Assembly (NCBI RefSeq): GCF_964204865.1
Contig: NC_135260.1
Span: 5,704,001-5,768,000, forward strand
Reading direction: 5' to 3'
DNA length: 64,000 nt
From: Styela clava
Lineage: Eukaryota; Chordata; Ascidiacea; Stolidobranchia; Styelidae
The translations under genes were made by a program, and so were the position numbers. This document shows, one piece after another, positions 1 to 64,000 of the stretch. The notes below the pieces were generated by a model that worked only from the letters and a program-made list of their open reading frames with translations, had not been told where the DNA came from and did no database searches. Each line of letters begins with the position of its first letter. Position 1 is the first letter of the stretch.

Positions 1-112
1 ACAATTGAAAAAGTATTATAAAATATATTTGATTTATAAATGTGTTTTAAAATTCGTAGTATTTTAAAAAAAAAAGGGTATATTGCAAATGAATAACTCA
101 ATTCCTTTTTAG

Positions 113-2305
113 CATTTGGTATTGGTCTGAATGAAGCAGCACAATGCACTGACTGTCCAACTACAAAACTTGGAACAGAGAGCAAGAGTATCACATATGG
201 ACCAATTTATAAATACAACTGCTGGTGTGATTGGACAATACCAACAAGTATTGAGACAGATCATGAAACAGCAGTTGTTCTGTTGTTGCAGAATGTTTCA
301 CTGCCATTGACAACTGGTAGTGGACATACAGACTGCTCTGGAGAAATCAGATTCCCAAGTTAGATATATTTTAAAACTACTCAACTATTACTACACTACT
401 ACGTTATATACAATTCTAATATACAGAAACAATTAACAAAAAAAAACATTAATACCGGTAAATACAAAATTGTATCAATGCTTTTACAGGCACTGATGGA
501 TACAAATGTGAATTTGCAATCAACTACTGTCTTGTATTTGCAACTGCAGTAACCATTTGCAATATCAACAAAATCAGAGAGAAAATTCCAGTTGCAAATC
601 ACACCTGTGATTCAATTATTCCATGGAATAAAGCTGGAGGAAGTCCATATGAGATACAATACTATGCAGCAAACCGTGCTGATTACTCAAAATACTTCAC
701 AATACAATATCTTGTAATAGATTGCACACCAACAACATCTGCACTGAGTGAGTAATTTTTTTTTTATGCAATGCCTAATCATGTCTTATGCTCAAGTAAT
801 CACAGATATAGCAATCTATAAAGAACCATATTTATCACACCCGGGTGAGGTGGTGGGATGGGGGAACCTGAGATGTGTAACGTACAACAGGAGTGGGCAA
901 GGTTTTTGGACTAGGGGCCAGAAAGTTTGCCCACCTAGAATGACGGACCATGTAAGTATAACGTGAAAAGTTACATTTTATGAACGATACTTAGTGTTAC
1001 AAAAGCAAAAGTGGAAAACAATAAGCCTCGTGCCAAAACTAAATTAATCGTTTTAGTTTGGTTATGGCAGCATCAGGTGGGACAAATTAAACTACCAAAT
1101 AAGCCGGATTTAGTCCGCGGGCTGTAGTTTGCCCATGTCGGTCTTACAATGTCAACACAGTTTAAGTGTAACACCTTAACCACTAGGGTCAGGCGACCAT
1201 GCCCATATTGCTCTTGTTGAACAATATAACTCAATTTCAGGATGTGAGAATCAAACTTTTATTACAAAATTTTAGCCACGATAACTGAGCAAGCAACAAC
1301 AACTCATCCAAAAAATACATCATCTGATAAAATATACTTTGATTCAACCACTAAATCAACCAGAACATCTGGCAAAACTCAAAGTCCTATTAAAGACTGT
1401 GAATGCGACAGCACTGAAACATCACTGATCATTGCTATTCCAGTATCAGGAATTGCGGGTTTGACCATTGGAGTTTTGTTGACACTCATAATACCAAAGT
1501 AAGCATAGATGTTATAAATTATATGAATAACATTCATGCGCACAGTTACTCAAGTATGCTTGAATACAAGATATTAACAAAGTATTCAACCCAGTACTGT
1601 TAAGTCAGTTATATTCTTCATCTTCTGATTGTAAGACGATCAAAATTCTAACCCAGTCCAGTCTCAAGCTGCTAACCATGAGTTGACAAGATTTTGACCT
1701 CAACTCTCAACTCCACAAATAATAAAAATACCCACTGATTCTATCGCCTGATGTCTATTTTCTATTGAATCAAGTTGATTCGAAGTTTCAATCTAATTCA
1801 AAGTTTAAAGAAAAAACATAGTACTGAATCCAGATACTGCTGGATGACAATACTTTAACTATGGACACTGTGGAATTTGCAAACACTCTTAGTTTCATTT
1901 AAAAACGCTTATAACGATAGAATCTTGCAAACTCATTTCTTTAATAAAAACGACCATGTTTTCGATAACAGCCTCAAATACTGAATTCAAGTTTTTGTGT
2001 TGGGTCCCAGCGACGTAATGAAGCGGATGTCAAATTAAAAACGATCAAAAATCTTTCATTAACTTATATTTCTATCAAACACCAGATATTGCAACAACAA
2101 CGAAAAGAAACCAAAATACAAAGATTCAATGGAAATGGGAAGCATTCAACATCAGCAGCCAACTGTCCATGAACGAACAACATATGAAAACTACACACCA
2201 ACATCAGATGAAAGTGGATATGAAGTTCCGAATCAAGTTGATAACAAGAATGAACAACAATACGAGGTTATAATACCTGGAAAGGAATATCAATATGACA
2301 ACTGA
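113..2305 (+). CDS. Unit A: CUB-like receptor, 5'-partial
   Basis: Exons 2-5 at 113-358, 490-747, 1276-1498 and 2086-2305; the signal-peptide exon lies before the window. Exons 2 and 3 encode a CUB-like domain: CTDC, then ITYGP and NCWCDWTIPTS (the Y..N.C.C.W.I pattern of CUB domains), DCSGEIRFP, then KCEF, NYCLVFA, TICNI, HTCDSIIPW and LVIDC, ten cysteines in all. Exon 4 encodes a Thr-rich stalk with a DCEC motif and one helix starting SLIIAIPVSG. Exon 5 encodes the tail, with YENY, one SGYEVP module, QYEVI and EYQYDN, ending in TGA at 2303-2305. The exon 2 donor is GTTAGA, weaker than the GTAAGT/GTGAGC of most units, but unit K has the same form. No frame break is visible. The ectodomain and introns resemble unit J closely. 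Type I membrane protein at the cell surface is inferred from topology; the ligand is unknown. Confidence 0.85.
888..1141. mobile_element. hAT-type MITE in intron 3 of unit A
   Basis: Starts CAGGAGTGGGCAAGG and ends TTTGCCCATGTCGG, imperfect inverted ends of hAT type, with GC-rich ends and no coding capacity. Flanks are cgtacaa and cttacaa, a slightly decayed target duplication. This copy lacks about 55 bp from its middle that the copy in unit B has. The element sits at the same intron position in units B, F, G and J, so it was there before those duplications. Confidence 0.7.
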
Positions 2306-5112
2306 AAGCTTCGACATATCTTTTTCACAGTCACGAAACTATGCCACAGAACTTTTGTAACATAAATTTTGGCAAAAACATGAACTTAACATTCGATCAG
2401 CTCTACTGAACAATTTAGAAGTTGTTTGCATCTTTAATATATTCTCACATTCTCTCTCTTTAATATATTCTTTTCTCATGTAGTTTCTTATCTGGGGAAA
2501 TTCTAGCCTAAGCAGCCACTCAGCATATTCTACTAATACAGATAATCCTTGAGTGAGTGTGCATGAGTAGATAATCAGGGGACTAATCAAGATATTTGCA
2601 TGATAGCGTCTACATCAGTGGTTTCCAAACTTATACGTACTGTTGCCCTCTTACAGCACTCTGTATATCATTATCACCCCCGGCAAATAAAGAAGAAAAA
2701 TTGAAAACACATGCATTAAGAAACCAATTAAAAAAAAAACAGAATAATAGAACATGATGTTTGTGAGAGAGACATGCTTACGATATTCAGCTAATTTATT
2801 CAATGTTCATAGATATTTTGTTCAGGTATAATCTTAGATCGCCCATTTGTTTGTGTTGGAACTAAAAACCTTTATGGTTCTACTTCTTCATTAATCAACA
2901 GGTATTTGAGATAACTTGCAACAAAATATATCAAATTCCTTTTTGCAAAAATGTATTTTGGTTTGCGATAATTTTGACTATTTAAAAAGAAGCATTACAC
3001 CCGAAGTCTCCCTCCAATGTGACTCCTTCACCCCCAAGAGGGTGCTACTGGTTTCTTATTATAACAAAATCAAGTTTACACAACTGGTGACTGACAAATG
3101 TTAGTATTTTTACATGCTTCTTAATCGCAATGAATTTGAAATGCTTCTATAAAAGGTATTCTTGCCTGTTTTCTGATTTCTGTTTCACTTCTCTTTTGAT
3201 TTTTCAACTTCCACTTCTGAGAATTATGTTGTTTCAAAGATTCTGTGAAATGAATGAAATATATTATACAAATGTCAAATAAATATTTACAGTTTCTATT
3301 CACAAAAGTCTTCTTCTGGTTTATAAATTAGATTTATTCACTTTGCACTCCAATCAAGGCTTCAGATAAACAGTCAGTAAAAATACAACCTAAATACACA
3401 ACTATATACACACAATCGACATCATCATTAAAATATTTTGTAAAACCAACTCATGTTACAAACTTCATCTCTCCAGCCTAAGCTGTAAAAAAACAGCCAA
3501 TGAGACATAATGAGACTGCTGAAATCAAAAACAGCATAATCCTTGCAGTTCAGCAAACTCTAAGCAATACATAACCATTTGGGATAAGTTTCGGAATGAA
3601 TTGTTTAGTGGAACAAATGAGAGCAAAATGAAAACCGAAATCTATGAGAACAAAACTAATCTAACAGGTATTAAAGTGTCCAACATATATTGAATATTGT
3701 ATTAAAAATTGTATTCTCCTATTCTCAAATAATTCAATATAGATTGTGAAGCAAGGCAATGTTCCCTGAAGTCTGAATTATATTAGAAGAAAGATTAAGC
3801 AACATTTATGAATCTGAATCTAATATATGTTCAATGTAGTGAAAAAAACCTGACTGAAGTATATAAAAATATGAATGAGGGGAACCACTTCCCACTTCTC
3901 TCAATAAAAAGGAAAATAAATGTGACTCGTGATTGAGTTAATCTACCATTTATGGTGACTGTGGATATAGCCCCACATCAAAAAATTATACCCATTAATA
4001 AAAATTTACTTAATAAATATTTATAGACAGAAGATGGCTGGATATCTGAAGATGACATACTTCCTGATTGTCGGTTGACATTCTGACAATTTCTTCACCT
4101 ATGAGTGATAATTCAACTTTCTATAAACCAGAATGAACGATGCTAATGGTATGTAATACAATAAATATCTATAATCAGCAGTATTTGATGAAACAATCAT
4201 CAGTGAGCATTGCTAATAATTTTAGCAGAGGGAAACTAGTTTGAATTAATTTTATAGGATTTATAAGTTTAGACATTATTAGTGGACTGAAATGAAAGAA
4301 CAACAATTTACAAGAATATTTCTGTAACGTTTCATCTGACCAAAGACAGACTTCCTCAGACAAGGAGTTTACAACAATCAGGACTCTTGAATTGCATAGT
4401 ATAGTCATGTTCATCCCTTCTACAGCATCCTTCCAATATACGCATACGGATCCACAAGCATAGAGGGCATAGAAGAAGGATGGGAGTTAGTCTCGCGTAA
4501 CCAAGCACACAATTTACAAGATGTCGCAATAATACAGAAATTTTCAAGTTTCGTTCGACTAAAAATCTTTCATAAAACGGTTTCCAGCAATATGGCTGAA
4601 GCTTTACAGTAGGTTTGACATCTCAAATGTTTTCTTTCAAAATGGCCTACGAAAGTATTTTCTCATTTCAGAAAAGGACCCAGTCCTATAGTTGAGTAAT
4701 CGATACTCCCGTAGTATATGTACCAGGTAGGGTTAGGTCATAATTTTATTCAGATTTTCCTTATTTTAGTTTTATTACCAGTTCACAGTTCAGGGACTGT
4801 CTGTGTTAACCAAGTGAATATACTCCCTGCCCATAGGTTTCAGTCCCTTTTCACAACTTGATGTAAAGTAGGCGCGCCGAGTAATCTATAAATATATCAA
4901 TGAGTAAGTAGACTAACAATTCAAAATAAGTATATCAGCAATTTCAAATAATATCCATCAACCTAAACTAGAAACTAACCTGTTTAAGGACTGTTTGACC
5001 TATGAATCAAATGTAACAAATTGTAATAAAGGGATTATTACACTCCTACACAAATGACAAACATTACAAAATGTCAAGATAATACATGACACAAGTAGAT
5101 CGTCAATGTGTT
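2306..5112. other. Spacer A-B (3' flank and old repeats)
   Basis: No gene seen. The first ~1 kb is paralogous to the 3' flank of the other units and probably includes the 3' UTR of A; an AATAAA-type signal lies near 3278. The remainder is a block shared with the other spacers. Short reading frames on either strand (for example 2339-2590 and 4175-4547) are not kept open in the paralogous spacers and are not called. Confidence 0.6.
4702..4878. mobile_element. MITE family 1, internally deleted
   Basis: Begins with a form of TACTCCCGTAGTATATGTACC and ends GCGCC. The segment next to the right end that full-length copies carry (the TTAGTTACCTCCATATTGG part) is missing. Compare the full-length copies at 23966-24179 and 62632-62843. 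Confidence 0.65.
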
Positions 5113-5392
5113 GTAATGATATTTCGTCCACATCAATAATTATAATATTGATATAAGTCAGTAATCATTACATAGTAGCAACCTAAGGAGGTGTTTAACA
5201 GTCACTGATTCACATTAACAAGAAGAGATTCTGAATATAAATCAGAGACTAGTCACATCAAGTATTGAGACAGGTCTTATATTTTGTCAGTTGGATTTTG
5301 TCTTTATCTATGTTAGTACTGTGTAATAAATTGAGTGATTGAAAAAACAAAGCAAAGAGAAGATCAAAGAAGTTGCTGAAGATAAACTCAAC
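5113..5392 (+). promoter_or_regulatory. Promoter and 5' leader of unit B
   Basis: The shared module begins gtaatgatatttcgtccaca (one change from the common TTTCGCCCACAT). A TATA-like AATATAAAT is at 5234-5242. A T-rich tract ends in AG at 5315-5316, aligned in all nine such modules. A short upstream reading frame (ATG 5310, stop 5340-5342, ten residues) overlaps that AG. The stretch before the start codon is open in the coding frame but has no ATG and is closed by TGA at 5336-5338, which fixes the start at 5393. Confidence 0.6.
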
Positions 5393-8293
5393 ATGTGGAA
5401 ACATTCAAAACCCTTCAATATCAAATGGATGTTCATCCAGATAATTGGTGAGATCTTACTTACATAAAGTTTTTACATCGTTACAGTTGTTTGTGTGACT
5501 GTAATGTGATCCGAATCTAATTTGTTAACAGCAAATTTTATTATAAAAAAAATATTTCCTATGAATTTACATCCAGATCCAAAGACAATAATTTTAAGAT
5601 CACATTTTGATAATATTAATATGATTTTCTAATTTCTCAAATGTTTAAAGACATGAATAAAAAAGTATTATATACATTAATAGCTGAAGACTTTGTACGT
5701 GTTACAGATATAAGGGCATTTCTAACTTTGCGACCCTTCATCAGAATATTGAAGATTTTCAACAAGTAAAATTTAACTTTCGAATGCAATTGATCCAGTT
5801 TTTGTATTCCTTGTAGTACTTACCATTGGTCTGAGTGGAGCCCAAAAATGCACTGATTGTCCCAGTGCAATACTTGGAACCGAAAGCAAGAGCATAACAT
5901 ATGGACCAAGTAATAAGCGCAACTGCCAATGTGATTGGACAATACCAACAAGTATGGACACAGATCATGAAACTGCAGTTGTTATGTTGTTACAGAATGT
6001 TTCATTGCCTTTGACAACAGATGTTGGCAGTAGTACAGAGTGCTCTGGAGAAATCAGATTCCCAAGTAAGTCCAATTCTTTTAAACAAAGGATACATTAG
6101 TTACTAGATCACAATTATTGGCCACAGCCACAGCCCGCCGCCAGAATTTCCAAAACCGGGGTTGTTCAAAATCTTTAACAGCTTCGGTGTGTAACGCCGA
6201 CGAAAACAATAGGCAGTTTTAGCAAAAGTAGGCATGTAAATTTGTACACAATAACATCTGGTACTCTCCTGTTTATCCAGTAATTTTCAAAAGAAGGTGG
6301 GCGTTGAATCTGAAACCCCATTCTGGCTGCGCTACTGTCCAAATATTAGATTGCCTGATACCACTAATAATTTATTCAAGAATACTAATGTGCTTTTTAC
6401 AGGCACTAATGTATACAAATGTGATCTTGTAGGCAACTACTGTCTTGCATTTGCAACTGCATCAAGCATTTGCAACATCAACAAAATCAGAGAGAAAATT
6501 CCAGTTGCAAATCACACCTGTGATTCAATCATTTCATGGAATAAAGCTGGGGGAAGCCCATACAAGATACAATACTATGCAAAATACTTTGCTGGTTACA
6601 CAAAATACTTCACAATACAATATCTTGTAATCGATTGTAGACCAACAACCACACCTGCACTCAGTGAGTAATTTTCGTTATTTTAGACAGTGCTCAATTG
6701 AGTCTTATGCTCAAGTAATCACAGATATACCAATCTATAAAGAACCATATTTATCACACCCGGGTGAGGTGGTGGAATGGGGGGAACCTGAGATGTGTAA
6801 CCTACAACAGGAGTGGGCAAGGTTTTTAGACTAGAGGCCAGAAATTTTGCCCACCCAGAATGGCGGGCCATGTTAGTATAACATAAAAAGTTACATTTTA
6901 TGAACGATACTTAGTGATACAAAAGCAAAAGTGGAAAACAATAAGCCTCATGCCAAAACTAAATTAATCGCAATCTCAACAAATTCTTTGAAGTATTTTT
7001 TAGCTAAAATATCAAAAATTTAAAAATTTAGTTTTAGTTTGGTTATGGCAGCATCAGGTGGGACAAATTAAACTACCAAATGAGCCGGATTTGGCCCGCG
7101 GGCTGTAGTTTGCCCATGTCGGTCCTACAATGTCAACACAGTTTAAGTGTAACACCTTAACCACTAGGGTCAGGCGACCATGCCAATATTGCTCTTGTTG
7201 AACGATATAACTCAATTTCGGGATGTGAGAATCAAACTTTCATTACAAAATTTTAGCCACGATAACTGAGCAAGCAACAACAACTCATCCAAAAAATACA
7301 TCATCTGATAAAATATACTTTGACTCAACCACTGAATCAACCAGAACATCTGGCAAAACTCAAAGTCCTATCAAAGACTGTGAATGCAACAGCACTGAAA
7401 CATCACTGATCATTGCTATTCCAGTATCAGGAATTGTGGGTTTGACCATTGGAGTTTTGTTGACATTCATAACACCAAAGTAAGCATAGATGGTATAAAT
7501 TAGATGAATATCATTTATGCGCACAGTTACTCAAGTATGCTTGAATACAAGATATTAACAAAGTATTCAACCTAGTACTGCTAAGTCAGGTATATCTTCA
7601 TCTTCTGATTGTAAGACGATCAAAATTCTAACCCAGTCCAGTCTCAAGCTGCTAACCATGAGTTGACAAGATTTTGACCTCAACTCTCAACTCCACAAAT
7701 AATAAAAATACCCATTGATTCTATCGCCTGATGTCTATTTTCTATTGAATCAAGTTGATTCGAAGTTTCAATCTAATTCAAAGTTTAAAGAAAAAAACAT
7801 AGTACTGTATCCAGATACTGCTGGAAGACAATATTTTAACTATGAACACTGTGGAATTTGCAAACATTTTTAGTTTCATTTAGAAATGCTTATGAGGATA
7901 GAATCTTGCAAACTCATAATTTTAATAATAACTAAGTCCGACCATGTTTTCGATAGCAGCCTCAAATACTGAATTCAAGTTTTTGTGGGGGGCCCAGTGA
8001 GGTAATGAAGCGGATGTCACAATTAAAAACGATCAAAAATCTTTCATTAACTTATATTTCTATCAAACACCAGATATTGCAACAACAACAAAAAAAAACC
8101 AAAGAACAAAGATTCAATGGAAATGGGAAGCATTCAACATCAGCAACCAAATGTTCACAAACGAACAACATATGAAAACTACACACCAACATCAGATGAA
8201 AGTGGATATGCAGTTCCGAATCAAGTTGATAACAAGAATGAACAACAATACGAAGTTATAATAACTGGAAAGGAATATCAATATGACAATTGA
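5393..8293 (+). CDS. Unit B: CUB-like receptor, intact
   Basis: Five exons: 5393-5447, 5817-6065, 6403-6663, 7257-7479, 8074-8293; predicted 335 residues. Signal peptide from MWKHSKPFNIKW; the hydrophobic segment runs into exon 2 up to about residue 27. Ectodomain residues ~28-190 carry the ten framework cysteines, with NCQCDWTIPTS and HTCDSIISW. The loop after VSLPL has one codon more than unit A. The stalk is Thr/Ser-rich with DCECNS; the helix starts SLIIAIPVSG. The tail has YENY, a single module in which YEVP has become YAVP, QYEVI and EYQYDN. All splice sites are GT-AG and phases match the family. The loss of Glu after the module tyrosine may weaken that docking site (inference). Confidence 0.88.
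6808..7122. mobile_element. hAT-type MITE in intron 3 of unit B
   Basis: Fuller version of the element seen in unit A: CAGGAGTGGGC at the left, TTTGCCCATGTCGG at the right, flanked by acctacaa and tcctacaa (7 of 8 match), the 8-bp duplication expected for hAT insertion. Non-coding. Confidence 0.75.
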
Positions 8294-10160
8294 AAGCTTC
8301 GACATATCTTTTTCACAGTCACGAAACTATGCCACAGAACTTTTGTAACATAAATTTTGGCAAAAACATGAACTTAACATTCGATCAGCTCTACTGAACA
8401 ATTTAGAAGTTGTTTGCATCTTTAATATATTCTCACATTCTCTCTCTTTAATATATTCTTTTCTCATGTAGTTTCTTACCTGGGAGAAATTCTAGCCTAA
8501 GCAGCCAATCAGCATATTCTACTAATACAGATAATCCTTGAGTGAGTGTGCAAGAGTAGATAACCAATGGACCAATCAAGATCTTTGCATGATAGCGTCT
8601 ACATCAGTGGTTTTCAAACTTATACGTACTGTTGCCCTCTTACAGCACTCTGTATATCATTATCACCCCCGGCAAATAAAGAAGAAGAAAAATTGAAAAC
8701 ACATGCATTAAGAAACCAATTAAAAAAAAAACAGAATAATAGAACATGATGTTTGTGAGAGAGACATGCTTACGATATTCAGCTAATTTATTCAATTTCC
8801 AGAGATATTTTGGTCAGGTACAATCTTAGATCGCCCATTTGTTTGTGTTGGAACTAAAAACCTTATGGTTCTACTTCTTCATTAATCAACAGGTATTTGA
8901 GCTAACTTGCAACAAAATATATCAAATTCCTTTTTGCAAAAATTCATTTTGGTTTTCAATAATTTTGACTATTTAAAAAGAAGCATTACACCCGAATTCT
9001 CCCTCCAATGTGACTCCTTCACCCACAAGAGGACGCTACTGGTTTCTTTTTATAACAAAATCCAGTTTATACAACTGGTGATTGACAAATGTCAGTATTT
9101 TTACATGCTTCTTACTCGCAATGAATTTGAAATGCTTCTAAAATAAGTATTCTTGCCTGTTTTCAGATTTCTTTTTCACTTCTCTTTTGATTTTTCAACT
9201 TCCATTTCTGAGAATTATGTTGTTTCAAAGATTCTGTGAAATGAATGAAATAAATTATACAAATGTCAAATAAATATTTACAGTTTCTATTCATAAAAGT
9301 CTTCTTCTAGTTTAAAAATTAGATTTATTCAATATAAGAAGCAGGTCATAGTATAAACACTTTTCACTCCAATCAAGGCTACAGACAAGCAGTCACTGGA
9401 AAAATGAAGAAAACAACTTAAATACACTTTATACACAATGTTAGCATCGTTCATTCATTAGAACACTATAATAATTTGTTAACTCAACTCAAGTTACAAA
9501 CTATATCACTCTATCCAAAGACTGCTGAAATCATAAACAGCATAATCCTTGCAGTTCAGCAAACATACATAACCAACTGAGTTAGTTTAGGAGTGAATTG
9601 TTAAGTAGAACAAAATGAGAGAAAAATGAAAACCGAAATCTATGGGGACAAAACTAATCTAACAGGTATTAAGCTGTCCAACATATATTGAATATTGTAT
9701 TAAAAATTGTATTCTTCTATTATTGAATAATTCAATATAGATTGTGGAGCAAGGCAATGTTCCCTGATATCCGAATTATACTAAGCGAGAGATAAGCAAC
9801 ATTTATGAATCTGATTCATACATATGTTCAATGTAATGAAAAAACCTGACCAAGGTTTATAAAAATATGTATAAAAAGGAAACCACTACCAACTCTTCTC
9901 AATAACAAGGGAAATAAATGTGACTCATAGTACGTTAATCTACCATTTATGGTGACTGTGGATATGGCTCCACCCAAAACATACACACACCTTAAAAAGA
10001 TTGCTATATCATTACGGACAGATTGAAAGATTAAGCATGAGAATCCCAACAGTTTAAAATAGGGAATACCTTAGGGTTTTACACAATAATTGATTGAATG
10101 GTTCACTGTGTAGAACAGTGGTTCCAAACCTATTTTCTAAATTACCCATTTCCATTTTAA

Positions 10161-10833
10161 CCCTTTCCGTGCGGTGGGCACGTATACGTACCCACGACAA
10201 AACTCGCTAGATTGCGGCGGGTACGTTGATGTACTCCACTGTTTTATTTAGCAATCGATCGCAAACTGTTGGTCTAGTTTTTCCGGGTTTTAGTTTATTG
10301 ATAAGAAGTCTTCTTCTAGATTAACATAAGCGACGGTAAATCTCGCTTTCCTTTACCATGGGAATTTTATTTGCGGCGGAACGAGGGAGTGTTTTTGAAA
10401 TTTATGCAAATTTCGGTGTTTTTTGGGTGGTAATAGAAGACATATTATCCCTTCCATCTACCAAAGTGTTTTGAGTTAGATAACGAAATTGCTACAGCAA
10501 TATTATGCTATTGCTTGCCAACCAAGAAGCGGTAACAGTAAAGGATTTAGCGAATATTTCTATTTTTTATCACGGTTTGAAGTTTCAACACCCAAGAAAA
10601 AAAAATGCCTTTTTTCCATCCGGTTTGTGACTCAGACCACCCCTTTTAAAATTTTTTTTTTTTAAACACCAATTGCAAGCTCTATAAAATAAGCTTTCCA
10701 ACGAGCCGTCAGTGGGAAGCAGAAGATCATTACTTTTTCGTTAGTCGATCGATTAGTTGTGGGGATACAAATGCATAAAGTCGGCGTAGCAAATACGATT
10801 ATTTAATAAAAAATAAAAATCGCATGGAAATGG
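10161..10833. mobile_element. piggyBac-like non-autonomous element
   Basis: Flanked by TTAA at 10157-10160 and 10834-10837, with inverted ends CCCTTTCCGTGCG and CGCATGGAAATGG. GC content is higher than the surroundings. A second copy lies in opposite orientation at 29267-29920. No transposase frame. TTAA specificity with CCCTTT/CCCTAG-like ends is typical of piggyBac relatives. Confidence 0.8.
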
Positions 10834-11089
10834 TTAAAGAGGGTTTTCATTTTCCACATACTAAGGAATCCCATAAAATTTGGTAAACCCTAGTTTAATT
10901 GTGTGTGGAAATCGAGAATCCTAGTCTGTTTGAGGCATTTGTATTAAAGCTTTTGTAAAAGCTTGTGGTTAAAGGGAAAAGTTGAAATGCAATGCTTCGA
11001 TTAACTGCCCATAGTGTCACGCGACCATATTTATATAACTACGCAACATGTTTACAAGAAGTTTCCTCAAAATCTAAAGTACTTGTTAG

Positions 11090-11306
11090 GGTACTCCTGA
11101 AGTATGTGTACCAGGCTAGAATTAGACCATAATTTTATTCCAATTTTCCTTATTTTAGTTTTATTACGAGTTCGGGGAACTGTCTATGTTAGCCAAGTGA
11201 ATATATAACTCCTGCCCATAGAGGTCCGTCTCTTTATACAACTTGATGTTGAGTAGGCGAACGAAATTAGTTACCGGCATATTGGTACACATACTTCTGG
11301 AGCGCC
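11090..11306. mobile_element. MITE family 1, full length, nested in hAT
   Basis: Ends GGTACTCCTGAAGTATGTG and its imperfect complement ending CTTCTGGAGCGCC, about 23 bp of inverted repeat. The inner sequence (gttcggggactgtctatgtt, catattggtacac) matches the other copies in this window. Non-coding. Confidence 0.75.
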
Positions 11307-12182
11307 CTTGTTGCCACCATGGCCATCTTTCTTTGCTTAGTGTTATGATTTTGATTGTGTAATGATATTGATTCATTGTGTTTACTAAACAATTACGTTT
11401 ATATCCCACAAGCAACCCCTTAATTTCTCACAAGTGAGGAATTATCCACCGGTTGGGAACCACTGGTGTTGAAGTTTAACTGCCATATAGACAACATAAA
11501 GTACCACCTCAAGTTATACATTGCTCTATGATTTGAGCCCAGGTTATCAGAAAATTGATATTTTAAATCCATTGTTTGAGTACATTTTAAATGTAAACGC
11601 ATTATTCATAAATAATTGTTAATATCAATAAAAAGAAATATGTCTTGCAATGTAAGAATATCTGAAGATATGCTTCTTGATAGTCAGTTGACATTTTGAC
11701 ACTTTATTCACCAATAAGTCACAATTCAACTCCCTATAAACCCGAAACAATAAAATGAAACAAATATCATAAAAATTTTATGAATAGATTTACTTCCTTT
11801 AGGAAGGTTTCCAGTAAATTAATCATTTGACAGTTTCTTCACCTATGAGTAGTAATTCAACATTTTATATATCTTCATCAGCGGTAATATATATATCATA
11901 CTGAAAGATCACTATAGTCAGCTCTAGATAAGAGGTTAATACTCAGCATCAGTAGAGTTCTGACCTGCCAGGAATTGCAAGAAAGTATGAAAGGTTCAAG
12001 ACTCATCATAATGATAAACCATCAACCAATAGCAACTAAATTGTGTCAAAATTAGTAAGAACTAGTTGGTTTATGACTCAAAAGTCAGATTTATAGCAAA
12101 GAAATTGCTATGATCCTATACGAATGACAAACATTACAAAATGCCAAGATAATACATGGCACAAGCAGATTATCACAATGTT

Positions 12183-12469
12183 GTAATAATATTTCGCCCA
12201 CATTCTCAATTATAATAATAAATATAAGTCAGTAATCATCCTTACGTAGTACCAACCACAGAGAGAGGTGTTTTATAGTCACTGATTCACATTACCAAGG
12301 AGAGATTTTGAATATAAATCAGATGGTTGTTACATGAAGTGTTGAGACAGGTCTTGTATTTTGTCAGTTGGATTGTGTCCTTATCTATGTTAGTACTGAG
12401 TAATGATTTAAGTGATTGATAAAACAAAGCAAAGAGAAGTTTAAAGAAGCTTCTGAAGATAAACTCAAC
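12183..12469 (+). promoter_or_regulatory. Promoter and 5' leader of unit C
   Basis: Contains gtaataatatttcgcccaca, TATA-like AATATAAAT at 12311-12319 and the conserved acceptor-like AG at 12392-12393. The 10-residue upstream frame is preserved (ATG spanning 12387-12389). Confidence 0.6.
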
Positions 12470-15400
12470 ATGTGGAAACATTCAAAACTCTTCAAATGCA
12501 AGTGGTTGTTTATGCAGATAATTGGTGAGATCTTACTTACATTAAGTTTAGTTACACAGTCTGCTGTTACACAACCAACTGTGATGGGTATTATTAGTTG
12601 TTATTCGAAAGTTTCAAATTGATTACAATTACAGTTATTTGAAATTGTCTTACCAAATTATAATAAGCAACTTCTTTAAAATCAAATCGCGGAAAAATGA
12701 GGTTCTTTAACTTTTGTTTTCACAACATATTTCACATCCAGATTCAATATGAAAATATTATATAATTTTAACTACTTCGACTTTTAAATAACTCGAATGT
12801 TTAAAATAGGAATAATTAAGTTTTATACAATTATTCATGGATTTAAGAATCTGTAATACAATTGAAAAAGTATTAATGAAAAATATATTTGATTTATATA
12901 CTATTTTCAATTAAAAAAAAATGTTATACTGCAAATGAATAACTCAATTCCTTTTTAGCATTTAGTATTGGTCTGAATGAAGCAGCACAATGCACTGATT
13001 GTAAAGACACCATACTTGGAACAGAGAGCCAGAATACCACATATGGACCAAGTAATGAATACAACTGCAATTGTGATTGGACAATACCAACAAGTATGGA
13101 CACAGATCATGAAACTGCAGTTGTTCTGCTGCTACAAAATGTTTCACTGCCAATGACAACAATGAGTAGCAGTAGTCCGGACTGCACTGGAACGATCAGA
13201 TTCCCAAGTAAGTACAATACTTGAATATGCTAGATCCATTAAATACTAAATCACAATTATCGGTCGACAGACATGGCTGCAGTCAAGATTTTTCAAAAGG
13301 GGGTGTTTAAAATCATTAATAACCATGTAGAGCTGACGAAAACAATAGGCAGTTTTAACAAAAGTATGCATGTAAATTTGTACACAATAACAGCTGGTAC
13401 TCTTCTGGTTATCCTGTCTTTTTTAAAAGGGTCTTCTGGTTATCCTGTAATTTTTGAAAGGGGGAGGGCCAGGGATGGCCATTTCCGAATACTAAACTAT
13501 TCCGAATACATTCTAAAATAATGTTTTCGAATCTGGAATTCCGAATACATTCTAAAATCGAAAATAAAACATTTTTGTTTTAGTTCATTAAAACCCAGTA
13601 AATTAGGAAATAAGCTTCAAAAGGAATATCAGAATGAAGCCACAGACCAACAGTATATGTACACAAAGTAATTGATAGTTTATAGCTATCAATAAAAAAT
13701 AATAGCAACTTGCGACACAGTCAGTTTATTAAAATTATTCACTTTGTACAAATGACCATATGAAAAGATAGCCAAGGAGTTGGGGTGACGCTTTCTATTA
13801 TTGGTACCATGATATTACGATAATAGTCAAGTCTATTGACAAAAATACTACATGTATTCAGATAATTGTGTATATTTTCTGTGAGTAATCAAATTTATTG
13901 GCAATACAGGCAACTGAAACAAGCCACAACAATCGAAAATCCATTATGTCTTTAAAAATTCTAATATTTAAGCTTAGAGTATTCTACTACCTACCAGTAT
14001 ATTTGTATATTAATTTATGTTAACCAAATTGTTAATATGTGTAACATATTGTTGTGTTTGAAATTAGAAATAAATTAACAGAGAATAGATGACCACCACT
14101 GCCAGCCGCGCAGCCAGGATTTTCGAAATCGGAAATTCCCATTGCCGCCTGTAACACCCACCGCGATTCCGCGCTCGTTGAAAGAGCCGTCTTTTCAGCG
14201 TATAATGATCATCCTGTTACATAAAATATTCAATCCATGACAACTACGAGATTCTAAAATATCTTTATATATTAATTTAATGTGTACAACGTAACTCGCG
14301 GTTGCTTCTTCTTACGTCAAAAAAAAACATTATTATTCGGTCCACAGCGATCTGTGACCTAAAACTACGAGATAAACCGCCTGATGTATTTAATTTTAAT
14401 ACGTATTTTTGCAAACTTGCCAACTCGGTATCGCCGTTAGAAAAATCTCAAATAATGATATAAAATCCTGTTAAGTGTAGTGTATAATTCATTTCATACA
14501 ATGAATATACATACAAAGTTGAGCAGTAAATTAAAAATACATATTTATTGCCGCGATTATGCCACCTGTTAAAAGAGTCGACTTTTACAACAAATAATAT
14601 AACAACGAATATATATTTTTCTGTTGTGCAAAGTGATGGTTCGTGACCGATACGGGCCTATTTAAAATGTCTTGTTTTATTAATTTAATTGTCTCCAATT
14701 TAACCTTCGGTTGCGTCGACAAAATAAAATCCTCACCACTCTTATATACCATTGCAATCCGCGATCATAAGAATAAAAACGTGTGGTAAACTGCCCGATT
14801 AAATAATGTTCAGATCCGTATTTTGCGAATTCGGCAAATATTTAGATGTAGGCCTACTTGTTAACAGTGACTCCACTCCACTCAATCGAAATGCTGACAC
14901 TCTGATTATTTTTAGATAAAACCGTTCGAAAAATCCATAAATCTGCTGTAACATCTCAGAGTAAAATTTATTTCATCACAATAAAATTGATTGAATATAC
15001 TTTGGATTAATTATATTAAATACATCCTCACAAACCGGGAAAAAGTCGCGTTTCAAATATTCGACGGCAATTCAAAGTAATGAATAATCAGGCAAATCCC
15101 GCCCTCAATTCGTGACGATATGTTTCTAAACGCCCGACCAAACATAATATGTACGGTAGGCCCACAAAATTTTGCGATTTTCCCTGCCTAGAAAAGCATT
15201 TTATAAATTTTCACGGGTTTCAATAAAACTTATATTGTTTGCGGTTTTATTTTCAGTATTTTAAATTGCCGCTTTACAATCAAAAAGTTGCGTTGTCTTC
15301 AGAAACTCGCCGCCGATGATTGTATTTACCAGATTCACAATTCTGTGCGCGTACGTTATCGTGGAACAAATTTGTGGAAAATTTTCGTTTTAGAGAAAGT

Positions 15401-16461
15401 AACACAAACGTAAAAGCGTTTACGGCCCAAATAACACGTTACGCTGATGGGTGATGAAAACAATCACGCGCAAGTTTCTATCGAGAATGTTTTCATTCAA
15501 CGGAAACGTCTTGGAAGCGGCGTCGAAAATGTGTGACGTCACACAAATATTCGATATTCTTATGAACGCTAATTCCGATATTCGAATGACGAGATATTCG
15601 AATACATTCGAATACTTTATTCGAATTGGCCATCCCTGGGGAGGGCGTTGAACCTGAAACCCCTATCTGACTGCGCTACTGTCTACAAATATCAGATTTC
15701 CTGGTACCACTAATAATTTATTCAAAAATACTAATGTGCTTTTTACAGGCACTGATGGACACAGTTGTTATTTCACAAGCAACTACTGTCTTGTATTTGC
15801 AACTGCATCAACCATTTGCAACATCAGCAAAATCAGAAAGAAAATTTCAGTTGCAAATCACACCTGTGATTCAATCATTCCATGGAATAAAGCTGGAGGA
15901 GGCCCATACAAGATACAATACTATGCAGGAAACCATGCTGGTTACACAAAATACTTCACAATACAATACCTTGTGGTGGACTGCAGATCTCCAACAGCCA
16001 CTTTTAAACCAAGTATCGGTAAGTCATAAATAGCAAAGAAACATTTAGTTCAGCAGTAAAACATCCAAACCTAAAAATGAACTTTTTTCTTTCAAATTAC
16101 AGCAACAACAAATGGATGGGAAACAACAACAAAAAATTCAGAAGAAATTTCAACAACACTAAAAGATGAACAAATTTCAAAGGATAAAAGTAATGAAAGT
16201 TGATTTGTCAAAACAATAGCAATAATCCAATACACAATGACATTAAATTTAAACTTATTATAAATTCCAGTTACCAAAGCTGCGCAGCAAACAACAATAT
16301 CGGATTCAGACAGAACTGTATCTCATTCTACAACTGATTTGGACAAAAACGCCACCGTTACCACGGGAACCAATGGAAGTTCTGCTTCACTGATGATCGG
16401 AATTCCAGTGTCAGGAATAGTTGGTTTTATCTTTGCAGCTTTGTCAATGTTTTTCATATAA
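12470..16461 (+). CDS. Unit C: tailless CUB-like membrane protein
   Basis: Exons 12470-12524, 12959-13207, 15749-16018, 16103-16189, 16271-16461; predicted 283 residues. Signal peptide MWKHSKLFKCKW, complete CUB-like domain (CTDCKDT variable triplet, NCNCDWTIPTS, SCYF, TCDSIIPW, VVDC), then a stalk in two exons (NGWETTTK, then a Thr/Ser-rich part) and a helix SLMIGIPVSGIVGFIFAAL. Where units E and H read ATA CAA AG|GT, this copy has ATA TAA, so translation stops at 16459-16461 directly after the helix. No tail exon exists before the next unit; a hAT-type element and unrelated sequence occupy that place. Intron 2 is about 2.5 kb because of a hAT insertion. The product should be a membrane-anchored ectodomain with no signalling tail, which could act as a decoy or co-receptor (inference), or the gene may be decaying. 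Confidence 0.82.
13470..15638. mobile_element. hAT-type element in intron 2 of unit C
   Basis: 2,169 bp with perfect 12-bp inverted ends CAGGGATGGCCA and TGGCCATCCCTG, flanked on both sides by GGGAGGGC (13462-13469 and 15639-15646), a perfect 8-bp target duplication. Sub-terminal regions hold repeated TTCGAAT/GAATAC words, plausible transposase sites. No long frame, so non-autonomous. The same intron in units B and F lacks it. Confidence 0.9.
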
Positions 16462-19400
16462 AGGTAACAAGTAAAACAACACATAGTAGCAATATTCTCC
16501 TCGCAATACTTTCACTTTTTATATTGTTATTGAATATTGCATTGCATTTACAATATTGTTTTAAGAATTAAGTATTCATATATCCTCACATATAAGCCGA
16601 ACCCCTAAAAACTGACTGCTGAATTTATAAAATTTTGCATGGAAGCCGACATTACAAATCGTGACACGCCGTATGTACCTATCACAGCAAATGGTTGCAG
16701 AAAAGAATTATTAAAAATGAAAAACTTTTATTGTTCTGTTTTACTTTTTCTTAAAATCGATAGGAATTGTTTCAAAATCATTTCAATCCATCCTCACTAT
16801 CGCTTATCGTATCACTATCGTATAGAACAGGGTGGTCCAAACCCGGTCCCGGCGCTCCATTATCTGTCACCAAGTTTTTGGATGGTTTTAGCATGATCTA
16901 GCTTGATATGGGACAGTTTAATGATCAATGTGTTTGGACAATAAATTGTTTGATTTGTATTGCACTGTTTACCTATTCCTGGATCTATTGTGGCCCACGA
17001 ACAATACAAAAATGATAGTGTGGCCCGTGAATTATAGTAACAAAACAGCTGTTTCAACGATTCTATTCTTTATGTAACAAAATTTATTGTGAGATACGTG
17101 TAGACTAAATTATATTATAATCTGAGAAGTTAAAAATTCACAATTACTCGTTTAATAAGCCTATAATTTAATTATAATTATAATATGCCAACAAAACACA
17201 GAACAGTTTATGCTAATTGCAAAGGGTTCAACGGCGCCGAAAATATTCAAATGGAATTTTTCGAGATGCAATGGAATGAGAAAATAAATCTCTATTCCAT
17301 TCCATAGATGTATAGAATGCTTGATTTTTAATATAAAAAGCATCATCCGTTCAGTTTTAAACTTTCTAAATATATGTGCGACCCGCCAATGACTTGCAAC
17401 CTTTAATTTTGGCCCGCGAGCGACAAAAGGTTGCCAACCCCTGAAGTAGATAATTAATAAATTGACCAATCAAGATCTTTTGCTTGAGATGCCAAGATTA
17501 CTATGCTTCTGAGACAATACCAGCCTACTCTCAATAAAAATAAACTTAATAGTGCAATTACAAACAAACACTCGAGAACCACTGAATAATAAATTAATTG
17601 ACCACGGATGAGTATAATTGTAAATTTACGATTATTTCGTTTTATGACCATTTGATAACTGGCAAATGTCAGTATTTTTACAAGTTTTTTCATAGCATTA
17701 AACTTGAAAATGCTTAGAACTACATTAAAGGAATACTTGCCTGATTTCTTTTTGTTTCTCTTTTAATTTTTCAACTTCCTCTCCTCACAAATATGTTGTT
17801 ACACAGATTCTGCAAAATGAATGAAATAAATTATACATAAATCTAATAAAATTTTGCAGTTTTTATCTACAAAAGTCTTCTTCTGGTTCGTAACTTAAGA
17901 TTTATTCAACGTAAGAAGCAGGTCATAGTATTAACACTTTTCACTACAATCAAGGCTCAAGAAAAGCAGTCAATGGAAGCTAACGAGAATACAACCTAAT
18001 AACACATCTTCGTTGTTAAAATACTATAATAACTTGTTAACCAAGCTCATGTTACAAACTATATCTCTCCAGCCTAAGCTGTAAAAAAACAGCCAGTGAG
18101 ACATATAAGATTATTAAAATTATAAAGAGCATAATCCTTGCAGTTCAGCAAACTCTAAGGAATACATAACCAATTGGGATAAGTTTAGGAATGAATTGTT
18201 AAGTAGAACAAAAAGAGAAGAAAATGAAACCGAAATCTATGGGGACAAAACTAATCTAACAGGTATTAATAAGCTGTCCAACATATATTGAATATTGTAT
18301 TAAAAATTGTATTCTTCTATTCTTGAATAATTCAATATAGATTGCGGAGCAAGGCAATGTTCCCTGAAGTCTGAATTGTATTAGGAGAGAGATAAGCAAC
18401 ATTTATGAATCTGATTCTTATATATGTTCAATGTAATGAAAAAAACCTGACTGAAGTATATAAAAATATGAATGAGGGGAACCACTACCCGATTACCTCA
18501 ATAAAAGGGAAAATAAATGTGGCTGATGAGTCAGTTAATCTACCATTTATGGTGACTGTGGATATGGTCTCACCCAAAAACACATGCCCACTTTAAAAAA
18601 TTTATCAAACCACAATAGACAGATTGAAATATTGAGCGTGAGAATTCCAGAAGTTTGAATTAGAAAATAAGTATTTACACAATAAATTTATTGAATGACC
18701 CACGTGTAGAGTAGACTGTAGGTTAGGTCAACTGCCACCATTGAGAATTGATTTTTTAAATGATTGTTCAACTACATTTTAAATTCTAACTATTCATTAA
18801 TAATTAATTTTAGATATTATTATAATTTGTTGTAAAATAATGTTATTTGTATACCAGTGGACATAAACTTTATGTATTCTAAATATACACATTTTCGATA
18901 AGGTGCATGCCACATTAATTTCCTAAATTAAACCTCAAATTATTGGGCACTCACGACTAGTTTGGCTGATCTAACAAACAAGTTATGAATAATGCTCAAC
19001 AAGAAATATTTTTCCACCCAAGCATTTTGAAATGTTTGATCTTTTCGCAAACTTCTCTATGTTTTACAGACATTATATTGCTATCCAAAAATCCAACTAA
19101 ACTAAATTAATAATTATCAGTAGAGGTTACGCGAGACTAACTTCCAATTCTTGGGCTAATGAATCCGTGTGCGTATAATGCAAAGATGCTGTAGCAGGAA
19201 TAAAACTACCATAATATGACATTCAAAATCCTGCTGCACACTAACACAAATATATTTCTGTAACGTTTCGTCCGACCAAAATTAGAATTCCTCAGACAAG
19301 TAGTTTACAACAATGATAATTGATAATTACAATTAGCAGTTGGGTCATTTAGCAAGTAAAAAACATACAACTGATATTTGCTTTCGCTTTCCCCACTCAC

Positions 19401-19992
19401 AACAAACTGAAGTCAAACAACAGTCATTATTATGACATAAATCGATGTACAGATAATAATAAATTTAATAGGCAATTTGAGTTTTTATCCGATAAAAGTG
19501 AGGTCATTGAAGGACCAATACACCAACTTGTAAGTTTTAGTGTATTTATATGAAGTGAGATGATACATACAATTAAAAAAAGTGCCAATATTGCCAAAGT
19601 GTAAGACACGCGGGGCAAGATTAACATTATGCAGAAATAGAAGGTTAACTCAATATCAAGTTAATGTATTATCAAAATAGCCCCAGTCATGTGACTATGG
19701 AAGAAATCTCATTCAAATTTTTTGTAGGTTTGCTATTTCAATAGTATCTTGTAGCCTAGCCTATGAAGTAATTTCTCCATTTCTGAACACTGAACCCCAT
19801 TTCAGTCACCTTACTACCTTATACTCATCAATCAATAGCAAAAAAAACAGTATTGAATCTGCCTGGTTGCCCTGTGATTCAAATGTCAGATTTATTACTT
19901 ACGAGGAAATGATCACAAACCTACAAGATGCCAAGATAACATGTGAGATGTGACACAAGTAGATGATCATCGAGCTTTAGTGTTATGATAGT
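16462..19992. other. Spacer C-D; site of the missing tail exon
   Basis: 16462-16600 still aligns with the intron that precedes the tail exon in E and H. The tail exon and proximal 3' flank are absent, and paralogy resumes near 17450. 17860-20000 is ordinary shared spacer. No gene seen. Confidence 0.65.
16828..17443. mobile_element. hAT-type non-autonomous element after unit C
   Basis: Left end CAGGGTGGTCCAAACC, right end GGTTGCCAACCCCTG, with TGGCCCGTGA/GGCCCGCGAG sub-terminal motifs typical of this group. I could not find a clean 8-bp duplication, so the insertion may be linked to a deletion. No intact frame inside. Confidence 0.55.
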
Positions 19993-20262
19993 GTTATGAT
20001 ATTTCGCCCACATGTTTAAATCTAATAATGAATATCAAGTCAGTAATCATTACTTAGTAGCAACCAGAGAGGTGTTTCATAGTCACCGATTCACATTAAC
20101 AGAAGAGATTCTGAATATAAATCAGAAGCTTGTTACATTAAGTGTTAGGACAGGTCTTGTATTTTGTCAGTTGGATTTCGTCTTTATCTATGTTAGTACT
20201 GCGTAATGAATCAAGTGATTGAAGAAACAAAGCAGAGAGAAGCTTCTGAAGATAAACTCAAC
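19993..20262 (+). promoter_or_regulatory. Promoter and 5' leader of unit D
   Basis: gttatgatatttcgcccaca, TATA-like AATATAAAT at 20114-20122, acceptor-like AG at 20195-20196. The leader is shortened before the start codon: the keeper sequence AGAAGTTTAAAGAAG is partly missing. Confidence 0.58.
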
Positions 20263-22635
20263 ATGTGGAAACATTCAAAACTCTTCAATTGCAAATGGTT
20301 GTTTATGCAGATAATTGGTGAGATTTTGCTTACCGATACATAAAAGTTACACCTGAAAAAATAAGTTGCCATTTGTCAAACAAAAACATAATAGCCTGAA
20401 GAATTCTCATCCGAAGTCATTTAATGGAATAATAATTTTAATACTAGATTTTCATTATTATGGGATTGCTCAATTGTTTAAAAATAGGAATAATAAAGTT
20501 TTATATAATAACCTTGAATAACCATCAAAAGTATTTGCAAGATATTTCAATTTGATTAAAAAACTTATTTCTTTGTAGCACTAAGCATCAGTCTGAATGA
20601 AGCAGCACCATGCACTGATTGCTCCCATTCAATACTTGGAACAGAGAGCAAGAATATCAAATATGGACCAAGTAATGAACACAACTGCAACTGTGATTGG
20701 ACAATACCAACAAGTATGGACACAAATCATGAAACTGCAGTTGTTCTGTTGTTACAAAATGTTTCACTGCCAAGAACAATTGGTACTGGAAGTACAGAAT
20801 GCTCTGGAGCAATCAGATTTCCAAGTAAGCCGTATACTATACTATTTTACTAATACTATTCTAATATGAAGGAACAATAAAAAAACACATTAGTAAATAC
20901 ATAATTGTATCAATACTTTTACAGGCACTGATTCTCACAGATGTGATTTTGCAAGAAACAACTGTTTTGCATCTGCAACTGCATCAACCATTTGCAACAT
21001 CAACAAAATCAGAGAGAAAATTCCAGTTGCAAATCACACCTGTGATTCAATCATTCCATGGAATGAAGCTGGGGGAAGTCCATATGAGATACGATATTAT
21101 GCAAAAAACTTTGCTGGTTACACGAAATACTTCACAATTCAATATCTTGTGATAGATTGTAGATCTTCAACAACCACACCAAAACCAGGTAAGCAATATA
21201 CTTTACTGTTCGCAAATCTACACCAACACACATTTTTCTTATTCTCATACAAAGGTTAAATTTATATTCAGCAACAACAATGCAACAGAAACAAACAACA
21301 AAGGTTCCATTAACACTTGCAAGAATTATATGTGAAACAACAACTTTTGAAACCGCCAAAACTACTGGTATGAATGAATTAACAAGTTCAAGATTAATTT
21401 TGTATGTGAATAATCGATTAGGCAAACAAAATTAGTTACCTCCATATTGGTACACACACTTCTGGAGTGCCGTTGTTTTTAAGATTAGATACAGTTTGTA
21501 TGTAAACAACAGACTCGTGTGCAATGTTTGGCAGTTTAACACAGGGTGGCAAAATTGGGTACTCCCGTAGTATATGTATAATGGTAGGGTTAGGTCGTTT
21601 TTTTCCAATTTTCCAATATTCCAATATTCTAGTTCTATTACTATTTCGGGAACTGTCTATGTTAGACAAGTGAATATACCCCCTGCCCATAGACTTCAGT
21701 CCCTTTACACAAGTTATTTACCTACAAAATCAGTTACCTCCATATTGGTACAAGTACTTCTGGAGCGCACAAAATTGGGTAGGCAATGCCGAACCTTCCA
21801 AACAATAGTAGATCCTTACTCAGAGGTGACTGCTTGTTGTGGCCTTGTTGAGTGCGTAAGGCGCATAATTAGTCTTATAAAACGATTCAAAAATTGTGTA
21901 AAATTACAAGAAGCATAATAATTTAATTCTAGAAATGGCTACAAACACAAAACAAACTGCCAGTGATAAAAAATGTATTGAAAACTCAGATTCTACATCC
22001 CTAACAATGATTGCAGTAGGTGCAGCATCAGGATTAATTGTCGGAATCATCATTGGAGTTCTGACAACTTGCTTGATGCAGAGGTGAAATTACAGTTTCG
22101 TAAAATTAAGATATTTTAAGGTTAATATACTATTCAGTTTAGCTTGCTTGATGCTCAAAAAATTAAACACCTTCAAAACCTTCTCTAAGGGCTAACCAAT
22201 GCAATATCACCAGAATTTTGTTATTACTGAAAAGAATGTTTTTATTTTTGACGGAGATTGCCTTTTACACTCATTTGGTGGACAATCTGCTCAATACAAA
22301 ACAAAAAATCTTTATTTTGTATCATTTCAAATAAAATTAGTGAAACAAATAAAATTACATTGTTATTCCAGTCAAATAAATTATAAAAAGATCAGCGCAC
22401 CATAACACACATTATCAAAATTTATAGATTCTTGAGAAAAAAGAAATTGAAAAACTCAATGAAAACGCAGAGCAGTCAACAGCATCAATATAACGCCATG
22501 AAAAATGCAGCATATGAAAATCATGAACCAGCTTCAAACGAAAACGGATACGAAGTTATAATTCCAGTTGATAATAAGAATGAAAGACCATATGAAGAGA
22601 TAAAATGTGGGAAGGAATCTGAATATGAAAAATAA
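20263..22635 (+). CDS. Unit D: divergent CUB-like receptor, intact
   Basis: Six exons: 20263-20317, 20579-20824, 20925-21188, 21272-21367, 21933-22083, 22428-22635; predicted 339 residues. Signal peptide MWKHSKLFNCKW and a standard ten-cysteine CUB-like domain (NCNCDWTIPTS, RCDF, TCDSIIPW, VIDC). The later part is the most divergent in the array: a stalk in two exons with an extra cysteine (IICETTT), a helix of different sequence (AASGLIVGIIIGVL), a basic juxtamembrane RFLRKKKLK, and a tail with only one diverged module (NGYEVI) plus AAYENH, PYEEIK and SEYEK. Tyrosine spacing is kept although the sequence is not. The intron between the stalk exons holds MITE copies. All junctions are GT-AG and in phase. 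Confidence 0.85.
21421..21471. mobile_element. MITE family 1, right-end fragment
   Basis: Only the terminal part is present (acaaaattagttacctccat through cttctggagtgcc), in the intron of unit D just before a full copy. Confidence 0.5.
21558..21768. mobile_element. MITE family 1 in intron of unit D
   Basis: Ends GGTACTCCCGTAGTATATG and CTTCTGGAGCGC; the interior matches family members elsewhere (actgtctatgttag, cctgcccatag). Non-coding. Confidence 0.72.
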
Positions 22636-24739
22636 GAGAAGAAATAAGCTCTATCAAAGCATTTTTTAGCTAATCACATGAAGACAATAAGAATGATGTG
22701 ACTCCATCAATTAGTCACTGGAAACTATATAAACAAACATGAACAAGAAAGTATAGTTCTCTTCCTCAAAATGAGCTATATTTGTTTGAGTTATTGAGTT
22801 ATTTTATACTGTTATACTGTAATTTTATCATTTATTTTTGTCAATCCATCATTTTCATAATGCAATATTGCATGTCAGTTACATCATCATTCACCACAAT
22901 ATTATTTCGTAATGCTTGCGTGGGTGATATGGCTCAGCCAGTAAAACCCTTTTCCAGCCATTATGCTCTAATGGGCTTCAGTACTCTTTGGTGTTGCATT
23001 CCGGGACTGGAAGTGCTTTGAAGCGATTTTTAACTTTTTATTGCTTTATTATGTTGTCATGTAACATGAGAAATAAGTTTAGACATGACGCTAAGTGTTA
23101 GTTATATGAATAGCATCGTTTTGAAAATGGCAAGTCAGTCGTGCATGAACTTGATGATGAAGGAAGCTGTGACAGTTTAGTTAGATACACCCTAAAACAG
23201 CAAGGAGTCCAGCAATTCTCCTGCAAATAGTTATCTTCCTTAGAATTCGAACCTGCGATAATCAGAGGTGCAAACATAATTTTAAAGCTTAGCTGACTCC
23301 CATTTCACACAAATATTACTATTACAGCATGAAATGACAAATTTCACAAAAACGAATAGTAGTTTCCAATATTCCAACTGTACTAGTGTTATATAAATAA
23401 AGTACATATCAAATATAAGAAAAAGACTTTGCTTCATGGGGCTGAACAAGGCTTTGCACAATGTACTGCTGGGATCGGTACTTAAGTGATTAGTTTACCT
23501 TTGACTGGCTAAGGTTGACCATGAATGAGTCCCCTAAGATCTGCTTCTGCCACAATGGCTAATCAATAAGATGTCATAGATAGGTGTTGTAACAATTAAA
23601 ATTTTACCAGATGCTCACAACACTTTTTTTATTCAGAAAAATTTTCAGACATGATCTTAAACATTAGTTTTCTAGGAATTTGCTAGCTATTTGTCAGTTT
23701 TTAGTTGTGTTTTCCAAATTTCAGGTATGAATCAAATATTTCAATAGAAAATTTGTCTTCTGAAGAGTTTAAGTTTAGTTGCATCAATCAAAAATCAATA
23801 TTGTAAATCAGCAACAGATAATATAACAAGCTAATATATAATAATATAACAAACACTCTCAATATCAGCATCAAACATTTTACAATGGTGAGGCTTAGAA
23901 TATATTTTTTCTGAAGTCAAGGGTCAGGGAGACATCCATTTTATTTTTAAAACCATAGTATATTTGGCGCTCCAGAAGTATGTGTACCGATATGGAGGAA
24001 ACTAATTTTGTTTACCTATTTTACATCAAGTTGTGTAAAGGGGCGGAAGCCTATGTGCAGGGAGTATATTCACTTGGCTAACACAAACAGTCCCCGAACT
24101 CGAAAAAGAACTATAATAAGGAAAATCAGAATAAAATTCTGGCCTAACTATAACCTGGTACACATACTACGGGAGTACCGAGAGAAAGTTCGTATATTCA
24201 GAAAGATTGAATTATATTTGCAATATGGTAGGTTCATAGTGTTGGCGTTGGTATATTATATTCTTAACTTCATGCTATTATTATTAGAAAGTTGCCATGC
24301 CATTATTATGATAATCAACCCACACGTCCATCAAGGAAACAATAAAAAAAAGCCAAAATAATGAAAGGAATCCAAATAATGATAATCAACCCACACCTCT
24401 CATCAAGGAAATGATCAAGAAAAGCCAAAAAAAAATTATAAAAAGAACGACTCAGACTTGAACTGAGACTCATGCCTATATTCATGCCATTGCCTGATTT
24501 GATACGACACATATAATTCGATGTGCATTGATGTAACAAGAATAATGAGCAAAACAAGAGTTGAATATAACAGATAGAATGCATATCCTCTTATAATATA
24601 CAGTTAGTGGAAGCTACACGAACGCCTGAATGACACAACTGTCAACATATGATAAAGGAAATTAAAATTACTATAATGTACACAATGTGATAAGGAAATG
24701 ACAGACCTATATTCAATTAACTACAGACAACAGTTTACA
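22636..24739. other. Spacer D-E, unlike the other spacers
   Basis: This spacer has neither the standard 3' flank after ~22.8 kb nor the TTTCGCCCACAT promoter module. It contains one full MITE (23966-24179). Short frames at 22782-23021, 24008-24361 and 24315-24584 (minus) have no recognisable domain, and one crosses the MITE; none is called. Confidence 0.5.
23966..24179. mobile_element. MITE family 1, full length, reverse orientation
   Basis: 214 bp, GGCGCTCCAGAAGTATGTG at the left, CATACTACGGGAGTACC at the right. This copy shows both ends of the ~23-bp imperfect inverted repeat clearly and is useful as the reference copy for the window. Confidence 0.78.
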
Positions 24740-26120
24740 GTATGCTGCCCACCTTTTATGTCAGTGTAATATTATATTAAACAATTGATATATTACAGAT
24801 TTTAGTATCCTTGATTAGTATCCTTGAAAGAGAACGAAAGCTCAGCTGATATAAACCTAGAATACAAGTAATAGATTTCAGTAAAAAAGGTTGAGGTGAA
24901 TTCTTGAAAATTGACGTTACTCGTGTAATATAGTGTACAGTGTATTATGTATATTATCCCGCCTTGGTAAATATTTCTAATAGTCTAACAGATTTATTAA
25001 AGATTTTGGATCCTTGAGAGAGACCTAAAGATTAGCAGATATAAACTTAAAAAGTGAGAGCTTAAAATAAAATGTTTTTGTAAGGAAGGTAAAAGTAAAT
25101 TCTTGACAGTGACGTTACTTGTGTTTTAGGTGGGGAATCCCGCCTTGGTTAAATAATTCCATCGGTTTAACAGATATATCGAAGATCTAAGATTCTTAAA
25201 AGGGATCTTGAGATCAGCAGAAATAAACTTGGAATCTTAGAGCTCAAAATAAAAGATTTCAGTAAAGAAGGTTAAGGTAAATTCTTGACAGTGACTTAAC
25301 TAATTTGTTTTAAAGTGTGACCCTGCCTTGATTCAATATCTCAGTCGATAAATTTAAGGTTTTTCGACAGTTAATAAATTAAAAGTTTCAGATCCTTAAA
25401 AGGCAGATTGAGCGCAGTAGATATAAAGTTATAATGTAATGTTCCAAATTATAATATCCTAGCAAAGAAAGCTGAAGGTTTCTTGACAGTGGCATTACTC
25501 ACTTGCATTATACACAACCACCTTTTATGTCAGTGAGATATCATATTGAACATATGTTATATTGTTATATTACAGATTTTGGTATCTTTGAAAGAGACCT
25601 AAAGATCAGCAGATATGAACTTAGAATGCAAGATCTCAAAATAAAAGATTTCAGTAAAGAAGGTTAATAAGGTAAATGCTTGACAGTGACGTTACAAGTG
25701 TATTAGCATGGGGATCCCGCCTTGGTTAAATATTACTAACAATCTAACAAATATATTGAATATTTTAGATTCTTGAAAGAAACCTAAAGTTCAGTAGAAA
25801 CAAACTTAGAATCTTAAAGCTCAAAATAGAAGACTCGTAAAGAAGATAAGGGGTAGATTCTTGACTTTACTCACTTGCATTGAACTGTGACCACATCTTG
25901 GTTCAATATCTCTGACAGTTGATAAAATGAAGATTTTTGGTTATTTGAAAGTTAGCTCAAGCTCAGTAGAAATATATTTAGAATGTAACATCTTGAAATA
26001 AAATATTTTTGTAAAGAAGACTGAGGTAAATTCTTGGAAGTGACATTACTCATCTGCATTACAGTCTGGGCTGCATCTTAGATTTAAAATCTCTACCTAA
26101 GAGACTTCAGAGAAAATAGA
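24740..26120. repeat. Satellite-like tandem array, ~175-200-bp monomers
   Basis: The phrase TTCTTGACAGTGACGTTACT, in varied forms, recurs near 24905, 25102, 25283, 25481, 25680, 25859 and 26034. Monomers share AAAGAGACCTAAAGATCAGC, AGATATAAACTTAGAAT, AATAAAAGATTTCAGTAAAG and CCCGCCTTGG. A larger period is visible: CACCTTTTATGTCAGTG occurs near 24748 and again near 25522, about 775 bp or four monomers apart. Monomers are well diverged, so the array is old or under weak homogenisation. No coding capacity. Confidence 0.8.
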
Positions 26121-26121
26121 T

Positions 26122-28160
26122 ATGGATTCAATATTAAAAATGATGACCTGCCAAAGCAGCATATGGATTCTCCTTGGTAAAAACATTTTCCACATAGAAT
26201 ACTAATAGGATTTATTCATATTTATACTGGAAGAGAGCAAATCATCTTGTCATATGACAAATTATGGCCTCTATGCCAGTTCCATGTTGGATATGGGAAT
26301 AGTTAACTAGTTTATCTCCTACAAGATTAAAACTTATGAACCAGAGCAGGGTAATCAGAAGTATTATTATTATATATTACCAAATATTTAGTACCCAAAG
26401 CAGCACATATTACTGCAATTCTAGATGTAGTGCTCAAAAGTGGGCTTAACCTGTTCTGGTAGGACAACAAATATCTTGTACCAGTCCATGAAAAGCAATT
26501 GATTGAAGGTGAACGGTACAGATGCTATGAACACACAACTGCACCGATATAGTAAAACTAGCAGTCAAAATGAAGAAATCCGAAATGATCTTTATATATT
26601 AATTGTGAATATTGAAAATATTACACCAATCTACAGTAAGCATAAATTATACAGAATGAGAAATGAATACCTTGTATATTTTTTTCAGCTATTATGATCA
26701 ATGTGAATGAAGCATATCAATGCCCTAGTTGTCCCAAAATAACACTTGGAACAGAGAACAAGAATATCACATATGGACCAAGTAATGAGCGGGACTGCCA
26801 ATGTGATTGGACAATACCAACAAGTATGGCCACAGATCATGAAACTGCAGTTGTTCTGTTGTTACAAAATGTTTCATTGCCAATGACGGCTGGTAGTGGA
26901 AGTAGAGACTGCTCAGGAGAAATCAGATTTCCAGGTGAGTATTCAATACTCTTACAAAAGTAAAACTAGTTGTTAATGAAAATGAACTTTGTGCAGGTGC
27001 TAGTGGACACAGATGTGATTTTGCAAACTACCAGTGTATTGTTTATACAACTGAATCAACCATTTGCAACATCAACATAATCAGAGAGAAAATTCCAGTT
27101 GCAAATCACACCTGTAATTCAATCATTCCATGGAATAATGCTGGAGGAAGTCCATATAAGATACAATACTATTCCAGAGGCTATGTTGGTTACACAAAAT
27201 ACTTCACAATACAATATCTTGTGGTAGATTGCAGATCTCCAACAACCACTTTTAAACCATGTAAGTCATAAACAGCAAAAACATTCAGTTTAACAGTGAA
27301 ATATCCAACACTAAAAATGAATCTTTTTTTTTCAAAATACAGCAACAGGAAATGGATGGGAAACAACAACAAAGAATCCAATAGAAATTTCGACAACAGA
27401 AAAAACTGAACGGACTACAAAAAACAAAAGTAATAAAAGTTTATTTGTCGAAACAATAGCAATCATCCAATACACAATCATAGTCAAAATTATTATAAAT
27501 TTTAGTTACCGAAGCTGAGCAGCGAACAACACAATCTGATTCCGGCATAACTAATTCTCATTCCATATGTGATTTGGACAAAAACATCACCATCACCACG
27601 GGAATCAATGGAAGTTCTGATTCACTGATGATCGCAATTCCAGTTTCAGGAATAGTTGGTTTTATCTTTGGAGCTTTGTCAATGTCTTTCATACAAAGGT
27701 AAGAAGTAAAATAACAGTAGCAATATTTTCCCCTCGTTACTTTCAATTTGTATATTGCTTTTGAATATTGTTTTGAGAAATAGGCATAAGTCATTCCGGG
27801 TTTTGTTCGAATATGATTAAACAATATGCTATTAAATATTTTTAACCCAGGTATTGCAACAAGAACAAGAAGAAATTGAAGAACAAAGATTCAATGGAAA
27901 TGGGAAGCATTCAACATCCAGAGCCAACTGTCCATAAACGAACAACATATGAAAACTACACACCAACATCAGATGAAAGTGGATATGAAGTTCCGAATCA
28001 AGTTGATAACAAGAATGAACAAAGTGGATATGAAGTTCCGAATCAAGTTGATAATAAGAATGAACAAAGTGGATATGAAGTTCCGATTCAAGTTGATAAC
28101 AAAAATGAACAACAATACGAAGTTATGACAACTGGAAAAGAATATGAATATGAGAATTAA
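26122..28160 (+). CDS. Unit E: CUB-like receptor with a different first exon
   Basis: Exons 26122-26176, 26689-26934, 26997-27260, 27343-27429, 27506-27698, 27851-28160; predicted 384 residues. The usual first exon is absent; a 55-nt exon starting MDSILKMMTCQS and ending WILL before GTAAAA has the same length and phase, and joined to exon 2 gives a good signal peptide (core IWILLAIMI). The ectodomain is standard (NCxC form DCQCDWTIPTS, RCDF, TCNSIIPW, VVDC). Intron 2 is only 62 nt. The two-exon stalk has NGWETTTK and a His/Thr-rich part, then a helix SLMIAIPVSGIVGF. The tail has YENY and three tandem YEVP modules, then QYEVM and EYEYEN. Exons 2-6 are firm; exon 1 rests on length, phase and signal-peptide quality. 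Confidence 0.82.
27978..28112 (+). repeat. Three 45-bp tail repeats in unit E
   Basis: Three in-frame copies of a 15-residue module SGYEVPNQVDNKNEQ, almost identical in DNA (aataag for aacaag, attcaa for aatcaa). Each adds one YxxP tyrosine site. Confidence 0.9.
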
Positions 28161-29266
28161 CAGCTCGGACAGATCCTTTTCCCAGTCACAAAACTTTGCC
28201 ACAGAAATTTTGAAACATAAATTTTGGCAAAAATTTGAACTAAACTTTGATCAGCCCTACTGAATAATTTAGAAGTTGTTTACATCTGTAAAATATTCAT
28301 TTACAACATTTTACATATATTATACCAATTTACAATTATCTGTAATAACTACTTTGAAAAAACTGTACATGCACTGTTTTAACTGGGTGAAACTTTAGCT
28401 AAGCAGCCACTCAGCATATCATACCATGTGCATGAGTAGATTATCAATAGAACAATCGAGATCTCTTGCATGAGATGTCGAGACGACTATGCTTCTGAGG
28501 CATTAACAGTCTACTCACAATAAAAACTTAAATGTGAAATTACGAACAAACAATCAAAAACAACTGAATAATTAATTAATTAAGTAACTTCAAATAATTA
28601 CTGCTAAGTAGAAGTATATTTAAAACCCTTCCTTATTAAGGACCATTTGATAACCCACAAATGTCAGTATTTTTACAAGTTTCTTGATAGCGTTAAATTT
28701 GAAACTGATTCTAAATTCTAAGAATGACTTGCCTGATTTCTGATTTCTGTTTTGTTTCCTTTTTCAGTTTCCTCTTCTAACATTTATGTTGTCACACAGA
28801 TTCTGTAAAATGAATGAAATAAATTATACATATGTCTGATATAGTTGGGAAGTTTTTATAAGCAAAAGTCTGGTTAGTAAAGAAGATTTATTCAATGAAA
28901 AAGGCAGGTTATATTCCAAGAAATCTTTCACTCTTATGAAGACTTAACCAAAATAGTAGAAAAGAAAAGTAAATCACAATAAGGATTGTTTTTCTTCATT
29001 TAAGAAGTAAGAAGAGTTATCAGTGGCTGTAATCACAAATCATAATAAAACTCTGACTCTGATCAAAGCCTTATTTACTGAACTATATGACTGCTGGAAT
29101 AAAAAAAAACATAATTTTTCCAGTTTCCAACTTTACCAACTCCTTATTGTCAGTTAAAGGCGAAAAAAAAGAATTTGATCTCAAAGGCTAAATAATCTAC
29201 CATTTATGGTGACTCAAGATATAGTTCCAACTTGAAATAAAGAAACACGTGAATTCATTGCTTAAC

Positions 29267-29920
29267 CCTTTCCATGCGAATTTTATTTTTTATTAAATAA
29301 TCGTATTTGCTACCCCGATTTTATGCATTTGTACCCCCACAACTAATCGATCGATTAACGAAAAACTAATGATGCTCTGCTGCCCACTGACGGCTCAATG
29401 GAAAGCTTATTTAAAGAGCTTGCAATTGGCGATTAAAAAAAAATGTTTTTTTAAAATGGTGGTCTGAGTCACAAACCGGATAGAAAAATGGCATTTTTTT
29501 TTCTTGGGAGTTGAAACTTCAAACCGTGATAAAAATAGAAATATTCGCTAAATCCTTTACTGTTACCACTTCGTGGTTGGCAAACAATAGCATAATATTG
29601 CTGTAGCAATTTCGTGATCTAACTCAAAATACTTTGGTAGATAGAAGGGATAATATGTCTTCTATTACCACCCAAAAAACACCGAAATTTGCATAAATTA
29701 AAAAACACTCCCTCGTTCCGCCGCAAATAAAATTCCCGTCATAAACGAAAGCGAGATTTACCGTCGCTTATGTTAATCTCGAAGAAGATAAAACCCGGAA
29801 AAACTAGACCAACAGTTTGCGACCAATTGCTAAATAAAACAGTGGAGTACATCAACGTACCCGCCGCAACCTAGCGACTTTTGTCGTTGGTATGTATACG
29901 TGCCCACCGCACAGAAAGGG
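29267..29920. mobile_element. piggyBac-like element, reverse copy
   Basis: TTAA at 29263-29266 and 29921-29924; ends CCCTTTCCATGCG and CCGCACAGAAAGGG. It matches 10161-10833 in reverse complement over its whole length. Units F, G and K have the empty site here (cattgcttaatcaacctac at ~43104 and ~61683), showing precise insertion into one TTAA. Confidence 0.85.
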
Positions 29921-30293
29921 TTAATCAAGCTACATTACTATAATTTAAACTAATAAACTGATAAGCGAAAAAAAAAAATTGTCAGTATTACTAAAAAAAC
30001 ACTTTGCATGTACAAACATCTTGCAATGTACGAATATCTGAAGATGGCATATTTTCTGATTGTCGGTTGACATTCTGACACTTTCTTCACTTATGAGTGA
30101 TAATTCAACTTCCTGAATACCAGAATTATACAATTATACAATAAACACATTTGAATCAATTTCCAGGATTTATAAGATTAGAAATTATTATTACAGTAGG
30201 TTTGACCTATCTTTGACAATTTTTTCTTTCAAAATGACCTACGAAAGCATTTACTCATTTCAGAACAGGAACCAGTCCTATAGTTGAGAAATG

Positions 30294-30434
30294 GGTACCC
30301 TTGTAGTATATGTACCAGGTTAGGATTAGGCCATAATTTTATTCCGATTTTCCTTATTTTAGTTTCATTACAATTCAGGGAATTGTCTGTGTTAGCCAAG
30401 TGAATATAGCCCCTGCCCATAGGTTTCAGTTCCT
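30294..30434. mobile_element. MITE family 1, truncated
   Basis: Left end and middle only (gggtacccttgtagtatatg to ccataggtttcagttccttt); the right end is lost. Confidence 0.6.
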
Positions 30435-30652
30435 TTATAATAACAAAAAAAATTTGATCTCAAAAGTTAGGTAACCTACCATTTATGGTGACTGTGGATA
30501 TTGCCCCATACCAAAAACAAAGACCCACTTTTAAAAAATATTAAATAATTGTAGACATGTTGAAAGATAGAGAATGGCAATTAACAACAGTTAATCATTT
30601 AAACGATAATTAATTGAGGCCAACTGTGTAGAAGGGTAACTTTCATATAGCC

Positions 30653-31746
30653 CAGCGGTTCCAAACTTTTCTACCCTGGCGGACCGGTAAAATTAAATTG
30701 AATGTACTCTAGGACCGGCGAAAAAATAGAAATGATTGGAACAGAAAAGAATAACATATATTTGCGTAACATAATGCAATGTTGTCACTCAATATACTTC
30801 TAGACAAAAAAGGCGCACTTAAAAACATTACACACAAAGCAAAACTACTAAATAATGTGCTAACCAAAACTTGAAATGGGTGAAACATAAAAAAATACCA
30901 TATATTTGCGTAATGAAATGTAATGATATGCATCCATTATGCGTAATAAAGGCACACATTAAAACATCTCACATAAAAACATGTACATGCCAAATCATTA
31001 ACAAACATAATTAACTTTAGTGGGAATTTTGTTGCTGTTTCGTTTCCAATATAGGATTGTAAACAAGGTTTCAAAAATGTTTCTGCAACAGATAGCTCTG
31101 CAGCGGTGTGCAGTCAATTTCCTTGCTAGTTTTAATTGAAGCTAGTGATGAAAATATTTTATCGCATAACACATAAGTAACTGGTTGAAAATACGAACAA
31201 CAGTTTGATTGCTCGATTACTTAGCGATGGGTATTCGTTATCAGAGCTATCCAAAATTGTGACAGTGATTCTTTTTTAAATCTGGACACAGTTTTAATCA
31301 AGCTTTTTCTTTTGCTTCTGATTTATCATATTACCTCTTCTGCAGATGATCGCTTCAAACAAAATGAATTTACTTACATTACAAATTACAATGACAAAGT
31401 CGTCGGTAATTTGTGACCAGGCTCATAATCCTACTGTGTCTGACCAAAATACTGGAAAAGATCTCAGCGGCCCATGCTTCTTTGCGCGTCTCATGACCCC
31501 CTGCAGGGTCGCAACAAGTTCATATCTTACTTACTGGAATATTATACTAATCTAGACTGTTTTCTGGTTTAAACAAAGAAATAGCCTATGCAAAATATGC
31601 ATACCGTTTTATATGGATGGTCATATTTGCGAGATTTGATGAAGCGCACTCGGGAGGAATCAGAGCCAAAAAAACGAAAAGTGTGATTACTCGGCACCAA
31701 GATGCCGCGAAAGACGTCGCAATATGACAGGGGTTGGGAACCACTG
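30653..31746 (-). mobile_element. hAT element with decayed transposase C-terminus
   Basis: Left end CAGCGGTTCCAAAC, right end GGTTGGGAACCACTG; flanks atatagcc and atatagac (7 of 8). On the minus strand around 31270-31060 the translation reads YPSLSNRAIKLLFVFSTSYL, then after a frame break KIFSSLASIKTSKEIDC. This is the pattern of the hAT C-terminal dimerisation region (YP.LS..A..LL.F.T.YLC...FS.L..IK). Frame breaks and truncation make it inactive. Confidence 0.75.
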
Positions 31747-32769
31747 ATATAGACAACACAGTGAACCACCGTGCTACATCGACTTATGATTTGTGCTCGG
31801 ATTATCTGAGAATTGATTTTTTAAATTTATTATTCAACTAGATTTTAAATTCAAACTATTCATTTATAAATAATTTTAATTGATATTAACTAACACATTT
31901 TTTATAAGGTGCGAGCTACATTAATTTCCCAAATTAAAATTCAAATTATTGTGCACTCTTGACTAGTTTGGCTGATCTAACAAACAGATTTTGAATAAAG
32001 CTCAACAAGAAATATTTTTGAAATGTTTGATCCTTGTCGCAAACTTTTATATGTTTCCCAGGCATTGCATTGCTGAATTGTAAAAATCTAACCAAACAAA
32101 ATTGATATATGCAAGTAGCAGTCCCATTCAACAAGTAAATGACATACAACTGACATTTGTTTTCACTTACCCCATTCACAACAAACTTAACATTAAATAA
32201 CAGCCATTGTTATGAGATAAATCCATGCGCAGATTAATAATAAATTTATGAGCAATTTTTGTTTTTATGTGATAAAAGTTAGGTTATTGAAAGAGGGCCA
32301 CAGTTTGCCGACAAGGGCCACAGTTTGGTGACCACTGATATTATACACCAACTTGTAAGCTTTAGTGTATTCACATGGAGTGAAATTCATACAATTAGAA
32401 TAAGTGGCATGGTTGCAGAGGATACAAAAGCAGGGCAAGATTCGAATTATCCATTAATGGATTGTCAATATCTAGTAAAACTCTCATCAAACAGTCCCCA
32501 ATAGTATGGAAAAATCTTATTCAAATTTTTTGTAAGTTTACTATCTCAATAATTTCTTGCAGCCTAGCTTAAAAAATGATTTCTCCATTTCTGAACAGCA
32601 CCAATGACCTTGCTAACTTTTTACTCTTCAATCAATAGCAAAAACAGTTTAAAATCTAGCTGGTTGCCCTATGAATCAAATGTCAGCTTTATTACTTACA
32701 AGGAAATTATTAGACTCCTACAAGATGTCAAGATAATATGTGAAACAAGCAGAAAATCATCAATCTACT

Positions 32770-33056
32770 GTAATGATATTTCGCCCACATTTTGGATCTA
32801 GTATTAAATATGTCAGTAATCAATTCGTAGTAGCAACCAGAGAAGTGTTTCATGAAAGGCACTGATTCACATTAACAAGGTGAGAATATAAAATCTGAAT
32901 ATAAATCAGAAGCTTGTTACATCAAGTGTTGAGACAGGTCTTGTATTCTGCCAGTTAGATTTTGTCTTTATCTATGTCAGTACTGTGTAATGGATTAACT
33001 GATTGAAGAAACAAAGCAAAGAGAAGTTCAAAGAAGTTGCTGAAAATAAACTCAAC
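32770..33056 (+). promoter_or_regulatory. Promoter and 5' leader of unit F
   Basis: gtaatgatatttcgcccaca, TATA-like AATATAAAT at 32898-32906 (a second ATATAAAA lies just before it at 32886), acceptor-like AG at 32979-32980, here GTCAG instead of GTTAG. Confidence 0.6.
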
Positions 33057-34557
33057 ATGTGGAAACATTCAAAACTCTTGAATTGCAAATGGTTGTTTAT
33101 CCAGATGATTGGTGAGATCGTACTTACGGTACATATACAAACCATTCAAAGATGGGAAGAGATAACAATATTTAAACATGTGTTATTTGAAGCATTTTCA
33201 AATCAATTACAATTTCATTGATTTTAAGTTGTACTATTGATTACTGTTAAAGTGATCAAATTCGTTAATATGAGTCCTTAATATAGCTAAATAAAAATTT
33301 GCCCAATAAATTCTCATCAGTTTCACGTCCAGTTTGAACGAAAAATTTTCAAAATGATACAATTTTGCGCAACGTGTGTAAGCCTGTCACCAATGCTAAG
33401 ATGATCAATTGGAACATCTTCTAGTGAGAACATAAATTTTGTGCAAAACGGCCTAGTTTTCGGAAACTTTTGTGTACAATTGTGCATAAACACAAGTTCA
33501 AGTGTTAAAAAATCAAATATTGATTCCATTCTCATAGGAGTAATTAAGAAATACATATAATATTTTTTGAGTAACCTTGCATAAATTATTTTTATAGCTC
33601 TTAACATCAGCATGAGTGAAGCCGCACAATGCACAGATTGTAAAAACCTAATACTTGGAACAGGGAGCAAGAATATCACATATGGACCAAGTAATGAAGA
33701 CAACTGCAACTGTTATTGGACAATACCAACAAGTATGGACACAGATCATGAAACTGCAGTTGTTCTGCTGTTACAAAATGTTTCACTGCCAATGACAACT
33801 GGTAGTGGAAGTACAGACTGCTCTGGAGAAATCAGATTCCCAAGTAAGTGCAATACTTGAATACGATCACAATTATTGGTCTACAAGCAAGACCGCAGGC
33901 CGTGGCAAGCATTTTCAAAAATCATAAATATCCATGTAAAGCCGACAAAAAACAATCGGCAGTTTTAACAAAAGTATGCATGTAAATTTATACACAAAAA
34001 CAGCTGGTACTCTTCCGGTAATCCAGAATTTTTGTATAAGGGGTTGAACCTGAAAACCCCTCTCTGAATGCGCCAATGTCTACAAATATTAGTTTTCCTG
34101 GTTCGACTGTAATTTATTCAAGAATACTAATGTGCTCTTTACAGGCACTTATGGATACAAATGTGAATTTTCAAGCAATTACTGCCTTGCATTCGCAACT
34201 GAATCAACCATTTGCAACATCAACCAAATCAGAGAGAAAATTTCAGTTGTAACTCACATCTGTGATTCAATCATTCCGTGGAATAAAGCTGGAGGAAGCC
34301 CATACAGGCCCATCTGTAATACAATACTATGCAAAAAACCCTGCTGGTTACACAAAATACTTCGCAATACAATATCTTGTGATAGATTGCAGACCAACAA
34401 CCACACCTGCACTCAGTGAGTAATTTCATTTTTTATGTAATGCTTAATCATGTCTTATGCTCAACGAGTCACAGATATACCAATCTATAAAGAACCATAT
34501 TTATCACACCTGGGTGAGGTGGTGGGATGGGGTGAAGCTGAGATGTGAAACGTACAA

Positions 34558-34873
34558 CAGGAGTGGGCAAGGTTTTGGACTAGAGGCTAGAAAGTTTGCC
34601 CACCTAGAATGACGGGCCATGTAAGTATAACGTAAAAAGTTAATATTTTATGAACGATACTTAGTGTTACAAAAGCAAAAGTGGAAAACAATAAGCCTCG
34701 TGCCAAAACTAAATTCCATCGCAATCTCAACAAATTCTTTGAACTATTTTTTAGCTAAAATATCAAAAATTTAAAAATTCAGTTTCAGTTTGGTTATGGC
34801 AGCATCAGGTGGAACAAATTAAATTAACAAATGAGCCGAATTTGGCCCGCGGGCTGTAGTTTGCCCATGTCAG
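34558..34873. mobile_element. hAT-type MITE in intron 3 of unit F
   Basis: CAGGAGTGGGCAAGG to GCCCATGTCAG, flanked by cgtacaa and cctacaa; same element and position as in A, B, G and J. Confidence 0.72.
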
Positions 34874-35819
34874 TCCTACAATGTCAACACAGTTTAAGTG
34901 TAACACCTTAACCACTAGGGCCAGGCGACCATGTCCATATTGCTCTTGTTGAACGATATATCTCAATTTCAGGATGTGAAAATCAAACTTTTATTACAAA
35001 ATTTTAGCAACGGTAACTGAGCAAGCAACAACAACAGCAACTCATCAAAAAGATAAATCATCTAATAAAATATACTTTGACTCAACCACTGAATCAACCA
35101 GAACATCTGGCAACGTTCAATGTTCAACTGAAAACACAGAATGCAGCAGTTCCCAAACATCACTGATCATTGCTATCCCAGTATCAGGATTCATGGGTTT
35201 GATCATTGGAGCTTTGTTAATGTTCATAATACCAAGGTAAGCATAGATATTGTATAATAAATGAATGTCAATGAAAATGCATAAATTACCAAATGGGCAA
35301 TCTATCAAGTACAAAAAAAATGTGTGCCACTCTCCACCTGAGAGTGATACCTGCTTCAAGGATGACAAAATTCAAATACAAGTTTGAAAAAATAAAAACC
35401 AATCTCAGCCAATTTTGTGTAACAAATTATTTTGTTAAAAATGTTGCCATTTGCAAAATCCAAGTTTCATGGCAAACTTTTGGATACATTTATTGACTCT
35501 GATGACAAAAAAATTTATATTAACTACAGTTTCGGATCCAATTCCAACTAAATATGCCAAACTTGACTGTTTATCGTAGATTCAGTGAAGTCAGAAGCAG
35601 ATATTAAAACAGCAAATGATTACCGGTAGTCTCAATTACAGTCAATACATATAGTAATCATTAACTTTGATTATATTTCTATCAAACACCAGGTATTGCA
35701 ATAACAACAAGAAGAAACCAAAGAACAAAGATTCAATGGAAATAGGAAGCATTCAACATCAGCAGCCAACTGTCCATGAGCAAACAACATATGAAAACTA
35801 CATACCAACATCGGATGAA

Positions 35820-35954
35820 AGTGGATATGAATATCTGAATCAAGTCGATAAAAAGAATAAACAAAGTGGATATGAATATTTCAATCAAGTCGATGAAAAG
35901 AATGAACAAAGTGGATATGAAGTTCCGAAACCAGTTGATAACAAGAATGAACAA
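35820..35954 (+). repeat. Three 45-bp tail repeats in unit F
   Basis: Modules SGYEYLNQVDKKNKQ, SGYEYFNQVDEKNEQ and SGYEVPKPVDNKNEQ. The first two replace YEVP by YEYL or YEYF, a different SH2-type context. Confidence 0.88.
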
Positions 35955-36002
35955 CAATATGAGATTATAACAACTGGAAAGGAATATCAATATGACAATT
36001 GA

Positions 36003-38397
36003 AAGCTTGGACATATCTTTTTTGAAAGTCACAAACTATGCCACAGAAATCTTGTAACATGAATTTAGGCAAAAACATGAACTAAAATTTGATCAGCTCT
36101 CCGAAACAATTTAGAAGTTGTTCGTATCTGTGATATATTCTTCAACAACGTTTTACATATTAAATTATATCAATTTACAATTATCTATAAGTAATACATT
36201 CGATTCGAAGAACTTTTCCATGGAGTGCTTAATCTGGGGAAAATTATCAATGCAGCCCCTCAGCTTATTCTACTAATATAGCTAATCTGTGAGTGAGTGT
36301 GTGGACCAATCAAGATCTTTGCATGATAGTGTCTAGATCAGTGGTTTTCAAACTTATATGTACTGTAGCCCCTCTTACAGCACTCTATATATCACATCGG
36401 CAAATAAAGAAGAAGACAAATTAATAACACATGGATTACAAACCCAATTACAAAAATTGTAATAATAGAACATGGTATTTGTGAGCCAAATTAGCTTGGG
36501 ATCTTCAGCAGATTTATTCAATGTCCAGAGATAATTTGGTCAGGTACAGCCTTAGATGGGCAATTTGATTATGTCAAAGCTAAAAAAAACATGGTTCTAC
36601 TACTTCGTAAATAAGTAGGTATTTGAGATAATTTGCGACAAAATAATTCGAACTCATTTTTGCAGAAATTCATTTTGGTTTGTGATAATTTTGACCATCT
36701 CAAGAAAGTATTACCCCCAATCCTACCTCCAATGTGACTCCTTCAACCCTAAGACGATGCTACTGGCTTCTTATTATAACAAAATCCAGTTTACACAACT
36801 GGTGACTGACAAATGTCAGTATTTTTACATGCTTCTTAATCACAATGAATTTGAAATGCTTCTATAATAAGTATTCTTGCCTGTTTTCAGATTTCTTTTT
36901 TGTTTCTTTTTCGATTTTTCAACTTGCCCTTGTAACAATAATGTTGTCAAACAGATTCTGTAAAATGAATGAAATAAATTATACAAATGTCTGATATAGT
37001 TTGACAGTTTTTATGAACAAAAGTCTGGTTAGTAAAGAAGATTTATTCAATGGAAAGACAGGTTATATTCCAAGAAATCTTTCACTCTTATAAAGACTTA
37101 TCCAAAATAGTAGGAAAGAAAAGTAAATCACAATAATGATTAGTTTTCTTCATTTAGGAAGTACGAAAAGTTATCAATGTTGCAATCACAAATCATAATA
37201 AAACTCTGCGACTCTGATCAAAGTCTCATCTACTGAAACAAACAAAACTGCTGAAATGAAAAAACAGAATTTTTCCAGTTTCCAACTTTACCAACTCCTG
37301 ATTGTCAGTTGACGGCAATTAAAAATGAATTTGATCTTAAAAGCTGGATAATCTACAATTTATGGTGACTCTAGATATAGCTTAAGATATAGCTTGATAA
37401 AGGAATACCGGTACATGAATTCATTGCCTAATCAAGCTACATTACTATAATTTAAACTAATAAACTGATAAGCGAAAAATAATTGTCAGTATTACTGAAA
37501 AAAAACTTTATCTTGCAATGTTCGAATATCTGAAGATGACATACTTCCTGACTGTCGTTTGACATTCGGACGCTTTCTTCACATATGAGTGATAAATCAA
37601 CTTCCTATATACCAGAAACACCGATGCTCATAGTATGTTAAACAATAAATAACTATAATCAGCAGTATTTGTTGAACAATCATCCCTGAGCATTGCTAAT
37701 AATTTAAGTATTCATTAGTGCTATTATTAGTCATAGAGGGAAACTAATTCAATTTCGTGTGCAGCAAGACTCTTGAATTGAATAGACCAGAATTATAAGT
37801 TTGGATATTATTAGTAGATTGAAATAAAAGAACAGCCCTTTACAAAATGTAGCAATAATATTGAAATGAAAATTTCAAGTTTCGTTTGACTAGAAATCAT
37901 CCACCAGAGGGTTTCCAGCAATCAGGCTAACAAAGAAATCTCACTTAAACTTTCTAGTAGGTTTGACATCTCAAATGTTTTCTTCCAAAATGGCCTACGA
38001 GAGTATTTTCTCATTTCAGATCAGGACCCAGTTTTATAGTTGAGTATTTTCCTTATTTTAGTTCTATTACGAGTTTGGGGACTGTCTGTGTTAGCCAAGT
38101 GAATATCCCCCCTGTTCATAGGTTCCAGTCCCTTCACATAACTTGATGTAAAGTAGGCGAACAAAATTAGTTACCTCCATATTGGTACACACACTTCTGG
38201 AGCGCCGAGTAATCTATAGATATATCAATGAGAAAATATATTAGCAATTCCAAATAATATCCATCAACCACTAGCAACTGAACTGTTTAAGGAATGTTTG
38301 ACCTATGATCAAAATTAACAAATTACACTCTTATACAAATGTCAAACATTACAAAATGCCAAGATAAAACATGGCACAAGAAGATCATCGCTATGTT
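36003..38397. other. Spacer F-G
   Basis: The shortest complete spacer: 3' flank (AATAAA near 36972), shared block and a MITE remnant. The first part, 36003 to ~37150, is nearly identical to 41146 to ~42280 after unit G. No gene seen. Confidence 0.6.
38046..38206. mobile_element. MITE family 1, left end deleted
   Basis: Runs from ttttccttattttagttcta to the right end cttctggagcgcc; the left ~45 bp is missing. Confidence 0.62.
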
Positions 38398-38677
38398 GTA
38401 ATGATATTTCGCCCACATTCTTTATCATAATATTAATATAAGTCAGTAATCATTACGTAGTAGCAACATAAAGCGGGTGTTTAACAGTCACTGGTTCACA
38501 TTAACAAGGAAAGATTCTGAATATAAATCAGATGGTTGTTACATTAAGTGTTGGTGCAGGTCTTGTATTTTGTCAGTTGGATTTTGTCTTTATCTATGTT
38601 AGTACTGTGTAATGAATTGAGTGATTAAAGATAAAAGTAAAGAGAAGTTTAAAGAAGTTGCTGAAGATAAACTCAAT
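38398..38677 (+). promoter_or_regulatory. Promoter and 5' leader of unit G
   Basis: gtaatgatatttcgcccaca, TATA-like AATATAAAT at 38520-38528, acceptor-like AG at 38601-38602. The start-codon context is aatATG rather than aacATG. Confidence 0.6.
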
Positions 38678-41145
38678 ATGTGGAAACATTCAAAACTCTT
38701 CAATTGCAAATGGTTAATTATGCAGATAATTGGTGAGATCTCACTTACATGAACACTTTTGTATTTCAAATTTGACAAAGAAACGACTTTTGATATTCAC
38801 TTCGGAAATATTTATCAATCAAATTCTCAGCCTTATTCAACCAAAAATATATTAATTTTGATAGCTTACACTCTTCAATTTCCCAATGTTTGAAAAATTG
38901 GATAGTGAATAATTAGATCATATACCGTGGAGAGAAGACTTATTCAACTCACAATATTTAAAATCTGTATTTTTGAATATGAGATATTTTTCTAGCACTC
39001 GAAATTGGTCTGAATGAAGCAGCAAAATGCATGGATTGCTCCAATATCATACTTGGAACAGAGAGCAAGAATATAACACATGGACCAAGTAATAAATACA
39101 ACTGCAACTGTGATTGGACGATACCAACAAGTATGGACACAGATCATGAAACAGCAGTTGTTCTGTTGTTACAAAATGTTTCACTTCCAATAACAACAGG
39201 TAGTGCGAGTACTACAGACTGCTCTGGAGATATCAGATTTCCAAGTAAGCTATATTATACAATTTTACTAATGCTATTCTAACATGAAGGAACAATAAAA
39301 AAACACATTAGTAAATACATAATTGTATCAATACTTTTATAGGCTCTGATGCATACAAATGTGAATTTCAAAGCAACTACTGTCTTGCATTTGCAACTGC
39401 ATCAACCGTTTGCAACATCAGCAAAATCAGAGAGAAAATTCCAGTTGCAAATCACACCTGTGATTCAATCATTACATGGAATGAAGCTGGAGGAAGCCCA
39501 TACAAGATACAATACTATGCAAAAAACTCTGCTGGTTACACAAAATACTTCACAATACAATACCATGTAATAGATTGCAGACCAACAACCACACCTGCAC
39601 TCAGTGAGTAATTTCATTTTTTATGTAATGCTTAATCATGTCTTTTGCTCAATGAATCACAGATATACCAATTTATAAAGAACCATATTTATCACACCCG
39701 GGTGAGGTGGTGGGATGGGGGGAACCTGAGATGTGTATCGTACAACAGGAGTGGGCAAGGTTTTTAGACTAGAGGCCAGAAATTTTGCCCCCCTAGACCT
39801 AGCATGACCACCATGTAAGTATGACGTAAAAAGTTACATTTTTTGAACGATACTTAGTGTTACAAAAGCGAAAGTGGAAAACAATAAGCCTCGTGCCAAA
39901 ACTAAATTTAATCGCAATCTCAACAAATTCTTTAAACTATTTTTTAGCTAAAACAACAAAATTTAGTTTTAGTTTGGTTATGGCAGCATCAGGTGGGCCA
40001 AATTAAATTACCAAACAAGCTGTATTTGGCCCGCGGGCTGTAGTTTGCCCATGTCAGTCCTACATCGTCAACACAGTTTAGGTGTAACACTTTAACCACT
40101 AGGGCCAGGCGACCATGTCCATATTGCTCTTGTTAAAACGATATAACACAACTTTAGGATGTGAGAATCAAACTTTTATTACAAAATTTTAGCAACGGTA
40201 ACTGAGCAAGCAACAACAACAGCAACTCATCAAAAAGATACATCATCTAATAAAATATACTTTGACTCAACCACTGAATCAACCAGAACATCTGGCAACG
40301 TTCAATGTTCAACTGAAAACACAGAATGCAGCAGTTCCCAAACATCACTGATCATTGCTATCCCAGTATCAGGATTCATGGGTTTGATCATTGGAGCTTT
40401 GTTAATGTTCATAATACCAAGGTAAGCATAGATATTGTATAATAAATGAATGTCAATGAAAATGCATAAATTACCAAGTGGGCAATCTATCAAGTACAAA
40501 AAAAATGTGTGCCACTCTCCACCTGGGAGTGATACCTGCTTCAATGATGACAAAATTCAAATACAAGTTTGAAAAAATAAAACCCAATCTCAGCCAATTT
40601 TGTATAACAAATTATTTTGTTGAAAATGTTGCCATTTGCAAAATCCAAGTTTCATGGCAAACTTTTGGATACATTTATTGACTCTGATGACAAAAAAATT
40701 TATATTAACTACAGTTTCGGATCCAATTCCAACTAAATATGCCAAACTTGACTGTTATTGTAGATTCAGTGAAGTCAGAAGCAGATATTAAAACAGCAAA
40801 TGATTACCGGTAGTCTCAATTACAGTATCAAGTAAATACATATGGTAATCATTAACTTTGATTATATTTCTATCGAACACCAGGTATTGTAACAACATGA
40901 AGAAACCAAAGAACAACAATTCGATGGAAATGGGAAGAATTCAACATCAGCAGCCAACTGTCCATGAAAGAACAACATATGAAAACTACACACCAACATC
41001 AGATGAAAGTGGATATGAATATCTGAATCAAGTCGAAAAAAAGAATGAACAAAATGGATATGAAGTTCCGAATCCAGTTGATAACAAGAACGAACAACAA
41101 TATGAGATTATAACAACTGGAAAGGAATATCAATATGACAATTGA
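38678..41145 (+). CDS. Unit G: CUB-like receptor, intact
   Basis: Exons 38678-38732, 38996-39244, 39343-39603, 40193-40421, 40884-41145; predicted 351 residues. Signal peptide MWKHSKLFNCKWLIMQ; CUB-like domain with CMDCSNI, NCNCDWTIPTS, KCEF, TCDSIITW and VIDC. The loop before DCSGDIRFP is one codon longer than usual. The stalk has two cysteines, QCSTENTECSSS; the helix starts SLIIAIPVSGFMGL. The tail carries YENY, two modules (SGYEYL, NGYEVP), QYEII and EYQYDN. From exon 4 through the 3' flank it is nearly identical to unit F, but the ectodomain differs, so the two were joined by a recent partial duplication or conversion. Confidence 0.88.
39746..40057. mobile_element. hAT-type MITE in intron 3 of unit G
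   Basis: CAGGAGTGGGCAAGG to GCCCATGTCAG, flanked by cgtacaa and cctacat; same insertion as in A, B, F and J. Confidence 0.72.
41008..41097 (+). repeat. Two 45-bp tail repeats in unit G
   Basis: SGYEYLNQVEKKNEQ followed by NGYEVPNPVDNKNEQ. One module fewer than the otherwise near-identical tail of unit F. Confidence 0.85.
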
Positions 41146-42281
41146 AAGCTTGGACATATCTTTTTTAAAAATCCCAAACTACACCACAGAAATTTTGTAA
41201 CATAAATTTTGGCAAAAATATGAACTAAACTTTGATCAGCTCTCCGAAACAATTTAGAAGTTGTTCGTATCTGTGATATATTCTTCAACAACGTTTTACA
41301 TATTAAATTATATCAATTTACAATTATCTATAAGTAATACATTCGATTCGAAGAACTTTTCCATGCAGTGCCTAATCTGGGGAAAATTATCAATGCAGCC
41401 ACTCAGCTTATTCTACTAATATAGCTAATATGTGAGTGAATGTGTGGACCAATCAAGATCTTTGCATGATAGTGTTTTCAAACCTATATGTACTGTAGCC
41501 CCTTTACAGCACTCTATATATCACATCACCCCCGGCAAATAAAGAAGAAGACAAATTAATAACACAATTACAAAAATTATAATAATAGAACATGGTATTT
41601 GTGAGCCAAATTAGCTTGGGATCTTCAGCAAATTTATTCAATGTCCAGAGATAATTTGGTCAGGTACAGCCTTAGATGGGCAATTTGATTATGTCAAAGC
41701 TAAAAAAAAACAATGGTTCTACTTCTTCGCAAATAAGTAGGTATTTGAGATAACTTGCGACAAAATAATTTGAACTTCTTTTTGCAAAAATTCATTTTGG
41801 TTTGTGATAATTTTGACCATTTCAAGAAAGTATTACCCCCAATCCTACCTCCAATGTGACTCCTTTAACCCCAAGACAAGGCTACTGGCTTCTTATTATA
41901 ACAAAATCCAGTTTACACAACTGGTGACTGACAAATGTCGGTATTTTTACATGCTTCTTAATCGCAATGAATTTGAAATGCTTCTATAATAAGTATTATT
42001 GCCTGTTTTTTTATTTCTATTTTGTTTCTCTTTTGATTTTTCAACTTCCACTTCTAACAATTATGATGTCTCAAAGATTCTATGAAATGAATGATATAAA
42101 TTATACAAATGTCTGATATAGTTGGGCAGTTTTTATGAACAAAAGTCTGGTTAGTAAAGAAGACTTATTTAATGGAAAGGCAGGTTATATCCCAAGAAAT
42201 CTTTCACTCTTGTAAAGACTTAACCAAAATAGTAGAAAAGAAAAGTAAATCACAATAATGATTAGTTTTCTTCATTTAGGT

Positions 42282-42855
42282 CAGGGGTTCCCAAATTGCG
42301 GCCCGCGGGCCAACTCCGGCCCGCGTAACAATTTAAAATGGCCCGCCGAGCTTAGGTGAAACAATGAGATAGATTTTGTTTCTACCTTTTTACAATCTAG
42401 AAACCGCCAATTGTTATGTCATTATCACAGTTTAAGCTCGTGTTCATGGTAACAATTCGATTATGCCGGTATCGCAATTATACGTACCGTATTAGGATTA
42501 CATAGGGCAGTAATTCAGTTATCAGCCGTATAAGAAAAGTTCGAGATGTCGAATAATATACAAGACTCCGAAAACAGATGTTACTCCGATAAATGGCATC
42601 GTTCGTATTTCTGTATTGGAAAGAATCACACTTCAGCGATTTGTCCACTTTGCCAACGAACTATTCAAGTTATAAAACAATACGACATAAAGCGCCATTA
42701 TGAATCAAACAAACATGTTTAAAAAAATGTCAAATGTGAATCCACAGAACCCCAGCTAAACCGTTGCACACCTTCGGGCACTACACTCTTCCGGCCCGCG
42801 AACACCCTTTCGATTCTAATTTTGGCCCGCGGCCAATAAAGTTTGGGAACCCCTG
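42282..42855 (+). mobile_element. hAT-type element with a BED-finger frame
   Basis: Inverted ends CAGGGGTTCCCAAA and TTTGGGAACCCCTG (perfect over 14 bp), with TGGCCCGC/GGCCCGCG sub-terminal repeats. Flanks atttaggt and atttaggg (7 of 8). The matching site after unit F reads catttaggaagta without the element. Contains a small frame, listed next. Confidence 0.88.
42546..42722 (+). CDS. N-terminal hAT transposase fragment, BED-like finger
   Basis: A 58-residue frame inside the hAT element. It encodes CPLCQRTIQVIKQYDIKRHY followed by ESNKH, i.e. CxxC then H(x5)H spacing, with KWHRSYFCI before it. This is the N-terminal zinc-finger region of ZBED/Buster-like hAT transposases (C.LC....V.K.YN..RHY...H). 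It stops at TAA after KHV; the catalytic and dimerisation regions are missing. It could be a relic or a short DNA-binding product. Domesticated function is not implied. Confidence 0.7.
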   Translation: MSNNIQDSENRCYSDKWHRSYFCIGKNHTSAICPLCQRTIQVIKQYDIKRHYESNKHV

Positions 42856-44049
42856 ATTTAGGGAGTAAGAAAGGTTATCAATGTTGCAATCACAAATCAT
42901 AATAAAACTCTGACTCCGATCAAAGCCTTATCTACTGAAATATGAATAAAATAAAATAACATGATTTTTCCAGTTTCCAACTGTACCAACTCCTTATTGT
43001 CAGTTGAAGGCAAATAAAAATAAATTTGATCTCGAAAGCAAAATAATCTACCATTTATGGTGACCCAAGATATAGATCCAACTCAAAATAAACGCATGAA
43101 TGCATTGCTTAATCAACCTACATTACTATAATTTAAACTAATAAACTGACAAGCAAAAATAATTGCCAGTATTACTAAAAGAACACTTTAAATTGCAATG
43201 TAAGAGTATCTGAAGATGGCATACTTCATGATTGTCAGTCGACATTCTGACACTTTCTTCAACTATGAGTGATAAATCAACTACCTATATACCAGAATCA
43301 ACGACGCTCATAGTATGTTATACAATAAATATCTATAATCAGCAGTATTTGATGAAACAATCATCCATGAGCATTGCTAATAATTTTAGTTTCCATTATT
43401 AGTCATAGGGGGAAACTCATTTGAATTAATTATCCAGAATTTATAAGTTTGGACATTATTAGTAGATTGAAATAAATAACAACAATTTACAAGATATGCA
43501 ACTCAAGAGTCCTGGTACACACTAAAACAGATATAATTCTGTAACGTTTCATCTGACCAAAATCAGACTTCCTCAGACAAGCAGTTTACAACAATGACAA
43601 GAAAAGAACAATCATGCGGTTCAAATGTGAAGATAAATAAATTTGTTTGAAAACAATTGTGACCCAAATAATGAGTTGATTATTTATATTTGGAAACAGA
43701 TTGCGACGAAAAAATACAATTGGACTCTTGAATTGCATAGTATGGTATTTTTATTCCTACTACAGCATTCTTGCATTACATGCATACGATTCCACTAGCG
43801 CAAAGGCATTGAGAAAGGATTGGGAGTTAGTCTCACGCAACCTGTACTGATAATTTACAAGATGTTCCAATAATACGCAAAAGACAATTCCAAGTTTCGT
43901 TTGGCTTCATTTTTCAGCAATGTGGTTGACAAAGGAATCTCACTAAAACTTTACAATAGGTTTGACATCTCAAATGTTTTCTTTCAAAATGGCCTACAAG
44001 AGTATTTTCTCATTCCAAAACAGGATCCAGTCCTACAGTTGAGTAATCA

Positions 44050-44168
44050 GTATTCCCGTAGTATGTACCAGGTTAGGGTTAGGCAATAATTTTATTCCGA
44101 TTTTTCTTATTTTAGTTCTATCACGAGTTCGGGGACTGTCTATGTTAACCAAATAAATATATCCCCTG
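44050..44168. mobile_element. MITE family 1, truncated
   Basis: Left end (tattcccgtagtatgtacca) to about tatcccctgtctg, then joined to ordinary 3'-flank sequence (aaataaattatac). The same junction appears at 51302, so it was formed before that duplication. Confidence 0.6.
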
Positions 44169-45755
44169 TCTGAAATAAATTATACATATGTCAAATAAAT
44201 ATTTGCAATTTTTATTCACGAAAGTCTTCTTCTACTTCGTGAATTAGATTTATTCAATATGAGATTTATCCAAAATTAATGATAAACATGGGGGCCTTGT
44301 GGGCTAAAACTGTCCGGTAGAGGGCCCCGTGAAACAGAAAAGGTTGGGGACCACAGTTATATAAACTTTTCAATCTAATCAAGGCTCCAGACAAGCAGCC
44401 ACAGGGTATTATGAAAAATACAACTTGTATAAACAACTTTATACCCAAAGTTAGCTTTGTCATTCATTAAAACTATAATAATTTGTTAACCCAACTCGTG
44501 TTACAAACTATATCTCTCCAGCAGAAGCTGTAGAAAAACAACCAGTGAAACATATAAGACTGCTGAAATCATAAACAGCATAATACTTGCAGTTCAGCAA
44601 ACTCTAAACAATACATAACCGATTGGGATAACTTTAGGAATGAATGATAAGTAGAACAAAATGAGAGCAAAATGAAAACCAAAATCTATGATGCCCAAAC
44701 TAATCTAACAGGTATTAAACTGTCCAACATATATTGAATATTGTGTTAAAAATTGTATTCTTCTATTCTTGAATAATTCCATATAGATTGTGAAGCAAGG
44801 CAATGTTCCCTGAAGTCTGAATTATAATAGGAGAGAGATAAGCAACATTTATAAATCTGAATCTTATATATGTTCAATGTAATGAGAATAACCTGAGTGA
44901 AGTATATAAAAATATGACATATATATAAATATTTTTTTTTTTTTTGTATTTTATTTAAGAAAAAAATATAAAAATATGAATGAGGGGAACCACTACCCAA
45001 TTATCTCAATAAAAAGGAAAATAAATGTGACTGATGAGTGAGTTAATCTACTTTTTATGGTGACTGTGGATATTGCCCCACCCTAAAACCCACACCCATT
45101 AAAAAAAATTCAATAAATAGTTATAGATAGAAGATGGCTGGATATCTGAAGATGACATACTTCCTGATTGTCGATTGACATTCTGACAATTTCTTCACCT
45201 ATGAGTGATAATTCAACTTCCTATAAACCAGAATGAGCAGTATTCAGTGAGCATTGCTAATAATTTTAGTAGAGGGGAACTAGTTTGAATTAATTTTCTA
45301 GGATTTATAAGTTTAGACATTATTAGTAGACTGAAATAAAAGAACATTAATTTACAAGAATATTTCTGTAACGTTTCATCTGACCAAAGACAGACTTCCT
45401 CAGACAAGGAGTTTACAACAATCAGGAATCTTGGAAAGTATAGTAATGTTCATTCCTTCTACAGCATCCTCGCATTATACGCATACAAATCGACAAGCAT
45501 AGAGGGCATAGAAGACGGATGGGAATTAGTCTTGCGTAACCTAGCACACCATTTACAAGATGTCGCAATAATACAGAAATGACATTTTCAAGTTTCCTTT
45601 GACTAAAAATCTTCCACAAACGGTTTTCAGCAATGTGGCTAAGAATAAAATATCACTTTACAGTATCTTTGACATCTCAAAAGGTTTATTTCAAAATGGC
45701 CTACGAAAGCATTTTCTCATTTCAGAACACGACCCAGTCCTATAGTGGAGTAATC

Positions 45756-45962
45756 GGTACTCCCGTAGTATATGTACCAGGATTAGGCCATGATTTTTTT
45801 CCGATTTTCCTTATTTCAGTTTTATTACAAGTTCGGGGACTGTCTGTGTTGGCCAATTGAATATACCACATCATAGGTTTCAATCAATTCATACAACTTG
45901 ATGTAAAGTAGGAGAACAAAATTAATTACCTCCATATTGGTACATACAATTCTGGAGTGACG
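45756..45962. mobile_element. MITE family 1, near full length
   Basis: GGTACTCCCGTAGTATATG to a decayed right end ATTCTGGAGTGACG. Lies in the usual position before the promoter module. Confidence 0.68.
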
Positions 45963-46105
45963 AGTTATCTATAGATATATCAATGAGTAAGTATATTAGC
46001 AATTCCAAATAATGTCCATCAAGCACTTGCAATCTTACACTTTTATACAAATGACAAACAAAAATGCCAAGACAATACATGACACAAGTAGATCATCGCT
46101 ATGTT

Positions 46106-46386
46106 GTAATGATATTTCGCCCACATCCTAATTATAATAATAAATATAAGGCAGTAATCATTACAAAATAGAAACCAGAGGGAAGTGTTTCATAGTCACT
46201 GATTCCTATTAACAAGGAGAAATTCTGAATATAAATCAGAAGCTTATTACATCAAGCGTTGAGACAGGTCTTGTATTTTATCAGTTGGATTTTGCCTTTA
46301 GCTATGTTAGTACTGTGTAATGATTTGAGTGATTGAAGAAACAAAGCAAAAAGAAGTTCAAAGAAGTTGCTGAAGATAAACTCAAC
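46106..46386 (+). promoter_or_regulatory. Promoter and 5' leader of unit H
   Basis: gtaatgatatttcgcccaca, TATA-like AATATAAAT at 46228-46236, acceptor-like AG at 46309-46310; fully standard although the gene body is rearranged. Confidence 0.6.
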
Positions 46387-47800
46387 ATGAGGAAACATTC
46401 AAAACTCTTCAATTGCAAATGGTTGTTTATGCAGATAGTTGGTGAGATCCCACTTACATAAATAGTTCCAAATCAAGAAATAAATGTACATTTGTTACCC
46501 AAAAACATAGTAGCCTGATGAATTCTCATCCAAAGTCATTCATGAAATAATAATTTTAATATTAGATTTTCATTAATATAAGATTTCTAAATTGTTTAAA
46601 AAGAAGAGTAATGGAGTTTTATACAATATAATTCTCAACCATGTATTAGATTGAGAAAATATCAATTCTATACATATAAACTTGTTTTGGGCTTTATGAG
46701 ACTGATGAAAATTGGATGGATTTCGCAATGTTGTAATTGTAAAAACTTATTTCTTTATAGCACTAAGCATCAGTCTGAATGAAGCAGCACCCTGCACTGA
46801 TTGTTCAAATCCAATACTTGGAACAACCACTTCTAAACCAAGTAAATCTTAAACAGCATAAAAAATTCAGTTCAAAAGTAAAACATCCAATCTTGAAATA
46901 AACTTTCCTTTCAAATTACAGCAACAACAAATGGATGGGAAACAACAACAAAATATCCAGAAGAAATTTCGACAACACTCAAAGCTGAACAGACTACAAA
47001 GCTGAACGGTCTACAAACGGAAATTCCGACAACACTGAAAGCTGGACCAAATACAAAAGACAAAAGTAATGAAATTTTATTTGTCAAAACAATAGCAATT
47101 ATCCAATACACAATCATAATAAAAACTAAACTTCATAAATTTCAGTTAGTGGAGCTGAGCAGCAAACAACACTATCTGATTCAGACAGAACTGAATCTCA
47201 TTCAACAACTGATTTGGACAAAAACATCACAGTTACCACGGGAACCAATGGAAGTTCTGATTTATTGACAATTGCAATTCCATTGTCAGGAATAGTTGCT
47301 TTTATCTTGGGAGCTTTGTCAATCTTTGTCATACAAAGGTAACAAGTAAAACAACACTTAGTAGCAATAATTTCTCCACAATACTTTCACTTTGAATATT
47401 GTTTTGAAAATTTGGCGCAATTTCAAGGTTTCGTTTGGATGTGGTTCAACAATATGCTAATAAATATTTTTATTAATATTTTCAACCCAGGTATTGCAAC
47501 AAAAACAAGAAACCGAAAAAGAAAGATTCAATGGAAATTGGAAGCATCCAACATCAGCAGCCAACTGTCCATGAACGAACAACATATGAAAACTACACAC
47601 CAACATCAGATGAAAGTGGATATGAAGTTCCGAATCAAGTTGATAACAAGAATGAACAAAGTGGATATGAAGTTCCGATTCCAGTTGATAACAAGAATGA
47701 ACAAAGTGGATATGAAGTTCCGATTCCAGTTGATAACAAGTATGAACAACAATATGAGGTTGTGAGAAGCGGAGCAGAATACCAATATGAAAATGCGTGA
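46387..47800 (+). CDS. Unit H: receptor lacking the CUB-like domain
   Basis: Exons 46387-46441, 46761-46841, 46922-47065, 47146-47338, 47491-47800; predicted 260 residues. The signal peptide begins MRKHSKLFNCKW (Arg for Trp). Exon 2 starts normally (SLNEAAPCTDCSNPILGT), then jumps in frame to the last codons of exon 3 (TTSKP) before a GTAAAT donor, so about 150 residues with eight of ten cysteines are gone. The junction lies in a shared ACA/AACAAC word. The stalk exon is enlarged by an internal duplication (ISTTLKAEQTT...IPTTLKAGPNT). Helix SDLLTIAIPLSGIVAF; tail with YENY, three YEVP modules, QYEVV and EYQYEN. The result is a signalling-type tail on a short Thr-rich stem. It may be a real variant or a deletion product still in frame. 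Confidence 0.82.
47615..47749 (+). repeat. Three 45-bp tail repeats in unit H
   Basis: SGYEVPNQVDNKNEQ, SGYEVPIPVDNKNEQ, SGYEVPIPVDNKYEQ. Repeats 2 and 3 are almost the same in DNA, which suggests a recent expansion separate from that in E. Confidence 0.88.
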
Positions 47801-48819
47801 ATGAGTGAAATAAATTCATCCAAACCTTTTGAATTGAAAAACTCGTGTTTTTTAGAAAAAAACACAAGTTATGGATTTCTCTCATGAAAAACTAAAATAT
47901 TTATTTGTATTGAAGTCCAATTCATTTTGACTTCTGACTGCAGCAATGACAAATTGTGGAAGATTTTATAATTTGTGTTGTATTTTTTTTAATCAGATCA
48001 TTGTTTTATCAGAATTCTTCACATAATATATGAAGGATAGGGTTTTGAACTAAATATGAGTAGTAAGTATATTAATATATTTGAGTGTCCATAAAAAGCA
48101 ATAATCTGAGAGGGATTGTCTGTACCCCTTCTTGTCATATTTCCGTTTGTCTGCATTTGATGGAAGTGTGCTCATAATGAATAAAAATGAACGATTATGT
48201 TTCTGAATATCTTGAAAAATTTGATCACTATTTAGCTCTTTAAGCTTCGCTGAACTAATAATGGGTTATAAAGTCATGCTAACAATTGAGTTAAAAAAGC
48301 TAACATCGAGACATCAATAATTATGAGCAAAAGTCGTAAATACTGAATTTAGGAAACTATGATAGTTCCACTCTGTACAGGTTTCACTTTCAACAACAAT
48401 TTTTTGGCTAAAACATTTTAGTACGCACTTCAGCGTTTGAAATGAACTTCATCCTACGTGTCCTAGCTGTATTCCTAATAGCATTGTGCTCAATTATTTC
48501 AAGTCATTATCTACTAGAAACACTGTCCCTTAGAATGTCATTTGACACTTACAAAAAATAGTCTTTTTAGTAAGCAGTTCAGTTTTTTTAAGTCTTTCAA
48601 ACTTCTAGAGCTTGAGACCATTCTTTGATTAAATTTTGGAGAAATATTCATTGCCTACTATAATTATTTCTAGACCCATGCATTAATAATCTTGTGTGTT
48701 GACTTCTGATAGAAGTAAAAAAAAAAAACAGAAAAGAATTTCATATCATGGCAAAGAGAAAAACAAATAATACATGCTTAAATTGGTGTAATGGTTGATT
48801 TTTCAAGTGAAACTATCCC

Positions 48820-48915
48820 AACAATATAATTTTCAACCCTGTATGAGATTGAGAAAATATCAATTCTATACATATAAACATGTTTTTGGCTTTATAAGAC
48901 TGATAAAATATGGAT
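48820..48915 (+). pseudogene. Orphan intron-1 fragment of the family
   Basis: attgagaaaatatcaattct and the following ~70 bp match intron 1 of unit H (46622-46720) and, more distantly, K (63490-63590). No exon 1 or 2 lies beside it, so it appears to be the remains of another unit. Confidence 0.55.
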
Positions 48916-51180
48916 AACTTTTTTTGTTAATTCAAATACAGTAGACGAAATATAATTATTTTCGAATCGATTTGAATACCGGTAATTGATTTTGGACATT
49001 CCAGGGAACCTACCACTTTCAAACTAATATTTGCGACTGTTTCTGCATGTCTTTTTAAAATATCTTAGTGTTTTGTTTTGTTCAAACCATAATCAGTTTG
49101 CTATTGTTTAAATATAACATAAATAAATTTATTGTAAAATATTGAGTGCTGAACATTATTAAACAATATTTAATGGGAGTCACGACAAAAAGTATCACGA
49201 CACCAGAAAATGCTGTGATTACCTAATCGCCCATAATCTCGCAGTTTTAAAGCAGTTAGTAGTATGGAATAGGTTTGAAACTGAACTTCAAATGAAATTT
49301 GAAAATGACTGAAAAAGTTTAGTTGCAGCAGATAAGATGCAAAAATCCATTGACAGTAACCAGTAATGCTAACCAGTTTACTGATCTCATAAAATTCTGT
49401 GAGACGGTTTTATAGAACCGAAGCGAACCAGCTGAATTCCACCACTGAGCATATCCTACTAGCATAAATACTTACTGAGTGAGTGTGCATGAGTAGGGAC
49501 AAATGGACCAATAAATTTTTGCTTGAGATGTCAAGATGACTAGCGGTATGTTTTTATGACAACAACAGCCTACTCACAATAAAACTAACTCAAAAGTGAA
49601 ATTACAAACAAACACTCAAGAACCACTTGATAATTAATTAATTAATTACTGTTGAGGAGAAGTTTAATTTACAACCATCTCTTATTTATGAACATCTAAT
49701 AACTGAAAAATTTCGGTATTTTTACAAGTATTTTAATAGCATTAAATTTGAAAATGATTCTACATTCTAAGAATGACTCGACTGATTTCTAATTTCTGTT
49801 TTGTTTCCTTTTTCAACTTCCTATTCTAACAAGTATGTTGTCACACAACACAGATTCTGTAAATTGAATGAAATAAATTATACATTCATGTCTAATAAAG
49901 TTTGGCAGTTTTCAAAGTGCAAAAGTCTGGTTAGTAAAGAAGATTTATTCAATGTAAGAGGGAAGGTTATATTCCCAGAAAACTTTCACTCCTATAAAAG
50001 CTCAGCACAAAATAATAAATAAAAAAGTGAATTTTGGAAATTTACTCACGAAAGTAACAGTTATCAGCGGCAGAAATCACAAATCATAATGAAACTCTAT
50101 GACTCTGATCAAAACCTTACCTACTCAAAAAAACAAAACAGCTGAATTCAAAAAAGCATAATCTACCCAACTTCACCAATTCTTCATTGTCAGTTTACAG
50201 CAAATAAAAATAAATTTGACCTCAATAGATAAATAATCTACCATTTATGGTGACTCTGGATATATCTCCAACTCAATATAAAAGACACATGAATTCAATG
50301 CTTCATCAAACTGCATAAATATAATTTAAACTAATAAACTGATAAGCGAAAAATAACTGTGAGTATTACTAAAGAAATTCATCTCGCAATGTACGACTAT
50401 CTGAAGATGGCATACTTCCTGTTAGTCGGTTGACATTCTGACACTTTCTTCACCTATGAGTGATAATTCAACTTCCTATAAACCAGATTCAACGATGCTC
50501 ATGGTACATAACACAATAAATATCTATAATCAGCAGTATTTGATGAAACAATCATCAGTAAGCATTGCTAATAATATTAGTTTCTATTATTAGTCATTCG
50601 AAACTCATTTGAATTAATTATCCAGAATTTATAAGTTTGGACATTATCACTGCTACATACTAAGACAGATATATTTCTGTAACGTTTCATCTGACCAAAA
50701 TCAGACTTCCTCAGACAAGCAGTTTACAACAATGACAAGAAAAGAACAATCATGCGGTTCAAATGTGACATAAATAAATTTGTTTGAAAACAATTGTGAC
50801 CCAAATAATGAGTTATTTATATTTAGAAACAGATTGTGACGAAAAAAATACAAACGAACTCTTGAATTGCATAGTATGGTATTTTTATTCCTGCTACAGC
50901 ATTTTTGCATTATACGCATATGATTCCACTAGCACAAAGGCATTGAGAAAGGATTGGGAGTTAGTCTAACGCAACCTGTACTGATAATTTACAAGATATT
51001 CCAATAATACGCAAAAGACAATTTCAAGTTTGGTTTGTCTTCATTTTCCAGCAATGTGGTTGACAAGGGAATCTCACTTAAACTTTACAGTAGGTTTGAC
51101 ATCTCAAATGCTTTCTTTCAAAATGGCCTACAAGAGTATTTTATTATTTCTAAACAGGATCCAGTCCTATAGTTGAGTAA

Positions 51181-51305
51181 TCAGTACTCCCATAGTATAT
51201 GTACCAGGTTAGGGTTACGTCATAATTTTATTATGATTTTCCTTATTTTAGTTCTATTACGAGTTCGGGGACTGTCTATGTTAGCCAATTGAATATATCC
51301 CCTGT
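51181..51305. mobile_element. MITE family 1, truncated
   Basis: Same truncated form and same right-hand junction as 44050-44168. Confidence 0.6.
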
Positions 51306-52308
51306 CTGAAATAAATTATACATATGTCAAATAAATATTTGCAATCTAACAGCTGTCCAACATATATTGAATATTGTATTAAAAATTGTATTCTTCTATT
51401 CTTAAATAATCCAATTATAGATTGTGGAGCAAGGAAATGTTCCTGATATCCGAATTATACTAAGAAAGAATTAAGCAACATTTATAAATCTGATTCCTAT
51501 ATATGTTCAATGTAATGAAAAATCCTGACCAGGGTTTATAAAAATACGTATAATAAAAAGGAAACCACTACCAACTCCTCTCGGTAACATGAGAAATAAA
51601 TGTGACACATAAGTACAATAATCTACCATTTATGGTGACTGTGGATATGGCCCCACCCAAAACATACACGCACTTTAAAAAAATTGCTATAACATTATGG
51701 ACAGAATAAAAGATTAAGAATGAGAATCCCAACAGTTTAAAATAGGGAATAAGTATTTACACAATAATTAAATGAATGGACTACTGTGTAGAAGGTTAAC
51801 TGTCACATAAACAAAATAGTAAATCACTCTGCTACATTGATTTATGATTTGAGCTCATATTATTTGAGGATTAATTTTTTAAATTCATTGTTTGTCTACA
51901 TTTTAAATTAAAAATATTCAAAATATTTAAATATTATCATAATGTAGACTCAAACTTTATGTAATACTGGGGCAAATATACACATTGTCGATAAGGTACA
52001 TACCATATTAATTTTCTAAATTAAACTTCAAAATATCGCCCTTTCGTTTCTTTTGGCTGATCTAACAAAAAGGTTTTGAAATAATGCTCAACAAAAAATA
52101 TTTTTCTGTTCAAGCACTTTGGAATGTTCGATCCTTCTCGCCATCTATGTTTCCAAGGTATTGTGTTGCTGAATTTTAAAAAACCAAACTAAACTAAATT
52201 GATAATTACAATAAGCACTTGGCTCATTCAGCAAGTAAATGACATACAACTGACATTTGCTTTCACTTACCCCACTCACAACAAACTGAAAGGCAAACAA
52301 CAGCAAAT

Positions 52309-52514
52309 GGTACTTCAGAAAGTATGTGAACCAAGATGGCGGATACCAGACCATAATTTTATTCTAATTTTCCTTATTTCAGTTCTATTACGAGTTCGGG
52401 GACTAGCCAAGTGACTCCTGTAGTATTTTACCTGAAATTATGACCTAACCCTAATCTGGTACACATACTAGGTTCCGGTGTCCACCATCTTGGCTAACAT
52501 ACTTCGGGAGCACC
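52309..52514. mobile_element. MITE family 2 in spacer H-I
   Basis: Ends GGTACTTCAGAAAGTATGTG and CATACTTCGGGAGCACC form ~28 bp of inverted repeat (AAGATGG/CCATCTT inner part). The middle carries family 1 sequence (cataattttattctaatttt, acgagttcggggac), so the two families share a core. A second copy is at 57175-57345. Confidence 0.65.
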
Positions 52515-53067
52515 CAGCCAATAAAATGACATAAAGAAGTGTGATGATAATAATAAATTAATAAGCAATTTTGGTTTTATGCGATAAAAGTGAGGTCGTT
52601 CGATTGCTCATAGTTTCCCGACCACTGCAATACACCACTTGTAAGTTTTAGTGTATTCATATGAAGTGATATTCACAATTAAAACAAGTGGCAATGTTGC
52701 GGTTGTGTAAGACATGCTGGGCAAGATCCACATTTATTCAGAAATAGAAGGTCAATGATATCAAGTTAATCTCTCATAAAACAATCCCCAGTAATGTGAC
52801 TAATGTAGAAATCTAATTCAAATTTTTTGTAGGTTTGATATCTCAAAAATTCTTTGGTACCTAGCCTGTTAATTAATTTCCCCATTTCTGAACAGGACCC
52901 AGTGACCTTGCTAACTTGCACTCATCGATCAATAGCAACAAACTGGTTTAAGACCTAGCTGGTTGTCCTATGATTCCAATGTCAGATATATTACTTACAA
53001 GGGAATTATTACGTTCCCACAAGATGCCAAGATAATATGTAACAAGTAGATGATCATCAAGCTTACT

Positions 53068-53349
53068 GTAATGATATTTCGCCCACATTGTGTAATCTAA
53101 TAATGAATATAAGTCAGTAATCATTACGTAGTAGCAACCAGAAAGAGGTGTTTTATATTCACTGACTCACACTAACAAGGAGAGATTCTGAATATAAATC
53201 AGAAGCTTGTTACATCAAGTGTTGAGACAGGTCTTGTATTTTGTCAGTTGGATTTTATCTTCATCTATGTAAGTATCGTGTAATGAATTGGGTGATTGAA
53301 GAAACAAAGCAAAGAGAAGTTTGAAGAAGTTGCTGAAAATAAACTCAAC
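53068..53349 (+). promoter_or_regulatory. Promoter and 5' leader of unit I
   Basis: gtaatgatatttcgcccaca, TATA-like AATATAAAT at 53191-53199, acceptor-like AG at 53272-53273. Here GTTAG has become GTAAG, which destroys the upstream short frame (ATG TAA) but keeps the AG. Confidence 0.6.
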
Positions 53350-55278
53350 ATGTGGAAACATTCAAAACTCTTCATTTGGAAATGGTTGTTTATCCTGATA
53401 ATTAGTGAGATTCTACTTACATAAAAAAGTACATTGTATGTATGTATAAAACTATAAATGTATAAATGTGTTTTAAAATTCATAGTATTTTCAATTAAAA
53501 AAAAAAAGTTATATTGCAAATGAATAACTCAATTCCTTTTTAGCATTTAGTATTGGTCTGAATGAAGCAGCACAATGCACTGATTGTAGAAACCCACAAC
53601 TTGGAACAGAGAGCAAGAATATCACATATGAACCGAGTAATGAAATCAACTGCAACTGTGATTGGACAATACCAACAAGTATAGACACAGATCATGAAAC
53701 TGCAGTTGTTCTATTGTTGCAAAATGTTTCATTGCCAAGGACAACAGATAGTCTAAGTACAGACTGCTCTGGAGAAATCAGATTTCCAAGTGAGCTATAT
53801 TATATTACCACTCAACTATTACTATACTATTGTAATACACAGCAACAATTATCAAAAACATTAGTGAATACAAAATTGTATCAATACATTTACAGGTACT
53901 GCTTCTCACAAATGTGAATTTGCAATCAAATACTGTCTTGTATTTGCAACTGCATCAACCATTTGCAACATCAACAAAATTAGAGAGAAAATTCCAGTAG
54001 CAAATCACACCTGTGATTCAATCATTCCATGGAATTATGCTGGAGGAAGCCCTTACAGGATACAATACATTGCAAAAAACTTTGCTGGTTACACAAAATA
54101 CTTCACAATACAATATCTTATAGTAGATTGCAGACAAACAACAACCACACCTGCACTATGTGAGTTATTAATATATTTCATATGACGCGTATCTGAGAGC
54201 CTTGTGCTCCAAACGAGGCCCTGTTGAAGCAGTCACTGATATGAAAATATGTGAAATTTGAATAGTATAGCCAGAATCGATGCAGTTTGACATTGACAAT
54301 TCTATTTAGAAGTGCATTAAGTCGAGATGTGTAATCTGCAATGTCAACACAGTCTGGTTAAACGGTTTAACAGCAATGCTAATGCGCCCATATTGCTATT
54401 TGAAGTCAATATAACCCAATTTTACAACCTAGGATTTGAACGTCTATTTCAAAATTTTAGCCACAGTTACTGGACAGGAAACAACAACAACAAAAAGTTC
54501 AACATCTGGGAAGCAATATTCTGATTCAACCTCAACATTTGAAAACATCCAATGTCCCAGTGAATGCAGCAGTACCCAAACATCGATGATCATTGCTATT
54601 CCAGTATCAGGAATTGTGGGTTTGATCATTGGATTTTTGTTGATGTTCATTATACTAAGGTAAGCATAGATGTCATATTCAAGATGAATATTATTGGAAA
54701 TATTGGAAGCTTCAAAGCAATTTAATAACACAGAGTTCTTATTAGGGTCAGAAATATTCTTTATCTTCCAAATGTGCTGCATCCGAACTTTTTGGGCTCC
54801 AGGTTCCAACTCTGAGTTTTACTTTACATGAAAAAAACCTATTATTGATAATAATTTAAAATAAAATCTGCGATAAGCTAGTTTCAGAAAAATTTGATGT
54901 TATCTACAGCTGGATAAAAATACTAATGTTACGTTAGGTTAGAAAGTCAATTCATCAGCCTCTAACTCTATCAAATCCATAATTTTATCTCCAATCTATT
55001 TTTCATCAAACACCAGGTATTGCAATAACAACAACAAGAAACCAAAAAACAAAGATTTAATGGAAATGAGAAGCATTCAACATCAGCAGCCAACTGTCCA
55101 TGAACGAACAACATATGAAAACTACACACCAACATCAGATGAAAGTGGATATGAAGTTCCGAATCAAGTTGATAATAAGAAACAAAGTGGATATGAAGTT
55201 CCGAATCAGGTTGATGACAAGAATGAACAACAATATGAGGTTGTGAGAAGCGGAACAGAATATCAATATGACAATTGA
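53350..55278 (+). CDS. Unit I: CUB-like receptor, intact
   Basis: Exons 53350-53404, 53544-53789, 53896-54159, 54461-54659, 55017-55278; predicted 341 residues. Signal peptide MWKHSKLFIWKW. The last base of exon 1 is A instead of G, so the junction codon is Thr, not Ala, and the donor reads A|GTGAGA. CUB-like domain with CTDCRNP, NCNCDWTIPTS, KCEF, TCDSIIPW, IVDC. The stalk is shorter than in other single-exon types and carries QCPSECSS; the helix starts SMIIAIPVSG. The tail has YENY, two modules (the first shortened by one residue), QYEVV and EYQYDN. Intron 3 (300 bp) has no hAT MITE, unlike A, B, F, G and J, so this copy branched off separately or lost it. Confidence 0.87.
55144..55230 (+). 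repeat. Two tail repeats in unit I
   Basis: A 42-bp and a 45-bp copy of the YEVP module; the first ends DNKKQ rather than DNKNEQ. Confidence 0.82.
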
Positions 55279-55969
55279 AAGCTCTTTTACACAGTCCCAA
55301 AGTTGCGTCACAGAAATTTTGTAACATAAATTTTGGAAAATATTTGAACTAAAATTTGATCATCTCTACTGAACAATTTAGAAGTTGTTTGCATCTGTAA
55401 TATATTCATCAACAACATTTTACATATATTATATCAATTTAATATTATCCACAATTATTACTTTCAATGAAGTTTTACTTGTGTCATATTTGGGCGAAAT
55501 TCTAGCCTAAGCAGACACTCAGCATATCCTACCAAAATAGATACCCACAGAGTAAGTGTGCATGAGTAGATAACCAATGCACCAATCATGATCTTTGCAT
55601 TTGTGTCTAGATCAGTGTTTTCAAACTTATATGTACAATGTACTGTCGCCCTCTTAAAGCACTCTGTATATCATTATCGCCCGCGGCAAATGAAGCAAAA
55701 GAAAAATTGAAAACACATGAATTACAAACCCAATTAAAAAAATAGAATATGGTATTTGTGAGACAGTCAATGTCCAGAGATAAATTGGTCAGGTACAATC
55801 TTAGATCACTCATTTGTCTATGTCAAAGCTAAAAACCCTCATGGTTCTACTTCTTCATACATGAGTAGGTACCGTAACTTGCTAGATGACTTGCACCAAA
55901 ATAAATTAAATTCCTTTTTGCAAAAATTATTTTGGTTTGCGATAATTTTGACTTTTTCGAGAAAGCATT

Positions 55970-55990
55970 CCCCCCCCCCCCCCCCCCCCC
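55970..55990. repeat. C21 homopolymer
   Basis: Twenty-one C in a row where paralogous flanks have mixed sequence (ttacacccgaagtctccctcc). Length is likely unstable or misread. Confidence 0.85.
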
Positions 55991-57174
55991 TACAATGTGA
56001 CTCATTCACTCCCAGAAGGACGCTACTGGCCTCCTATTATAACAAAGTTTAGTTTACACAACTGGTGACTGACAAATAACAGTATCATTACAGGCTTCTT
56101 AATTGCAATGAATTTGAAATGATTCTATAATAGGTATTCTTGCCTGTTTTCTGATTTCGTTTTTGTTTCTCTTTTAATTTTTCAACTTGCATTTCTGAGA
56201 ATTATGTTGTTTCAAAGATTCTGTGAAATGAATGAAATAAATTATACAAATGTCAAATAAATATTTACAGTTTCTATTCATAAAAGTCTTCTTCTGGTTT
56301 GTAAATTAGATTTATTCAATGTAAGAAGCAGGTCATATTATAAACACCTTGCACTCCAATCGAGGCTCCAGATAAACAGTCAATGGAAATTATGAAAACT
56401 ACAAATTGAATACACAACTTTATACACACAGTTAGCACCATTAATTTATTAAAACACTATGATAATTTGTTAACCCAACTTATGTTACAAACTAAATCTC
56501 TCTAGCCAAAACAGCCAGTGAGACAAAATGAGACTGCTGGAATCATAATCAGCATATTCATTGCAGTTCAGCAAACTCTAAGCAATACATAAACAGTTGG
56601 GATAAATTTAGAAATGAATGATAAGTAGATCGAAATGAGAGCAAAATGAAAACCGAAATCTATGAAGACAAAACTAATCTAACAGCTGTCCAACATATAT
56701 TGAATATTGTATTAAAAATTGTATTCTTCTATTCTTAAATAATCCAATATAGATTGTGGATTGTAATTTTAAATTAAAAATATTCAAAATATTTAAATAT
56801 TATCATAATGTAGACTCAAACTTTATGTAATACTGGGGCAAATATACACATTGTCGATAAGGTACATACCATATTAATTTTCTAAATTAAACTTCAAAAT
56901 ATCGCCCTTTCGTTTCTTTTGGCTGATCTAACAAACAGGTTTTGAAATAATGCTTAACAAAAAATATTTTTCTGTTCAAGCACTTTGGAATGTTCGATCC
57001 TTCTCGCCAACTATGTTTCCAAGGTATTGTGTTGCTTAATTTTAAAAAACCAAACTAAACTAAATTGATAATTACAATAAGCACTTGGCTCATTCAGCAA
57101 GTAAATGACATACAACTGATATTTGCTTTCACTTACCCCACTCACAACAAACTGAAAGTCAAACAACAGCAAAT

Positions 57175-57345
57175 GGTACTCCAGAAAGTATGTGACCAAG
57201 ATGACGTATACCAGAATGTAGTATGTGTACCAGGTTAGGGTTAGGCCATAATTTTATTCTAATTTTCCTTATTTTAGTTCCATTGCGAGGTACACATACT
57301 AGGTTTCGGTGTCCACCATCTTTGCTCACATACTTCGGGAGTACC
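57175..57345. mobile_element. MITE family 2 in spacer I-J
   Basis: GGTACTCCAGAAAGTATGTG to CATACTTCGGGAGTACC; shorter than the copy at 52309, lacking part of the middle. Confidence 0.65.
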
Positions 57346-57941
57346 CAGCCATTAGAATGACAAAGAATGTGCTGATAATAATAAATTAATAAGCAATTTT
57401 GTTTTTATGCGATAAAAGTGAGGTCGTTCGATTGCTCATAGTTTCCCGATCACTGCAATACACCACTTGTAAGTTTTAGTGTATTCATATGACGTGATAT
57501 TCACAATTAAAACAAGTGGCAATGTTGCGGTTGTGTAAGACATGCTGGGCAAGATCCACATTTATTCAGAAATAGAAGGTCAATGATATCAAGTTAATCT
57601 CTCGTCAAATTGACCCCAGTAATGTGACTAATAAAGAAATTTCATTGAGATTTTTGTAGGTTTGGTATCTTATCTCGTAGCATAGCCTATGAAATAGTTT
57701 CCCCTTTTTTGAATAGTGATCTTGCTAACTCGTATGTCTCGTAGCATAGCCTATTACGGAATAACTTCCCCATTTCTGAATAGTGATCTTGCTTGCTAAC
57801 TCGTACTGATCAATCAAACCAGTTTCAAATCTAGCTGGTTGCCCCATGATTCAAATGTCAGACTTATCAGTTACAAGGAAATGATCACACACCTACAAGC
57901 TGCAAAGATTATACATGAAACAAGTAGATCCTCGCTATGTT

Positions 57942-58228
57942 GTAATGATATTTTGCCCACACATTCAAACCAAATAATAAATATAAGTTAGTAACCATTA
58001 CGTAGCAGCAACCAGATAGAGATGTTTCGCAGTCACTGATTCACATTAACAAGGAGAGATTCTGAATATAAATCAGAAGGTTGTTACATCAAGTGTTGAG
58101 GCAGGTCTCGTATTTTGTCAGTTAGATTTTGTCTTTATCTATGTTAGTACTGTTTAATGAATTAAGTGATTGAAAAAAAAAAAAAAAAAAAAGAGAAGTT
58201 TAAAGAAGCTTCTGAAGATAAATTCAAC
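57942..58228 (+). promoter_or_regulatory. Promoter and 5' leader of unit J
   Basis: gtaatgatattttgcccaca (C to T in the box), TATA-like AATATAAAT at 58065-58073, acceptor-like AG at 58146-58147. A run of 20 A (58173-58192) replaces the usual gaagaaacaaagcaaag. Confidence 0.55.
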
Positions 58229-60989
58229 ATGTGGAAACATTCAAAACTCTTCAGTTGCAAATGGTTGTTTGTGCAGATAATTGTTGAGATCTTACTTACA
58301 TTAAGTTTAGTTACACATTCTGCTGTTACACAACCAACTCTGATGGGTATTATTAGTTGGTATTCGAAAGTTTTAAATTATTTACAATTACAGTAATTTG
58401 AAATTGTCTCATCAAATCATAATAAGTAACTTCTTTAAAATCAAATCGCGGACAATAAATTGAGGTTATTTAACTTTTGTTTTCAAAACATATTTCACAT
58501 CCAGATTCAATATTAAAATATTATACAATTTTAACTACCTCGTCTTTCAAATACACGAATGTTTAAAAAAGGAATAACTAGGTTTTATACAATTATTCAT
58601 GGATTCAAGAATCTGTAATACAATTGAAAAAGGATTATAAAATATATTTGATTTATAAATGTGTTTTAAAATTCGTAGTACTTCCAATTAAAAAAAATAA
58701 GTTATATAGCAAATGAATAACTTGATCCCTTTTCAGCATTTAGTATTGATCTGAATGAAGCAGCACCCTGCACTGATTGCTCTAATATCATACTTGGAAC
58801 AGAGAGCAAGAATATCACATATGTCCCAAGTAATGAATACAACTGCAACTGTGATTAGACAACACCAACAAGTATGGAGACAGATCATGAAACTGCAGTT
58901 GTTCTGTTGTTACAAAATTATTCATTGCCAAAGACAACTGGTACTGGAATTACACGCTGCTCTGGAGAAATCAGATTTCCAAGTGAGCTATATTATCATA
59001 CCACTCAACTATTACTATACTATTGTAATACACAGCAACAATTGTTAAAAACATTAGTGAATACAAAATTGTATCAATACATTTACAGGTACTGATTCTC
59101 ATAAATGTGAATTTGCAATCAACTACTGTCTTGTATTTGCAACTGCAGTAACCATTTTCAATATCAACAAAATCAGAGAGAAAATTCCAGTTGCAAATCA
59201 CACCTGTGATTCAATTATTCCATGGAATAAAGCTGGAGGAAGTCCATATGAGATACAATACTATGCAGCAAACCGTGCTGATTACTCAAAATACTTCACA
59301 GTACAATATCTTGTAATAGATTGCACACCAACAACATCTGCACTGAGTGAGTAATTTTTTTTTTATGCAATGCCTAATCATGTCTTATGCTCAAGTAATC
59401 ACAGATATACCAATCTATAAAGAACCATATTTATCACACCCGGGTGAGGTGGTGGGATGGGGGGAACCTGAGATGTGTTACCTACAACAGGAGTGGGCAA
59501 GGTTTTTAGACTAGGGGCCAGAAAGTTTGCCCACCTAGAATGACGGACCATGTAATTATAACGTGAAAAGTTACATTTTATGAACGATACTTAGTGTTAC
59601 AAAAGCAAAAGTGGAAAACAATAAGTCTCGTGCTAAAACTAAATTAATCGCAATCTCAACAAATTCCTTGAACTATTTTTAGCTAAAATATAAAAATTTA
59701 GTTTTAGTTTAGTTTAGTTGGCAGCATCAGGTGGGCCAAATTGAACTACCAAACGATCCGGATTTGGCCCGCAGGCTGTAGTTTGCCCATGACAGTCCTA
59801 CAATGTCAACACAGTTTATGTGTAACACCTTAACCACTAAGGCCAGGCGACCATGCCCCTATTGCTCTTGTTAAAACCCTATAACTCAACTTTGGGATGT
59901 GAGAATCAAACTTTTATCACAAAATTTTAGCAACGGTAAGTGAGAAAGCAACAACTCATCAAAAAGATACATCATCTTATGAAACATTCCCAACCACTGA
60001 ATCAACCAGAACCACTGACAACATTCAATGTTCCATTGAAGACTGTGAATGCACCAGCACCCAAGTATCACAGAATACAGAAGAATCAGAGAATACAGTA
60101 CCAAACTATTCTCAAACATCACTGATTATTGCTATTCCAGTGTCAGGAATTATGGGTTTGATCATTGGAGCTTTGTTGATGTTTATAATACCAAGGTAAG
60201 CATAGATGTTATAAATTATATGAATACCATTTATGTTACTCAAGTATGTTTGAATACAAGATATCAACAAAGGATTCAACCCAGTACTGTTAAGTCAGTT
60301 ATATTTCTATCTTCTGATTGTAAGACAATCAAAATTCTAACCCAGTCCAGTCTCAAGCTGTTAACCATGAGTTGACAAGATTTTGACCTCAACTCTCAAC
60401 TCCACAAATATTAAAAATGACCACTGATTCTATCGCCTGATGTCCATTTTCTATTGAATCAAGTTTTACCAATCTAATTCAAAGTTTAAAAAAAAAAACT
60501 TGGTACTGTATCCAGATACTGTTCGATGACAATATTTTAACTATGAACACTGTGCTTTGCAAACTCATAATTTTAATAATAACTAAGTCCGACCATGTTT
60601 TCGATAGCAACCTCAAATACTAAATTCAAGTTTTTGTGTGGGGCGAAGTGATGTAATCAAGTGGATGTCAAAATTAGAAATGTTCAAAAATCTTTCATTA
60701 ACTTATATTTCTATCAAACACCAGATATTGCAAATACAACAAGAAGAAACCAAAGAACAAAGATTCAATGGAAATGGGAAGCATTCAACATCAGCAGCCA
60801 ACTGTCCATGAACGAACAACATATGAAAACTACACACCAACATCAGATGAAAGTGGATATGAATATTTCAATCAAGTCGATAAAAAGAATGAACAAATTG
60901 GATATGAAGTTCCGAATCCAGTTGATAACAAGAATGAACAACAATATGAGATTATAACAACTGGAAAGGAATATCAATATGACAATTGA
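58229..60989 (+). pseudogene. Unit J: CUB-like receptor pseudogene
   Basis: Exon-equivalents 58229-58283, 58737-58982, 59089-59346, 59931-60195, 60725-60989. Three independent lesions: the exon 1 donor G|GTGAG has become G|TTGAG (58284); the conserved Trp of CDW is TAG at 58856-58858; and the cysteine of TICNI is Phe in exon 3. Exons 4 and 5 remain open: the stalk is the longest of its type (QCSIEDCECTS plus an extra Gln/Glu/Asn-rich stretch), then helix SLIIAIPVSGIMGL and a two-module tail (YEYF, YEVP) with QYEII and EYQYDN. Close to unit A in exon 3 and intron 3. No standard protein is expected from this copy. Confidence 0.85.
59488..59795. mobile_element. hAT-type MITE in intron 3 of unit J
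   Basis: CAGGAGTGGGCAAGG to GCCCATGACAG, flanked by cctacaa on both sides; same insertion as in A, B, F and G. Confidence 0.74.
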
Positions 60990-62990
60990 AAGCTTTGACA
61001 TATCTTTTTTAAAAGTCACAAACTATGCCACAGAAATTTTGTAACATAAATTTTGGCAAAAACATGAACTAAACTTTGATCAGCTCTCCAGAACAATTTA
61101 GAAATTGTTCGTATCTGTGATATATTCTTCAACAACGTTTTACATATTAAATTATATCAATTTACATTTGTCTATAATTAATACATTCAAAGAACTTTTC
61201 CATGCAGTGCCTTATCTGGGAAAAGTTCTAGCCCAAGCAGCCACTCAGCATATTCTACTAATATAGCAATCTGTGAGTGAGTGTGTGGACCAATCAAGAT
61301 CTTTGCATGATAGTGTCTAGATCAGTGGCTTTCAAACCTATATGTACTGTAGCCCCTTTACAGCACTCTATATATCACATCGGCAAATAAAGAAGAAGAC
61401 AAATTAATAACACATGGATTACAAACCCAATTACAAAAATTAGTACGAAAAGTTATCAATGTTGCAATCACAAATCATAATAAAACTCTGACTCCAATCA
61501 AAGCCTTATCTACTGAAATATGAATGAAATAAAATAACATAATTTTTTCAGTTTCCAACTGTACCAACTCCTTATTGTCAGTTGAAGGCAAATAAAAATG
61601 AATTTGATCTCAAAAGTTAAATAATCTACCAGTTATGGTGACTCAAGATATAGCTCCAACTCAAAATAAACACATGAATTCATTGCTTAATCAACCTACA
61701 TTACTATAATTTAATTTAAACTAATAAACTGATAAGCAAAAATAATTGTCAGTATTACTAAAAAAACACTTTATCTTGCAATGTAAGAATATCTGAAGAT
61801 GGCATACTTCATGATTGTCAGTCGACATTCTGACACTTTCTTCAACTATGAGTGATAAATCAACTACCTATATACCAGAATCAACGACGCTCATAGTATG
61901 TTATATAATGAATATCTATAATCAGCAGTATTTGATGAAACAATCATTCGTGAGCATTGCTAATAATTTTAGTTTCCATTATTAGTCATAGGGGGAAACT
62001 CGTTTGAATTAATTATCCAGAATTTATAAGTTTGGACATTATTAGCAGACTGAAATAAATAACAACAATTTACAAGATATGCAACTCAAGAGTACTGGTA
62101 CACACTAAAACAGATATAATTCTGTAACGTTTCATCTGACCAAAATCAGACTTCCTCAGACAAGCAGTTTACAACAATGACAAGAAAAGAACAATCATGC
62201 GGTTTAAATGTGACGATAAATAAATTTGTTTGAAAATAACTGTGACCTAAATAATGAGTTAATTATTTATATTTAGAAACAGATTGTGACGAAAAAATAC
62301 AAACGGACTCTTGAATTGCATAGTATGGTATTTTTATTCCTGCTACAGCATCCTTGCATTATCTGCATACGATTCCACTAGCGCAAAGGCATTGAGAAAG
62401 GGTTGGGAGTTAGTCTCACGCAACCTGTACTGATAATTTACAAGATATTCCAGTAATACGCAAATGACAATTTCAAGTTTCGTTTGGCTTCATTTTCCAG
62501 CAATGTGGTTGACAAGGGAATCTCACTTAAACTTTACAGTAGGTTTAACATCTCAAATGCTTTCTTTCAAAATGGCCTACAAGAGTATTTTCTCATTTCA
62601 GAACAGGACCCAGTCCTATAGTTGAGTAATCAGTACTCCCAAAGTATATGTACCAGGTTAGGGTTGGGCCATAATTTTATTCTGATTTTCTTATTTTAGT
62701 TTTATTACGAGTTTGGGACTGTCTGTGTTAGCCAAGTGAATATACCTCCTGCCCATACGATTCAGTCACTTTACACAACTTGATGTAAAGTTGGCGAACA
62801 AAATTAGTTACCTCCATATTGGTACATATACTACTGGAGCGCCGAGTAATCAATAGATATATCAATGAGTAAGTATATTAGCAATTCAAAATAATATCCA
62901 TCAACAAAGAAATTCTTACACTCCTACAGAAATGACGAACATTACAAAATGTCAAGATAATACATGCCACAAGCAGATTATCACAATGTT
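60990..62990. other. Spacer J-K
   Basis: Shortened 3' flank: about 600 bp present after F and G is missing near 61440, and the shared spacer follows directly. A full MITE precedes the promoter. No gene seen. Confidence 0.6.
62632..62843. mobile_element. MITE family 1, full length
   Basis: AGTACTCCCAAAGTATATG to CTACTGGAGCGCC; interior gttagccaagtgaatata and cctccatattggtacata as in other copies. Confidence 0.74.
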
Positions 62991-63252
62991 GTAATGACAT
63001 TTCGCCCACATTCTTAATCATAATATTAATATCAGTAATCATTACGTAGTAGCAACATAAAATGGTGTTTAACAGTCACTGATTCACATTAACAAGGAGA
63101 GATTCTGAAGCTTGTTACATTAAGTGTTGGGACAGGTCTTGTATTTTGTCAGTTAGATTTTGTCTATATCTATGTAAGTACTGAGTAATGGATTAAGGGA
63201 TTGGAGAGAAAACAAAGAGAAGTTTAAAGAAGTTGCTGAAGATAAACACAAC
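62991..63252 (+). promoter_or_regulatory. Promoter and 5' leader of unit K, TATA-like box deleted
   Basis: gtaatgacatttcgcccaca and the flanking cagtcactgattcacattaa are kept, but ctgaatataaatcagaagctt of other units is ctgaagctt here, a 12-bp loss of the TATA-like element. Acceptor-like AG at 63177-63178, in GTAAG form as in unit I. Confidence 0.6.
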
Positions 63253-64000
63253 ATGTGGAAACATCCAGAACTCTTCAATTGCAAATGGTTGTTTATGCAG
63301 AAAATTGGTGAGATCATAATTTCATAAATAGTTACAAATCAAGAAATAAATGTACATTTGTTAACCAAAAACATAATAGCCCAATGAATTCTCATCCAAA
63401 GTCATTAATGAAATAATAATTTTAATCTAGATTTTCAATATAATAGGATTGCTCCATTGTTTAAAAACTAGAATAATAAAGTTTTACACATTATAACTTT
63501 CAAATCCTGTAACAAGATAGAGAAAATATCAAATATATATGTATAAAATGTTTTTGGCTTTGTGAGAATGCAAAAATATTTGATGGATTTTGGAATGTGA
63601 TTGAAAAACTTATTACTTCATAGCACTTAGCCTCAGTCTGAATAAAGCATTGTCATGTGCTGATTGTCCAACTACAAAACTTGGAACAGAGAGCAAGAAT
63701 ATCACATACGGACCAAGTAATAAATACAACTGCAACTGTGATTGGACAATACCAACTAGTATGGACACAGATCATGAAACTGCAGTTGTTCTGTTGGTAC
63801 AAAATGTTTCATTACCAAAGTCAACTGGTTCTGGAAGTATAGATTGCTCTGGAAGAATCAGATTCCCAAGTTAGCTATATTAATATGTTTCATTATTACT
63901 ATACTACCATACGCTATTCTAATATACGACAACAATTTAAAAAATACTTTTGCAGGCACTGGTTCTAATAAATGTGAATTTCCAACCAACTACTGTCTTG
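63253..64000 (+). CDS. Unit K: CUB-like receptor, 3'-partial
   Basis: Exons 63253-63307, 63624-63869 and the first 45 nt of exon 3 (from 63956), running off the window. Signal peptide MWKHPELFNCKWLFMQK with a Lys near the hydrophobic core, then SLSLNKALSCADC in place of the usual NEAAxCTDC. NCNCDWTIPTS and DCSGRIRFP are intact, and exon 3 begins TGSNKCEFPTNYCL. The exon 2 donor is GTTAGC, like unit A. No frame break in the visible part. Confidence 0.82.

Follow-up and report, generated by a model that had tools for sequence, protein, structure and literature searches.

The window examined here, 64,000 nucleotides of Styela clava contig C14, holds eleven units of a receptor-gene array, all on the + strand (tblastn of five exons against the window), and the array is best read from its sequence as a lineage-specific, paired-type family of phosphotyrosine receptors. 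A typical gene is predicted to encode a signal peptide, one very divergent CUB domain and a Thr-rich stalk, followed by a single helix and a Tyr-rich tail. We hold with moderate confidence that these divergent-CUB, Tyr-tail genes of patchwork history serve putative phosphotyrosine signalling, with defence or self/non-self recognition as the likeliest use.

The original prediction of an eleven-unit, one-direction array stands for the window, but the array is larger, with ~39-40 units across ~259 kb (C14:5.5285-5.7874 Mb), and the window sits toward its distal end. Among 38 exon-2 loci analysed within 258 kb, 33 have a full exon 2 and five a short one. Genome searches added to C14 a unit at 5.7864 Mb; they also located exon 3 sequence at 5.7815 Mb, which possibly belongs to the unit at 5.7761 Mb. 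The measured exon-2 to exon-2 spacing in the window, 4.9-7.8 kb, agrees with the 4-8 kb first proposed. Each gene is built from exon 1 (signal), exon 2, exon 3, exon 4 (stalk and transmembrane segment, TM) and exon 5 (tail), joined in phases 1-1-1-2, and the recurring plan claimed earlier is borne out by the five exons matched across units. The splice sites are consistent with these phases; because the gene-model builder sought AG and GT in phases 1-1-1-2, they fit the plan and are not independent proof of it. Best tblastn matches per unit are ~1e-56 to 1e-33 for exon 2, 1e-60 to 1e-25 for exon 3 (units with a whole exon 3) and 1e-11 to 1e-5 for exon 1, unit 8 excepted in each case, and are beyond chance. 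The exon and gene models likewise bear out a type I membrane protein with a Thr-rich stalk and single helix. The eleven units are as follows.

113 to 2305, + strand: unit 1, full gene, class A tail; exon 2 113-358, exon 3 490-747, exon 4 1276-1498, exon 5 2086-2305; exon 1 falls 5′ of the window, at C14:5703614.
5393 to 8293, + strand: unit 2, full gene, class A; exon 1 5393-5447, exon 2 5817-6065, exon 3 6403-6663, exon 4 7257-7479, exon 5 8074-8293.
12470 to 16461, + strand: unit 3, tail-less; exon 1 12470-12524, exon 2 12959-13207, exon 3 15749-16018, exon 4 16271-16461, in which a stop follows the TM; a tail exon was not detected.
20263 to 22635, + strand: unit 4, full gene, class C; exon 1 20263-20317, exon 2 20579-20824, exon 3 20925-21188, exon 4 21933-22083, exon 5 22437-22635; class C TM, tail motifs YENH, YEVI and YEEI.
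26689 to 28160, + strand: unit 5, open reading; exon 1 not found, exon 2 26689-26934, exon 3 26997-27260, exon 4 27506-27698, exon 5 27851-28160; A′ TM, three YEVP repeats.
33057 to 36002, + strand: unit 6; exon 1 33057-33111, exon 2 33598-33843, exon 3 34145 to ~34415, frameshifted near 34283-34308, exon 4 35008-35236, exon 5 35693-36002.
38678 to 41145, + strand: unit 7, full gene; exon 1 38678-38732, exon 2 38996-39244, exon 3 39343-39603, exon 4 40193-40421, exon 5 40884-41145.
46387 to 47800, + strand: unit 8, SHORT class; exon 1 46387-46441, exon 2′ 46761-46841, exon 4 47146-47338, exon 5 47491-47800.
53350 to 55278, + strand: unit 9, full gene; exon 1 53350-53404, exon 2 53544-53789, exon 3 53896-54159, exon 4 54461-54659, exon 5 55017-55278.
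58229 to 60989, + strand: unit 10; exon 1 58229-58283, exon 2 58737-58982 with an internal stop, exon 3 59089-59346 with one Cys replaced, exon 4 59931-60195, exon 5 60725-60989.
63253 to 64000, + strand: unit 11, full gene whose 3′ half lies beyond the window; exon 1 63253-63307, exon 2 63624-63869, exon 3 from 63956 past 64000; tail exon assigned to C14:5771577-5771880, 2.5 kb 3′ of its TM exon.

Six of the eleven units (1, 2, 4, 7, 9 and 11) read as full genes. The mix of intact, truncated and dead copies described earlier holds in that broken units exist, but it is too simple for unit 8, in which the start of exon 2 is joined in frame to the end of exon 3, so that the CUB-like domain is gone while the unit is otherwise open. 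This SHORT form occurs in five array copies, unit 8 and four others, which are ~98-99% identical to each other and therefore too young to reveal selection. The tail-less form of unit 3 also recurs, at C14:5675794. Of the 33 loci whose exon 2 is full, 3 have exons 2-3 broken by a stop or frameshift; one of the 33 has no exon 3 within the analysed sequence.

The ectodomain, exons 2 and 3 together, is a single unit of ~155 residues with ten conserved Cys; CUB domains usually have four. The proposed check, a profile search of the ectodomain against CUB models, went against a direct assignment: none of 12 ectodomains (10 from the array, 2 from a cluster near 19 Mb) matched Pfam CUB (PF00431) at E values up to 10, nor did any match Ig or sushi in Pfam. 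The whole unit-2 protein gave no CUB match in Pfam, and a PDB sequence search gave no direct CUB identification of the ectodomain. Weak Pfam matches of the family, to Sigma_reg_N, MpPF26 and HisKin-conflict among others, were put down to chance. The rest of the genome has at least 150 matches that pass the Pfam CUB cut-off (150 of 350 candidates scored), and hhalign of the family profile against ten of the genome's CUBs returned probabilities of 4-13%. The family-versus-CUB profile-profile score tops all 120 permutations, narrowly (21.34 vs 21.16), and with distant members added it exceeds all 200; a single distant member against CUB does not beat the null (15 of 200 permutations as high).

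The link to CUB comes through an intermediate homologue on C3, L048, whose exon 2-3 join is guessed. It matches the family profile at 31-43 bits (best of 2000 shuffles ~11), at 31 bits when the profile is made from four rows, two from the array and two from the 19-Mb cluster (11.3 for the best of 2000 shuffles), and Pfam CUB at E 7e-4 and 20.3 bits, just below the cut-off of 21.4. In these profile tests each test row was co-aligned before being left out, and L043 was excluded; against the link, the family profile ranks only one of ten true CUBs above all 2000 shuffles. L048 keeps the N-terminal CUB pattern C..G.I.SPxxP..Y....C.W.I, and its CUB match ends near profile position 62-69, as do several CUB matches of the same genome. 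Because L048 matches both the family profile and Pfam CUB, we read the array domain as a very divergent CUB, with ten Cys and below Pfam detection in the ectodomains tested. The earlier label "CUB-like" therefore survives through the C3 homologue and not through direct matches. AlphaFold2 models of single exons were uninformative (exon 2, 9 rows, pLDDT 38.2; exon 3, 8 rows, pLDDT 41.5), and Foldseek with the exon-3 model returned noise alone (best E 4.0).

Outside the array, family copies form a reversed cluster at C14:6.162-6.190 Mb and a divergent one at C14:19.04-19.06 Mb, and genome searches placed one family gene on C13. Homologues on C1 (two), C19 and C3 score 43-86 bits, against 11-14 for the best of 2000 shuffles, with profiles built without the test row. 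Since those on C1, C3 and C19 carry the same domain, the plan extends beyond the array. At C13:14.844 Mb (L047) no family exon was recognisable, and this locus was treated as a chance match. No description of the family stands among the titles and abstract openings that capped literature listings gave, from a collection without bioRxiv.

A Tyr-rich tail, as originally predicted, is present, but it is not one tail: in unit 4 both TM and tail are of another kind, and the array as a whole carries class A/A′, class B and class C tails together with tail-less (two units) and CUB-less (five units) forms. The class A/A′ tail consists of YENY followed by a variable number of 45-bp repeats, SGYEVPNQVDNKNEQ, each encoding 15 residues and present in one to about two dozen copies; the longest tail, at C14:5616183, has 414 aa with 28 Tyr. 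Class B is a YAVV tail with matches at nine loci, every one on C14, of which three (5545221, 5559969 and 5570042) were missed or misread by the tail parser and judged from other tail searches; SIYAVV or SLYAVV is present in five of six parsed class B tails. Class C is a YEEI tail. The array tail motifs resemble Src- and Grb2-type docking sites. Loose ITIM patterns also match in class A/A′ (SGYEYL, SGYEVI, SGYEVL) and, because they occur in class A as well as class B, tails are not sorted into activating and inhibitory.

Similar ectodomains are joined to different signalling tails inside this one cluster, as in paired receptors. On an ectodomain tree of 32 rows (30 array, 2 outgroups; without frameshifted unit 6 and truncated 5673796; bootstrap unsettled) the tail labels require 11 changes against a minimum possible of 5, so that the classes are not clades, and class B requires at least two changes even when well-supported branches alone are used. 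The labels are nonetheless clustered (shuffled mean 17.3 changes, none of 200 shuffles as low as 11), and tail switching is therefore limited.

The units are patchworks, their intron 3 being far younger than their exon 2. Among 10 units with the intron-3 element, all 36 measurable pairs have an intron-3 divergence below both the dN and the dS of exon 2; exon-2 means over 45 pairs are dN 0.161 and dS 0.319, against 0.077 for intron 3 (values for 36 of the 45 pairs). Exon 4, intron 4 and exon 5 diverge by 0.154-0.189, similar to exon 3 and introns 1-2 (0.19-0.21). Separate histories for a recognition half and a signalling half were rejected, as intron 3 alone is distinctly young. The predicted birth-and-death pattern is seen in stops, a frameshift, near-identical recent duplicates and amplification inside the array. 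Growth of the array would have combined tandem duplication, gene death and segment exchange or conversion between units, the last probably yielding patchwork units in which similar ectodomains are carried on different tails.

In 13 units with all five exon matches, broken units 6 and 10 included, the tail is the most constrained part (pN/pS 0.37, vs 0.55-0.71 in exons 2-4). Over 29 ectodomain sequences (5528529 and units without usable exon 3 excluded) pN/pS is 0.64, with no net positive selection; many recognition receptors do show such selection, and the array is unlike them here.

If the genes are expressed, the CUB-derived domain would bind a surface or soluble ligand, and receptor clustering would lead Src-type kinases to phosphorylate the tail tyrosines, at which SH2 proteins could then dock. 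Docking valency would be set by repeat number, and the kind of signal, whatever its sign, by tail class; the family may serve in immunity. More tentatively, the locus may be a third kind of chordate paired-receptor locus, built on a degenerate CUB where others use Ig or C-type lectin folds, in which exchange re-pairs domains and tails and repeat number tunes the signal. The parts re-paired would be inhibitory-type YAVV, docking-type YxxP/YxN repeats, tail-less and ectodomain-less forms, and each gene's count of 45-bp phosphotyrosine repeats would tune the strength of its signal.

Polymorphic gamete self/non-self systems are present in many ascidians, and the array could instead encode gamete or egg-coat receptors for self-sterility or fertilisation, with no immune role. 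We regard this as improbable though the strongest of the rivals: the birth-and-death pattern fits reproduction equally well, but Tyr-rich tails in several classes, with motifs like Src- and Grb2-type docking sites, are no less to be expected of receptors that signal in somatic cells. An ascidian fertilisation review does use the phrase "CUB domain" (PMC9265791). Slightly less probable again is the reading that tunic or blood cells use these genes as ordinary adhesion or growth-control receptors, drift having amplified them without any role in recognition. The overall ectodomain pN/pS, the low-divergence blocks contained in exons 2 and 3, and the homologues that take the plan beyond the array all fit such receptors, whereas house-keeping adhesion genes would not usually form ~39-40 tandem units, some of them dead, in several tail classes and with repeat numbers that vary. 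That the array is a recent, mostly non-functional tandem amplification with few expressed genes is very improbable, since the damage (the unit 6 frameshift, the unit 10 stop, tail-less unit 3, domain-less unit 8 and one interrupted class B tail outside the window) is set against the few broken full-exon-2 loci, the constrained tail and the six full window genes.

Among the closest parallels to this putative phosphotyrosine receptor family are the Botryllus schlosseri fester family and fester co-receptors (FF/FcoR) of the fuhc locus, clustered type I receptors at dozens of loci under birth-and-death; two of the three haplotype regions encode FcoR and fester genes as pairs (PMC12065747). FcoR tails can bear ITIM, hemITAM or core Yxx[ILV] motifs, and the ectodomain comprises IgV, sushi and two IgC2 domains (PMC12065747). 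The array shares with these the tunicate host, clustered type I receptors, Tyr-motif tails, dozens of loci and birth-and-death; it differs from FcoR in its one divergent CUB, its variable-number Tyr repeats and its lack of an Ig or sushi match.

With KIR, LILR, CEACAM, CD300 and PILR the array shares a tandem layout, related ectodomains on different tails and tail-less members, a layout like that of vertebrate natural-killer receptor clusters. The vertebrate paired receptors have Ig-fold ectodomains, and their activating forms use adaptors or ITAM, whereas the outer domain here is CUB-derived. The Hydractinia Alr complex likewise clusters type I receptors that evolve fast and carry Tyr motifs for signalling, but it is cnidarian, with Ig-like tandem ectodomains and homophilic binding, whereas the array is tunicate with a divergent CUB. 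The tails recall the tandem YxxP regions of p130Cas/CAS, in which repeated docking units set valency by their number; p130Cas/CAS is a cytosolic scaffold and not a receptor tail, and we make no claim of homology in sequence.

Some tunicates, members of the sister group to vertebrates, distinguish self and non-self with neither antibodies nor T-cell receptors. If the reading is right, a ~40-gene non-Ig locus with a KIR/LILR-like layout would suggest that multi-tail arrays arise repeatedly from different domains. The locus supplies specific genes on which expression, polymorphism and SH2 binding can be tested, and its tails form a natural series that differs in the copy number of one putative phosphotyrosine repeat. 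COX1 gave no match in the assembly, but the same genome has matches to cellulose synthase and GH6 that lie 2 kb from each other on a single strand and mark it as tunicate; to our knowledge, animal cellulose synthase together with GH6 occurs in tunicates only.

The exon-by-exon tblastn search places eleven units in the window, C14:5704001-5768000, all on the + strand and following a plan of five exons with junction phases 1-1-1-2. This is the recurring exon plan of the original prediction, and the splice signals agree with it; since the model builder searched for signals in those phases, the agreement means consistency with the plan and not independent proof, and all gene models were built from sequence and splice consensus alone. 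However, the predicted eleven-unit array is only part of one more than three times as large, as judged from 38 exon-2 loci in the 258-kb stretch analysed (the window, 184 kb to its left and 10 kb to its right) and from further genomic copies. The same stretch contains 32 exon-3 loci and 27 tail-exon matches, a tally of + strand matches alone that counts one long tail twice. In genome-wide exon searches of the assembly (376.6 Mb, 379 contigs), every match at 5.528-5.788 Mb on contig C14 is on the + strand.

Further copies in the genome
C14:5.7864 Mb, + strand, extra unit (genome-wide exon search)
C14:5.7815 Mb, + strand, extra exon 3 (genome-wide exon search)
C14:6.162-6.190 Mb, reversed cluster (genome-wide exon search)
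C13:18.934 Mb, single gene with exons 2 to 5 recognisable (L029)
C14:19.04-19.06 Mb, divergent cluster (L031; genome-wide exon search)

A frame with weak, below-cut-off TPR similarity just left of the array, L009:1057-1602 (C14:5521057-5521602), is possibly its flanking gene. Within the array, a 487-aa open frame, L028:8539-9999 (C14:5776539-5778000), gives the impression of a retroelement gag and matches nothing in Pfam with E up to 0.1. Contig C9 has matches to cellulose synthase and GH6 on the same strand, separated by 2.0 kb, a pairing that among animals is not known outside tunicates. A search of the assembly for COX1 gave no match.

The product of exons 2 and 3 is about 155 residues long and has ten conserved cysteines, of which nine are invariant in a 12-row alignment (A3) and seven remain so once distant members join (A6). 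The claim that this ectodomain is CUB-like survives in part. By direct profile search, none of 12 ectodomain rows (10 from the array, 2 from the 19-Mb cluster) matches any Pfam CUB model at E up to 10; with 150 of 350 candidates scored, at least 150 matches elsewhere in the genome pass the CUB cut-off, and none of those listed is in the array. Two clusters of CUB matches were seen, one with single-CUB open frames of 145-161 aa (C3:15.714-15.810 Mb) and one with multi-CUB frames mostly >600 aa (C19:9.355-9.389 Mb). In hhalign against ten genome CUBs, the ectodomain family aligns in register with the CUB N-terminus at 5% probability, its score narrowly above all 120 column permutations (21.34 vs 21.16); with distant members added, the probability is 8% and the score exceeds all 200 permutations. 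A single distant member does not exceed its null against CUB (15 of 200 as high). When the family profile is compared with ten true CUBs and 2000 shuffles, one CUB outscores every shuffle, seven are beaten by 1 to 56 and two by more than 200.

What stands is a transitive link. The same two-exon domain, traced from weak genome matches, is found in six dispersed genes, two each on C1, C19 and C3, with a helix and/or tyrosine tail visible near four of them (L042, L043, L045 and L046). L042, L044, L045 and L048 score 43-86 bits with profiles lacking the test row, against 11-14 for the best of 2000 shuffles; the test rows had been co-aligned before removal. The start of L048, on C3, is CUB-type, and its match to PF00431 reaches 20.3 bits vs a cut-off of 21.4 (E 7e-4); L044 shows a weak match to a nematode CUB model (E 0.023). 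Through these dispersed homologues, and L048 near the PF00431 cut-off in particular, the ectodomain appears to be a divergent CUB lineage and not a recognised CUB member.

One ectodomain type is common to several TM/tail types, and the single tyrosine-rich tail expected of all units is replaced by classes A/A', B and C together with tail-less and CUB-less forms. YENY and a 45-bp repeat unit are found in the tails of classes A and A', with one to three YxxP per tail in the window units of these classes that have one; the 414-residue tail of the unit at C14:5613830 (exon C14:5616183-5617428) has 28 tyrosines in 15-residue repeats. Class B, assigned by TM exon, comprises nine units at 5.540-5.589 Mb with their own TM and their own tail ending LYAVVQK...SIYAVVNKDKK, the tail being matched in eight (one interrupted, one stopping near its end); a candidate exon 1 is distinct in both units scanned. 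Class A tails show loose ITIM patterns just as class B tails do, so these patterns do not sort the tails into activating and inhibitory. The related motifs IYAAVAKKG, TYSVVDKG and YSTVN of distant genes suggest that the ancestral form had Yxx[VL] close to its C-terminus. Window unit 4 and two other units form class C, with YEN, YEVI and YEEI; a further TM/tail type sits at the left edge of the array (5528529), and window unit 3 and its sister at 5675794 terminate directly after the helix. Window unit 8 is one of five copies that lack the CUB-like domain: an in-frame fusion joins the beginning of exon 2 to the last part of exon 3, and the donor site is kept. The five are ~98-99% identical to one another, and four have open tails; in the copy at 5629174 the TM frame is broken and the tail contains a stop.

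One inserted element is common to intron 3 of ten units with class A tails, so the segment has a single origin in all ten. The element is ~250-310 bp long (window 886-1137 in unit 1, 6806-7118 in unit 2), its ends are hAT-MITE-like, and its 3' end is found at 11 places in the 258 kb. Another element, starting CCCTTTCCGTGC, has two copies on opposite strands at window 10161 and 29892. Among the ten element-bearing units, intron-3 divergence is lower than exon-2 dN and exon-2 dS in all 36 measurable pairs, and lower than exon-3 dS in 33 of them. Mean dN is 0.161 for exon 2, and mean dS is 0.319, 0.190, 0.154 and 0.189 for exons 2 to 5; introns 1-4 average 0.212, 0.193, 0.077 and 0.172, with introns 1 and 2 aligned over 50-70% of their length only. 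Intron 3 stands out as young, exon 2 is the oldest segment and the remaining parts lie in between. Window units 1 and 10 have a near-identical exon 3 (dS 0.055) and differing exons 2 (dS 0.22) and 4 (dS 0.16). The ectodomain tree, which is weakly resolved, does not recover the tail classes as clades (11 changes against a minimum of 5), yet they are clustered (shuffled mean 17.3 changes, as low in 0 of 200). The divergence values show the units to be patchworks, produced by exchange or conversion, with no clean division into two halves.

Anatomy, array extent, tail diversity and patchwork history are shown by the sequence; at the protein level, the receptors would be displayed at the cell surface, where the CUB-derived domain would bind ligand. 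Tail tyrosines might then be phosphorylated and docked by SH2 proteins, with 45-bp repeat number setting docking valency, and the array may be used in defence or self/non-self recognition. The nearest described tunicate system that we found is the Botryllus FF/FcoR family, which likewise has clustered genes and ITIM/hemITAM-type tails, whereas its ectodomains are Ig and sushi and not CUB-derived (PMC12065747).

Average pN/pS for exons 2 to 5 is 0.58, 0.55, 0.71 and 0.37. Over 29 sequences the ectodomain gives 0.64 and is locally close to 1, as it is around DWTIPTSMDTDH and AKNFAGYTKYFT, a pattern that we interpret as constraint with relaxed patches and not as proven diversifying selection.
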